Source: Pseudisothecium myosuroides
Lineage: Eukaryota; Streptophyta; Bryopsida; Hypnales; Lembophyllaceae
Direction: 5' to 3'
Length of the DNA: 64,000 nt
Assembly (NCBI GenBank): GCA_951799445.1
Contig: OX637297.1
Location: forward strand, 124,001 to 188,000
A program made the position numbers and the translations under genes. Shown here in pieces: positions 1-64,000 of the stretch. The notes under the pieces are model-generated. The model worked only from the letters and a program-made list of their open reading frames with translations, ran no database searches and was not told where the DNA came from. How positions within the stretch are numbered: position 1 is the first letter of the stretch; the number at the start of each line of letters is the position of its first letter.

Positions 1-593
1 TTTTTGGGCAATCTAAGCATCTTCTTCAAAAAACAACTTATAGAATTCATTTTGGAATGCAATTTTCAAATTTTTTCAAATTTTTTTTTTGATAAGGTTA
101 AGTTTGTTTGCAAGAACAATTTCACCTTGGGGATTATGGTGTGTTAATTCCACCTAAGAGCTATTAGCAATTTAGTATTTCGTTCAATTTTGGACCTACT
201 TCTACTTAACAATTTTTTATATGTAAAAATCAAGTTTTGACATTCTAAAATTTTCTTCCCCGACTCTCAACTCAAATTTTCAACATAAGAAAATTTAACA
301 TTATGGTGTCTAGTGCAAAAAAATCCACAAATGGCCGTCAAAGTCATCTGAAATTGCAGGCCACAATTCAAAAAAGCTTCTATTTCCAACTTCAAATGCT
401 AATATCTTCCAACCCTTATGAAAAAACTTCATGAAATTTTTACAATTTGATCTGAGACAAGTGAAGTACAAGATCCCATAGTTAGATTATTAAAAAAAAA
501 AAAAAATTGCTTTAGGGAGTGATTGTAGTAGAAATGGCAGTTTTCAATGGTTTTGAGGACAAAAAATGTCTTTGTCCTTTAGGGGTTAAAAAA
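1..593 (-). mobile_element. TTAA/CCCCTAAAG element, copy 1 (cut by the window edge)
   Basis: The right edge reads CCTTTAGGGGTTAA at about 580-593, which is the terminus seen on every copy of this family. The interior, with 'aaatggcag', the 'gatcccata' block and 'cttcatgaaatttttac', is the reverse complement of the copies at 14289 and 35623. It has no coding capacity. The other end lies outside the window or has decayed. Confidence 0.6.
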
Positions 594-599
594 ATATTG

Positions 600-1460
600 T
601 TGCATTTAGTCTTAGGGTGTATCGAGTATTATAACAACTCTATTTGAATATGTTAATATATATTCTAATGACTTATGTATGTGAATGAAATGTAAAAACA
701 TTTTAAAGGGAGATACAATATTAGAAGAATATTGAACATTGGATTTTGTCCATAGTTGTATTTGGGATTATCACTATTCTTTATTTTACATGTGAGTGTT
801 TCTAAATATTCAATTTCTAATGAATTATGCAGATAAATAAAATGAAGGTGTTATTACGATTCTATTTTTACATGTAAATACTCTTGTATTCAATTTATAA
901 AAAATGAAACATGTTAATCAAATACATTCTAAGTTATGGATCAAAAATATTGTTGCATAATTTAGTTCAAGGATGTAGTAAGTATTATGACAACTCTATT
1001 TCAACGCTTGAATACTTTTTTATTTTGTTTCTAATGAAATGCGTATGAAAATAAAATACAATTATATTGTATAGGGGGCCACAATATTAGAAGAGTAGTA
1101 TTGGATTCAGTCCATAGGTGTATTTGGAATTATCATTATTCTATTTTTATGGGAAGATACTCCTACATATTCTATTTCTAATGATTTACGTATATAAATC
1201 AAATGAAGGTATATTCAAAGTCACAAGTCCAAAAATGTTGAAAAAGATAGTCTTTCATTTAGTCAAAGGGTGTATTTAATGTGAAGACATTTCTATTTAT
1301 ACTTGTGAATATTCTCATATTATACTTATAGAAATTAATTATGAATGTTAACCAAATGCGGAGATATTATCAAGTTGTCTAAAATGTTACAAAAATTGTC
1401 TTGGATTTAGTTTGATACTATATTCAGTATCATTATAATTGTTGCAATTCAATTTTTGTG
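600..1460. repeat. decayed tandem repeats, AT-rich
   Basis: Phrases such as 'ttagtc..agggtgtat..agtatta', 'acaactctatttgaa' and 'caatttctaatgaattatg' recur about five times at irregular spacing (near 600, 730, 960, 1110 and 1257). This suggests a strongly diverged tandem array with units of roughly 120-230 bp. No gene is visible. From 1461 to 1838 I see nothing but AT-rich DNA. Confidence 0.4.
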
Positions 1461-1838
1461 CGTTTATATTTTTCTTTTCTAAATGACAAAGGTAATCCAA
1501 ATATAGAATATGCTACTGCAATCTACAAAATATGAAGTTAGAAAATTGGGTATGTTATTAAAGTACAAATTTGTTGAATGTGATGGATAACTTAAGAATT
1601 TGAGTTTCTTACTAGGTCATAAGTCTCTTATAAATTTACTAGAGTTGAGCATTTTTTATTTCATTAATATTTATTTTAAAAGCAAATTTATGCCAAAATT
1701 TCTTAAAAATTTTGGATATAAATTCTAGTAGTGGATTTAAGCCCTTATAGGTGCTACCAATCTACTTTTATCCAAGGTTGTATTCGGTATCAATGTATGT
1801 TATTTTGGGATGTGAAAGCACGTGAATGAAGTATATTT

Positions 1839-2290
1839 TAATGCAACCTAGAGTTTTTAGTTTAGGGTGTAATTATTTTTAACTACCTAAAGTTTTAGTT
1901 TAGTATACTCTTGTTGTTAATGCGACCTTGATATTTTTGGTTAGGGTGTAATTATTATTAACGCAAATTAGAGGTTTAGGTTTAGAGTAAAAAATTTATT
2001 AATGCAATCTAGAGGTTTTAGCTAAGGCTTTAGGATTTTTTAATGCAACCTTGAGATTAAATTAGGGTATGATATAATTGTTATTAATGTGACCTATAGA
2101 ATGAAGAATGGGATTTTAGTTTTAATTAACGCAACTTAAAGTTTTAGTTTAGTATCTTCTTGTTTTTAATGTGACCTTGAGATTACATTAGGGTACGGTG
2201 TTATTATTATTAACATGACCTATAGAATTAGGAATAGAATTCTAGTTTTAATTAACTTGACCTAGAGTGTTTAGAATTTAGAGTGCAATT
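1839..2290. repeat. degenerate ~42-bp tandem repeat
   Basis: A core like 'aatgcaaccttgagatttta..ttagg' recurs about ten times (near 1839, 1919, 1960, 2000, 2042, 2086, 2138, 2168, 2213 and 2256), mostly 30-50 bp apart. It is non-coding and AT-rich. Confidence 0.45.
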
Positions 2291-3104
2291 ATTACTAGGT
2301 ACCCACTAAGTCAGTCATGTCCACCAAAGAGGTTACATCATACTTAAATTCAACCGGTGACCAGAGGTTGCTAGGTACCTTTCTATTGGTGACTACAGGT
2401 TTCAATGTTGATTGCTCACCACCAATCACTAACCATCAGCAATTGGTGGTCACCGGTCATTGTCTCCTTTGTTGAGTGTGTGGTCATTGAATGTGAGGTC
2501 ATTGAGTGTAGTTCTCTACTGGCATTTTGGTAGTTGGATTCTGTGTTTTGCGAGCTCGCATTTTTGGTTTTGGGTTTGCTGCATGCACATGGCAAAGTCA
2601 AGCCAATGTGATGTTGATTTTCCAAGTTTGAAATGCATTTTATTGCAACTATTGCACTCGCATGTTCAAACGTATGCTGAAAGTATAGGTGAGGCTGTTG
2701 GTTGGGAGATTTTTCATTGGGTTTAGTATCGCGTTGTCCATGTTTGTGTTACACACAGAATACACTTCTTGTTGTATGGTCCCTCTAAATTTGCATTGGC
2801 AATGGTGATGGCTTGCAATTTCTCAGTAAACAATGTTGGCAATTTTTGTCTAACGTGTAAGAATTGTGGATTTAAGTGAGAGAGATGCCATGGTGTGTTA
2901 GAATAATGCTATCTACCTACATTAATTGTAGGAGGACTAGGGGATCAAGTGAGAGCAAGGCCTTGGCTTCTCTAGGGTGTCAGAAAATTTGTTTTGAGAG
3001 GTAGTGAGAGGATTTAGGTTGCAAATTCATTGGGATTACATCTCCCATGGGAAAGGGGATAACAAATCGTGCAAATGGAGCGGTCTATAGGAGGACAATC
3101 AGGC
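2291..3104. other. stretch without a recognisable gene
   Basis: Two short overlapping open frames on opposite strands around 2416-2726 have no recognisable domains and look like chance. The rest shows no repeat or RNA signal that I can support. Confidence 0.5.
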
Positions 3105-3254
3105 CAGGGTTGACGGAATTAGACGTCTCGGACAAAATTACGTCCATATTCAAGACGTCCAAATGACTAGACGTTACCCCGACGAACGACCGTTTTACTA
3201 GTGGATGGTTTGTTTATTGGCGGGCAACCGGGCGATTTTTGGACGGCCAGGCGG
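3105..3254 (+). mobile_element. left terminus of an outer hAT-like element
   Basis: CAGGGTTGACGG at 3105 is followed by spaced ACGTC motifs ('gacgtctcgg', 'attacgtcca', 'agacgtccaa'). Base order and spacing closely parallel the left terminus of the nested element at 13603 (CTGGGTTGTCA, then 'gaacgtccgg', 'atcacgtcca', 'ggacgtctgg'). GC-rich GGACGG/GGGCGG sequence follows and is cut at 3254 by the LTR retrotransposon. It resumes at 50277. No matching right end was found inside the window, so the extent and target duplication of this outer element are unknown. Confidence 0.55.
3250..3254. repeat. target-site duplication of the LTR retrotransposon (left copy)
   Basis: GGCGG sits directly before the LTR start TGTGGGCGC. 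The identical GGCGG follows the right LTR at 50272-50276. Five base pairs is the normal duplication length for Ty3/Gypsy integration. Confidence 0.85.
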
Positions 3255-6200
3255 TGTGGGCGCAAAATTACCCACCCTTGGTAATAAAGCGAACACCGAC
3301 CAAGTTCTATGCCTTTATCCACATTTTTTAATATATGGGGGTGATGTGAGCGCGGTCCACTGTGCCTTCCAAGCAATGGATCTTTTTTGCTAACGTTTCC
3401 TAAGTTTCGTGGATGGCAGCAAATAATTAGTAATGCATGTAGCAACTCACAAGTTAACTGCAATGTTCAGAGTGTTGGTGAAATCCTAACTCCCTAACTA
3501 TCTATCCTATGTCGAGGGTCGACTGAGTAGTGGGTGCCATTTATAACGTCCTTAACTACGTAAAAAGAGGAACCCTTATGTTCCTTCCATGAACCCCTAA
3601 GACTATCTTGGGTTTCTAAAACTCCACCTAGAAGTTCTACTTTTTAAAGCTACCCCTACAGTTCCAACTTTGGAATGTGACTTTAGATTTACTTCTTTAA
3701 CTTGGTTCTTAACTACTGACTTGTGCTCGGTGTTGACTTTTAATTCTAGGTTTCTATTCCTACATTAACTCTAAGATTTACCCTTGAATTTTTAACTCTA
3801 GGTTTTAACTTTTAACTCTAAGGTTTTACTCCTAAATTAACTCTAAGATTTACCCTTGAATTTTAACTCTATGTTTTAACTTTTAACTTTAAGTTTTTAC
3901 TCCTAAATTAACTCTAAGATTTACCCTTGAATTCTATGTTCTCATTTCTAAACTACTCTAAGATTTACCCTCTAAAGTTAACTCTACCTCTTCACTTTCT
4001 ACTGTAGATTCTTATTCCTAATTTAACTCTAGGTTTTTGACTTTTAACTCTAAATTTTTACTTCTAAAATTAATCCTCCATTTTAACCTCTGGGTTTGAC
4101 TCTACGTTTTCACTTTGACTTTAGATTTTTCTACTTCCAACTAACTCTAAAATTTTACTTCTACCTCTAACTTTTAACTTCTACTTTTAGCTTTTCACTC
4201 TAACTTTTTACTCCCCAATTGACTAAAATTTAACCTTTAAATTTAATCTAAACTTTTGACTTTTGACTTTTGACTTCTACTTCCAAATTTAATCCTATCG
4301 TTTTAATCCTAGATTAACTCTAAATGTTATCCTCCTAAGTTTAATTCCAACTTTTAACTCTAGGGTTTTGACTTCTAATTTTAACTCTATTTTTAACTCA
4401 ACGATCTACTTCCTAAGTAGATTCTACTTTTGACTTCTATTTCCTACTCTACTTTTTACTTCCCAAAGTTAACTCCAACTTTCGACTTTTGAATTTTAAC
4501 TTCCCTAATTAAAATCTCAATTTAATCCTAGGTTTTTAACTCGCTATTTGATCTTTAATTTTAATCCTAAATCCTCCCTCTAATCTAATCCTAATTTCCG
4601 TCCATTGTTTCTTGTGGTTCACTTTTAATTAAAATTCCTCCGTTCTACCCCCTACCGCTTAACTTAGCCTAACGCGGTCAGTTTACGGTCAAATCTTAAT
4701 TGTAAGATGTTTTCGGAAACCTCTATTCCTAATCTATCAACTTTTGAATCTAAACTTCTAATTTACACTAATCTCGGATGCTAATCACGTTCTAAGGGCT
4801 GATTAGGAAAACAATTGCTAATTAGGGAGAAACGACTAGGATTAGTTTAATGACCCACCTCGTTACTGCTAGTGTCGGAAATGACGTCATCCCCGTCCAC
4901 ATGTGCGTCCTCGTGCTCCATGGTGACCACTCGCGATTGTCTTCTTTTATTTTTGCGTTACGGTTTTTATTTATTTTATTTTTTTCAAGGCCCACGGCTT
5001 AATTTGTAGAAAAGAAAACGTTACACGTATGATGTTCTAACCCTTTCCCCCATTTCCTTCTCCTTTTCTTTCTCTCCTCCTTCTTCTACACTAGCACTAT
5101 TCCACCTAAGCTTTTATGAGTCTTATACTATGGTTTCAAACTACGAGAAGGGTTTAAATGTTCTTCCTACCCTCTTACGCAACCTTGCTTTGTGTCATCC
5201 TAATCCTCCTCCCAACGGTTGCAAGGAGTTCTTCTAGATTTCCTACCTAATCTCCTAAATAGGCACTATTCATCGTCTCTCTCCCTTCCACTCCTATAAC
5301 ACATCCTTCTCCCTAATTTCCTTCCATTGTGTGTAGGTGTGAGTGGTGATGCAGGTTGAACCGGATGTTTTTGTGCAGGTGGCGTGTGGAATGGCAACCT
5401 CTATTTCTCCCTCCTCCCTTTTGTATTTTTAGCCCTAGTCCTACTTCAACCCCTCTTAGCACAAAATTAGTCCAACATGCTTTTGGTTTGTTTTGCCTTT
5501 GTTTGTGTTCGGGTTTGGGGAGAACCAAAAATAAATAAAAAAAAACGAGAGAGTCCAAAATTTGGGGAGGAGCTCGAATGGCCCCAGCCTCCCCTGCTGG
5601 ACTGAGAGAGCTGCTGTACCGGAAGAGCTGCTGTACCGGAGAGCTGCTGTATCGGGAGAGCTGCTGTACTGGGATAGCTGCTGTACCGGAGAGCTGCTGT
5701 ATCGGGAGAGCTGCTGGCCCTCCGGCTGGCTGGCCTTCCCGGCTGGCTGGCTGGGGGGTCGGCCAAAAATTTTAATTAATTTTTTTTTTTTTTTTCCCGG
5801 TTATGGCTGCTGGTTCTGTTTGTTGGCTGGCTCATTTGCTGGTCTGATGTTGGCAGGCTTGTTATGCTGGTCTGATATTGGCTGGCCGCATGCTGGTTCT
5901 GGAACTCGATTTCTGACTAAGGCTAAAGAGACTGGAAATTTGGCTAAAGCCAAATAAAAAGACTAGATTCTTGCTAACCTAGGGGGGGATAGAACTTTGG
6001 GGGGTGCTAGATCTACTAAGATTTTTGGGATACAACTAACTAAATAAAACTTGGGGAACCACTAAACTCTCTTAAACTTTGGGAAATGACTAAACTTTAC
6101 TAAGTGCAAAGGAACCTACATATCTTGGAAGCTAAACTCTGGAGGTTTCCACAAAGGTCTTGGAAACTAGACTTTGGATCTAAACACGGGGGAGGTGCAA

Positions 6201-8287
6201 AGCTTCGCCGTGAAATTGGTTTTAACACCAACTTTAGGACTTCTAGACTCCCCGGGGGTTCAAAGCTCCGCCGTCTACACTTTTAACATACGCTTTAGGA
6301 CTTCTACTTTGTTACTAGTTCAAAGCTTCGCCGTTCCCAAGGGGGGTCCACACAGTGAGAGAGACTTTAGAAGAGGGAAAAGCTAAACTTTTAAAGAAAA
6401 CAACCACACGTGAGTTCAAAGCTTCACCGTCCCGGAGGGGGGTCCACACAGTGAGAGAGACTTTAGAAGAGGGAAAAGCTAAACTTTTAAAGAAAACAAC
6501 CACACGTGAGTTCAAAGCTTCGCCGTCCTGGAGGGGGGTCCACTCAACAAGGAGAAGGTAGATGAGGGTGTAAGAAAAAACACAAAGAGAAACACACAAG
6601 TTAGACCACGAAAAATACAAAGCTCACACGCTAAAGGCCCCCCAAAGCGGCATCGCCAAGGTACGGTGGGGGGTGACTTTAGGATTAGTGCAAGATACAA
6701 AAAAAAAAGGACTCTTAAACTTCACAAGTTAGATATCAACACGTACAAGAGGAAGAGAGAGGCTCTCCACTCACAACAAAGTATCAAAAACTTCACAAAA
6801 GAGTACACAAAGCAAGGTAGAAGGACCCCCAAGGACCTTTAAAGCTTGAAAATAAGCAACAATGGAGCCAAAAGTGCTCCGAAAACACCGTAGAGGTTTT
6901 TGGCTTCAAACGCCAAAATATCCAAAATAACTTGGACCCACGGACCCAAAACAAGAATTGGGGGTGTTCTAGAGAGAGAAATGGGGCCCTTATATAGGTT
7001 TCCAAGGGCTCACCCCTCCCTCTAGAGTTCTAAGGTAACCTTATCAACGGGGATTTTCATCCTCATCCTCAAAGATTTTCATCCTACATCCTAAATTTCT
7101 ACTTCTATCATCTATGTTGAACCAACATCCTAACTTTTGGAGATTAGCTCCAATCGCCAAACGGATTGCGCCGTTGGATCTAGATCGCCGTGTTTAGTCC
7201 TAGATCCCCCTGCCCCCGTACCGAGGCCAAAAAACCCATCGTAGGCTAATTTAGTTTAAAAACCAAATCATGGTAAAATCCTAGATCTTGGGGGTCTCCT
7301 ATTTTGAGAAATGTGAATAGCCTAGGGTCTCCGGTAGGTGCGAGAGAGTCGGGAAGGACTTTTGGTTGACTTCGTTTCGCCATCGTATGGGCCCGGAATG
7401 CCGGTCAACGTGGCGGGGACCCCGCCACGTGGTTAATTCCTGAGGAATCTCGCCGGTTCGGGTACTTGCCGCTATTGGAATGTCGTGAAACTTCACGGAG
7501 CGCATTATTAACATAAAACAAGCTAGTCTAATTTTTAGTGAGATTTTATTGTAACTTGGGTAATTTCCATGAAATTCCCGTTGGAGGTTAGGAGGGTTGA
7601 CCACCCGGAAAAAGGTTCTTCTGCAAGTCGGAAGATGCCGGGATTTTTCATGTGACCTCTCAGGGAGTCACATGAAAGACGTGCGGGTGCGTTTCCGTAC
7701 CTGGCACGATTGGTCAATGGAGATTCAAAACTGGCCATCTCCTCGAATTAGCGACGATGCGGGAATCTTCTGCAGGTGGAGGAATCTTGGCGAACCGATT
7801 TCGCCGTTGGACTCCTGGCATGGGATTCACCCTAGAATACCATCCTTGGGCTGTAGATTCCTCGACAGGCCCGGTCTTGCGTGAGTGGCTCCTACATGCT
7901 AACAATCGGGATTTTGGGAATTCGTCGATCTAATGGGGAATTCTAAATCTAACTCTAGGACCCGACCTAGTGGCCTCGCTGTGGATCCCTCGGACCGACC
8001 TAGCCCTGAATCGCCACATTCATGGTGGGATTTAGCCCTTTTGGGGCTGTGTAACTCGAATCCTCCAAATCTAACCTTTTCGTTATTTTTATACCATTTT
8101 TAGGCAAGGTTTGGGGGATTCTAAGTAAAAAACACAAATCTAGACCAAATACTATAATGGGTATGACACAACCCTATTTCGGTTCTACACTCTTTTTATG
8201 GATTTTTGTATACTTTTATCAACTTTAAATTGCAAATTTCCAAAAAAATAATTCTACGAGTCCCAAGTGACAAATTGGGAGCTCACA
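3255..8287 (-). repeat. LTR, left copy (3' LTR in element orientation)
   Basis: This 5033-bp repeat matches 45265-50271. Internal minisatellites include ~71-bp 'ctaaattaactctaagatttac' type units at 3760-3960, ~21-bp 'gagctgctgtaccgg' units at 5605-5720, and a 96-bp unit present twice at about 6355-6546 but once in the other LTR. A minus-strand TATA box (CCTATATAAGGGC) lies at 6988-6999. Short open frames inside are shadows of these repeats and have no recognisable domain. Confidence 0.9.
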
Positions 8288-8880
8288 TATGGCGGCCATC
8301 TGCGGTATGATTTGCAAAATCATGAGGACCCAGCATCTCTTGCTACCACTATTTGGGTACACGGTCAATTTCAAGATCAAACCTAATGACAGACTAGAAA
8401 CCAAGATGTGATTCTATCTAAAAGGATGTTATTCCTATCAAGAGACTCTTGATGGATTAACTGACAGGGGGGAAGAGAGCAGAGGGAGTAGTCCACCTTC
8501 CAAGTGGAAGGGCTAGGGGTTGTCAAAGGAAGTTTGACCCCCGCAGACTTATCGCTCATATTTTTGTTCATTGTCTAATTATTCTAGTTTTTAATTTTCT
8601 TGTTGTTTCCCCATCCGCCTCGAACAGAGTCGACTTGGATCTATAGATAAAAAATGTAAGAAAAACCCGCCATCCGCCCTCAACGGAGTGAGTTTGGATC
8701 TAAGGGGGAGATAGAAGTAGAGAGAGAAACCCCTGTCCTCCTTTGATACAGCAAATCGGGACACTATAGATAAAAAATATTTCAAACCCGCCTTCCTCCC
8801 TCAACGGAGTGAGTTTGGACTAATGAGATGAAATAAAAGAAAAACGAAAACAGAAAGGAAAAGCATAAATGGAAAAGACA
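8288..8880. repeat. degenerate repeats next to the left LTR
   Basis: From about 8605 to 8850 a ~55-70-bp unit containing 'cccgcc..ccctcaacggagtgagtttgga' followed by A-rich sequence recurs about four times. A purine-rich tract lies at 8466-8490. The bases directly next to the LTR (8288 onwards) do not form an obvious polypurine tract for a minus-strand element. No gene. Confidence 0.45.
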
Positions 8881-9171
8881 AGTGGTCTGAGACTTCAATG
8901 CTCGGGAGCTTCACTTGTAAAAGTGTCTTCCGTCGTGGAGGCCGCAGCATTTCTTGCCATCTTGTCACTAGCTCAGATAAGGGGCGCCCCGGTGCCTGGC
9001 TCGAGGTTCGAACCTACGTCGCCAAGGGAAAATTGAGGTATCTTTACCGCGATGAGGTTGCGGTCTACAGGCTGCCGGCTGCCGCGGCGGAAGACGTCCG
9101 TCGGTCTGCTTTGGTGGTATATAAGCCGGTGCCGATGCCGGACCGGTCCCTCCCCTGTTGCCCAGTAGCAA

Positions 9172-9202
<31 letters not shown>

Positions 9203-9203
9203 G
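8881..9203 (+). other. possible tRNA-derived SINE-like segment ending in poly(T)
   Basis: TAGCTCAGATAAGG at 8969 resembles a Pol III A box. GGTTCGAACCT at 9005-9015 is a near-perfect B box. The A-B spacing (36 bp) is shorter than in a tRNA gene, so this is not an intact tRNA. A run of about 28 T at 9175-9202 could be the tail of a T-tailed SINE. No flanking duplication was found. Confidence 0.25.
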
Positions 9204-9278
9204 AATAAGTATATACAGGGGCAGTAGGGTTTATATCTTGCCCAGAATTAACGCTATGTACAAAGAGGCTGGACCAGC

Positions 9279-9911
9279 TCATATTCCAAAGAACACGCGC
9301 AATTGGTCCAAGACCTCAAAGATGTAGCGAGGATACTGGCCTTGACTGATAGGCTGGAGCTCTGGTCCGCGGACTGCCAACAAGTGGCCGCCGGCCACGA
9401 AATTTCTTGTGATGCTAATGGCGGGGCGCTCATTTGAAAATTGGCCCGTCACCATAAGGTGGTGGCCCAACAAGATGTCGTGATCCTCCACGAGAATCAT
9501 AAGTGAGCGGATCCCGTTTGGCCTAGGTTGCCTGATGTCCCTGGCTAGCGGGCTTCTTGCCAGTGGAATCTCGCGACCCGGTTGCTCCTCCTCGTCACGT
9601 AGTCGCCGTCGTGAGTTAGGCAACCTGCCCGGAATTGCAAGTCCGTCTCCAGCAGGGTTAGCCGTTGGATCGAGTGCGAGTTCTTCCGGGAGTTGGAGTG
9701 GAAGCTCCTCAGTCGGTGTGGATGGTTCGTCTGTTGATGTAGATAACGTGGTTGGTAATATGAGGACGCCTCTCGCCGCTTCGTCCACCGAGGTTGGGGT
9801 GAGTGATGACGACCTAGCGCCCGTGGGGGTGGTAGGTGAAGATGAAGAAGAGGGCGAGGATGGCGGAGCCGCGGGTGAGGTCCCCGGGGACCCGTTGTTT
9901 CTTACCGACAT
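9279..9911 (-). CDS. unidentified 210-residue ORF in the 3' part of the LTR element
   Basis: This frame starts with a true ATG and is open for 210 codons. The N-terminal half is rich in Pro, Ser and Thr, then acidic and basic patches follow (RRRLRDEEEQPGRE). The C-terminal ~80 residues look globular and hydrophobic (ILVEDHDILLGHHLMVTG, then YIFEVLDQLRVFFGI). I do not recognise a family. It occupies the place downstream of protease where polymerase would normally be. It could be an accessory ORF of the non-autonomous element or a captured fragment. The opposite strand is also partly open, so coding status is uncertain. Confidence 0.4.
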   Translation of the reverse strand: MSVRNNGSPGTSPAAPPSSPSSSSSPTTPTGARSSSLTPTSVDEAARGVLILPTTLSTSTDEPSTPTEELPLQLPEELALDPTANPAGDGLAIPGRLPNSRRRLRDEEEQPGREIPLARSPLARDIRQPRPNGIRSLMILVEDHDILLGHHLMVTGQFSNERPAISITRNFVAGGHLLAVRGPELQPISQGQYPRYIFEVLDQLRVFFGI

Positions 9912-10551
9912 GACATCTACCCTACCCTATCCCCCTTGTCTTCCCCAAATGGAGTTGGTTCGGACGTGCAATGTGAGGGTTTGACGTATCTATCTGCCAA
10001 AGCAGATTTTGAAAAAGAAAAAGTCTTGAAGAGACTGAACAGCGAGGAACAATGGTAAACAAGGAAAACAGGTAGAAATCAAGCAAGGAGAAGATAACGA
10101 AGACAAGGCAGGGGGGAGATAGAAGGCGCAGGCGGCCAAAGACTGTGAAATCACTCCGCTGTTCGAGAGAATGCTAGACTAGGACGTAGATGATGCTTTC
10201 CCAAATCTCTCCATAGTTAACAACGGGAATCTGCACAGGCCAAGGATGCTGAAGCACACGGAGGAAAAAATTAAAACCAAAGTGAGAGATGAGGAAGTGG
10301 GAGAAGCTGCGTTTCTCAACACAGAGAATTTTGATCTGAAGCGCGACTGGTAAGACTGTTGGCGGGTTGAACCATCCATGGTCCATGTGTTACTCGAGCG
10401 GTACCTGCACATGATACTACCAGTAGCTTAAAAGTACAAGGGCTGCCCCCCCCATTCTTATACCCTAACGTGGGGGACATGATGTAAGGTGTCAGTCCTA
10501 AACTAGCCGTTTTTTAAGCCTTCTGCATTATTACAACGGTCTAGTATCTAG
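9912..10551. other. LTR-element internal DNA without a recognisable gene
   Basis: Short overlapping minus-strand frames around 10174-10412 read as chance. No repeat is obvious. Confidence 0.4.
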
Positions 10552-10839
10552 TGCCCCTTCTTAAACTAGCCGCTTCGTTAGCATATCAGCAGGTTCGACG
10601 GTCTAGCAAGGGACGAACGCCAATGCCCCTTCTTGAACTAGCTGCCTCGTTAGCACATCGGTAGGTTCGACGGTCTAGCAAGGGACGAGCGCCAATGCCC
10701 CTTCTTAAACTAGCCGCCTCGTTAGCACATCGGCAGGTTCGACAGTCTAGCAAGGGACGAGCGCCGATGCCCCTTCTTAAACTAGCCGCCTCGTTAGCAT
10801 ATCAGCAAGTTCGACGGTCTAGCAAGGGACGAGTGTCAA
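10552..10839. repeat. 72-bp tandem repeat, four copies
   Basis: Units beginning 'tgccccttcttaaactag' start at 10552, 10624, 10696 and 10768, exactly 72 bp apart, with a few substitutions. Because 72 is divisible by three, a repetitive open frame arises by chance. Confidence 0.9.
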
Positions 10840-10956
10840 CTTTCAGCCGCCCTTTCATCCGACTATGTGGCTTCTATTATGACGATCTGACAAGTACCTA
10901 ATCTAAGTGAAAGGTCATCTGTCTTCCACATGACGCTAACTCTGACAGGTTGGTGA

Positions 10957-11034
10957 TGTGTTGGGCTCAGGTCTGAGCAGTTCCCAACACACTCATGTGT
11001 TGGGCTCAAGTGTGAGCAATTCCCAACACACTCG
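10957..11034. repeat. 39-bp tandem duplication with internal dyad
   Basis: Two 39-bp copies start at 10957 and 10996. Each holds TGTGTTGGG and CCCAACACA as inverted arms around a ~19-nt loop, so each could form a hairpin. A further duplicated phrase, 'cccgaaataacaaccacc', occurs near 11194 and 11256. Confidence 0.75.
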
Positions 11035-11575
11035 ACGTTTTCCTGTCCTACTGAGAGTTAGGCAAGCTAGAACGGTCAACAAAGTTGATTGGCCTTGCGG
11101 CTTTTGGCCCCGCGGCTTTTACTTTTACGTTAGATGTGAACCATCCTCAAGAATCTTAATATTCTTGATTCTTCCCAAGGGGTAGATGGATTAGTCCCGA
11201 AATAACAACCACCACTCTGTGCCAGAGAGTGGAGAATGTTAAAATCTTAACTTGGCCCCGAAATAACAACCACCACTCTGTGTTTTTTCCTAATTCTAAA
11301 ATCCCATAGGGATTTGGGAGATCATGCAATAGTGAACTTTTAGAACCTTCAAATTTTTTAGGATTTTCAAAGATTTTTCAAGCTTTCATTTTTTTGGTAT
11401 TTTTTTGGAGTTTTTTCTAGCTTTCTTACTATCCATCGTGAATAATAAGATGTTAGCTATTAAATTTTTTTGGTTTGGAGGGCTAAATAGGCCTTTTACA
11501 CAATCATCTATAATATAAGGCTAACCTTATATTTTAAATAATCGTAACCAATGTGGTTTAGGCGCCCAGAAACCA
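11035..11575. other. AT-rich spacer downstream of the protease ORF
   Basis: Apart from the two 'cccgaaataacaaccacc' copies, nothing codes here. The reverse-transcriptase region of a complete element would be expected in this area, and it is absent. Confidence 0.5.
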
Positions 11576-13249
11576 TTAAGCTATGGTTTGGAAGAGAGTT
11601 GTGGAGGAGATACCTCGTACCTGGCCAGTGGGTGGTTGTTCTTTGTTATCAGGCGTGGTAGGTGCTGCAGGACTTACCAGTGGCTGCAGCTCGTCCTCCT
11701 CCTGCCCCCGTGGCGCTTCTAGAGCCCTTACTTGCTGCTGCCAAGCGTGCGGAGCATTGTGTATTCCGTACGGGATGACTCCAACGGAGGCCGTTGCTAC
11801 CTCGTGCATGGCCGACAAGGTTTCGGCAATCTCTTCCTCGTCGGTGAGCTCTAGGACTTCTCCCCATTCGCCATGTACTCCCGGAATCCACCCCTCTGGA
11901 GGATGACAGTTGAATGGGAAATCACGGATCGCAATAGGGTTGTTGTCCTCGTCACTGAGATAGTCCCCTGGTTGCGGGTCACCATCTTCAATCTCTTGGA
12001 GTTGGCAGCGCATCGGCCCGGACGTGTTTGGAATGGACCTTAGCGCAGGTAGTACCGTGTTTGAAGTTGGAGGTAGATCTTCGCCCAAGACGTGGGGGGC
12101 GTTGCTGGGTGCGACCAATGTTCCTCCCGTGTCGCAGTAATGGTTCTTAGGAGGTGCAGAGCAATGGGAACATGTGATTCGGAGCGGCCCGCGTCGGTGG
12201 GGAAGAGTGATACTTGAAGTCATGACTGTGAAGGCTGTCCGCGTCCCCTCAGGACCGAGTTGCAGCCAACGTGGTGGCCGTGGAGCAACTATTCGGTGTG
12301 GGACGTGTCGGACTCGGTGGTCATCTCCAAGGTGGTGGTTGGCAATTGCCCTGACCTCGTGGTTGGGTATCATTCTCTGGCCGGATTCTGGTGTAGGAGC
12401 TGATTCAACTTCGTTCTCTGGATCCAAGCTATCGGTGGAGACTTCGATAGCTGTACTTTGCGCGGTGCTTGGATTGTTTTGAATTGCGGAGGTGCAGATG
12501 ATGACCAACGCATCTTCGCTGGAGTCGGGGTGCTCTTGAAGCCATTCCTCGAATGGCATATTGTCTTCCAACCCATACAGACCTAAGCCTAAGCATTTCA
12601 TCTTACCTAGGTCAGTGGTTGTCGAGGCCTGCATAGTTTGGATGGTGGTGTATACGAACTCTTGGGGCCCCCGTAGAGCTGGGTCGTTGGAGACGATTGG
12701 TATCTTTGTCCTTGCCTCGTTTGGCCCGTAGGTGAAGGTGGGTTGGGCCTTCCCCCAGTCTACTACCCCGCCACATTGGCGAAGGAACCCCCGACCCAAG
12801 AGTAATGGGTAGGGACTGGTGGCCTCCTCGTTGAGTGGCAAGACTTCAAAGGTGACAATGTAATCAACTCCCCCGTTCTGAATCCGGAGGTCTTTGATTC
12901 GGCCAATGGTCTTGACCGATCGCTGATCAGTGCATTTGAGGGTCATGCAAGAAGGGTGCGTAATCTCTAGACCTAACTTGCGCATAGTATAGGCTGGCAT
13001 GATGTTGACGCCGCTGCCGTCATCCACTAGGGTCCGGGGGATGATTTTGTCAACTATTTCGATCTCAATCTCCACCGCTTCGAAACTCTCCAAGGTGGGT
13101 TGAAGGTTCTTGCGGGACGTTTTGATTAGTAGGGTAGACTCTTCAAGGTCAGACTCCAGCTCTTCGAGGGTGACTTGGGACGCAACTCGGTTAACAGAGG
13201 CGAGCTTAGGAGCACAGGGAATGGTGGCCCCCTCCTTTAGCTGCTTGCG
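11576..13249 (-). CDS. retrotransposon aspartic protease (retropepsin) domain protein
   Basis: The open frame ends at 11576 and extends back to an in-frame TAA at 13250-13252. It has no convincing ATG, as expected for part of a gag-pro polyprotein. The retropepsin signature is clear: a hydrophobic strand then DDGSGVNIM (catalytic Asp in D-D-G-S-G), and later PLLLGRGFLRQC, the second-lobe ILGR-like strand. The preceding stretch (STLLIKTSRKNLQPTLESF) resembles the gag-pro linker of plant Ty3 elements. About 350 residues after the protease are acidic or proline-rich with no reverse-transcriptase motif. It shares one frame with the gag remnant upstream, separated by stops at 13250 and 13403. Confidence 0.75.
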   Translation of the reverse strand, partial: RKQLKEGATIPCAPKLASVNRVASQVTLEELESDLEESTLLIKTSRKNLQPTLESFEAVEIEIEIVDKIIPRTLVDDGSGVNIMPAYTMRKLGLEITHPSCMTLKCTDQRSVKTIGRIKDLRIQNGGVDYIVTFEVLPLNEEATSPYPLLLGRGFLRQCGGVVDWGKAQPTFTYGPNEARTKIPIVSNDPALRGPQEFVYTTIQTMQASTTTDLGKMKCLGLGLYGLEDNMPFEEWLQEHPDSSEDALVIICTSAIQNNPSTAQSTAIEVSTDSLDPENEVESAPTPESGQRMIPNHEVRAIANHHLGDDHRVRHVPHRIVAPRPPRWLQLGPEGTRTAFTVMTSSITLPHRRGPLRITCSHCSAPPKNHYCDTGGTLVAPSNAPHVLGEDLPPTSNTVLPALRSIPNTSGPMRCQLQEIEDGDPQPGDYLSDEDNNPIAIRDFPFNCHPPEGWIPGVHGEWGEVLELTDEEEIAETLSAMHEVATASVGVIPYGIHNAPHAWQQQVRALEAPRGQEEDELQPLVSPAAPTTPDNKEQPPTGQVRGISSTTLFQTIA

Positions 13250-13252
13250 TTA

Positions 13253-13602
13253 GGCGGGAGAGGCCTTGACCAGCTGTCCAAAGGAAATGTTTGCTTTGGT
13301 GTGTGCCAAGTTCCCCCACAAGTCATAGGGGCCAGAGGGGTTGTTAGTTCTTCGGGCTTTAGGCCGATGAGGAAGAACCCTGGAAGGGAAGGCATTCCCC
13401 TGCTAGACAAATTGGTATTTGTTCTCATCCATCTCAGTGCGAGTGGGGAGATTCTCGTGGGAGTGTACCTCCTTCGCCGTGTCCCTTAGTGTACTCTGGA
13501 GGTCAGAGAACTGAGGGGAGTCTTGAGAGGATTCCAGGGGAATGTCACTATGGGAACTAGAGTCAGGGGACTCTAGAATTCCAGGCTCGAGTAGTGGAGG
13601 AG
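13253..13602 (-). pseudogene. distal part of gag and gag-pro linker, cut off by the nested insertion
   Basis: This segment continues the frame of the gag ORF at 42238-44067 once the 13603-42237 insertion and one target duplication are removed. It contains a Ser/Asp-rich stretch, then an in-frame TAG at 13403-13405. The linker follows with a motif like YDLWGNLAHTKANISFGQL, typical of Ty3 gag-pro. The next in-frame stop is TAA at 13250. Both stops could arise by single substitutions. The TAG is followed by CAG, so leaky termination between gag and pro is possible but unproven. Confidence 0.65.
13595..13602. repeat. 8-bp target-site duplication of the giant hAT-like insertion (left)
   Basis: TGGAGGAG here and TGGAAGAG at 42238-42245 differ at one base. 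Eight base pairs is the hAT duplication length. Both copies keep the gag codon phase, so excision would restore the frame. Confidence 0.75.
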
Positions 13603-13613
13603 CTGGGTTGTCA
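13603..13613 (+). repeat. terminal inverted repeat, left
   Basis: CTGGGTTGTCA is the exact reverse complement of 42227-42237. Homology to the terminus at 3105 continues through the next ~60 bp of spaced ACGTCC motifs. Confidence 0.8.
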
Positions 13614-13723
13614 AAACTGAACGTCCGGGGCCAAATCACGTCCAAAATCCGGACGTCTGGACGCAGCGTCCGATCGGACGAGGTGGGTAAAACTGCCGTA
13701 AAAAAAAATTACCTCAAGTAATT

Positions 13724-13866
13724 CGGACGCCGCGGTCGGCGGTCGGCGGTCGTCTTGACGACCGCATCGGTCGGCTTTCCGCTGTCGGTGAGCCGACCGC
13801 GTCGGTCGGCTGCCGGTGTCGGTAATCGGGGTCGGCGTTGAGTCGGTCGGGGCGGTCGGCCGGAGG
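13724..13866 (+). repeat. left subterminal GGTCGG array
   Basis: Repeated GGTCGGC/GGTCGG motifs, mostly in one orientation, with a few inverted CGACCGC. The same hexamer recurs at the right end (41518-42115, same strand orientation) and beside each gene promoter. Subterminal motif arrays are the usual transposase-binding sites of hAT elements; binding here is inferred. Confidence 0.7.
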
Positions 13867-13867
13867 G

Positions 13868-14288
13868 GTTCAGGATTTCAGGCTGTCACTTTAACAGGGA
13901 CGGAAAAAATTTTAGAACATACATGGTACATCAGCTATTGGCCTATTGCAATTGCAGCCACTTGCGGAGTTATTTCATTATTGATGTTCAAGAGGTCATG
14001 GGTTCGAAACTTACTTTGTACCTTGTTCTTCATTTTCAATATCCAGCGCTTATAAATAGTTACAGATTTCTATTCTACTTCAAGTTGAAATGGGGTACTA
14101 TAGAGGTATAAGCGCTTTTAGTCAGGCCTCATTGTTTTTTGACTCATTTTTTCATCTTAATTCAAATATGCCGAAGTCTTTTTGGGAACTTTTAGGAATT
14201 TTGATCTACATCGAATAGAAATCCAACATTTTCGTAGGTCACATTCATTCTTTTTGAATTTTAGCTGTATAAATTTAATTTACACATA
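13868..14288 (+). repeat. direct repeat copy 1, SINE-like part
   Basis: This stretch, with a B-box-like GGGTTCGAAAC near 14010 and 'agcgcttataaatagtta' near 14045, recurs at about 19400-19768 in the same orientation. In both places a TTAA element follows. The pair flanks the transposase gene. The box sequences hint at a tRNA-derived SINE, but a clear A box is lacking. Confidence 0.45.
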
Positions 14289-15225
14289 TTAACCCCTAAA
14301 GTTTCAAGGCCATTTTTTGGCCAAAAAGCACTCAAAACTGCCATTTTTATAGCAAAGAGTAAAAAAAATTGAAAATTATTTTTTTTATCACATAACCATA
14401 GGATCTTATACTTTACTAGTATGGCAATGCGTGGAAAATATTTCAAAATTTTTGACCACACTGATTGCAAGATATCTGCGTTTAAAGTGAAAAAAACAAG
14501 TTTTTCAGCACATTTTGGGACGAGATTTTTTGACTTTGAACATTTTTAACTTGAAATTTCTGCACTACAGAGTTTTGAGCTTTAAATCTATATATTTTAT
14601 AATTGAGTTGAGAGTCTAGCAAAAAAAATCAAATCAAAAAAACTTAATTTTCATTACTAAAAAAATTGTTAAGTAGAAATAGGTACGAGATAGAAGGAAA
14701 ATCTAAAATATTAATATCTTTTACATAGAATTGAAATGAACTAATCCCAACGGTGAGATTGTTCTAGCAAAAACACTAAATCACGCGTAATTTTTTTTTT
14801 TGAAAAATTATAAACATTGCATTCAAAAATGAATCCTACAAGTGTTTTTTTTCAGAAAGATCAGAAGATGCTCTAAGTGCCCGAAAAAATAGATTGTCCA
14901 TAACTTTCTCATAACAAATCCAAATGGAATGAATCAAAGCTTCAGGGATAGACAAAAATATAATCTATGGGAAAAAAATTTAAAATAAAATAAAATGAAA
15001 TTTGCAACATTTTTTTTGCTGCCCCCTCTCCCTTGTTTTGAGCTTATTTGGGCGTAACTTTTGTTCCCGGGCACCAATTGAAAAAAAAATTATATTCCCA
15101 TGAAGCTTATCAGTTTTCCTATCTTCAAAAAAAGTTTCAAAAAATGAGGACAAAAATTCAGCCTGTAGGTACCTGCCCAAAATCCCAAATGTCCGCCAAA
15201 CGGACAATGGTCCTTTAGGGGTTAA
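14289..15225 (+). mobile_element. TTAA/CCCCTAAAG element, copy 2
   Basis: It starts TTAACCCCTAAAG and ends CTTTAGGGGTTAA, giving 9-bp inverted termini inside TTAA. It is 937 bp with no coding capacity. Landmarks are 'ctcaaaactgccattttt', 'ggatcttata', 'ttgcaagata', 'gtccataactttctcataac' and 'cccgggcaccaattg'. Best used as the family reference, together with 35623-36555. Confidence 0.8.
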
Positions 15226-15490
15226 ACTAGGACAACTATGAAGGTGAAACTCTTCACTACATACAATTCTTGCAATATATTATGCTTCATTGAAGAAAGA
15301 AAACATACAATCAAACTTTATTGAATTATAATCCAACAGTTTGAATATCAAACCATCTTAGTGGTGTTTTGTACATCACTAAGCAAAGTAGACAACTAGT
15401 ACCACAATATAATGTTCTACCAACCAATTAGCATTACGTGCTCTATGTATGAGCATCAAAACATTTAAGCGATTCAAGGCCTTTCAATCT

Positions 15491-18400
15491 CTAAGGCTTA
15501 TAATCACTATCCCCTTTTACCTCAGCCCCACTACAATCTCCTCTACTTCTCCATTCCACATCTTCATCGGATGTCACTTCCATGTCGTCAGATGAAGAAT
15601 ACAAAGTTCTCACTCCTCCGTGCTGTACTTGCCTTGATGTAGATAATCTCCTTGGTTGGTCCTTGCTCTTTTCCCTTTTTACTCTTAATATGGCGTTCCT
15701 CCTATCTTTATGAAGGGAAGGAATTGTTTTCATTTTCCCCTTCGAAGAAGGAAGACATGCATCAAGGGGAGTTCTACCTACACCTTGTCTCTTGGTTGGG
15801 CTCGCTGCAAAAGGCTCCATTTTCCTTTTACTTTTGGATTTTATGGAGTGTTGGGCATCCAATTTCACTGCTCCAGCTCCTCCTTGAATAGTTACCTTCA
15901 TTGCATTCAAAGACAACGTTGTAGGAGCTGACGATTTTGTCGAGTGCCGTGGTGGTGCATGACCAGATTCCCGAATAAACATTTCTTCCAATGTCTCGTT
16001 CATCTCACCATCGGTCGATGGTAAATTGATTGGAGATGAATTGATACGAGGTTGCATTTTTTTTGAAATTCGGACAACTCGTCTTCCTACACCTGAACTT
16101 CCTGAGCCATCCAATGCTACACTAGGAGTTTCGCGTGCTACAGGAAGAACACCGCTATATCGTGCTCCTCTGCATTCTTCAATGACTTGTTTCTTATCTT
16201 CATCATGGTCCAAAGAAATTGGGCTCTCAGACCCATGTATCAAACCTCCATCAACATTTCTTTGGACTTCGCTTGGCTTGTCATTTTCATGACTTCGTTC
16301 CCCGCTCTTCTCATTTACCAATACCACAATGGATTGAACACTTGCATTGCCCACATTCATTCGAACATTCAACTGACATTCTCCTTTGTCAATGTGCTCT
16401 TCATTCTCTTGCACTTCTACCATTGTCATGGATGTACACTTCAAACTTTGAAGAACTTCATCCGCTTTTGGAGTGTCATCATTGACATTCCTTGTCCCAT
16501 TCGCCTCCGGATCTTCTACTTAAGCCGCTTCCCCTTGCGATACGATATTTTGGCTATTCAAAAATCCGGTCCCATCGCAAAATCTAGCTAGGGGAATATT
16601 ATCTTCATTGTCCATATTGATGTCCTCGTCCGATTCATCGAACTCATAAGCATCTCGATGATTGACCCCAAAGTCTTCATTACTGCGATTAGGGCTCTGA
16701 AGCGGTCCATTGTCATAGTCCTGCATGTCGTCGTTTATGGCATTTTCCTCACTGAATTGTGGCCCATAATCCTCGTCAACTTCCTCGTCTTCCGAGATAA
16801 ACCCCTCTGAATCTTCTGACTCCACGTTCTCATGGTACCACTTCTTCTCATCATTTTCTTTTGATGCCGTTAAAACTTTCGAATTGCTGTACACATACAC
16901 CAAATCTGCTGCTCTTTGTGGCTTCAACTTGTTCCGAGATTTGTTGTGGACAAACGAATAGTTACTCCAATTTTGTTCGCATGAAGATGATGATACTAGT
17001 TGGGCCAATATCCTCTTTGCAATTGGAGCAATGAGCTTCCTACATGCACCTTCAAAATCCCACCAAGCATGTGCCGACAACATCTGTTCGCCCGGGTCTA
17101 ACATGTTATGGAACGGAGGGGTTCTATGTCGAAAGGCTACAAATTCCCTCACGACCATTGCGTAATCTTCGGGTTTACAAATTTTCATTATAACTCGCTT
17201 GCATGCCTCCGTTGCATCTGTGTCGTCAGCTAGTTCTTTATCGTGCAGCAAGTACGGGTTCAGAAGAGCTCCTGCATAGTGTAGATCTGTCTCCCCCATT
17301 TTTCGTCGGTTCACAAATGAGGCCTGCAGTCGTTCTGCTCGATTTGCGGGCAAAGAAAATGGCTCTTTCTCCAAGTCCATCACATGTTTCTCTAAACCCT
17401 TCATAATATGCAATACCTTTCCCATGCATGGTGTCTTCGCATCCAAGTCGCGTAGAGCAAATACAACTGGACCCACTACATCTCGGATATTGACACAACG
17501 ATTCCAGAAATGCGAATCGAGAACAAATTTCTTGACATCTCGAGACTCAGATCGGGGTTGTGTTTTCCGATTGTCCTTTAGCTTCCGCACATACTCCACC
17601 CACTGCGGATCCACCACACTTTGTTGTAATGCTGCTTTGACCTTCAACAAACAGTGAATCATAATAAAATTCGAGGCAAACCTCGTTTTGGCCGGCAACA
17701 ACAAGCTATATTTTGTCTCGTGCTTTCGAAATATAGCAAGCGGCATCTGCCTACTCTTGAAGAATTTCACAATGGCATGGGCTTTCTTCAGATACTCATC
17801 AATCCATTTTTCCTTCCCCCAATCTTTCAACAACAAATTCAAGGCATGCACCACGCATCCTTGAGAATAAATGTGTGGATACTTACTGGATACCAAATTC
17901 CATGCCGCTTGATTTACCGGAGCATTATCAGCACTGATTTGTACCACATTGGTGGGACCCACGTGCTCTATAAACTTTTCCAAGACAGATGCCATATACT
18001 CTGCGTTTTTTTCCATCCCGCTTGTATCTACCGATCCAACAAATTCCTCTCCGGCAGAAGATACGAGCATGGCATTTATCAATGGGCAGTTTGTAACCGA
18101 GCTCCATCCATCAATAGACAATGTTGCTCCAAACTTCCTTATGCTATCTTCGGTTCTTCTCAGGAGCTTTGCCTGAAGGTCCGTCTTTGCTTCGTCAAGC
18201 AATTTGCATTGTAGATCATGATATGATGGTGGTGTGTACGGCCTATTCCACTCTACCGTGAATTTTACTGCTTCTTTAAAGGTTGGATTTCAGGCTACAG
18301 CAAATGGTATATTTGCCGCATAAAAAAAATTGGCCCACACTGCATTCAATTTGCGTTTGTGTGCTTCTTCAAATCCATCTATTAGCCTGCTTTGTTTGTA

Positions 18401-18820
18401 CGGCCTACTGCTGGATGCCCTGGGAGTTCCACGTTCACCAGATGTTTCAGTAATTCGATTCCCTTCCGAACCCACACGAAGAATTTCTTGCGGTACTGTG
18501 CATGAATCTTCCTGTGTAGAACGTGATCTGTCCCTGCCATTAGAGAGGTCACTCCCGTCCGTGGGCATGTTGTTTCTATCCACATTGTCCACACTCGATC
18601 TCCGTGGGAATTTCCCTTCACAACGACGAAATAGACCTCAAATCTCTGATGTCAATTTCGGACAAAGGCAAACTCCGGTATCACGAGCACCAGATGCGCC
18701 TTCATATCCTAGATGGCTCAACATTCGCGCGGGCTTTTTAGCAAACAACAAGTTGCAAGCCTTGCACTGCACTTTACTCGGTGGCATGAGGCCATACCAA
18801 GGAGAGAAGTCCTTGCTCAT
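15491..18820 (-). pseudogene. hAT-family transposase (BED-like finger, DUF659, hAT dimerisation domain)
   Basis: One minus-strand frame runs about 1110 codons from ATG at 18820 to TAG at 15491, with no frameshift. In-frame stops lie at 18638 (TGA), 18290 (TGA) and 16520 (TAA). Near residues 14-35 is a BED-like zinc finger (CKAC..HLGY). Around residues 230-320 lies the DUF659 RNase-H-like core, with Asp in SIDGWSS (~237), Asp in SADNAP (~298) and CVVHALNLLLKD. The hAT C-terminal dimerisation motif follows (SSSCEQNWSNYS, then RNKLKPQRAADLVYVYSN). About 340 further residues form a Ser/Lys-rich tail that is also present in the relative at 52308-55618. That relative has sense codons opposite at least two of the stops, so they are decay rather than true ends. 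A TATA box lies 250 bp upstream. It presumably mobilised the 28.6-kb element. Confidence 0.85.
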
Positions 18821-19065
18821 AGTGACAAGTTTGAATTCCTTATAATTGAACCAATTCAAAATCACAAAGTGCACACACAATGTCAGAATCTCAACAGTGT
18901 CCAAAATCAGTTTAGCATGATGTGTACAAAGCCTTGAAAATCAAGGCCCCCCCGTCCACTGAACTATGCATCACCGAGCAAGGGACACAAAAAATTGCAG
19001 CTCCTAGCCCTCGGAAATCTTAGCGTTCAATTTCTCAGGAGTGCTTCTAAAAACTTTCTTCCTTG

Positions 19066-19078
19066 CACTTATACTCCT
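19066..19078 (-). promoter_or_regulatory. TATA box of the transposase gene
   Basis: The minus strand reads AGGAGTATAAGTGC, about 250 bp before the ATG at 18820 and just downstream of the GGTCGG array. The position parallels the other three genes. Confidence 0.5.
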
Positions 19079-19141
19079 GAACTGCTGCCGACCGTTGGAG
19101 AGGAAATCTGCTCGCTTTCAACAGTCAGTCAGTTTCTGCCG

Positions 19142-19370
19142 TCCGATTTCCGATCAAGGCGGTCGGCGAAGTCGGGGCGGTCGGCCGGAACCGCCGGTCG
19201 GGAAAGTCGGGGCAGTCGGCCGTTCGGAGCGGTCGGCCGGAACTGCCGGTCGGCCGTTCGGGGCGGTCGGCCATTAGGGGAGGTCGGGGAAGTCGGGGCG
19301 GTCGGCCAATCGCGGCGGTCGGGGAAGTCAGGGCGGTCGGCCATTCGAGGCGGTCGGCGGAGCTGGGCAA
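19142..19370 (+). repeat. GGTCGGCC array upstream of the transposase promoter
   Basis: About 20 copies of GGTCGG or GGTCGGCC, alternating with 'GGGGAAGTCGGGGC'-like spacers. It lies directly upstream of the transposase TATA box. Long frames here are translations of the repeat. Confidence 0.8.
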
Positions 19371-19399
19371 TTGCCAGGAGGAATTCGGCGTCCACCCAT

Positions 19400-19768
19400 C
19401 ACTTTAATATGAAGGATAACGGATTCAGAACATAGAGGATTTAGTAGACGATTGACCCGCCATTGCAATTGGGGGCACTTAAAGGTTTGTTTCATTATTG
19501 CTCATGACGAGGTCACGAGTTCGAATCCTACTCTATCCGGCGCTTATAAATAGTTCTAAACTTCTATTCCACTTCAAGTTGAAATGGGGTACTATAGAGG
19601 TTTAGAGCTATTTATGAGTGCTTTTAACTAGGCCTCAATGGTTTTTTTTATCATATTTTCAATTTAGTCCACAAATGCCAAAGTCTTTTTCAGATCTTCT
19701 AAAAATTTTGCTCTACATTGAACAGAAACTCAATATTTTTTTGAAGTGAACTTCATTTTCTTTGAACT
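19400..19768 (+). repeat. direct repeat copy 2, SINE-like part
   Basis: Counterpart of 13868-14288. It holds GAGTTCGAATCC (B-box-like), 'cggcgcttataaatagtt', and 'cacttcaagttgaaatgggg' shared almost unchanged. It is followed by TTAA element copy 3, so array, repeat and element appear in the same order on both sides of the transposase gene. Confidence 0.45.
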
Positions 19769-20738
19769 TTAACCTTTAAAGGTTTTTTACTATGTTTTCA
19801 CCATAATTGTTTGAAAAATGCCATCTCCAGTACAAGTAGCAAATTCTGGGAAAAAAAATTCCACCATACATATAACCGGAGTATCTCGTAGTAAATTATT
19901 CAAACAAATTCTGGAAAGACTTTTTCAAATTTTCACCATGTACATTGCAAGATAATAGCTTCTGAATCGACAAACACGCTTTATTGGGCCCTGCGAAAAT
20001 CAAGGCACCTACACTTCACAAAGTCACATTATATAATAAAATGACAAAACCGATTGTAAATCTTTCGGTTCTTTTTCCTAAAGAAGTTGGCCACGTGCTT
20101 GAAAATTTTTAAGTTCATTTGAAATTGTACAATTGTTAGAAAAAAAATAGTAGGTAGAAAGAAGTGGAGAATGAATCAAATCATTAAATTGTTACGAATT
20201 TTATTATAGAATTGGAAAGTGCCAATTCAAACGGTTGTAGTGTTAAAATAAATAATTTGCATCCAATGTTTTCTTTTCTTCCAACAATATTGAAATTTAA
20301 ATTAAATAAATGACTTCAAAGCTTTTTTTACAGTAGGGATTCTATAACTACCTTCAAACTAAGAATCCTTATAAATTTTGATTCACTCATTTGAAATAAA
20401 TGATTGAAGCTTCCCGCGTATATATAAATCTATAGAGCCAGTTTCAAATTTTTGATTTAATAAAAAGGGATTTTAGAAGAACCTTTTTTTACTTTCCGGG
20501 TTGTCCAAACATCAAAGAAAACTACATAGTACATATCATGCAATAACTTTTTCACTTTGTTACCAAATGTTATGAAAATTGTTGGGCCTTACCGCCTTAC
20601 AAATATTCCTTGAGTCCTTGGATACATCATACATCTAGTGTGAAAATTTCAAAGGAAAAAAAATAAAATTTCATTAACAGTGAGTTGCCCAAAATCACTA
20701 TGTTTCCAGAAAACCATGTCTCGTACTTCAGGGATTCA
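19769..20738 (+). mobile_element. TTAA element, copy 3 (decayed)
   Basis: It starts TTAACCTTTAAAGG and ends near 'cttcagggattca', a mutated CTTTAGGGGTTAA. Its interior is closest to the ~960-bp subfamily at 28460, 34446 and 39555 ('ggatct.gtagtaaatt', 'cacttcacaa..gtcacat'). Confidence 0.6.
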
Positions 20739-22257
20739 CTATATAAATTCAATTTCTGCATACGAACCCCTAAACATCAAGATTATTCTCTACAATTTTA
20801 AATGCGAGGAAAATTTCTACAAAGCACTACTTCAAAGAATATTCCGGCTTTAATATACACATTCAAGTTTTGCATTCTGAATTATACATTCCACCTAATA
20901 CATTTAAAGTCAACAATGTTGTCTCTAATATTTTTCTATACCTTTAGCAAGGAAAAATTTGAAATTTCTTCTACATTCAACTACAAGCAAAATACCATCA
21001 TTTCTTTATTAAAAATTTGTTGGACTGCATTTGAATGGACATTCTTCTGGCATAATGAATTCCTAATATTCTTGTGTTCTTCATATCTATGACCTCATTT
21101 CTGCAAGTCCAACTTCAAACTACATTCAAGGATTCAAGGCTGTCTTGGCTTGGACAGCCACTTGACCACTTGACCACTTCGTATACTTGTACATTTGTAA
21201 TTCTAGCGAAATTAGATAAATATGTATTCTAATAACACCAACTCTAACGAACACATATGGAAACAAAGTGATAACAAAAGTATTTCCACAAATGAAGTTC
21301 ACTATCATCGAAGCAAAATGAAAAAAGACTAAAAGTTTGAATCTATTATCATTCAGGACCTGAACGTTGAAGACCTTATGGATTAAAGGACCTACTGCGA
21401 ACAAAATTCATGACAATAAAAATTTTCTATTCAAAGATTATATAATCATGATTCATGAAGGTGTTTTAAGTGCAAAAATAACTTCAAAAGTTGAAGTCTT
21501 CCGAGCCTCTTTTCCCTTTCCAAATCTATGAAGTTATTAAGCAAAAACATTAAGGTTTAGGGGTTTATCACATGCACAATCTCAATCAGTTCACGGCTTC
21601 TTAAATTGTACTCTACATTTCTCTAAATGAATTTTTAATGTGCTTTTGCTTCCAACGTCTACTGTTTCGAGCGGTCATTTTGAAGAACATTGAATAATAA
21701 GGAAAATCAAGATTGAAACTGGTACCCTTGTACAAAATCATTTATAGCAAAATCATAGTCGATCATTCCAAAATGGTTTTTTTGGCCATAAAATTAGACT
21801 TCATACGGTATTTCTTTGGCATGTTCATTGTTAATTAGAGCGACTTTGTTATTTTTTTTAAAAATTCAAAGTTTTGTCCCCACCCAAATTTGAAGCCAAG
21901 GGCATTTACGGTTCTATGAATTAGAGTCGCAAAAAATGAATGAACTTCTCCGTTCCATATGCAAGGAATAATAGACATTGACAAATCATAAACACAACAT
22001 TATTTTGCAATGTAATCACGCAGAACATATATTTTACAAAATTGTCTGAAGGTGCATTCAAAAGTACCATAAAGTCATAGCAAAATCAAAACATATTTGT
22101 ATTGCATATATATTTGCATTTTATAAGCAGCTCATAACATACCAAGAGTACTATGAAATATTGAAAGTCAATCCTCAATTCCTCATGACATCCAAACGAC
22201 ACTCTCTAGTCCATATACTTCTACTTTAAAAAAACCAAAGTCCAACTACATCATTCT
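20739..22257. other. AT-rich stretch without a recognisable gene
   Basis: Only short chance frames and a small tandem 'cttgaccacttgaccactt' near 21165. I see no domain, RNA or terminal repeat. It lies 3' of the RING-H2 gene. Confidence 0.5.
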
Positions 22258-25200
22258 TCAGCACCTGCCACTACCTTCTCCCGAAACAGGAGATGTCCCT
22301 TCTCCAGCCAAGAGTCTTCTAGCAGCTTGTCGAGTTTGGTGTTGTTGACTTACTCGAACAATGCGCCCTCCGGATTGCACTTCTTCGTCAACCTTGGAAA
22401 ACAACCGCTTTGATTCCGGAGAGTGGTCATCCTCATCTTCAACCCTACGTTTCCTCTTCCTCGCGGGAGTCAAATCTACTTTGCCGGCGCTCAGAGCTCT
22501 CAAAGCAACATCCACTCGATCTACCATCGCGTTCACTGCCACATCATCGTCTTCGGATTGCAAATTGTTCGGTCGATCTCCTTGCAACAAGAATGCCCTC
22601 CATTGAATTATAATGTCGGACATCCTCCTGTCGAATGCCCCTGCCACATCTACTAATGCATGCTCTGTACTTGTTGCTGCATCTACTTGGACAAGAGCGC
22701 GAACTTTTGCAGCCTCTTCCAACTTGGACAAGAAGAAGGCCCTGCCAATCAAAGTGTGGTTATACGCGCCGTACTGCTCCTTAAACTCTTTCGGACCCTC
22801 CACCTCCACCCAATTGCCATCTGGCCCTTTTTTCACCTCCTTTTCAGGAAATCGGAAGAATTTCTGGTGCTGCAAGCTCCAATGCCCCCCCATGTTGCGA
22901 CAAAATAATTCACGACCCTCTTCATTTTCAATAACTCGTGCTCGCAACTCCACCTCTGTGTTCATAGTCATCCACATGAGATCATCTACCGGTTCTTGGG
23001 ACTCCTCGTAAAGTCCATGCTTTCGCTCATTTGCATCCCATGTCAGAGGTTTTCCCCAATGCAAGTAATTCGAAAACTTGTATGGTCCTTGGTCCAACGA
23101 TTGTATTCGTGGCCAGGGGGCATCACTTCCAAAATCCCAAGCATTTCATAGAACCTAGGACTCAAAGGAGAGCGACACTCCGCACAAACTGAACGAATGA
23201 GCGATGCTCTAACCATGCATGTTACATGGAAAGTGTGACGACATTGGCCCATAGTTAGAGCTCCTTCAGAACCGAAGGGGCCTTGACAAACACTACAATG
23301 ACCCTCCAAGATGCCCGGAGCCGGATCACAAGCGTGCACTACAACCTTCTCATGCTTCTTGATGTGTGCTGAAAGTGTATTGTAAGGCACCCATCCTTCC
23401 TCTGCTTCGAAGGTCCAATTCACATTCTTAATTGGTGATTCCTTCTTCGTGTGATTCAAGCGCTCAAACATGACATCCATGTCTCCCCAACATGTAATTT
23501 CGGTATACCCCCTAATTCCTTGATGGAACGCATTTTGGAACCTCTTTAAAGAGGTCTCAATGGCACTACAATCTTCAGCCGACTTCATTGCCAATTTTTG
23601 AAGCCCTTGCATTGCTCGGGATACCACGGAGGGCCTGTCTTGGAGAATCGGGATACCACGGAGGGCCTGTCTTGGAGAATCTGCATCCATGCCAACCACC
23701 GATACTCCAATCCGTACCCAGGCATATAGTGACGCAAGTCCATTGTCTGTTTCATTTGTTCCAAGTCCGACTGAAGAAGGGCTTTTTCTCAATTTGTTTC
23801 ATTCAATTTTTGTTTCAGCTCTTCAAACTCCTGACCTTCAGTTTGCATGGAAGCATCCACCAGTGTCGGGGTAGGGTTATTGGTGGAGGGTCGTACCTGC
23901 ACTTCCCATCTACGGGTTTCCTCCTCGTCATCCAAATGCACAACTTCGGTCTCTTGCACTGCTTGAACTTTATCGAAAGGAAGAGAGAGTTTATCCTCAC
24001 TTTCTTGACTTGGCTCCACAGACGGGGGTTTCACATTGTCTGTGATGGGTACCCCTTCATGCATGCGATTGAATTTAATGAGTTCTGTTTCTAATCTTTC
24101 ATTCTCATCCACACGGACAAGCATTAATGAATTCCTGCGCTTTTCTGCCTCCACAAGCTTTTTCTCCATCTGCACTTGTCGGGCCAAGTCCTTGTACTTT
24201 GCCTTCAACTTCATGTTTTCTGACTCCAAGAGAAGCACCTCGCTTGCTTTGCCTACATTGTCGTCGAGAAGTGGTACCATGGACTTTGTGAAATCCAAGA
24301 AAGACAAGGCACCAGTCATCAATTCTGGAGAGACTCTAGAAAATTCTTGCGCCATCTCGATAATCCTTGGCGTAATTTGAGCTACAAGTCGAGCTGAAGA
24401 AGTTAGCGAGAAAGCAGTTTCCACAACCGATGGCTTGATAGCTCCCCATAAATGCACTCCAGAGCTGCTGGCCTCGTGGTTGGGGTCATTTTTCTGAAGC
24501 TCTTCTTGATGCTTCTTCCACCGATTATCGCAGTCTAGCAGGAATTCCACTTCCTTGGTAGTTTGCATTAGACCAAGGTTCTCCATTGGGTCATCACCTG
24601 GTGGTGACAAATGTGGATGCTCGCTTTTAGGCTCTATCCCATCAATAAAAAGGTTCATGGCATCGTCTTGGGGTTCTTTTCCGTGTCATCGTGTCGGTTG
24701 TACTTCCATTTCTGGACTTAGGATTAGACTTGACGGTAAAGACGAAGGCGGAAGAGGTGTGTACATCAAGGGCTGTAGAGCATTGCTCTCTAGAAGACTA
24801 TCAATTCTAGCATTGGCCCTTGCAACTTCTTTGTCGCCAACCTCCTTTCGTGGCAAAATAGGTGCCCCATTTCCTATCGCGGGGCCGCATTTGTTTGGAG
24901 CAGTCTCTCGACCTAACACAGTACTCAAAATCGGTTTGGAAGTCAAACACATTTGAGGAGTCAGAAACACCTGTCTCTTTGCGCCTCCCGAAGCGGCATT
25001 GCTCACTTTCACTGGGGGAGTTGGTAAGACTTCTTCTATTGTACCTCCCGCGAGGGCATTGCCAACTTCCGCAAGGGCATGCAATGAACCCAACTGCGCT
25101 GCATCACTTGTCCCCTCCCCAACCTCCGTTGTATGCGTTGTAGTAATTTGTAATGCTTCTTTGGGTTTTGCCTGAGGCCTGGGGGGACAATGGGGAATAT

Positions 25201-25672
25201 CTTTCTGGTTTCTTCCAATCAGAAGTGGACACTGTGCTATTGTCGGAAACATACTCCAATCCACTTTGCGGCCCAGTATGAGTTCCGTATAAACCATAGA
25301 TGCCAAGGTATAATTGATGTACCCCTTACTCATTCCCTTGTCTCCAAAAAGCGCCCGCCAGACCTCCTTCGATCGACAAACAAATTGCGAGTTTTGGCAA
25401 CTCCCTGGTTTGCAACCGAAAGCCCGTGTGTGGACCGAGTGAAATTCTCGAGGCCACAACTTGCCAATGTGGTACATTTTAACATACTGCTTGCAGATTT
25501 TGGAGGTCCAATACTCTGCTCCCTCTTCCTCCCATCCGCTTTCGGCTTTGATGTCAGGATTATCTAAAATCTCATAATGAAGCTCATGTTTGGCTCCCTT
25601 CTGTTTAATCCTTTTCGTGTTATCACCACCTGAAGTCATCCCATCGGTAGTCGCATCACCTTCACCAGTCAT
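22258..25672 (-). pseudogene. large accessory protein with coiled coil and RING-H2 zinc finger (cargo gene 2)
   Basis: ATG at 25672; the frame is interrupted by TGA at 24686 and 23789. A 32-bp tandem duplication near 23610-23675 then shifts it, and a second shift lies near 23080. Order of parts: residues ~20-130 are a conserved N-terminal domain shared with the gene at 31538 (YWTSKICKQYVKMYHIGKLW and KVDWSMFP); then a low-complexity linker; a coiled coil encoded around 24270-24060; and a RING-H2 finger at 23175-23297 with spacing C-x2-C-x14-C-x-H-x2-H-x2-C-x10-C-x2-C. A C-terminal region carries a basic ARKRKRR cluster that could be a nuclear signal. RING-H2 fingers usually make E3 ubiquitin ligases; the substrate is unknown. 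It could instead have been captured from the host. The TATA box sits in the CCGACC array about 228 bp upstream. Confidence 0.75.
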
Positions 25673-25892
25673 GATTGGCAATTTGAAATTGCCTTCACCT
25701 CCAATTCAAGAAATACTCCGCAAGTGACGTCCAATGTATATGCACAAGTAAAAATGTCAAAAAGTTCCCGTATCAAAAGCTCAATGACTTCAACTCTCCA
25801 CCATGTAGGAGCAACTGGCGCATAAAGCAACAGAGATCAGCCGACTTGGCGCCGAAGGGGAGTTGAAGTGAGGAGGTCCAAGGAGGCCGTCC

Positions 25893-25906
25893 GCTCTTAT
25901 AGCCGA
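25893..25906 (-). promoter_or_regulatory. TATA box of the RING-H2 gene
   Basis: The minus strand reads GTCGGCTATAAGAGCGG, fused to the edge of the CCGACC array and about 228 bp before the ATG at 25672. Confidence 0.6.
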
Positions 25907-26240
25907 CCGACCCCAGACCTAAGCCGCGTCCGCCGCCGGACCAGCCCCGAACCTCGCGGACCTGCCCCGGATCGACGCGTTCCACCTCCGCGGCGGTCGC
26001 CGAAGCCGCAGTCCGCCCCGAACCTCTGCCGACCGCGCATCGACCGACCCCAGCGACCGCTCCAAACTGACCGACCGCCCAAACCAACATACGAAGCCAT
26101 CCGAACCAAACACGACCGTTTTAGGGGCGGCCGACCGCTTCGGACGGCCGTTTCAGGATACGCCAACCGATTCGGACGGCCGTTTCAGGGTACGCCGACC
26201 GATTCGGACGGCCGACCTGGACGACCGCCAGGGTTGACGA
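25907..26240 (-). repeat. CCGACC array upstream of the RING-H2 gene, ending in a terminus-like sequence
   Basis: CCGACC and CGGACGGCCG motifs are repeated, including three spaced copies of 'cggacggccgtttcaggrta'-like units. The array ends with CAGGGTTGACGA at 26229, nearly identical to the element terminus at 3105. Confidence 0.7.
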
Positions 26241-26320
26241 AAATTGTTCACCGCTGCAGAAGACCGACTGTCTGGAACCTCGGATTCCGCATTCTGCACT
26301 AAAACGGTTTGATTCGCTTT

Positions 26321-26356
26321 TACATTGGATGCATCCTTCTAGAAGCATCCAATGTA
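26321..26356. repeat. 12-bp inverted repeat (hairpin)
   Basis: TACATTGGATGC and GCATCCAATGTA are perfect inverted arms around 12 nt that contain the palindrome TTCTAGAA. It lies just upstream of the array; its function is unknown. Confidence 0.6.
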
Positions 26357-26436
26357 GAAGTCATGTAGAAGTAATAATGTGTATTGTGATTGAATTTCTT
26401 TTTTCATGTTTTAAGGCTCTTGTCTAAGTAGTATTT

Positions 26437-26469
26437 CCTAAACCCTATACCCTAAACCCTAAACCCTAA
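26437..26469. repeat. interstitial telomere-type repeat (CCCTAAA)
   Basis: About four to five CCCTAAA heptamers, one imperfect. This is the Arabidopsis-type plant telomere unit. The array is too short for a telomere. It could be a telo-box regulatory site or a repair insertion. Confidence 0.7.
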
Positions 26470-26573
26470 TCAGAAATCGTATGCTACAAATCCTAAATTC
26501 AAAACACTGCAATGTGATATAATCAAATGATTCTTCAGTTTTTATTTTGGATCCAATGGAAGGACCAATTGTA

Positions 26574-27440
26574 TTAATCCCTAGAGGAGTAAGGTGATAT
26601 TCCTATCAAAAAACAACTAAAAATTTTCAGTGCTATTTCAAAGAGTAAAGAACCATCAAACCTTTCTTTTTCGGAATATCAAACTATAAGATCTTATTCT
26701 TAACTAGTATATGGATACGTAAAAGAAAGCTTCAAAAACTAAACTGTGTATAGTATAAAATATATGAATTTAGAAGGAAGAAAATTAGTTTAGTGGCACC
26801 TTGCTTGACTATAGTTTTTGGCTTTGAATCTTTGTAGTTCAAGTTTTTAACACTAATGATTTTGATTATCCACTTATCTACGTAAAGTAGTTGAATTCAT
26901 AATGTACCCAAATAATTTAGGAAAAAAACCACTTGATTTTCACTCATTATAAAATTGTCAAGTAGAATTGGATGGAAGATGGAAGAAAAAACGAAACTGG
27001 TAATAACTTTTAGATGGAATTGGATCACAATAATCTCAACAGTGAGATTCTTGTAGCTAAGAAATCTAAGAGACTAAGATTGTCCAACAATTTCCTTGGT
27101 AAAATTCTTAAAATAACATCCAATAGTGAATCATTCAAATTTTTTTTTCCTTGAGATTCTTAAATTATCCGAAAAAATCAAATTCTGAAGAACTTTTTCA
27201 TTATTAATCCAAAATTTCAAATTGAAGGGAACAAAGCTTCACATGTAGACAAAAATGTAATCTTTGAGAAAAACATTCGAAGAAAAAATTACTTTGATTT
27301 TTTCTAATTTTTTTTTTTTACTTCTCTCATTGCACTTCGATTAGGATTCAAACTATCAATTGTATTCAATTTTTGGGGCAATTTCACAAGTGCACTTGAC
27401 GTGTACTTCTTGTAGTCTTTAGATATAGGGTGAAAGGTTT
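26574..27440 (+). mobile_element. TTAA element, decayed copy 4
   Basis: Starts TTAATCCCTAGAGG and keeps the family landmarks ('agatcttattcttaactagtat', 'tttcattattaatccaaa', 'caaagcttcacatgtagac'). The right end near 27440 is worn. Confidence 0.45.
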
Positions 27441-30275
27441 ATCTCTCAACTAAAAGGGCACCATTACTTTTCTCATTTCATTTGAATCAGAAACTCCCCC
27501 AAAATTGGCAACCAAAAATATATTTTACAAATGAAGAGCAAACAACTTTGCTTAATAAACCTCAAGCACACATAAAACACACATTAGAAAACCATATCTG
27601 AAAAAATTGAATCAGCAGTTCTTTGTTTTCAAATGAAACAAAAACACTAAAGACACATAGATAGACCTGAAGCACACCTCAATCACAACTGAACCTCAAT
27701 TTTACTATTTTAGAAATTCATGATCTCCTTCATTCAAAAAAATAGTTTATTAAGAGTTCATATTGAATGCATTTCAAATTAGGAGAGAATTTTTCAAATG
27801 AACTTAAAGTTTACATGCATGGCACCTTATTTTCCACCCCTTCAATCATAAATTCAAATAACTATACTTTTTGTTCTTCATAAATTCAAAAAATTTTAAG
27901 AATGTGCTTGAAAGTTGCTTGAAGAATTGAAATAAACCTTAAGCATGGTAGGAGCACACTTTAAGCACTGTATTACTACATCTGAATTTCTAAACCAGAA
28001 GAAATTCAAATTTTTATTCTTTTAATATGAAGAAATCTAAGTAGTAGGAATTTGCTTGAGGTGAACTGATGGTGGACCTCAAACGCAACTCAAGCAATTT
28101 CATTTATACTGTAAATTTTGAAATTTTGAAAAGAAGATTCTATTATCTTCAAATTTATTTAATTTGAAATGAATGGAAATAGTGAAAATGTATACTAGAT
28201 GTGCTTGAGGTGTACTTCAAGCATAATTTAAGCATTTGGTATTTTGATGAGTTGATATTGAATTATTCAATAAGAGATTTAAATTAAAATCATTTTTAGG
28301 ATCCACACTACTTTGAACAGTAAAAACGTGCTTCAACCTTTAGGTGAGCTTGAAGTACACATGAAATATACCTTACGCTTTTTTTATTTATTTTTTGAAA
28401 TTCGATCTTTTTATTGTAAAAGATTTCAATTTAAAGTTGTCTTTATAATCCAACATAATTTGACCCCTTAGTTTTTTTGACTAAGTTTTCACCAAAACTG
28501 CTCCAAAACTGCCATTTCTGGTACAAGTAATAAATTTTGAAATAAAAATATTTTTGGACACATATAACGTTGGATCTTGTAGTAAATTAATTTGAGAAGA
28601 TGTGGAAAAAATATCAGAATTTTCCACGATGTCGATTGCAAGATAATAGGATTAATAGCGTTTGAACTTTGGAATGACAAAAATGCTTTTTTGGTCCCTG
28701 CCCTAAACCAGGCACCTGCATTTCACAAGGTCACATTTATATGAAAAGATGTCCAAAATGGTAGTTACTCTTTGGATTCTTTTCCTTAGACAAGTTGGCC
28801 ACATGCTTCAAAATTTTTAGATCATTTGGAATTGTACAATGTACAGGAAAAAAATTGTAAGTTGAAAGAAGTAGAGAATGATTCAAATGTTCACTAAATT
28901 GTTACAAATTTAATTATCAAATTGAAAAATGCCAATCCAAAGCAGTTGTAATATTAAAGTAAATAATGTACACCCAATGTTTTAATTTTATTTTCGAAGT
29001 TATTCAAAATTGAGTTAAATAAATGACTTCAAAGTTTTCTTTAGACTAATGATTCCATAAGTACCCTTAAAGTAAGAATCCTCATAATTTTTTCTTCATT
29101 TATTGGAATTGAATGATTCAAAGCTTCCCGCGTACATATACATCTGAAGAACCAATTTCTAATTTCTATTTTTTTTAAAAGTGATTTTTAAAGAAGTTTA
29201 TTGGCTGCCCGAGCTGCCCAAAGATCAAACAGAACTACCTATCATGCAGTAACTTTTTAACCTTGTTGTCAAACGCTATAAAAATTGTTGGGCCTTAAAG
29301 ATACTCCTTTGACACATCTTGTGTTAAAATTTTAAAGAAAAAAAATAAAAATTGCGTTTGTACGGAGCTGTCCAAAATTGCTATGTTGCCAACAAATGGT
29401 GTTTGTTGCTTTAGTGGTTAAACGATACAAATGTGCTTGAGGTGTGTTTCACGTCTATCTGAAGCACATGCCATTATTTTTTTTTTCCCTATTACATTTG
29501 ATTTTTTTGTTGACTTCTTTATAATGCACTGAAAATGAAGGAAGTATTTTGCCCGTTCGACCTTAGGTCTATAAGTCTATTTAAGCACACTTCAAACTTT
29601 TCATGATTTCGATTGGCATTTATATGAAAAGAATTGAATTCAACAAAATATATAAATTATTCGAGGTATCTTGACAAGATGGAATTTGCTTGAAATATGC
29701 TTCAACTAGAATTCAGGCATACTTCAATCACTTTTACTTATGCTTTTCATTTTGGAAATTAGCATTTCATTTTAAAATTCATCATCATTTCAAAGCAATG
29801 CAAATAGAAGAGATGATTTGTAGATGTGCGTGACGTCTATTGTTAGCGCACTTTGAGAACCTTATGATTTCATTTAGTACACTTAGTAGAAGGTTTCAAT
29901 TTGAAATTATTTTTATGATCCAACCGACCAACCATAAGATAATAGTGGAAATATACTTCAATTTTGCTTCAAGGTTACTTCATGCAAAAGCAAAGTATTT
30001 TTAATCCAAGTTAAATTTTTCATAGCTTCTTATTCCAAGGCAATTTCATTAGACGAAGTCACGAAGTGCGCTTCAAGTGTGCTTTATGTGTTCTTGACGT
30101 GAACCTCAAGCATACCTTAAACCCACCCAAACATTTGTAGTCCAATTTTGAAATTTCGAAGAACGTTTTTATTTTTGAGGTGATTATTTTTTAAAAGCAA
30201 TAATAATTGTATAAGTGTGCTTGAGGTGTGCTTCATGTTTACTTGAGGCACATCTGAAGCACACAATCATTTGAT
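27400..30275. repeat. decayed ~130-bp tandem satellite with TGCTTGAGGTGTGCTTCA core
   Basis: Variants of TGCTTGAGGTGTACTTCAAGC recur near 27405, 27560, 27668, 27940, 28055, 28200, 28330, 29436, 29590, 29695, 29825, 29955, 30065 and 30213. Once the TTAA element at 28460-29421 is discounted, spacing is mostly about 105-155 bp. The cores are partly palindromic and the intervening DNA is AT-rich. No gene is visible. Confidence 0.5.
28460..29421 (+). mobile_element. TTAA element, copy 5
   Basis: Begins TTGACCCCTTAG and ends TTTAGTGGTTAA (both slightly mutated). The 962-bp non-coding interior matches copies 3, 8 and 10. It interrupts the ~130-bp satellite. Confidence 0.65.
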
Positions 30276-30390
30276 ATCGAATGAGGAACTTAAAGAACTC
30301 GTTTGAACTTTGAGTTAGTGACTTATTTCTGGTCCACGTGAACTTCATGAGTCCATATGTGGTGCATTTTTGCTTCAGGTTTATTCTCCG

Positions 30391-31240
30391 GACCGATGTG
30401 CCAAGCCACCGACCGATTTCCCGACCTCTGTCCAGACCGCTCGGACGACCGTTCTAAAAGCCGACCGAAATTGTGACCGACCGAAAACCCCACTGATCGA
30501 TCGAGAAGCCGACCGAAAAGCTGACCAACCGAAATGCCGACCGAAAACCGGAGACCGAAAACCTGACCGACCGAAAACCCGACCGAAAACCCGACCGACC
30601 GAAATCCCGACCAAAAACCTGACCGACCGAAAACCCGACCGAGAACCCGACCGAGAACCCGACCGATAACCGGGCCGACCGAAAACCCGACCGAAATCCC
30701 GGCCGAAAACCTGACCGACCGAAAACCCGACCGAAAATCTGACCGACCGAAAACCCGACCGAAAACCCAACCGACCGAAATCCCGACCGAAAACCCAACC
30801 GACCGAAAACCAGACCGACCGAAAACCAGACCGAGAACCCGACCGATAACCAGGCCGACCGAAAACCCGACCGAAATCCCGGCCGAAAACGTGACCAACC
30901 GAAAACCCGACCGAAAACGCGACCGATAACCGGACCGACCGAAAACCCGACCGAAATCCCGGCCGAAAACCTGACTGACCGAAAACCCGACCGAAAACCG
31001 GACCGATAACCGGACCGATCGAAAACCCGACCGAATAACTGACCGAAAAACTGACCGACCGAAAACCCGACCGAACGATCGGACGACCGACTCCGTCCAC
31101 GCCGTCCGCCTTTTCCGTCCGCTCCTTTGTCGATGGCCGTGCGATCAGCAGATCGACAGATGAGAACCGCAGGATCTTGGGGTCGGTCGGCCTGCCGTCC
31201 GATTCGGACGTACGCGACCGCCTCGGCTGCTCCGCCGACC
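30391..31240 (-). repeat. GACCGAAAACCC array upstream of the UIM-protein gene
   Basis: Roughly 50 CCGACCG motifs, most in the form 'gaccgaaaacccgaccgaaa' with spacers of about 12-16 bp. It is the mirror of the array at 41518-42115. Long reading frames rich in FSVGFSVG / KPDRKPD on both strands are translations of the repeat, not genes. Confidence 0.85.
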
Positions 31241-31243
31241 AAA

Positions 31244-31257
31244 CGCATAAATAGCGG
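31244..31257 (+). promoter_or_regulatory. TATA box of the UIM-protein gene
   Basis: AACGCATAAATAGCGG lies at the downstream edge of the array, about 290 bp before ATG 31538. Confidence 0.55.
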
Positions 31258-31537
31258 GGCGGAACCTCATTTCTTCACAGTTCCTTCCCGACCGGAGTGG
31301 GCAGATCCAGCGCCTTTGGGTATCTGCGCGCCCCTTCCGGCTTGGTGTGTGAGGGACTGGGCTGGGACACTGAAGTGCTTTCAGTACTTCAGTGCTAGTT
31401 ATGTGTTGCAGTTGAGTGACTATTGTACCGTTTCAATTAATAATTCACTCACTAAAATTCTCGAGTATTTGGACCACGCGTTGCACAATCGAAATTGAAA
31501 TTTACGATTTGTTGTTTTCAATTTTCAAAAGATCATC

Positions 31538-32644
31538 ATGTCACACGGAACACCAAGGGGCAAAGACAAGAAGGCCAAAAGGGGAATATCGCAGGACATT
31601 AATTGGGATGATTGGGCTAACTCATTTTGTGTAGCTGAGCCTGGATGGGATGATGATGAGGAGAAATTGTGGACCTCCACAATGTGCAAAAAGTACGTGA
31701 AAATGACACACGTCTCCAAACTTTGGTCACGTGAACGCACGCTTTATCAACATCCCCGTTGGGAAGGTCAAATCAGCACATGTAAGAGCGAGCACTTTGT
31801 GCAACGGTACAAGGAAATCCAAAAAGCATCAGGTTTACCAAACAACAAACCAAATATAATGTTGTATGGTGTCATGGCCATGATTTGGGCAGAGATTGTA
31901 CTCCACAAAGAAGTGGATTGGCGCACTATTCCGGGTAAAGATGTGCACAAATTGAATCGCAGCACCCACGTGATTGATTCGAACTAGGAAGGTCCGAGCA
32001 ATTGTATGTACGAGTGGTCTAATCGAGGATTTAGCCATCTTCCCACAGTTGTGTTGCCGGATGCAGAGGATGAACTCGATGACGAAGATGATGATGCTCC
32101 TGCACCCGTAACATTTGGAAGAAGACACGAACGCCAAGAAGAACGAGACAACATACAATACGAACAAGAAATGCATGAGGCAATGCGAAGAAGCCTAGAA
32201 GATCATGGTCGACAGCCTGGGCACGATAGGTCATACGGACATGACCGTGGTGCATATGGCCCACCACAAGGCGGAAGTCATTCTCAATATGCTAATGATC
32301 CCCGAGGTGAATCTCAAGGCAGAGAAAGAACCCATGGAACCGTACAGTATGGTGGTTCCAGCGAAGGAGGCTCACAATACTACGGTGGAACCACTGGAGG
32401 TGGGTCATATGAACATCACGGGAGCTCCTATTATAGTCGTCCAAACGAAGATCGCTCTGACCACAACGTTTCAGCTCCTCCACCAACTTTTGGAGGTCCT
32501 AGCTACGGCAATTATGGACAAACAGGTGCATCAAATGGACGTGGAGACATCTATGGTGGAGGTCCATATCTTGGGATTTATGGGTCTGCTTCTACTGGGC
32601 CAAGTCAGAGAGATGACACCGATTCAGATTCCGAGGAGGAATAG
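31538..32644 (+). CDS. accessory protein with ubiquitin-interacting-motif-like helix and Gly/Tyr-rich tail (cargo gene 3)
   Basis: A single frame from ATG 31538 to TAG 32642, interrupted once by TAG at 31985-31987. Residues ~20-140 form the N-terminal domain shared with the gene at 22258-25672 (LWTSTMCKKYVKMTHVSKLW; KEVDWRTIP). After the stop comes an acidic run (EDELDDEDDD). Next is YEQEMHEAMRRSLEDH (32156-32206), which fits the UIM pattern: acidic patch, hydrophobic residue, Ala, then Ser four residues later, followed by Leu and acidic residues. The tail is rich in Gly, Tyr and Ser, prion-like, and ends in acidic residues. UIMs bind ubiquitin; binding here is predicted only. A second ATG at 32006 could start a separate shorter protein. 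The stop may be a CAG-to-TAG change. Confidence 0.65.
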
Positions 32645-33151
32645 TGTGTATTGTTGTAACGACTTTCTTTTAGAATACGATCATGTATATTGTTAAATGT
32701 ACATGCAATGTTTTTTCATGCCAAGCATAGTACAATGATCTTGTTGAATTGTAGTACTGTATTTCGCACTATAGATAGAATGGCCTTTTTTGAGAATATG
32801 TGAGACATTGGTAGGTATTTGAGATTACCATCATTGAATACCATTTTCTGTGTAACCAGTTTTTTTTATTAATATAAATATTGTACCGGATCGCTTTCTC
32901 CCATCATCTCATGTTCAAGTCAATATAGACTCTCCAATGAAAAGCATAGTCCAAATATACAACAAAAACATTGAATTGCTTTTAAACCTTGAAATCCTAA
33001 GTCTATCATTTTTTCAAAAAGCTATAGAAAATTAGAAATTGTCACCTTGGCTGCATTTGTCTTCAGTTAGTTGGGTGTTGTATGTGAATGTACAAAGTCG
33101 GATTGCATGAAAGGAAGGTGTAAACATTTGAAGTTGGAGAAATTGGGTGTT
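32645..33151. other. 3' flank of cargo gene 3, no gene
   Basis: AT-rich. It contains TGTA-rich stretches that could serve polyadenylation. No other signal. Confidence 0.4.
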
Positions 33152-34092
33152 TTCAACCCTTGAAGTTCGAAGGTCATTTTTTGGTTTACAAATACCCGAA
33201 GCTGCCATTTTTGCTGCATTCACCCATGAACCCTTTTTTTTTCTTTTTTTTTCCAATCTAAGCGTACGATCTTGTACTTCACTTATTGTAGATGATGTTG
33301 TCAAAATTTCATGAAGTTTCACTGTATAGGTTGAGGTTATTAGCATTCGAAGTCGAAAAAGATTTTTTTTTTGAATACTGGCTTTCAGTTTTTGGTGAAT
33401 TTGATCGCTAGTTGTGGAATATTTTTGAAATACAAACATTGAATTTAAGGTTTTATGTGTTGGAGACGTAAGTTGAAAGTCTATATTTTTCTTAAAAAAG
33501 GAACACTTTATTTTCATTATTTTAAGAATTATTAAATAGAACTATAGAAGTACGTCGAAGACAAGAAAGAAAAAAAATTGTTAGTAGATCTTACATAGGG
33601 TTGAAGTATAATGATCCCATTGGTGAGATTATTTAAGCTAGAAAACACAACATTTTGAAAAAAAAAATTTGAAAAATTGTGGGAATTGCATTGATAAAAG
33701 AGTTCTACACTTCTACAAGTCATTTTCCTAAGAAGATGCTCAAATTCCCTGAAAAGCAAAGTTCTCCATAACTTTTCCATTATTAATCCAAACAGAATGA
33801 ATGGAAGGTTCGCATATAGAGAGAATTATAAAATTTTTGAAGAAAAGGAAAAAAAATCATTTTGTCTATTTGCCAAATAATTTGTGCTTCCCGTCAAGTT
33901 CAATTTCAGAGTTTTTTTGGTGTAACTTCTACTCCCAGGCACCAATTGAAATAAAAACATATTATGACAAAGCTAATCAACTTTCCTATGAAATAGGAAA
34001 GTTTCAGAACGTTTTATTACAAATTGAGGTTAGAGGTAACCGCTCAAAATTCCCTTTGTCTTGGAACGGGACAATGGAAGTTCTGGGGTTCA
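33152..34092 (+). mobile_element. TTAA element, copy 6
   Basis: Begins TTCAACCCTTGAAG and ends TTCTGGGGTTCAA, worn versions of the family termini. The interior follows copy 2 ('aagctgccatttttgctgc', 'cccaggcaccaattg'). Confidence 0.6.
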
Positions 34093-34445
34093 ACATTGGA
34101 TGTGCATTTTGGGCTCCATCAAGTGGACTATCATTAGGAGAAATATTTCGCACCATGGATCTTTAGTGTACAATTTCTTATCCCCAAGAATGCAGTTGAA
34201 AACTTAAAAAACTCTTCTAAGGAAGATAGAGCTCGACTTACATTCCTAAACCTGCAAGGCCGAAGGCCTTATTTTTGGCAACAAATCTTACAATTGTGAA
34301 TTGCCATTTCTATAGGAAAGAAGAGAACAATTAGAAAATTAATTTTTGGGCACATGTAGCCATAGGATCTTATACCCAACTAGTATAAGAATTTGTGGAG
34401 CATTAGACATAATTTTGGACCACACATATTGCAAGATATTTGTAT

Positions 34446-35404
34446 TTAGCCTTTAAAGATTTTTGACTAAGTTTGTACCAAAACTACTGTAGCACTATTG
34501 GATTCAGTATAAGTACCAAATTTTATAAACTTTTTAATGTTGGACACATATAACCGTAGGATCTCGTAGTAAATTGGTTAGAAAAGATGCGGAAAAACTT
34601 GTAGAATTTTTCACCATCTAGATTGTAAGATAATAGTGTTTCAATCCGCAAAAGTGCTTCTTTGGTCCCTCCGGAAAACGGGGCAGCTGCACTTCACAAG
34701 GTCACATTCATTTTAAAAAATGACGAAAATTGGGGTAACTCTTTGGATTCATTCTTGAAGGCAAGTTCGGTCCATGCTTGACAATTTTCAGATCATTTAC
34801 AATTGTACAACACATAGGAAAAAAATACAAAATAGAAAAAAATAGAGGATGATTGAAAACACTAAATTGTTAGGAATTTGATGAAGGAATTGAAAAATGC
34901 CAGTCCCAATGGTTGTGATGTTGAAATAAAGAATCTTGAAACCCAATATATTTTTTTTTTCCCAGAAATACTGAAATTTGAATTAAACAAATGACTTTGA
35001 TTTTTTTTTGGAAGTAAGGATTGAAAAAATACCGTCAAACTAAAAATCCGCTGGAGTTTTAGCTTGGTGATCGGAATGGATTAATGGAATGATTCAAAGC
35101 TTCTTTTGTTTATACAAATCTAAAGAACCAATTTTAAATTTTAATTTTTGAAGCAAGTGATTTTTGAAGACGTTTTCTTGTTGCCTGAGCTGCCCAGAGA
35201 TAAAAAAAAATACTTATCATGCAAAACCTTTCTGACCTTGTGGTTAGATGTTATGAAATTATTGGGCCTGATCCGCTTGAAAGCTACTCGGAGAGCACAT
35301 CGTGTGTGAAAATTTGAAATAATGAAAATAAAAATTCTATGCATAATAAACTATCCAAAATTGATATCTTGCCCAAAAATAGTATTTGGGCCTATAGGCG
35401 TTAA
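34446..35404 (+). mobile_element. TTAA element, copy 8 (nested)
   Basis: TTAGCCTTTAAAG to 'cctataggcgttaa', 959 bp, ~960-bp subfamily. Inserted in copy 7. Confidence 0.6.
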
Positions 35405-35622
35405 AGTGGAGAAAAGAAGTTCTTAAAGACATTATGGAATGCAGTGTTTTGATTTTGAAGATTTCGCACTTGAAATTTTTGCAATAGTGAGTTGTGAGCT
35501 TTGAATCTGGAAGTTGGAGAATTGTGTTGGTAGTTTAGCCGAGAGGAAATTAAAAAAAAATTTAATTGTCAAAATTTTTTATTATTCATATATGGAAGTG
35601 CCAAAGTGGATACAATGAATCA

Positions 35623-36555
35623 TTAACCCCCAAAGTCCCAAGGCCATTTTTCTGTCAAAAACCACTCAAAACTGCCATTTTTGCTGCGTTCATCCAAGAA
35701 CACAAAAAAAATCATTTTTTTAAAATATAACCGTAGGATCTTGTACTTCACTTGTTAAAGATCATGTGGTAAAAGTTTCATGAAGTTTGACCGTACGGAT
35801 TGGAAAATATTAACATTTGAAGTTGGAAAAAGAAGCTTTTTTGAACTGTGGCCTGTAATTTCAGATGATTTTGACCGCCATTTGTGGAATTTTTTTGCAC
35901 TATAGACTTTGAATTTAAAATTTTTTATGTTGAATATGTGAGTTGAGAGTCTATAAAAAAAATTTCAAAGAAAAAACACTTGATCTTCATTCTTTAGAAA
36001 ATTGTTAAGTAGACGTAGGTCCAAGATTGAAGGAAAAACTAAATTGTTAATAGCTCTTAGACGGGATTGAAATACAATAATCCCAACGGTGAGATTGTTT
36101 TAGCAAGCAAACACAACATCCTCAAAAAAAAAAAAATGAAAAACTGTGAAAATTGCATTCAGAAATGAACCCTACAAGTTATTTTTTTCAGGAAGATGCT
36201 CTAAGTGCCCCAAAACTAAGATTGTCCATAACTTTCTCATAACAAATCCAAATGGAATGAATCAAAGCTTCAGATTTAGACAAAAATATATTCTTTCAGA
36301 GAAAAATGTCAAAAAAAAAAAAGTTGACTTTTTGCAAAAATTTTTTTGCTGCCCGCCGAGTTCGGTTTGAGGGTTTTTGTGGTATAACTTTTGCTCCCGG
36401 GCACCAATTGAAAAAAAAATTATATTCCCACGAAGCTTAGCAGTTTCTCTATCTTCACTAAAAGTTTCAAAAACTCACGACAAAAATTCAGCCCGCAGGT
36501 ACCTGCCCGAAATCTGATTTGTCCCCCGAGGGGACAATGGGACGTTAGGGGTTAA
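35623..36555 (+). mobile_element. TTAA element, copy 9 (nested)
   Basis: TTAACCCCCAAAG to CGTTAGGGGTTAA, 933 bp, closest to copy 2. Inserted in copy 7. It is one of the best-preserved copies. Confidence 0.75.
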
Positions 36556-36962
36556 ATTTTAATATCTTTTGCATTAAATAAGACTAGGGTAATTCAATGG
36601 TAAGATTATTGTAGCCCAAAACAATGAACCACACAGACCTGTTTCTGTGAAAAAAAAAATTGAAGAAATTGCATTCATCAATGAAATTCTACAAGTTCGT
36701 TTTCTCAAGTGCCTTGAAAATAAGATTGTGTAAAACTATTTGTAACCAATTGAAATGGAATGAATGAAAGATTTCTAGGTAGACAACAGTAGCACGAATG
36801 GGAAAAAAATCCCCTCAAAAAAACTTCCTTTTGGGCTGCCCTCAGCCCTCCTCTTCCCTATTTTCAGCTTATTTCAGCAGAACTTTGGATTTCCGGAATG
36901 TAGGCACGATTGCGAAAAAAATTCTATTTCCATCTTTCTACGAACTTAAGAAAACCAGCGAC

Positions 36963-37180
36963 TCCCCGCCGACCGCCCAGTCTGCCGACCGCCGACTGTG
37001 CCGACCGCCGACTATGCCGACCGCGAGCCGAACCCTAATCTGTCACCGCCGTCCGATGCGGCGGATGGAGCGATCGGGCCGTCCGATGCGGCGGGGTGCT
37101 CGATGGAGCGGTCGGGCCGTCCGATGCGGCGGGGCGCTCGATGGAGCGGTCGGGCCGTCCGATTCGGCGGTCGGGGCGAC
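36963..37180 (+). repeat. GACCGCC / GGTCGGGCCGTCCGATGCGGC array upstream of the kinase gene
   Basis: The first part has CCGACCGCC motifs. The second has a 36-39-bp unit, 'cgatggagcggtcgggccgt', repeated three times. It joins directly to the TATA box. Confidence 0.75.
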
Positions 37181-37185
37181 CGCAA

Positions 37186-37197
37186 ACTATAAGAGGG
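37186..37197 (+). promoter_or_regulatory. TATA box of the kinase-like gene
   Basis: GCAAACTATAAGAGGGG, about 256 bp upstream of ATG 37446, abutting the array. Confidence 0.6.
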
Positions 37198-37445
37198 GCG
37201 GACGGCCAGACCGCTCCCTCACTTTTGCTATCCCCCTTGCCTTGTGCAAGCGTGGAGTGGAGAGCTTGGTGGTTTGTCCTCCATTGGCTCCTCTCCTTGG
37301 GAAAGCAAGAGTCTGGTTTTGGGGGCCACTTATTGCCAATTTTTTTGACAACTTGATTGCAGATTACGTGTACTCCAGAGTGAAGTGAAATCGCGACTGG
37401 TAATTTTCATTACCGATTGTAATTAAATATCGGTAGTTCATCAAG

Positions 37446-38930
37446 ATGCCAAGGGCAAAGAAGGCTGCAAAGAGGCGAGACGGGGTGCAATCTGGGCAAC
37501 CAAGTATCAAAGAGTTGAAGGAAATTCCCTCTGATGCATGCAAGAACTTTCTCATCGAATTCACCTTGAAATTCTTTGAGTCTGAAACCACTCTTTCCTT
37601 GGACAATAAATACATCAGATACCAAGAGGAGTGCCCAAAAAAATTCATGGATGATATGTCGCAAAAGATGATGGAAGCCCTTCACGTTCCTGAATGGCAT
37701 CATGAAATGGAGAAGAAGGGCTTTGTGAAATTCCTTCACAACAGGGCGTATGATGCGTTGTGGAATTCCAAAGTGGTTCTCGCAAAATATGTGAAGCAAC
37801 ACCGCGCCGATGATGAAGCCTTTCAAGAAGTTATCCTCAGAGCTGATTTATTCACGAAGCGGTGCAAGCCATTTGCTAACACGCGCAATAGAAGGAAATC
37901 AATGACATGGTGAAATAGCGATGATGGAAAGGATGAATTGTACCATGGCAGGAGACATCTCATTGCACTTCCAGATACGGCACAAGTGATTGCCCAAGAT
38001 GATAAAATTATAAAGGGTGGATATGCTACTATTCGGAGGGTCCGAATTGAAGGATGTGCTCCTATAGTACCGTTTTGGGAGTTTGCAGCAAAGAGATCTC
38101 ACCAACACAATAAAAGGCCTGAGTTAGCGAAGTTGGAACACCTGAACGAATCAATGGCAGTGAGGATTGCGCACCCTGGAGTAATACGTTTTTTTGCAGT
38201 GCATGCAACAAGGAATGAAGGGTACTCCTATTGGTGGAATGGTGGGACACTGCAAAATATGCTGAACATGGATAATGATTATCCAGACAACATACAGGTT
38301 CGGTTGATGTATGACAATCCATCGGAAGCAGAGGTGATTAACGTTTTCCGCCTTGCTCGATTCAGGAAGAAGCGAACGGAACTTACATGGGCGTTCGTGC
38401 ACATTATGAATGCAGTGCATGTTGTTGGACATCTCCACAATGATATTTCTCCAGACAACATCATGTTTCACTTTCCCGACAATGAGTCACGTGTGTATGT
38501 TGGAATTTGTGATTGGGGCTTAACTAGCTTAGCTAGTGAACGTCCTAAATCCTTGTACACATTCACATCTGCCATTCAGAGGGATCAAACTTTGACACAG
38601 AGGTGGTGGTTGGATCCCAGTAGCGCCTACTTGCACAAAATTGATGCAAATGAGGACGTCATTCCAAGGTTATCATGTGAAACGGAAGCATATGCGGTTG
38701 CTAAAATAGCTCAGAGGATGAACAGGCAGTGCATGTCCGAGGCTTACACTGCATTGCAGAAGGAAACTTCACAATGCAGCAGATTCGAACACCACACATT
38801 GGGACTGGCGTTTCACGAGTACTTACAACGGGTCATCAGAAAAGAAAGCACTTTGGCTCACGTCGTGAATCGATTCTGCACTACTTTCAAGTTTCCTATG
38901 CCCGATGAATATTTCCGGCAATCATACTAA
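37446..38930 (+). CDS. protein-kinase-like protein (cargo gene 4)
   Basis: A single frame from ATG 37446 to TAA 38928, with one in-frame TGA at 37911-37913. The first ~155 residues start with a basic cluster (RAKKAAKRR, possible nuclear signal) and form an alpha-helical region I do not recognise. After the stop comes a kinase fold: Gly-rich KGGYATIRRV; EFAAKRS with the likely ATP-binding Lys; HPGVIRFFAV and a NGGTLQNML hinge-like segment. The catalytic loop is HNDISPDNIMF (Asp present; Lys of HRDLKPEN replaced). CDWGLTSL stands in place of DFG, so Mg-binding Asp is kept. The HxDIS form recalls some fungal and plant divergent kinases. Activity is plausible but unproven. If TGA terminates translation, only the N-terminal part is made. 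A spliced intron across the stop would be too short (about 42 nt). Confidence 0.75.
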
Positions 38931-39554
38931 ATATCAGTAGGTTACCAACTTACCGTAATCTATAGAGGTACATAAGTAGGAGACTAGGGGATGAATTTAG
39001 ATATGAGGATTTATCGTGTGTAGAGGACGTAGTATGTATGCACATATAATCTATACCAATGTATGTGGAATTGGATATACAATTTGATTTTTTGTGTGTT
39101 TTTCAAATTGTAATGAATACAAATGTTTACTATACAAATTGTATGCTTTGTGTGGATGAGAAGTGCAGTACTCCTTGTTAATGGATATTGGATTGTCGCG
39201 GTTGCATGACAAATAGAATGATATATGACATTTGGATATTTTGAACTTAGGCGTCAAGGGACACATGTGTAGGGTGAAAGGAATATTAGAAAAATTTCAA
39301 GATCCGAAAGGCCAGAAAGTGAAGTGTAAATTAGGAAGGAAATTTTAATTCATATCATTCAAAAGATTCATAAGGATTGAAGGTTTTTACCATTTCATGG
39401 ATACAAATCCCCTACCCACAAAAAAATAGGGTGTGAAAAGAGAGGTAGAAAACGAAAGCAATGATAGTACATAATTGAAGATGAGAAGGTGTCAACGTAA
39501 AAAAAAAATTTTACGCTGCGAAAAGTTTGTTTTTGAAAAATTGAGGGTGTGAGC
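38931..39554. other. 3' flank of the kinase-like gene, no gene
   Basis: AT-rich. No repeat or RNA signal that I can support. Confidence 0.4.
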
Positions 39555-40498
39555 TTAACCCCTAAAGGTTGTTGACTATATATTCACCCAAAACGTTCTG
39601 AAACTGCCATTTCCAAAAAATAACCCAAATTTTAGAAAGAAAATATTTTAGGACACATGTAATTATTGGATCTTGTAGTGAATTGGTTTAAGAAGATGTG
39701 GAAAAATTTTCAGAATTTTCCACCATGTATATTGCAGGGTAACAACATTTGAATCGACAGAAATGTTTTTTAGGTCCGGGCCAAAACCGGACAGCTGCAT
39801 TTCACAAGGTCTCATTTGTATCGGAAAGTATCAATAATGGTGGTTTCATTTGGATTCATTTTCAAGGTGAAGCTGGCTCTGTGCTTGAAAATTTCCAAAA
39901 CATTAGGAATTGTACAACATATAGAAAAAAAATAGCAAACAGAAAGAAGTAGTGAATGATTCAAACCACTAAATTGTTAAGAATTTAATTATATAATTGG
40001 AAAATGCCAATCCCAATGGTTATAATGTTGTAGTAATGTATCTACATTCTTTTTTTTCTTTTTTTCAAAAGATATTGAAAATTAAATTGAATAAAGGATT
40101 TTAAAGTTTATTTCTGAGCAAGGAATCCAAAATTGCCCGCAAACTAGATCACCGCGTACTTCTGATCTCATAAATGAAAAAAAAAAAATTCAAACCTAAA
40201 CTTGCATATATAGATCTAGAGAACTAGTTTGAAGTTTTATTCTTTTTTTAAAGCGATTTTTAAGAATTTTTGAGCTGCCCACCAAGCATTAAAAATCACA
40301 TATCAATATATCATACAATAACTTTTTAATCTCTAGGTTAGAAGTTATGAAGAAAAGTTGGACCTTAAAGCTACTCCTCCTGAAAATGCCTTGTGAAAAT
40401 TTGAACTAAAAAAAATAAAAACTCTGCTTGTAGTAAGTTGCCCAAAAATGCTATGTTCTCCAAAGACCAAAATGCATGTTCAATGCCTTGTGGATTAA
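39555..40498 (+). mobile_element. TTAA element, copy 10
   Basis: TTAACCCCTAAAGG on the left, 'ccttgtggattaa' on the right; 944 bp. The interior matches the ~960-bp subfamily. Confidence 0.7.
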
Positions 40499-41517
40499 AT
40501 TGAAACTTTGATAGAAGTCGTAGTATCTTACCCAAAATAAGATGGTGTGAAAATAACTTTAAAAAAATGTACAACAACCATATTGAGACAATGTTATTTT
40601 CCCCCCTCCTTGAAAGTAATGTGTAAAAAGAGGAACTTCTTTTTACACCGATTGAAGTGTCTTTCCACAAAAGTAGGGTGTGATAATAAACCAAAAATGC
40701 CACACCTATTAAAATTTCTTATTTTTGATTGTTCCAAATTGATGATCTTCTCTTCTGGTAATCCAAACTTCTCTATTGTTCTTGTTTGGTTACTTCAACG
40801 CAATGGTAGTCGCATTTTCATAGCAAGCAGTTGCATGACATTGCGGGATGACCTTTGTTCCTAATAACTGTTATTTCTTTCAATGAAAATCAGCACTCTT
40901 CAAAATATCCTTAATTCATTTCAATCATTTACATCACACCAAGCAATTCTTACCATAGCCAAAACTTCTCAAGGACCCTTACGCAAAATTCTATTTCCAC
41001 TCAAACACCCGCGTACGTTCATTGTTGAGTTCCTAGTGACCTAGTCCCATTATTCCTATAACATTCAGTAGCTTGTAAACCAAAAAAAAAAGGAAAATTT
41101 TTTTTTTGTACAATTTGTATGACAAGATTATTTGGCTTTGTCACTTTGTGCCTTCTAAGCTTATAAGTTTTTAACTATTGATATTCATTTCTTAAATTTT
41201 TTCTCTTAAATATTTGAGTGAAAAATTTAGGAAACAAATTTAGGAAAATATAACTAAATTTTCATTCATTATAAAATTGGTAAGTGGAACTAGGTTTCAG
41301 AATCCCGGAAAAAAAAAAATCATTAATACATTTATTATGAAAGTGGAACTTGGAACACAACTCCCTTTGGTTCGGTGTATTGTATCCTTTTTATCAATGG
41401 AAATTGTTCATGTGTTTTAAAAAAAAAAAAAAAACAGAATACAACAATCCCAAAGCTCACATTATTTTAACAACCGATTTGAAGCATGTTTATTAATTTC
41501 TTCGGAGAACTTGTAAA
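40499..41517. other. AT-rich stretch without a gene
   Basis: Homopolymer-rich. The last ~200 bp carry worn TTAA-element phrases ('aaaattggtaagtgg'). Nothing codes. Confidence 0.4.
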
Positions 41518-42115
41518 AACGGGTCGGGATTGGGGTCGGGTCAGGTTTTCAGTCGGATTTTCGGACGGGTTATCGGTCGGGTTGACGGTCGGGTTTTCGG
41601 TCGTGATTTCGGACGGTCAGGTTTTCGGTCGGGGTTTCGGTCGGTCGGTCCGGTTTTCGGTCCGGTTTTCAGTCGAGAATTCGGTCGGTCTGGTTTTCGG
41701 TCAGGTTTTCGGTCGAGAATTCGATCGGTCTGGTTTTCGGTCGTCGGTCGCATTTTCGGTCGGTTCGGTTTTTGGACGGGTTTTCGGTCGGGTTTTCGGT
41801 CGGTCCGGTTATCGGTCGGGTTTTCGGTCGGTCCGGTTATCGGTCGGGTTTTCGGTCGGTTAGTCGGTCGGGTCCTCGGTCGGTTTTTCGGTCGGGTCTT
41901 CGGTCGGTTTCTCTCGGTCGGTTTTTCGGTCGGTTTCTCTCGGTCGGTTTTTTGGTCGGGTTTACGGTCGGTCGGGTTTTCGGTCGGTCGGGTTTTCGGT
42001 CGGTCGGGTTTTCGGTCGGTTAGTCGGTCGGGTCCTCGGTCGGTTTTTCGGTCGGTTTTTCGGTCGGTTTTTCGGTCGGGTTTACGGTCGGGTTTTCGGT
42101 CGGGTTTTCGGTTGC
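41518..42115 (+). repeat. right subterminal GGTCGGGTTTTC array
   Basis: About 45 GGTCGG motifs in one orientation with TTTTC / TTATC spacers, the reverse complement of the 30391-31240 array. It lies directly inside the right terminal repeat. Confidence 0.85.
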
Positions 42116-42226
42116 GGAATTTACCATGTAGGTAAAAAACATAAAAAGTGAATGTCACAGGACGTTGGGGGGGCAGCGTCCCCGGACTTTGGACGTCCGT
42201 TCGAACGTCCGAACGTCCGAACGTCC
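42116..42226. repeat. right subterminal GGACGTCC/GAACGTCC repeats
   Basis: Four to five GAACGTCC/GGACGTCC copies directly next to the terminal repeat correspond to the ACGTCC motifs next to the left terminus. Confidence 0.6.
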
Positions 42227-42237
42227 TGACAACCCAG
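42227..42237 (-). repeat. terminal inverted repeat, right
   Basis: TGACAACCCAG, exact reverse complement of 13603-13613. The 8-bp duplication TGGAAGAG follows at 42238-42245. Confidence 0.8.
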
Positions 42238-44067
42238 TGGAAGAGGGATCGTTTGTGCTCCTCCTCTTGTGACTACGAGAGCGGGCAACACTTCCTGACG
42301 TGAGGTATTCTTTGCCGGTTCGACTCCCTCTGGTTCAACTGCGACGTACATACTCCGATGACACTCATGAGCCCTAGAAGACTCTGCCATGGTGGCTGCC
42401 ACGAATCTCGCATCCTGTGTCACTTGTAGGGGCAAGGCTGAGTTCAACGAAATGGTACCTTGGGTAGTTTGGACTGCCGTTGGGGATTTTTGTGTCTGTC
42501 TATTGTTGGCATGGTCATAGTACATATTTGGTGGCCCGGTCGACACAACGGGGTCGGCAAAGTGGACGCCTCTCTGGTTGTCTTGCGCCTGCTTGGCGTA
42601 GTCTGCTTTAGGAAATTCCAATGGAATGACTCTATCCGCCATTGTACACCGGATCGTGGGGTGGAGGCCATCACAACGTTCACACCTGATGTTGTTTTGA
42701 GCCCAGCAGTCGCCTGGAGCATGTCGCCTCTTGCAAGCGGGACATCCGTCAGCAGGGTTGGATCGTCCCTGACGTGCGGCATTAGGATGTCGATACGGCT
42801 GTGGCTCTCGCGGTCGTGGTGGTGGAGGATCGTCCTTCAATAGCGAACAGAAGGGAGGCGTGTGATTTTTCTGGCCACAATGGTTGCACCACATGGTGGT
42901 TGCATGTTGACCCGACTCATGGTATCTGGGGCGAGCTGGCGGGGCTTGTCCTCGAACTAGAAATGCCATTTGATCGGCCAGCTCGCGCACCGCTCGCGTC
43001 ATCTCCCCCAAAGCTTGCCGCATCTCTGTTCGTAACTCATCGACAGGCGTGGTTAGCGTTAGCATGAATTCATGGGTAGATAGTGGATTTACCTTGAGGG
43101 TGGTCGAGTGGTACGGCCCTATACTTATCCCTTGGTTATGGACCGGGATGAAAGCTGGGATGGGGTCCAACCCTTGCCGTACCATCCGATCGTTCTCCTT
43201 TTCAATGAGTTCGACATCGTACACTACGCGGACAGCGTCCTCGAGAGTTTCTGGCCTACGTGCCAGAATGTCTCGGATGAGTGGAGGGTTGTTAATCCCC
43301 TTGATGAAGTAGTATCGAATTGTGTCGTTGTTGAGTAGATTACCCACGAAATGAGTACATACCATTTGAAATCTCGTGATGTAGGAAGTCACATCCTCCG
43401 TGAAGTCCTTACGGATCCGGTCTAGGGCGGCCAGAGCATGCTGTTGCCCCGTTGCCGGTCGGAACTTCCGGAGGAAGGCCGTCTGAAGTTGTTGGTATGT
43501 GGTGAACACACCTTTGCCATGAGATCGATACCATGAGTAAGCTGCTCCTACCAACGTGCTGGAGAACCAAATCAAATAGTAGCCAGGGTTAGTGACCAGA
43601 CTGGATATGAGAGCTTCCTCGAACTTTTCCACGTGGGCTGTGGGATCATCGTCCCTATCCCCCAAAAACCTGGGTAGATTGTGAGGGATAGGCACTTCCC
43701 ACAGTCCTTCCGGTACCACGATGGACAATCTTCTTGGTAGCATCATCGGATCAATGTCTAGTACGAAGGGCGCTGCTGGCGGAACATCGCCGGCGTTGAG
43801 CGGAGCAGGAGGTCTAAGAGGCTCGTGGCCGTCCATCTCCCCGGATGAGTCCGACGCACTTACTCTTTCGACAGGTTCGGGGAGGTGGATTTCCTCTTCG
43901 ATATTCCCCGGTGAGCCTACCCTTATTAGGGGTTCGGGCGAATTAAGGTCTTCCCGGATTGATGCAGTAGGGGATGTTGGTGGCGTTAGTCGGGACGAAC
44001 TCCCGCCTCCGCCTCTCGGTCGTGCTACCCTTTCGGGTCTCGGGGATTTTGAAGACTTTGGTGGCAT
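42238..44067 (-). pseudogene. gag: retrotransposon gag polyprotein, interrupted by the giant insertion
   Basis: Starts at ATG 44067 (MPPKSSKSPRPER) and stays open to the insertion point at 42237; the last residues of the longer open frame, down to 42121, are hAT-end sequence. After a Ser/Pro-rich leader, the retrotrans_gag core spans about residues 130-300 (IWFSSTLVGAAYSWYRS, LRKFRPATG, DVTSYITRFQ, RRPETLEDAVRVVYDVE). Three zinc knuckles follow: CNHCGQKNHTPPFC (perfect CX2CX4HX4C), CPACKRRHAPGDC and CERCDGLHPTIRC. The protein would package and bind element RNA. The frame continues at 13602 on the other side of the insertion. Confidence 0.85.
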
Positions 44068-44183
44068 CTAACTCTAGGCGAGTCGAGGTATACACCAATC
44101 AAATCCACGCATATATATATAGTAAGTCAATACAACACAATTACCAAATCAAATCCACACTATACGTAATCAAGCTGGAAATC

Positions 44184-45203
44184 TTAGACGGGTACTAGAT
44201 CTGTCCCATAGAGGGCCAAGCTAGCTGCAATCTCTGTAGCGGTCGGCCGGTACTCGAAAAAGTAGGGGGACTGTTCCCTCTTGATGGGGTCGATCGATGC
44301 TTGGTGGCGAGTCCAAAAGTCTTCGTTTGTAAAGAACGTAGCGTTCTTGATACGAACAAAGCGTGTTCTCTTCCCTCGGCACGGGTACTGATAGAAGAGA
44401 GGATGAAATTGGGGTTGATGCAGAAGTTCGAGCCCCGGTGCTGTATTAAGCGCCACTCGGATGTCTTCGGCGTCTTGGCACGGCTCACAAGCTGAGTGAT
44501 ATTCAGTGATGTAGCTCAGCTGGTGCACGGTGGCGGCGTGGAAGGGCACGTAGCGGGTCGAGATGCCCTTGCACCCTTCTTTGGTGAGATGGCCACCGCG
44601 GTCGTGCCACGATCGGAAGTGTTGGAGACAAGTGTAGGGATTTTCTGGTACCTGAAGGTTTTCGACGTCTGACGCATCGAACCGATACAACTGGCCGTCA
44701 AAGAGGGGCTTCGGGACCTTATAGCGTATGTCGATGTGCGGCAGCTCTTGCAGGGGCGCGTCTTGCTGATGTGATGGAAGTCGCGAGCCAAAACACTCTC
44801 TCACATAGTGATTTTCGAAAAAACAAAAGTGGACCACTAGGTGCCAATAGAAACAGATGTGCTTGTGGAAACTGTGTGACGGTACCCCGAATGACCCTGC
44901 TGCGATTGCGTGGGCAATCTCTGGAGTATGCCGATTCGAGTCGTGTAGGTAGAGGCGAACAAGATGCGCCCAATACTCGAAGGATATTTTTAGCGTCCTT
45001 GGGCCGGTTGCCAAGTTTGCTAACGAGATTATCTCGACAACGCCCTCTTCTCTCTGGCCAAGTTCGAGGTCGGAGTAATTCTTGAGGGGGATGCCGTGGA
45101 AAGTAGACGCCCAAACCTCAAGGTCGGAGTGGCCTCTAGTATTGGAAAACGGCTCAGATGATCCCGAGTCCGAGTCCCCTTCAGAGCCCTTCACATGCAC
45201 CAC
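44184..45203 (-). CDS. unidentified ORF between primer-binding site and gag
   Basis: A 339-codon open frame begins about 60 bp downstream of the primer-binding site and ends 116 bp before gag. It has no in-frame ATG anywhere near its start (an in-frame TAA lies just upstream, and the first candidate codon is GTG). It would need a non-AUG start, a spliced leader or an undetected frameshift. The N-terminus is acidic and Ser-rich; the middle is hydrophobic and aromatic (ISFEYWAHLVRLYLHDSN, HICFYWHLVVHFCFFENHY), suggesting a folded domain. I do not recognise the family. Extra ORFs before gag are known in Ogre-type giant elements, but I see no specific match. Confidence 0.5.
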   Translation of the reverse strand: MVHVKGSEGDSDSGSSEPFSNTRGHSDLEVWASTFHGIPLKNYSDLELGQREEGVVEIISLANLATGPRTLKISFEYWAHLVRLYLHDSNRHTPEIAHAIAAGSFGVPSHSFHKHICFYWHLVVHFCFFENHYVRECFGSRLPSHQQDAPLQELPHIDIRYKVPKPLFDGQLYRFDASDVENLQVPENPYTCLQHFRSWHDRGGHLTKEGCKGISTRYVPFHAATVHQLSYITEYHSACEPCQDAEDIRVALNTAPGLELLHQPQFHPLFYQYPCRGKRTRFVRIKNATFFTNEDFWTRHQASIDPIKREQSPYFFEYRPTATEIAASLALYGTDLVPV

Positions 45204-45246
45204 TTGTTAGTCAAACATGCAAATGTAATCTAATGTTTTCAGCTCC

Positions 45247-45264
45247 CGGCAGACGCACCAAAAC
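45247..45264 (-). promoter_or_regulatory. primer-binding site, probably tRNA-Gly(UCC)
   Basis: Directly inside the right LTR the plus strand reads CTCCCGGCAGACGCACCA, the 3' end of a tRNA including CCA. The minus strand (TGGTGCGTCTGCCGGGAG) would pair with it over 18 nt. From memory this fits plant tRNA-Gly(UCC), whose acceptor begins GCGTCTG. It fixes the element orientation as minus. Confidence 0.75.
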
Positions 45265-48200
45265 TGTAGGCGCAAGATTACCCACCCTTGGTAATAAAGC
45301 AAACACCGACCAAGTTCTATGCCTTTATCCACATTTTTTAATATATGGGGGTGATGTGAGCGCGGTCCACTGTGCCTTCCAAGCAATGGATCTTTTTTGC
45401 TAACGTTTCCTAAGTTTCGTGGATGGCAGCGAATAATTAGTAATGCATGTAGCAACTCACAAGTTAACTGCAATGTTCAGAGTGTTGGTGAAATCCTAAC
45501 TCCCTAACTATCTATCCTATGTCGAGGGTCGACTGAGTAGTGGGTGACATTTATAACGTCCTTAACTACGTAAAAAGAGGAACCCTTATGTTCCTTCCAT
45601 GAACCCCTAAGACTATCTTGGGTTTCTAAAACTCCACCTAGAAGTTCTACTTTTTAAAGCTACCCCTACAGTTCCAACTTTGGAATGTGACTCTAGATTT
45701 ACTTCTTTAACTTGGTTCTTAACTACTGACTTGTGCTTGGTGTTGACTATTAATTCTAGGTTTCTATTCCTACATTAACTCTAAGATTTACCCTTGAATT
45801 TTTAACTCTAGGTTTTAACTTTTAACTCTAAGGTTTTACTCCTAAATTAACTCTAAGATTTATCCTTGAATTTTAACTCTATGTTTTAACTTTTAACTTT
45901 AAGTTTTTACTCCTAAATTAACTCTAAGATTTACCCTTGAATTTTAACTCTATGTTTTAACTTTTGACTCTAAGGTTTTACTCCTAAATTAACTCTAAGA
46001 TTTACCCTTGAATTCTATGTTCTCATTTCTAAACTACTCTAAGATTTACCCTCTAAAGTTAACTCTACCTCTTCACTTTCTACTGTAGATTCTTATTCCT
46101 AATTTAACTCTAGGTTTTTGACTTTTAACTCTAAATTTTTACTTCTAAAATTAATCCCCCATTTTAACCTCTGGGTTTGACTCTACGTTTTCACTTTGAC
46201 TTTAGATTTTTCTACTTCCAACTAACTCTAAAATTTTACTTCTACCTCTAACTTTTAACTTCTACTTTTAGCTTTTCACTCTAACTTTTTACTCCCCAAT
46301 TGACTAAATTTAACCTTTAAATTTAATCTAAACTTTTGACTTTTGACTTTTGACTTCTACTTCCAAATTTAATCCTATCGTTTTAATCCTAGATTAACTC
46401 TAAATGTTATCCTCCTAAGTTTAATTCCAACTTTTAACTCTAGGGTTTTGACTTCTAATTTTAATTCTATTTTTAACTCAACGATCTACTTCCTAAGTGG
46501 ATTCTACTTTTGACTTCTATTTCCTACTCTACTTTTTACTTCCCAAAGTTAACTCCAACTTTCGACTTTTGAATTTTAACTTCCCTAATTAAAATCTCAA
46601 TTTAATCCTAGGTTTTTAACTCGCTATTTGATCTTTAATTTTAATCCTAAATCCTCCCTCTAATCTAATCCTAATTTCCGTCCATTGTTTCTTGTGGTTC
46701 ACTTTCAATTAAAATTCCTCCGTTCTACCCTCTACCGCTTAACTTGGCCTAACGCGGTCAGTTTACGGTCAAATCTTAATTATAAGATGTTTTCGGAAAC
46801 CTCTATTCCTAATCTATCAACTTTTGAATCTAAACTTCTAATTTACACTAATCTCGGATGCTAATCACGTTCTAAGGGCTGATTAGGAAAACAATTGCTA
46901 ATTAGGGAGAAACGACTAGGATTAGTTTAATGACCCACCTCGTTACTGCTAGTGTCGGAAATGACGTCATCCCCGTCCACATGCGCGTCCTCGTGCTCCA
47001 TGGTGACCACTCGCGATTGTCTTCTTTTATTTTTGCGTTACGGTTTTTATTTATTTTATTTTTTTCAAGGCCCATGGCTTAATTTGTAGAAAAGAAAACG
47101 TTACACGTATGATGTTCTAACCCTTTCCCCCCATTTCCTTCTCCTTTTCTTTCTCTCCTCCTTCTTCTACACTAGCACTATTCCACCTAAGCTTTTATGA
47201 GTCTTACACTATGGTTTCAAACTACGAGAAGGGTTTAAATGTTCTTCCTACCCTCTTACGCAACCTTCCTTTGTGTCATCCTAATCCTCCTCCCAACGGT
47301 TGCAAGGAGTTCTTCTAGATTTCCTACCTAATCTCCTAAATAGGCACTATTCATCGTCTCTCTCCCTTCCACTCCTATAATACATCCTTCTCCCTAATTT
47401 CCTTCCATTGTGTGTAGGTGTGAGTGGTGATGCAGGTTGAACCGGATGTTTTTGTGCAGGTGGCGTGTGGAATGGCAACCTCTATTTCTCCCTCCTCCCT
47501 TTTGTATTTTTAGCCCTAGTCCTACTTCAACCCCTCTTAGCACAAAATTAGTCCAACATGCTTTTGGTTTGTTTTGCCTTTGTTTGTGTTCGGGTTTGGG
47601 GAGAACCAAAAATAAATAAATAAAAACGAGAGAGTCCAAAATTTGGGGAGGAGCTCGAATGGCCCCAGCCTCCCCTGCTGGACTGAGAGAGCTGCTGTAC
47701 CGAGAGAGCTGCTGTGTCGGAGAGCTGCTGTACCGCAGAGCTGCTGTACCGGGAGAGCCGCTGTACTGGGATAGCTGCTGTACCGGAGAGCTACTGTATC
47801 GGGAGAGCTGCTGGCCCTCCGGCTGGCTGGCTGGGGGGTCGGCCAAAAATTTTAATTAATTTCTCTCTTTTTTTTCCCGGTTATGGCTGCTGGTTCTGTT
47901 TGTTGGCTGGCTCGTTTGCTGGTCTGATGTTGGCTGGCTTGTTATGCTGGTCTGATGTTGGCTGGCCGCATGCTGGTTCTGGAACTCGATTTCTGACTAA
48001 GGCTAAAGAGACTGGAAATTTGGCTAAAGCCAAATAAAAAGACTAGATTCTTGCTAACCTAGGGGGGGATAGAACTTTGGGGGGTGCTAGATCTACTAAG
48101 ATTTTTGGGATACAACTAACTAAATAAAACTTGGGGAACCACTAAACTCTCTTAAACTTTGGAAAATGACTAAACTTTACTAAGTGCAAAGGAACCTACA

Positions 48201-50271
48201 TATCTTGGAAGCTAAACTCTGGAGGTTTCCACAAAGGTCTTGGAAACTAGACTTTGGATCTAAACACGGGGGAGGTGCAAAGCTTCGCCGTGAAATTGGT
48301 TTTAACACCAACTTTAGGACTTCTAGACTCCCCGGGGGTTCAAAGCTCCGCCGTCTACACTTTTAACATACGCTTTAGGACTTCTACTTTGTTACTAGTT
48401 CAAAGCTTCGCCGTTCCCAAGGGGGGTCCACACAGTGAGAGAGACTTTAGAAGAGGGAAAAGCTAAACTTTTAAAGAAAACAACCACATGTGAGTTCAAA
48501 GCTTCGCCGTCCCGGAGGGGGGTCCACTCAACAAGGAGAAGGTTAGATGAGGGTATAAGAAAAAACACAAAGAGAAACACACAAGTTAGACCACGAAAAA
48601 TACAAAGCTCACACGCTAAAGGCCCCCCAAAGCGGCATCGCCAAGGTACGGTGGGGGGTGACTTTAGGATTAGTGCAAGATACAAAAAAAAAGGACTCTT
48701 AAACTTCACAAGTTAGATCACAACACGTACAAGAGGGAGAGAGAGGCTCTCCACTCACAATAAAGTATGAAAAACTTCACAAAAGAGTACACAAAGCAAG
48801 GTAGAAGGACCCCCAAGGACCTTTAAAGCTTGAAAATAAGCAACAATGGAGCCAAAAGTGCTCCGAAAACACCGTAGAGGTTTTTGGCTTCAAACGCCAA
48901 AATATCCAAAATAACTTGGACCCACAGACCCAAAACAAGAATTGGGGGTCTTCTAGAGAGAGAAATGGGGCTCTTATATAGGTTTCCAAGGGCTCACCCC
49001 TCCCTCTAGAGTTCTAAGGTAACCTTATCAACGGGGATTTTCATCCTCATCCTCAAAGATTTTCATCCTACATCCTAAATTTCTACTTCTACCATCTATG
49101 TTGGACCAACATCCTAACTTTTGGAGATTAGCTCCAATCGCCGAACGGATTGCGCCGTTGGATCCAGATCGCCGTGTTTAGTCCTTAACCCCCTACCTCC
49201 CGTACCGGGGCCAAAAAACCCATCGTAGGGTAATTTAGTTTAAAAACCAAATCGTGGTAAAATCCTAGATCTTGGGGGTCTCCTATTTTGAGAAATGTGA
49301 ATAGCCTAGGGTCTTCGGCAGGTGCGAGAGAGTCGGGAAGGACTTTTGATTGACTTCGTTTCACCATCGTATGGTCCCGGAATGCCGGTCAACGTGGCGG
49401 GGACCCCGCCACGTGGTTAATTCCCGAGGAATCTCGCCGGTTCGGGTACTTGCCGCTATCGGAATGTCGTGAAACTTCACGGAGCGCATTATTAATATAA
49501 AACAAGCTAGTCTAATTTTTAGTGAGATTTTATTGTAACTTGGGTAATTTCCATGAAATTCCCGTTGGAGGTTAGGAGGGTTGACCACCCGGAAAGAGGT
49601 TCTTTTGCAAGTCGGAAGATGCCGGGATTTTTCACGTGACCTCTCAGGGAGTCACATGAAAGACGTGCGGGTGCGTTTCCGTACCTGTCACGATTGATCA
49701 ATGGAGATTCAAAACTGGCCATCTCCTCGAATTAGCGACGATGCGGGAATCTTCTGCAGGTGGAGGAATCTTGGCGAACCGATTTCGCCGTTGGACTCCT
49801 GGCATGGGATTCACCCTAGAACACCATCCTTGGGCTGTAGATTCCTCGACAGGCCCGGTCTTGCGTGAGTGGTTCCTACATGCTAACAATCGGGATTTTG
49901 GGAATTCGTCGATCTAATGGGGAATTCTAAATCTAACTCTAGGACCCGACCTAGTGGCCTCGCTGTGGATCCCTCGGACCGACCTAGCCCTGAATCGCCA
50001 CATTCGTGGTGGGATTTAGCCCTTTTGGGGCTGTGTGACTCGAATCCTCCAAATCTAACCTTTTCGTTATTTTTATACCATTTTTAGGCAAGGTTTGGGG
50101 GATTCTAAGTAAAAAACACAAATCTAGACCAAATACTATAATGGGTATGACACAACCCTATTTCGGTTCTACACTCTTTTTATGGATTTTTGTATACTTT
50201 TATCAACTTTAAATTGCAAATTTCCAAAAAAATAATTCTACGAGTCCTAAGTGACAAATTGGGAGCTCACA
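45265..50271 (-). repeat. LTR, right copy (5' LTR in element orientation)
   Basis: 5007 bp, TGTAGGCGCAAG to GAGCTCACA, matching 3255-8287. It has one more ~71-bp minisatellite unit near 45900-45990, one fewer 96-bp unit near 48440, and fewer 'gctgctgtaccgg' units. The TATA box (CCTATATAAGAG, minus) lies at 48972-48983. U3 would therefore be about 1.3 kb and R-U5 about 3.7 kb. Confidence 0.9.
48972..48983 (-). promoter_or_regulatory. TATA box of the LTR promoter
   Basis: The minus strand reads AACCTATATAAGAGCCCC. The same box is at 6988-6999 in the other LTR. Transcription would start about 30 bp downstream, near 48940, and run towards gag. Confidence 0.6.
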
Positions 50272-50276
50272 GGCGG
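50272..50276. repeat. target-site duplication of the LTR retrotransposon (right copy)
   Basis: GGCGG, identical to 3250-3254. Confidence 0.85.
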
Positions 50277-50520
50277 GCAAATGGCCGACGGAGTAGCGGG
50301 TGAGCAAGTGGGCAGACGATTTTTGAGCGAATGGTTGGACGACCGGGTAGCTGGGCAACTTTTGGGAGGTCAAGCAATGAAGTGGTGGACAAGAAGGCGG
50401 ATGGGCGGTTCTTGGGCGGCCAGGCAAGTGGCCAAGCGGCGGAGTGGCAAACGGGTAGTGGACGGCAGTTTCAGGGTGGATGGATGGGGGGACGGACGGG
50501 TGGACAATGAACAGCAAACT
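50277..50520 (+). repeat. GC-rich subterminal array of the outer hAT-like element
   Basis: Continues the sequence broken at 3254: repeated GGACGG, GGGCGG and GGGTGG motifs with 'ttttgg'/'ttcttgg' spacers. It plays the role of the GGTCGG array of the nested element but has a different hexamer. Near 50514 'agcaaactatagatg' resembles the TATA region of the kinase gene at 37186. Confidence 0.5.
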
Positions 50521-52307
50521 ATAGATGTAGAGGGAAGTGGTTTAGGGTTTAATCCCAAAATGCTTGAGGCACCAAACTCTGGTGTTGACAATACTTTAAT
50601 GTTACATAAAACCTTTCCAATTTTCTATTTCTAATATTTTCTATTTTTGTGAAATTCTTTTTGAAGTCTAGTTCTAGCATCAATTTCGATTTTAAAAATA
50701 AATGATTATATTTTTTATTCAAGATTTTGTGCACGGGTACCCATTGTAATTTTGACTTTCTATACTGTTGAGGGCTCTCAGAAATGAGCATCAAATATAC
50801 CAGATTTTAGTTCAAAATCACATTAGAAATTAATTTAAAAAAATTGTGAAGTAGAATTTGAGAAGCTATAAATTGATTGGGGTTATGTATGTTAGGCCTT
50901 TTAACCTCATATTTTTTGGTGACCAAATTTTCAGATTTGACATGTAAGAAAATGATTGATAAAATTCCTTAGTTTTATCACCCTCGTGATCAAAGATTAT
51001 AATCTTTCAATTTATAAATGATATTGTTGTGTTTTCTTTTCCTATATAATCTCTAACATGTCTACTTTGAATTTGTACAGTTACAGCTTAAAAAAACTTG
51101 ATACAACTTATCAAAATGTTGGCTTTTTGTTCAATTTAGAGAAAATTTCTAGAAGCTCAAAAAAGGCCTTGGGCATTTAGGGGTTAATAATAATACAAAA
51201 TTCAATTTCATGTTTCTAATTATGAGAAAATGTGACTAAGTTTCAAATGGATGTTACTACACGTGAGCACTTGCTATTGATGTTATTGGAACACGGCAAC
51301 AAATAACGTGAAGTTCTTTGGCACAATTGCTAGAGAACGTATACATGCAGGACTCATGCATGCTTTAGGGAAAGGTGAAGTCAAATCATTTCCTTCTAAA
51401 TTCATGAAGGAGTGAAGTTGACTGTCAACATGAAGAATTACAATACTAAAACTAAGACAACCACAAAGCAAATGCTACAACATTGTATAATATATATATA
51501 GTCCAACTACAACATACCATGCTTCATTTAAGAAATTAAACACATAATCAATTTTCATTCAATTCTTCCTTAGATTTGTAAACCAAAGAAAATCATCCAT
51601 GTAAACTCAACATCAACAAGCATGGTAGTTTAACTTAAAAAATTGACTTTTCATTGAAGAAATGGCTATTAGGAACAAAGTCAATCTCGCCTTGTCATGC
51701 AAATGCTTTTTGTATTGCTTGCTAGGGAAATGCAACTAGTATGTCAAGAATGAAACATATTTCCACTATCTTCTAGCATGCATGTTTGTTGCTTAGATTG
51801 GAAGACAAAATAATACACCTAGTTGTTTCTTCTCGCAAGGTGAACTCCACAGTGAAGGTTACATTTGGGATGCAAACAACACCATTTAGTGGAAGCGCAC
51901 TACTAACTACGTATTTGTTTATGGTTCTCTTGGTGTTTGATTTGAATTGTAATGAAGAACTACAACTTTCAGGTCTCATACATTGGGCACTAGAGTTGGT
52001 GAGAGATGTTATGCAATTCTAGATATTTTTTTTCTCTTTCTGCCTTTATTTCCGCACTTTATGGTGGTGCATTCTGTCCACTAGTGACTAGCTTTGAAGA
52101 TTCCAAAGATTGTAGGAACATTGAAAAGAAAGAATTGAACTAGAGAAACAAAGGAAGAGGATGAGAGTGAAATGTGTAATGAAGTAGCTTACTGGCATTC
52201 CTTTCTTCAACTACAACTTAAAACAACCTTTTGTCATTATATGAATACATGCTCTTTGTAAATATAATATGAGCACGTGAACACCCAAGCCTACAGCCCT
52301 TCAATCC
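50521..52307. other. AT-rich stretch without a gene; worn TTAA-element end at 51174-51187
   Basis: CATTTAGGGGTTAA at 51174-51187 is a family terminus, but its partner end is unclear. Short open frames near 51283-52022 show no domain. Confidence 0.4.
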
Positions 52308-55300
52308 CTAGGGACTATAGTCAACATCTCCTTTCACCTCTGTCCTACTACTCTCACATCCTTTTTCCCATCCGGAGTCTTCATTGCTTCCATATTGTTT
52401 AATGAAGAGCCCTGAAGTGTATGTCTTCCGTCTTCTACTTGCCTAGATGTGCGTGATTTCCTTTGTTTGCCCTTCTTGTTTTCAATTTTTACTTTCAGTA
52501 TGGCTTTCCTCTTCTCTTCCCTAAGGCCTTAGACTAGTTTTATTTTCCTCTTTGGAACAGGCAGAGAAGCATTGAGGGGGGTTCTACCCACATTTTTTTT
52601 TAATTGGAGAAATTGTAAACGGCTACATAACTCTTTTTTATTAGCTTGAGTGGATTCCATGACCTTTGATTTCCTAAATGTAGGCCTTCCATCAATGGTT
52701 ATATTTAGTGCATTCTCAAATTGTGGCGTAGGGGTTGACAATTTAATGTTGCATCGTAGTGGTACACTGCAAGAACCGGTCCAATGCAACATTGAAGTCA
52801 ATGTCTCATTCCCATCATCATCGGTACATGATAATATGGTCTGACTTCAATTGATGCTAGGTCTAGGGTCTTTTGGAAATGTTGGCAAGTCGTTTCCCAA
52901 GCCCTAAGCTATGTGAACCATCCCAATTTTTGCTAGCGCTTGCAAATAATGCACGTGGAAGAGCACTATGTGATGGTTCTTGTAATTCTTGCATCACTTG
53001 TTTCTTGCCTTTGACTTTGTTGGCAGAAACTAGGCTTCTGGGCTCTACCAAGCATCAATCACCATTAATCTCTACTTCATTTGCTTTGTCATTTACAATA
53101 GTTTGTTTCCCACTATTCTTACTTGCCAATGCCACCATTGACGGTACACTTGTGTTGCGCACGTTTTGTTGGACCTTCACGTGACATCTTCCACTGCCAT
53201 TTTGTTTGTCATTCTCTTCCTCTTGTGCCATTGTCATAGGCGGAGACTTGGGAATTGGAATCACTTTAGTTGTCCTTCTTCTTCTAGTATTAGAAATTGT
53301 TGTCCCATTTGCCTTTGCTATCTCTACATGAGCATCCCCCCTTTCCAATAGAACGTTTTTGCTATTCATGAACCCGTTCTATCCAAGAATCTTGCTATCG
53401 GAGGTACATCTTTACCATATCCATCATTGTCATCTTTTGATTGAAACTTGTAGAGGTCTAGACTATTGCCCCCAAAGTCTTCATTGCTCTGATTGGGACT
53501 ATGGCCCATTTCATCCTCTGTATTGTCCATGTTGTTGTTCACGGCAGTTCCTTCATCCACTACAAGCCCACCAACCTCATCTTCCAAACCGGACCCCACC
53601 TCCAACGCCTCCAAATCCACATTCTTGTAGTACCACTTCTTCTCATCTCTTTCCTTTGATACGGCCACGACTTTGGAATTGGTGTACACATACACCAAGT
53701 CGTTTCCCTCTATGTCGTCAATTTGTTCCAAGATTTGTTGTGAACAAAAGAGTAGCTCCCCCAATTTTGTTTACATGAAGATGATGATACTGGTTGGGCC
53801 AATATCTTCTTGGCAATTAATTGAAGCAATGAGCTTCCCACCTGCGCCCTCAAAATCCCACCAAGCGTGCGCCGACAACATTTATTCCCTTGGGTCCAAC
53901 ATGTTGTGGAATAGAGGTTACCTATATTGGAAGGCTACAAATTCCTTCACCACCTTTGCATACTCTTTACGGTCACATGTTTTCATTATAACTTGCTTGT
54001 ATGCGTCTGTTGCAGCTAGATTGTTGGCTAGTTCTTTATTGTGAAGAAGGTACAAGTTCAAAAGAGCTCCTGCATAATGTAGATCTGTCTCCTCCATTTT
54101 ACGTTGTGCACAAAAAACTTCTCAAGTAGTCTGGCTAGGTCACCGGCCAAACCAAAAGGCTCACTTTGTAGACTGAAGACATAATTTTCTAATTTCCTCA
54201 TAATATGCAACACCTTCTTCATGCAGGGCATCTTTGCATCCAACTCACATAGACCGTTCAAAACTGGGGCTGATAATATGTGCACATTGGTCCACTAGTC
54301 CCACCAGTGTTTGTTGAAGATAATTTTTGACACATCCCAAGACTTTGTGCTTGATTTGCCTTTGCCATTGTCATTCAATGTATTCACTTATATTGCCCAC
54401 TATGGGTCCACTACACTTTGTTGCATTGCTCTTTTCACCTCCAACAAGTGGTCAATCATGATAAAATTAGAGGCAAACCTTGTTGCCATTGGCTCCAACA
54501 AACTATACTTTGTCTTGTACTTTCAAAATATAGCAAGCGGCATGTGCCTTTTCCTGAAGAAATTGACTATGAGCTGGGCAAGCTGCAAAGACTCCTCAAT
54601 CCATTCTTGCTTCTCCCAATCTTTCAGCAACAAGTTCATGGTGTGCACAACACACCCTTGGAAGAAAATGTGTGGATATTTTCTGGATACTAATTTCCAT
54701 GCTGCCAAGTTTCCGGGAGCATTATCTGCAATCACTTGCACAACATTTGTAGGACGCACCTGCTTTATGAATTTTTCTAAGACAATAGCCAAATATGCTG
54801 CTGTCTTTTTTTTCCCACTTGCATCCACCAATCCAAGGAATTGCTCACCCGCAGAAGGTACGCGCATGACATTTATCAACGGGCGATTACTAATTGAACT
54901 CCATCCATCAATGGACAATGTTGCTCCAAACTTCTTGACGTTGTCTTTGATCCTATTGTGCAGCTTTGCCACGAGATCTGTCTTTGCTTGCTCAAGCAAT
55001 TTATGTCGTAAATTATAGTATGTCAGAGGAGTGTAGGGCCTATTAACACTTCGCCGTTTTCTTCATTGCTTCTTTGTAGGCTAGATTTTGGGCAACAAAA
55101 AATGGTATGTTAGCCGCATTAAAAAAATGGGCCCATGTTGCATGCAATTTCTGTTTATTTACTTCTTGAAAGACATTCAATAGGCTATTTTGTGTCCAAG
55201 GTCTACTGCTTAATGCCCTTGAAGTCTCACATTCACAAGATGTTTTTGTATTTAGGATTACTTTGGAACCTACACCAACATGTTCTTCTAGTGCTATGCA

Positions 55301-55618
55301 TGAGCCCTCTTGTGTAGAACGTGGCATGCCCCTCCTTTTCGATATATTCCTTCCAACCACAAGCGCGTTGTAACCATCCATATTGTCAAGAGCAGGTTGT
55401 GTGGAAATTTTCCATTGCAACAAACAAATAGAGTTCAAATTCCACTGTCAATTGCAAGCAAAAGCCCACTCCAATATCATAAGAATTTGTAGGGCCTTGA
55501 TATCCCAAGTGGCTCAACATATGACCGTGGTTCTTTGCAAACATCGACTTGCAAGCCTTGCATTGTGCTTTATTTGGTGATGGGAACCCACACCAAAGAG
55601 AGAAATCCTTGCTTATAG
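52308..55618 (-). pseudogene. second, degraded hAT transposase (relative of 15491-18820)
   Basis: Homology to the nested transposase runs in order from the BED-like finger (CKACKSMFAKNHGHMLSHLGY, ~55560) through a middle segment (NAANIPFFVAQN, ~55080) to DUF659 (FGATLSIDGWSS; VIADNAPGN; CVVHTMNLLLKDW, 54999-54600). It then continues through the WWDFEGA-like and dimerisation regions (~53840-53660) to the C-terminal tail, ending GDVDYSP at 52308. Frame changes lie between ~55440 and 55000, near 54290 and near 53765-53370, with further stops, so it is a pseudogene. The equivalent of the ATG reads ATA. Allowing for the LTR element, its distance to the terminus at 3105 (~2.2 kb) matches the nested element's layout (1.9 kb), so it is probably the outer element's transposase. 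Confidence 0.75.
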
Positions 55619-55684
55619 TGACAAGTTCAAATTCTATATATACAAAACAATTTGAAAACATAAACACCACAAACCTCGCTGCTC

Positions 55685-56937
55685 CACATGGGTTTAAACG
55701 GAATAGGCTTTGGACAGCCGTGAGGGAGCATGGACTGACCATTGCCGTCTCTCTTCCAAAGGCGTTTAGAAGGTTTATCAGACGGCAACCAGTTTGAATC
55801 AACTGCTGACCTTTTGAAGTTCATGACGAGGACCCCATCAGTGTCCACGTAGAACTTGAACAGGTGCATTTCCTCCAATCCAATTAATCTTTCCCCGCGA
55901 TCACATTGGTAACCCTCTATGAATGACTTGAAATCCCCCACCTCCTATATGAACTTCGACATAAAAGACAGTTTTTGGGACTGCATGAAGGCTTTCATGA
56001 GGTTAGTGAAAATAAAAGTGTTCTTGGTCTTCAGGGCCTTGGAAAAGTGACTGAAATATGCATTGATGTCCTTGTAAGTGTGTTTGACTAGTAGAAACCC
56101 AACCGGAATTTCCTTGAAGACACCTCGTGCAGGGAGCAAGCATAAGAACGCCATCATATATTTGTTCTTATTATCCTTGGCAGAGTTGTCAAGCTGAAGA
56201 TATATATTTTCAGGAAGGGGGGTACTTCCGACCCAAGCTCCAGATTTAGTGAGGGTTAGGCTGTCCATACATCTAGACTTTTTTCTAAATAGTGCCTCGA
56301 ACAATGAGTTAGTCGGCGGATATGGAAAGAGGTCGCCTGCCTCTTGAATAGGTGGACCTTCCAGTTGGCGCAACAACCTTGCCAAAGACAAAATGGTGAA
56401 GTTGGAGTCCGCCAACCAGCAAGATGGAGCATAATGGTCATAAGCATTGTCACCATGGCCATGAGCTACCATTCCAGTAATGCTCTTTGGAAGCTGCCCC
56501 AAACTGGCCGTGGCCTTTGTTGTCACCCGCAGTCTAGGTAGAGCCGTCTTGGATGTATCCATCTTGTCGTGAATTATACATAAAATTCTTCGAGGATCTC
56601 GTTTGGATTCCTTACGCCAAGATGCATACAAACGACGGCAAGAAGCTTGGTGATTGAGATGATGAGTCCGCTGCTTCATGAACTCCACGTACTTGGGGTT
56701 TCCTTTCAGAGACTTCAGAATAAATTGTTGTAGATCGTTGCACGTAGTACATTTTGTGAACAAACTTCCAACAGGCTTAATGGAGACGTTGAAGTGCTCC
56801 CTCTTGAGTCTACTAATAATTGACTGGCTCACGGGTGGCAGACCATAGTCGGCATTCAACTGCACATCTAGAACTGGTACGCTTAAGCATTGGTACAAGC
56901 AAAGGGGAAGGAATGGTAATGACAAGCACTGCTCCAA
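55685..56937 (-). pseudogene. DUF7869-type protein, truncated
   Basis: One minus frame from at least 56937 to about 55685, with one in-frame TAG at 55945-55947. The diagnostic block is YLQLDNSAKDNKNKYMMAF, then FLLVKHTYKDINAYFS, then the region after the stop (DFKSFIEGYQ.., GLEEMHLFKFYVD, LWKRDG, PFKPMWSSEV). DUF7869 proteins are abundant in plant mobile DNA, and the LDN/HTxxDI motifs suggest an RNase-H-like fold; the function is not established. No ATG opens the frame, so the 5' part is missing. The C-terminus stops abruptly against the 5' region of the hAT pseudogene, which implies a recombination or insertion boundary near 55680. Confidence 0.7.
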
Positions 56938-58418
56938 AAGGATGATCGTGACATCTCATGATCATTGATCTTGTTCCCGGGGAGGTCACTGTTGGTGTTT
57001 TAGAAAACTACGTGAGTTAAAAGATAGGGTCCATTTAATTCAAAGTAGAGAAATTTTATATAATATGTAGGGCTACTATAGGGTCCATAAAATGCTACAT
57101 ACTCTATTATATATAAATTAGGATATATAGAAACATCATGTAGTAGGAATTTTTATTAATAAGTTAGCTTTGACAGATAGAGGCCGTGCAAATTTTTCAT
57201 AGTACAATGAGTTAGATGCTCATATAGATGCAAATGGATAATTTCATGTAGATGATAACATGGACATAGTCAAAAAATTCAACAATGAAGAGTAGTTGAT
57301 TGAAATTGTGCCATGGTACTAGTAGTGTATATATCAAAAAAATTAAGTGTAAACATAAGGCATTGACCATAAGTGGCAGAAATTGTTACATTGCACAAAT
57401 AGGGAGGTTTACCTTAGTGGGTTCAACGAACTAAAAACTGTACAACATGAGAATATCTAATGTCTACAATCAATTTAACTTCATGTTTTGAAGCCATAAA
57501 TGATTAATACACTCGTATTAAATGGGATGTTCACGAGATAGTTTTAATGGAGATTCTGAAGTATTCAATGGTAAACTTGTTAGATTTCTCTATATGCCAA
57601 AGGATGTTTTGAAAGAGGAAAAGTCCAAAATTGCCTATTTTGATGCATTGTCCAAAATAAAAAATTAATTTTTTTTTGGAATTTCAACCATTCAAAAGTG
57701 TATTAAACAAGTAAGGCAATGTGTGGAAAAAATTTCAACCCATTTGACTACGTGGATTGAAAGATCATAACATTTGAAGTGATTTTTTTTTTTAAATTCT
57801 TGCAAAATACAACCTGTAGACTTCGAGCCTTCCTTGAGTAAAATTTTTGCACTTCAAAAACATGAGGATTTTGGCCACTCATACATATATGATGTTAGGT
57901 TTATCCATAAAAAAATGTTAGAAGCAAATATAGAGTCTAGCTTACTCTAAGTCAACCTACAATGTAAGGTGTTTAAGTGCATTGGCAATACACTAGACAT
58001 TTTTTGATGATTTCTTGTCTAACGAGGAAATCTTTTATTTGAAATCCAAACAATAAAAAATTAGAGACAAACATTTGGAATATGCGGAAATTTTTTCAAA
58101 AACTTTGTTTTCACATATTGCAAGATAATAGGGTTGAGGGTTTGAAGTAGAAGAAAATGTTTTGTTTGAAGCCACCCCAACATAGCTAGTAAATTTTGAC
58201 TCCTCTTTGTATGTGATTTGAGAATTAACTTTTTTGTTGCTAACTGTATGCCATATTTTATCAGTTACGTACATGCCAAATTTCAAAAGTTATGAGCATT
58301 TTTGCAAAAGGTGTCCGAGAGATGCCCAAATTGCTTAGGTTCTCTAAAAAGTTTGAGGCAACATAACTTTTGATTTCGGGGATTTGAATGTCACTAATTT
58401 CCGGTTGTTGTATTTCAG
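56938..58418. other. AT-rich stretch without a gene; worn TTAA-element remnants at ~57600-58390
   Basis: Phrases such as 'aagtccaaaattgcctattttgatgc', 'gcaatgtgtggaaaaaatttcaa' and 'aacataacttttgatttcgggg' match the TTAA element interior, but no termini are clear. The sequence at 58405-58418 (gttgtatttcag) is a good 3' splice site for the next gene. Confidence 0.4.
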
Positions 58419-59646
58419 TATTCGGAAGGTAATAAAGTGCTAGAAGTTGTGGATTCAGCGCAAGCTAAGACGTTAAGTCAGGTCTTCGCCAAGCAGATTT
58501 GGGACGACAAACATGCGCAGGCTGCACCCCTTCCTCTTATGGAGGCCGAACACGAGGACGAGGAAGTTGAGAGTGATGATGAAGATGTTGTACTTGAAGA
58601 CATCACTCAACACAGACCGGGTTTAGGAACAAGGTCGGTTGAGCACCCTAAGGTTAGTGTGCATTATTTGCTGAACCTTCGTGATATCTCCGGACGTTGG
58701 GCAGCGTATATCTCTCGCATGCGATTCAGGGAGGGCAAACTGAGCTCAGATGTAGTGGAATATTGCCTTTCTCGCAGGCGAAATCTCCGACTCCCTCCCC
58801 TCGGCGAGAGCAACTGATTGATCCGCCAAGTACAGCGGAGGATGCTGACGAAGTTCCCGAAGTTCATTCGGCACAGGCGGACCTGGAAGAGCTGACAGAG
58901 TAGCATGAGAGTATTCCAGAGCCGTTACCAGCCGAAAGAATTGTAATTCCAATATCGAGCGGGTCGTCAGGCAAAGTGAATTCAGGGATCCAATTAACGG
59001 ACCCAAGGATATCCAAGAGGAAGCCGCGTAAGAAGCCGGTCAAGGAACCTGACACTGCAAAAGATACCGGGAGCGCAAAGGCGTCCAAGCAAGCGCGGAA
59101 GACCGTAGGCAAAAATTGAAAGGGGGGAACCTCGAAGTGGACTCCAAGTAAGTTGGTGGTGGAGTGCAAACAGTCGCCAGCGAAGCCGACTGGGAGTCCG
59201 AATCACGAAGCATCAGGCGCGGCAGACACGCTTCTGACTTGTGCCTTGGGACCGTTACCGTCAAAGTCTGACAAGTTGACTCAGCCGCAACAGGAGGATG
59301 AGCAGGTATCTTGTGCTTCAGGAGCTGACAGACAGCTGCCGGACCTCGTCTTATTAACCCTGGGGGACCCTCACCGACCAGCATCGGGGGATCCCACGAT
59401 GACGAAGGAGTCACTGGTCAGGAGCGGGGAGGATGCGGCTGACCTCAGCGAGGGGAGGAAAGAGTCGAAGGGGGATGATGACCACCTCGGATCGGGAGAT
59501 GCCACGATGACGCAAGAGTCTGATGTCAGGAGGCGGGACAGTGACTCCGGACCTACCTCGGAGAGGGAACACGCGATTATAGCACTAGAAAACCTGCATC
59601 GGGGGATCCCACGACGAGCCATGCATTACCTGTCCAGACTGAGTTA
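58419..59646 (+). pseudogene. N-terminal part of a NIF/FCP1-like gene, damaged
   Basis: A 3' splice site (gttgtatttcag) at 58407-58418 precedes an open exon encoding KVLEVVDSAQAK and an acidic run (EDEEVESDDEDVVLED). The frame then changes near 58740. The second frame carries DPPSTAEDADEVPEVHS, an in-frame TAG near 58901, then SKRKPRKKPVKEPDTAKD-like basic sequence and further stops near 59117 and 59149. After that it is open again from about 59153 with Ser/Asp-rich sequence containing SGDPTM repeats. These breaks could be introns, since GT/AG candidates exist, but more likely mark decay. No start codon was identified. Confidence 0.45.
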
Positions 59647-59831
59647 GCTGTCCCTCGATGTAGAGCAGGGAAGGATGACCGAGGCCGGACACCGGGACCT
59701 GAAGGATCGGGGGATCCCACGATCGCTGAAGAGTCAGTGGTCTCAATTCAACATGGCGATCCGGCGGAGAGCGAGGGGGTTGAACACCAAGAAGGAGTGG
59801 TTGCATTGTCTTCGTCGGGGGATCCCACGAT
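59384..59831 (+). repeat. 108-bp (36-residue) coding repeat with TCGGGGGATCCCACGAT core
   Basis: Cores start at 59384, 59492, 59599, 59707 and 59815, so spacings are 108, 107, 108 and 108 bp. Each core encodes SGDPT/SGDAT plus two to five more residues (often ES). Between cores the sequence has diverged. The single 107-bp unit is a 1-bp deletion that shifts the reading frame. Confidence 0.85.
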
Positions 59832-61301
59832 GGTGCCAGAGCGATTGCTCCCGCCGATGGGCATCACGGTTGCTGTACTGAACGACACCCTTGTTAACTT
59901 GGTCCCCCTGAGTCCCAAACCTGTTCCTGGAAGGAAGAGTAAACCTGTCATAGGGCGAGCGAGGATTGTCAACATTGCTTCACTGGCCTCCAGTGTTCAG
60001 CTGGAGGTTGCAAGAGAGGTGGTTCCTGATGATGGTGAGTGCAATTCTGACAAAGTTCTGGAGGCCTTACCTTACGAGGCCAAAGAAATAATGAAGTTTT
60101 GTCTTGTCGATCGTATGAGAGCATTTGGTCATTTACCGAGTCTAAATCACTATGGGAAGATGCGTCTGGATACTGACAAGAAAATTCATTTGGAATCCAT
60201 AAGGCAAGCGAACCGTTTCCTTTACAAGCCCGTCTTTAAATGGATATTTCAGGATGGTCCGCGTGCAGTGTATGAAGGAGGGGATCCACCTGATGCAAAC
60301 GACGAATGGGAGGCAGTGGAACTCGGCGTTAGAGGGAGGAGGGTGGTGCCTTCAAGCGACGACGAGCTTGAGACGGGATCTGTGAGTGCTGACGAGGGGG
60401 AAAGAGGACCAGTGACCACCGACGAGAGAGGAAAGTTGCAAATGCTTGTTGAGAGGAGGGGGGAAGGATCAATGAGTGGCGGCAAGAGGGAAAGAAGACG
60501 ATTGGGCGACGAAAGGAGGGGGGAAGGGTTGCCAGCTTGTAGCGTCCAAGCTCCCAAAGGTAACATGCCTACATTAGTGTCAATGTACATACAAGATAAC
60601 GAATCGTGAATTGGCCGGTCACTGACTCTGTGCTTCTCTTGTATTCTGTAGTTTTTTGAGTGCCTGCTGAACCGGTGGCGAAGTCGTCAAATCAGGTAGA
60701 AAGGCGGCGGTATTATGTGGTCTTTGACCTTAATGGAGTTCTTGTTCACAGGTCATTCAATGAGTTGAACAGACGCATCGTAACACTTCGACCGAATGTT
60801 GGTCAATTACTTGACTATGTGCACAGACATGCAAACATTGCTTTCTGGAGCAGTATGACACCGGCAAATGTGACGAAGGTATTGAATCAAATGCTGCCGG
60901 GGACGTCTGTTAAGGCGAAGCACGTGCCTATTTTCACGCAGGAAGACTGCACAAAGTCGTCCTACAGAGACCCCAAACACCCGGACAGGCCCTACTTCCT
61001 CAAGGATCTATATCATTTCGCCACTAAGTTGGGTTTGAGGTCAACCGAGAATGTTCTCGTTGATGACGATCCACTTAAAAACCTCCTGAACGATTGTCAT
61101 AGCGCCATTTTCCCCCGCAAATTTGAAGGGGATTGGAAAGAGCAGTACCTTGTGGGGGTGCTCAGTCCTTGGCTCACAGGTCTGTTTAAATCACAGGAAG
61201 CTGTGCCGGCGTATGTCAAGAAGCATCCGCTCCACAATGGTCTGCCATCGGCGGTCCCGTTGACCAGACCGGGCTCTGACATTTTGAGGGCAGTAGTTTA
61301 G
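59737..61301 (+). CDS. NIF/FCP1-like HAD-phosphatase domain protein, two exons joined by a phase-1 intron
   Basis: Exon 59737-60559 (open upstream at least to 59578) ends AAAG|GTAACA. Intron 60560-60660 has a T/C-rich 3' end and closes TTTTGAG. Exon 60661-61301 restores the phase exactly. The first exon contains the end of the SGDPT repeat, then a conserved-looking segment (EALPYEAKEIMKFCLVDRMRAFGHLPSL) and an acidic/basic tail. The second exon is the FCP1-homology domain: YVVFDLNGVLVHR (motif I, second Asp replaced by Asn), FWSSMTPANVTKVL (motif II region) and VLVDDDPLKNLLN (motif III). The D-to-N change removes the usual general acid, as in other plant DLNG proteins, so phosphatase activity is doubtful. 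Stop at 61299. Confidence 0.7.
60560..60660 (+). other. intron of the NIF/FCP1-like gene
   Basis: Donor AAAG|GTAACA, 101 bp, pyrimidine-rich 3' part (tgcttctcttgtattctgtag), acceptor TTGAG|TGCC. One base of a codon lies before and two after, so frames match. The earlier AG at 60650 would leave an in-frame TGA. Confidence 0.55.
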
Positions 61302-62439
61302 TTTTGGTTTTTCTTCCTTGACGGACTTCATCATGATATCTCACGATCTCCTTTTGGCATGCATATTATTGCTTGTAGCTTAAAACTCTTGAACATACTG
61401 TAAATATTGTAAATGCATTTTCGAAATACTGGACATTCTTTGTTTGTAGGAGGCATTGATTCAGCCTCGTAGTAAATGTGAAAATAAATTTTTTTCCTAA
61501 ATGCCTTTGATTAAGATAATTATGAGTTTGAAGGGATCACCTTGACCTTGACTATTAATCCGCGTGCATGCACATCTAGAGATCTAATGGTATACCGTGG
61601 AAGTGGATTCTATCAGTAGATCGGACTGTTCTGGGCATTTATCCTTGTCTTTTAAATCTAATGTGAATGCATTTCCGGTGCATGACCCTCACTTAGAATT
61701 GTTTTCTTATTCTTTGTTCGCAGCTTTAATCTAAATTTGGTTCTGAAATTGTTTATCATATTACTCGGAAGAATAGAATTTTTTGAACACTTCATTACAT
61801 TTTAACACTGGGCGTCATCATCCTGCGCGGCAAGCTTCATGAGGAGATCGCACGATACGACGTGACGTGTGAACATTGAAATGTCATTTCTGTCCATGTA
61901 TTGTCCCGTGATATTGTTTTTGTACTTGTGGATGACAGTGAAGTTGTAGTTGTGCTTCTACTGTTTGTTTGGGAGTTCTACTGCAGTTCCGGTTTGCTGA
62001 AGTACGGATTTGAAATTGATACTTTTGACCTCTCTCTTCGGCTTGATCGGAAGATCTCATGATCATTTTCCCTTGCATCAAATTATTAGTCTTAGGCGGA
62101 TTATGTAATGTCCATTTTTGTTGCTTCAATCGAATGCAATTGAATTTCTGCTGCGTAACTTCCTTTGCTCGAGTTTTTTCGGTCTTCTAGTATGTCACCC
62201 TAAACCTTTTTTTGTATTTGATGCGAATTCTAAATCTGCATCCCTTGTTAGTGTTGTATTCTGGGCTGCAGTGACACCGTAGAAGTATTGCTAATTTCCT
62301 TGTACTATGCAGCAAATAAGACATTCAGTCGCTGTTCTTCAAATAACTACCCATGCGTATTTTCAATTAGCGGTTCTATTGTATTGCATATTGGTCGGGG
62401 GATCTCACGATCAATTGACGTCATTTTCTGTATGTACAT
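61302..62439. other. no gene; spaced GATCYCACGAT-like motifs
   Basis: AT-rich DNA with relatives of the upstream core motif: ATATCTCACGATC at ~61336, AGATCGCACGAT at ~61845, AGATCTCATGATC at ~62051 and GGATCTCACGATC at ~62399. Confidence 0.45.
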
Positions 62440-62954
62440 GTCTGCGTGCTGAGGCTTACTTGGTCTTTGCAGAAGGCAATGCTCTTAGTACTAATAGGGG
62501 ATCTCTGCGTGAAGGGCGGTGTGGCGGATCTCCCACAGAATATCGAAATTCGGCCCGGCTTCCATGGTCTTCTCCGACATTTTGTTGAAGAAACTCACTG
62601 TGGTTTGTGGTCCGCAATGCAACCTTCAACACTGGCCGCTCTTCTTTGACGTATTCTACCGCTAGAAATTCTGTCAAGGTTTCTATTTTTTGCCGGGTCT
62701 GACAATCCACGGAAGAACCAGGTGTATCCCATCGTCGTGCAATACTAAAGACTGTCTTGAACATTCCTCGGACGCGCAGGGTACTCTTGAATAACAGTGT
62801 TGTAATGCTTGTCTTAGATCCTCTTGATTGGGAACGTCCGCACTTGCTTCGACCGGCGTTGCATGTGAGGGATGATGTAGATCCTGTAGAGTTAGATCGG
62901 CCGCACATTATAGCACCACCTTTTGATTGGTCTTGGGCCCCAAAAAACATGTAG
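62440..62954 (+). pseudogene. possible second NIF/FCP1-like fragment, decayed
   Basis: After a 3' splice-like 'ggtctttgcag' (~62471) an open stretch encodes IEIRPGFHGLLRHF and CGLWSAMQPSTLAALL, which parallel RPNVGQLLDYV and AFWSSMTPANVTKVL in the neighbouring gene. A stop follows near 62649. A further open piece to 62954 (PHIIAPPFDWSWAPKNM) has no clear match. Motifs I and III are not recognisable. Confidence 0.4.
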
Positions 62955-64000
62955 TTGGAAGTGGACTAGCTGGGTTATTTATCATAATTATGCCTATAAG
63001 GCACCTGTTTGTTGCATCCAATTGATTATATAAGTGGCGAATCCACCTTTTCTATCTGACTGTGATTACACCTTACCAAATGTTTGTAATTGCATTATGT
63101 TGCTTCATCAAATCTTTTGTGTTATGTGATACTTTGGGAAGTATCTTCTGGGCTCTCCCGATCTGTGATGTCGCATATTAATGCAACCCCGGATACAAAT
63201 GTACCGCTTACAGCAAATGTCGGAGTTGACATCATCTCAAATTCATTGATTTGTTCGAACACTCTATCCCGAAGGAGTATATTTCCTTGCATCGAGAAAT
63301 CTCCAGACCACTTAGCATCCCAAAGTGGTTTAAATCTCCTTTGAACGGCATTACGGACTCATTGTACATACCATCGAGAAGATCTCCCGATGGACAGGAC
63401 CTTCACAAAGTCCAGAATTCCCCGTAAATTCCAGAAGTAGTTAAATATGGCATAATTGGCTCAACTAGAACTTTGTGCGCCTCCATGCCTACTCTGTTGC
63501 CAACGCCAATAGACACCTACTCCACACTCCACAGCCTGCTCCGCCTGTTCACGTGTGCAAACAAAAAGAGCAAGCTCCAGGTTCTTTTCGAGTTATGAAC
63601 CAGGTGACTAGATTGGAACTCTTTAGCTCTGAATTCCCGCCATGAATTTTGAAATCACCAAGCATTCCTTGTTTTTGAATGTTGGATGCGTTCTTGAATG
63701 TCGTGCCACAATCAACAACGATTGGGGGGTACGTGCGGTCCTTCACTTTGGAAGTTGATTGCATTTTCAAATTCTGTACATCTCCGACTACAAGGAGGGA
63801 GGGCGTGGGGCTCTTGACTTTGTGACTGGGACTTCGCAAATCTAGTCTTTATTGAAATTTTGATTCTTCACTGACATTTTGAAATTTGCCGCATTCAAGG
63901 ATGGTATCATTGCACCATTTTCTAGGAGTCAATGATGCTTTGAGCAAAGCCGATCAAACTGTGAAAACTTTTACTCACTCGAATGTCACACGCTTCCCCA
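62955..64000. other. no recognisable gene
   Basis: Short frames only, with a worn copy of the motif (AGATCTCCCGATGG) near 63380. No right terminus matching 3105 was found. Confidence 0.4.

What the first reader, a model, noticed from the sequence alone, without database searches (positions are those of the whole stretch)
13603..42237. A 28.6-kb gene-bearing hAT-type transposon
Seen: perfect 11-bp inverted ends, an 8-bp duplication (7/8), matching subterminal ACGTCC repeats, GGTCGG arrays at both ends, a hAT transposase and three further genes. The gag frame broken by it resumes in phase when the insert and one duplication are removed. Known: typical plant hAT elements are a few kilobases with one gene. 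Inferred: this is a giant cargo-carrying hAT lineage, comparable in concept to fungal Starships but with different machinery.
Basis: partly seen in the sequence, partly recalled or inferred. Interest (0 to 1): 0.95.

Follow-up and report, generated by a model that had tools for sequence, protein, structure and literature searches.

The report
Giant four-gene hAT transposon family
A roughly 28-kilobase jumping gene, several times larger than its usual relatives, moves as one unit with a fixed set of four genes, including its own protein kinase, and about forty recent copies lie in the same plant genome.

Summary
13603-42237 is one hAT DNA transposon inserted in the gag gene of an LTR retroelement, with perfect 11-bp inverted ends and a 7/8 target duplication. 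At 37 of 39 other scored places of that gag stretch the flanks abut with no gap: empty sites. Of 42 genome copies of its kinase (85% identity or more, own included), 41 have all four genes in one order and 38 the left end. The three other copies read across both ends are 26.0-27.9 kb with perfect 8-bp duplications. A diverged 18.1-kb relative has the same gene order and a perfect 8-bp duplication. The genes are single-exon; this copy is decayed, intact copies of each gene exist. GGTCGG clusters lie at both ends and upstream of each gene, nowhere else in the window; in the diverged lineage CGGACG marks both ends and three promoters. 'Starship-like cargo' is not supported: the gene set is fixed and old. 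I read it as a transposon with its own control module (inferred). Searches of open papers listed no earlier description.

The parts
13595..13602 (.). left target-site duplication TGGAGGAG
   Evidence: empty sites
13603..13613 (+). left terminal inverted repeat CTGGGTTGTCA
   Evidence: 118-bp left end: 40 places scored of 46 candidates
13614..13702 (.). left subterminal CGTCC/GGACG repeats (6 in the outer 100 bp)
13730..13870 (+). left GGTCGG array
15491..18820 (-). hAT transposase gene, single exon, 1109 codons in register; in-frame stops in this copy
   Evidence: DUF659 and Dimer_Tnp_hAT; relatives; stops; genome copies
19073..19365 (-). transposase promoter region: TATA-like box (about 19073) and GGTCGG array
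22258..25672 (-). gene 2: RING protein (1131 aa where intact) whose N-terminal Cys-rich domain resembles gene 3; broken here by two stops, a 32-bp tandem duplication and missing bases
   Evidence: genome copies
25896..26250 (-). gene 2 promoter region: TATA-like box (about 25901) and GGTCGG array
30400..31253 (+). gene 3 promoter region: CCGACC array and TATA-like box (about 31247)
31538..32644 (+). gene 3: 368-aa protein with a conserved Cys/His-rich N-terminal domain and a low-complexity tail; one in-frame stop here
   Evidence: genome copies
36965..37215 (+). kinase promoter region: GGTCGG/CCGACC array and TATA-like box (about 37188)
37446..38930 (+). gene 4: protein-kinase-like protein, 494 aa, helical N-terminal domain plus kinase fold (model of moderate confidence); one in-frame stop here
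   Evidence: genome copies
41522..42115 (+). right GGTCGG array
42138..42226 (.). right subterminal CGTCC/GGACG repeats (7 in the outer 100 bp)
42227..42237 (-). right terminal inverted repeat
   Evidence: exact in the five other copies fetched
42238..42245 (.). right target-site duplication TGGAAGAG (7/8)
35626..36552 (.). MITE-like 0.93-kb insertion present only in this copy among the six compared (TAACCCCTAAAG ... CTTTAGGGGTTA type ends)
14288..15226 (.). one of six 0.9-kb modules of the same kind that lie inside the stretches matched in copies C3a and C4a (others near 19769-20708, 28460-29422, 33155-34100, 34460-35405, 39555-40460)
3255..50271 (-). host LTR retroelement interrupted by the transposon; LTRs 3255-8287 and 45265-50271, 5-bp duplication GGCGG on both sides

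Best explanation
It is one copy of a family of giant, multi-gene hAT transposons. SHOWN: 13603-42237 entered the gag gene of an LTR element as one block, duplicating 8 bp; blocks with the same four single-exon genes, and the left end in most of them, lie at about forty other places, and three of them were read from end to end; a diverged lineage of 18.1 kb has the same order transposase(-), RING protein(-), zinc-finger-like protein(+), kinase(+). INFERRED, likely: the DUF659/hAT transposase binds the subterminal GGACGT repeats and moves the whole block by cut and paste. INFERRED, plausible: the three other genes are not passengers but the element's own control module. The lineage-specific repeat found both at the ends and in promoters (GGTCGG here, CGGACG in the other lineage) would be the binding site of an element-encoded DNA-binding protein (gene 2 and/or gene 3, which share a Cys/His-rich domain). 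That protein would couple expression of the genes to the state of the ends, as TnpA does in En/Spm (recalled). The RING protein (ubiquitin-ligase-like) and the kinase would modify the transposase or a host repair or silencing factor so that a 28-kb excision and reinsertion can succeed.
For: Unit: the three other copies read across both ends: 25,979, 27,616 and 27,860 bp, each with a perfect 8-bp duplication; two further copies showed the right end only in the stretch fetched; 37 of 39 other scored gag places are empty sites, gap 0; 41 of 42 copies with all four genes in order; 38 of 42 left ends. Depth: (second lineage, 18,142 bp, AAACTAAT on both sides, same gene order); its proteins against the window queries: transposase 62%, kinase 57%, gene 3 47%, gene 2 RING piece 44%. 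Genes kept: 16 of 20 kinase copies intact, pN/pS 0.37 over 19 copies; in the fetched copies pN/pS kinase 0.26, gene 2 0.44; stop-free full-length frames in 28 kinase, 27 gene 3, 14 gene 2 and 12 transposase places (my count of the rows). Control: six GGTCGG clusters, two ends plus four promoters, none elsewhere; TATA-like box 229-291 bp before each ATG beside the array; in the other lineage CGGACG clusters at both ends and the gene 2, gene 3 and kinase promoters. Kinase: invariant Lys, HNDxSxxN and DWG motifs in 21 sequences, kinase fold.
Against: No transposition, binding or kinase assay exists. pN/pS of the transposase (0.73) and gene 3 (0.75) among recent copies is close to neutral, and no neutral control was computed for any gene. 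In the diverged lineage the transposase promoter has no CGGACG cluster, and no TATA-like box was found in the stretch taken as the gene 2 promoter. The TATA-like motif is unselective and no chance control was run for it. Older copies are often incomplete: all four genes in order in 8 of 24 (61-84% class) and 10 of 37 (52-60% class), partly because the genome searches score only a part of their candidates (for example 74 of 362 for the transposase); all genome counts are lower bounds. One of the three other full copies has a mismatch in the left 11-bp end. The structure model of gene 3 is poor (mean pLDDT 41.7), so 'DNA-binding' rests on Cys/His spacing and a weak zf-C3HC match of the diverged copy below its cut-off. 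The right end was not searched genome-wide (tool busy each time).
Confidence: 0.8

Rival explanations
1. Chance composite: an ordinary few-kilobase hAT element into which unrelated gene-bearing elements later inserted, so that the outer ends only seem to enclose one unit.
For: The window copy does hold one later insertion (35626-36552), and some copies carry further nested elements.
Against: 41 of 42 recent copies, on ten contigs, have all four genes in one order; 38 of 42 have the left end; a lineage with proteins 44-62% identical has the same layout and its own 8-bp duplication.
Confidence: 0.01
2. Starship-like cargo carrier: the transposon captured host genes that vary between copies and may benefit the host.
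For: Genes other than transposase are carried; a kinase and a RING protein resemble host signalling genes; the size is at the low end of the Starship range (27 to 393 kb in PMC10175614 section 6); the extra DNA of one long copy holds a NIF phosphatase frame and two frames without a family.
Against: Gene set fixed in 41 of 42 recent copies and in the diverged copy; the extra DNA in the two long copies examined also codes for proteins of other transposons; no tyrosine-recombinase domain among the Pfam hits of the four genes.
Confidence: 0.06
3. The three extra genes serve survival of the element in the host rather than movement: the kinase and RING protein weaken silencing, or act as a drive system that favours carriers.
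For: A kinase and a RING protein are enzymes fit to modify or degrade host proteins; the kinase has the lowest pN/pS of the four genes (0.26-0.37); the family has reached about 40 young copies of mostly 26-28 kb.
Against: No host target is known; promoters and ends share one repeat, which points to control of the element itself; no toxin-like gene was recognised.
Confidence: 0.2
4. Gene-rich host segment mobilised passively between two hAT ends (macrotransposon, as proposed for Ac ends).
For: Ac transposons of up to 22 kb are mentioned in PMC10175614 section 6.
Against: Only one exact left and one exact right end in the block; layout conserved across diverged lineages.
Confidence: 0.02

Closest known systems
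hAT superfamily DNA transposons (Ac, Tol2, Tip100 and relatives)
   Same: DUF659 and hAT dimerisation domains, short inverted ends, 8-bp duplications, subterminal repeats
   Different: 26-28 kb instead of about 4-5 kb (Tol1 4.4 kb, Tol2 4.7 kb in PMC10175614, passages seen); four conserved single-exon genes instead of one; repeat clusters shared by ends and promoters
En/Spm (CACTA) with TnpA/TnpD
   Same: works like: a second element protein is thought to bind repeats at the ends and to control the promoter (recalled); enlarged 16-20-kb CACTA families with 4-5 ORFs are reported in the red alga Chondrus (PMC6431247 section 5)
   Different: different transposase superfamily, 8-bp not 3-bp duplication (3 bp recalled), no CACTA ends
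Fungal Starships
   Same: giant, several genes, moves as one block
   Different: hAT transposase rather than a DUF3435 tyrosine recombinase, inverted ends, fixed gene set, about 40 recent copies rather than about 5 at most (PMC10175614 section 6)
Teratorn (piggyBac-herpesvirus)
   Same: about 40 copies of a giant cut-and-paste element in one genome
   Different: hAT, not piggyBac; 28 kb, not 180 kb; no viral family above its cut-off in the pieces of the four genes scanned (one sub-threshold Baculo_FP match, E 0.08)

Membership tests
hAT superfamily | 8-bp target-site duplication | tested here: met
   8/8 in the 3 other copies read across both ends and in the diverged copy; 7/8 in the window copy; empty sites
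hAT superfamily | transposase with hAT C-terminal dimerisation region and DUF659 | tested here: met
   PF05699 32.5 bits (cut-off 21.4), PF04937 117.9 bits (cut-off 34.7)
hAT superfamily | short inverted ends of the CAGNG type (consensus recalled) | tested here: inconclusive
   perfect 11-bp ends but CTGGG here; CAGAG/CAGGG, imperfect, in the diverged lineage
hAT superfamily | catalytic D-D-E residues | tested here: inconclusive
   D60 and D121 invariant, E438 nearly invariant in 17 sequences; their assignment to the triad is recalled
hAT superfamily | N-terminal BED-type zinc finger | tested here: inconclusive
   CxxC...H motif at the start of the frame but no Pfam zf-BED hit in two long relatives (P0058, P0060)
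Starship | DUF3435 tyrosine-recombinase captain | tested here: not met
   no such domain among the Pfam hits of the four genes
Starship | variable accessory cargo between copies | tested here: not met
   same four genes in order in 41 of 42 recent copies and in one diverged copy; the content of most long copies was not read
CACTA/En-Spm | CACTA ends and 3-bp duplication (recalled) | tested here: not met
   CTGGGTTGTCA ends, 8-bp duplication
Maverick/Teratorn (virus-related giants) | viral replication or capsid genes | tested here: inconclusive
   none above cut-off among the ten pieces of the four genes scanned (one sub-threshold Baculo_FP match, E 0.08); the rest of the element was not scanned

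The most novel reading that the evidence does not exclude
A new kind of self-governing DNA transposon: an ancient hAT lineage that carries its own signalling module (protein kinase, RING ubiquitin-ligase-like protein and a zinc-finger regulator). The regulator's binding repeat is written into both ends and the promoters and is replaced in concert (GGTCGG for CGGACG) when lineages split. The module lets cut-and-paste transposition work at 18-28 kb, well above the usual size of such elements, possibly by acting on host repair or silencing proteins.
Probability: 0.35. Interest if true: 0.93.

Novelty: new variant of a known kind. Interest (0 to 1): 0.85.

Why it matters
Reviews place eukaryotic transposable elements mostly under 10 kb with few genes, and note that cut-and-paste efficiency drops with size (PMC6431247 section 5; PMC10175614 section 6). 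Here a hAT family reached about forty copies, 26-28 kb where read, with four genes each of which is still intact in a number of copies, and at least one other lineage keeps the same design. That makes two open questions directly testable: how a cut-and-paste element escapes the size limit, and why a transposon should keep its own protein kinase.

Tried and rejected
Chance composite or nested inserts as the source of the four genes: rejected. Separate gene-bearing elements each with its own GGTCGG-bounded ends (my first idea on seeing the inner arrays): rejected because the inner arrays sit at promoters and no further exact 11-bp end exists. Prokaryotic or viral origin: no relative of transposase, kinase or gene 3 in viral contigs and no kinase relative in genome contigs; these scans use two short patterns each. 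Plasmid collection, kinase: no match. Gene 3 structure: model too poor to use. Kinase against solved sequences: the single sequence none, the profile weak hits only, MAP kinases and casein kinase I-like; the fold search gives generic kinases, TM-score by target 0.36-0.58 in the 50 listed. Transposase profile against solved sequences: none. Same-contig evidence from outside: kinase P0044 and transposase P0063 are each listed on one contig of 27,639 bases; this is equality of length only, the contig was not read; the 13 gene 3 relatives include none on a contig of that length. Literature: searches (listings seen only) showed no giant hAT of this kind; of the two papers used I read section 5 and found passages of PMC6431247 and section 6 and found passages of PMC10175614. 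Rows left out before counts: one search used 103 of 123 kinase rows and 107 of 150 gene 3 rows (left out were the lowest rows: second pieces of a copy, one of them at 87%, short fragments, 33% families), all 74 transposase and all 40 left-end rows; one search used 102 of 150 gene 2 rows (48 left out: mostly the 50-aa second pieces, and weak or short matches). The genome searches themselves scored 119 of 291 kinase, 111 of 508 gene 3, 74 of 362 transposase, 150 of 374 gene 2, 40 of 46 left-end, 40 of 52 left-flank and 40 of 62 right-flank candidates. Right-end searches did not complete, nor was that for the end of the diverged lineage (96, 135).


Full report
WHAT WAS CLAIMED.

OBSERVATION. The listed features are present. 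The two ends are the only exact copies of CTGGGTTGTCA in the window. The outer 100 bp of the two ends hold 6 and 7 CGTCC/GGACG motifs; among 6390 overlapping 100-bp windows only 12 reach 6, and all 12 are at the two ends. The block lies in an LTR retroelement whose two LTRs (3255-8287 and 45265-50271; 1.6% substitutions over 4918 aligned positions) are bounded by the same 5 bp, GGCGG. With the insert and one duplication set aside in a script, the gag frame stays open over the junction at codon 607 up to codon 673.

ONE UNIT OR A COMPOSITE. The window lies in a 388-Mb assembly of 222 contigs (G000:C11:124001-188000). The genome searches score only part of their candidates, so counts are lower bounds. 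The left gag flank (300 bp) has 40 scored places; at 37 of the 39 others the right gag flank follows with a gap of 0. These are empty sites with one copy of the 8-bp target; for the other two the right flank was not among the 40 rows. The kinase gene has 42 places at 85% identity or more, the window's own included. In one search, 42 of 42 have gene 3 upstream on the same strand, 42 of 42 gene 2 and 41 of 42 the transposase upstream on the opposite strand, and 41 of 42 all four in order; 38 of 42 have the left end in the right orientation. Of 40 scored left ends only 2 have no kinase within 60 kb, both near C2:44.8 Mb. Five other copies were fetched: three were read across both ends, 25,979, 27,616 and 27,860 bp, duplications GACACACT, TTTGGGAG and TAGCTAAT, each 8/8 (the second has one mismatch in its left 11-bp end); the other two showed the right end only. 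Substitution differences between the window copy and these three full copies, and among them, are 1.0-1.8%, so the family multiplied recently.

OLDER LINEAGES. Two further groups of kinase places exist among the 103 rows used, at about 61-84% identity (24 places) and 52-60% (37 places); gene 3 lies upstream on the same strand in 19 of 24 and 34 of 37. One member of the most diverged group was fetched. It is 18,142 bp long with AAACTAAT on both sides, ends CAGAGTTGTC and CAGGGTTGCA, and the order transposase(-), gene 2(-), gene 3(+), kinase(+). Against the window queries its proteins are 62% (transposase), 44% (gene 2 RING piece), 47% (gene 3) and 57% (kinase) identical. The four-gene design is therefore old. 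Older copies are often incomplete (all four in order in 8 of 24 and 10 of 37); part of this is the capped transposase list (74 of 362 candidates scored). Half of the middle group (12 of 24) lies on C11, which is 16.9 of 388 Mb.

GENES. All four are single-exon: transposase 1109 codons, gene 2 1131 aa, gene 3 368 aa, kinase 494 aa. The window copy is dead, with in-frame stops in all four and further damage in gene 2. By my count of the rows, stop-free full-length frames are listed at 28 kinase, 27 gene 3, 14 gene 2 and 12 transposase places. Gene 2 has a RING finger, near or just below the Pfam cut-offs, and its N-terminal domain is matched by two gene 3 relatives at 35% over about 115-122 residues; gene 3 keeps Cys, His and Trp positions over ten sequences. 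The kinase family keeps Lys, HNDxSxxN and DWG motifs in 21 sequences, has Pfam Pkinase scores below the cut-off and a kinase fold with an extra helical N-terminal domain in a model of moderate confidence (mean pLDDT 73.5). 16 of 20 kinase copies are intact and pN/pS over 19 is 0.37. In the fetched copies pN/pS is 0.26 (kinase), 0.44 (gene 2), 0.73 (transposase) and 0.75 (gene 3); the last two do not by themselves show selection, and no neutral control was computed. Relatives in the protein collection: 57 (kinase, including one from the moss Ceratodon purpureus at 50%), 86 (transposase), 13 (gene 3), mostly without a name. The host is probably a moss; this is inference, and the assembly is unnamed.

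REPEATS AND CONTROL. GGTCGG/CCGACC clusters (4 or more in 300 bp) occur at six sites in 64 kb: the two ends and the four gene promoters. Beside each promoter array is a TATA-like box 229-291 bp before the ATG (no chance control). In the diverged lineage GGTCGG forms no cluster, but CGGACG clusters mark both ends and the gene 2, gene 3 and kinase promoters, not the transposase promoter; CGGACG is found 41 times in the 18-kb element and 3 times in the 18 kb around it. So the layout is largely kept while the word changes. The simplest reading is that an element-encoded protein reads the same word at ends and promoters; this is inference.

EXTRA LENGTH. The window copy holds a 0.93-kb MITE-like insertion that the other five lack; six similar modules lie within the stretches matched in C3a and C4a. 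In two long copies the extra DNA codes for proteins of other transposons (Transpos_assoc and DUF4218 in one; DUF7869, whose link to transposons is recalled, in the other). The first also holds a NIF-type phosphatase frame and two frames without a family. The other long copies were not read, so rare extra genes are not excluded.

VERDICT. A real, recently active, giant hAT family with a conserved four-gene module; a new variant of a known kind. The Starship comparison holds only for size and mobility as a block.

Noticed in passing
window 52296-55664 (minus): A second, heavily broken hAT transposase relic, 68.7% identical in DNA to the transposase of the element, without GGTCGG clusters around it.
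   Followed up: partly
window 55945-56955 (minus) and 60660-61301 (plus): A DUF7869 frame and, about 4 kb away, a NIF-type phosphatase frame; a NIF phosphatase also lies in the same inserted stretch as Transpos_assoc/DUF4218 frames in another copy (L033, L034). A second kind of gene-bearing element may exist in this genome.
   Followed up: partly
window 3255-50271: Host LTR retroelement with 5-kb LTRs and GGCGG duplications, about 18.4 kb without the transposon.
   Followed up: partly
window 14288-15226, 35622-36556 and 1-589: Family of about 0.95-kb modules with TAACCCCTAAAG...CTTTAGGGGTTA type ends; copies lie in the transposon and, inverted, at the left edge of the window.
   Followed up: partly
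contig C11 of the assembly: 12 of 24 middle-aged copies lie on C11, 4.4% of the genome: a possible non-recombining (sex) chromosome that keeps dead copies.
   Followed up: no
window 26437-26469: Telomere-like CCCTAAA repeats upstream of gene 2, inside the transposon.
   Followed up: no
C2:44791225 and C2:44832267: Two left ends in opposite orientation 41 kb apart with a transposase and gene 3 but no kinase within 60 kb: probably a rearranged copy.
   Followed up: no
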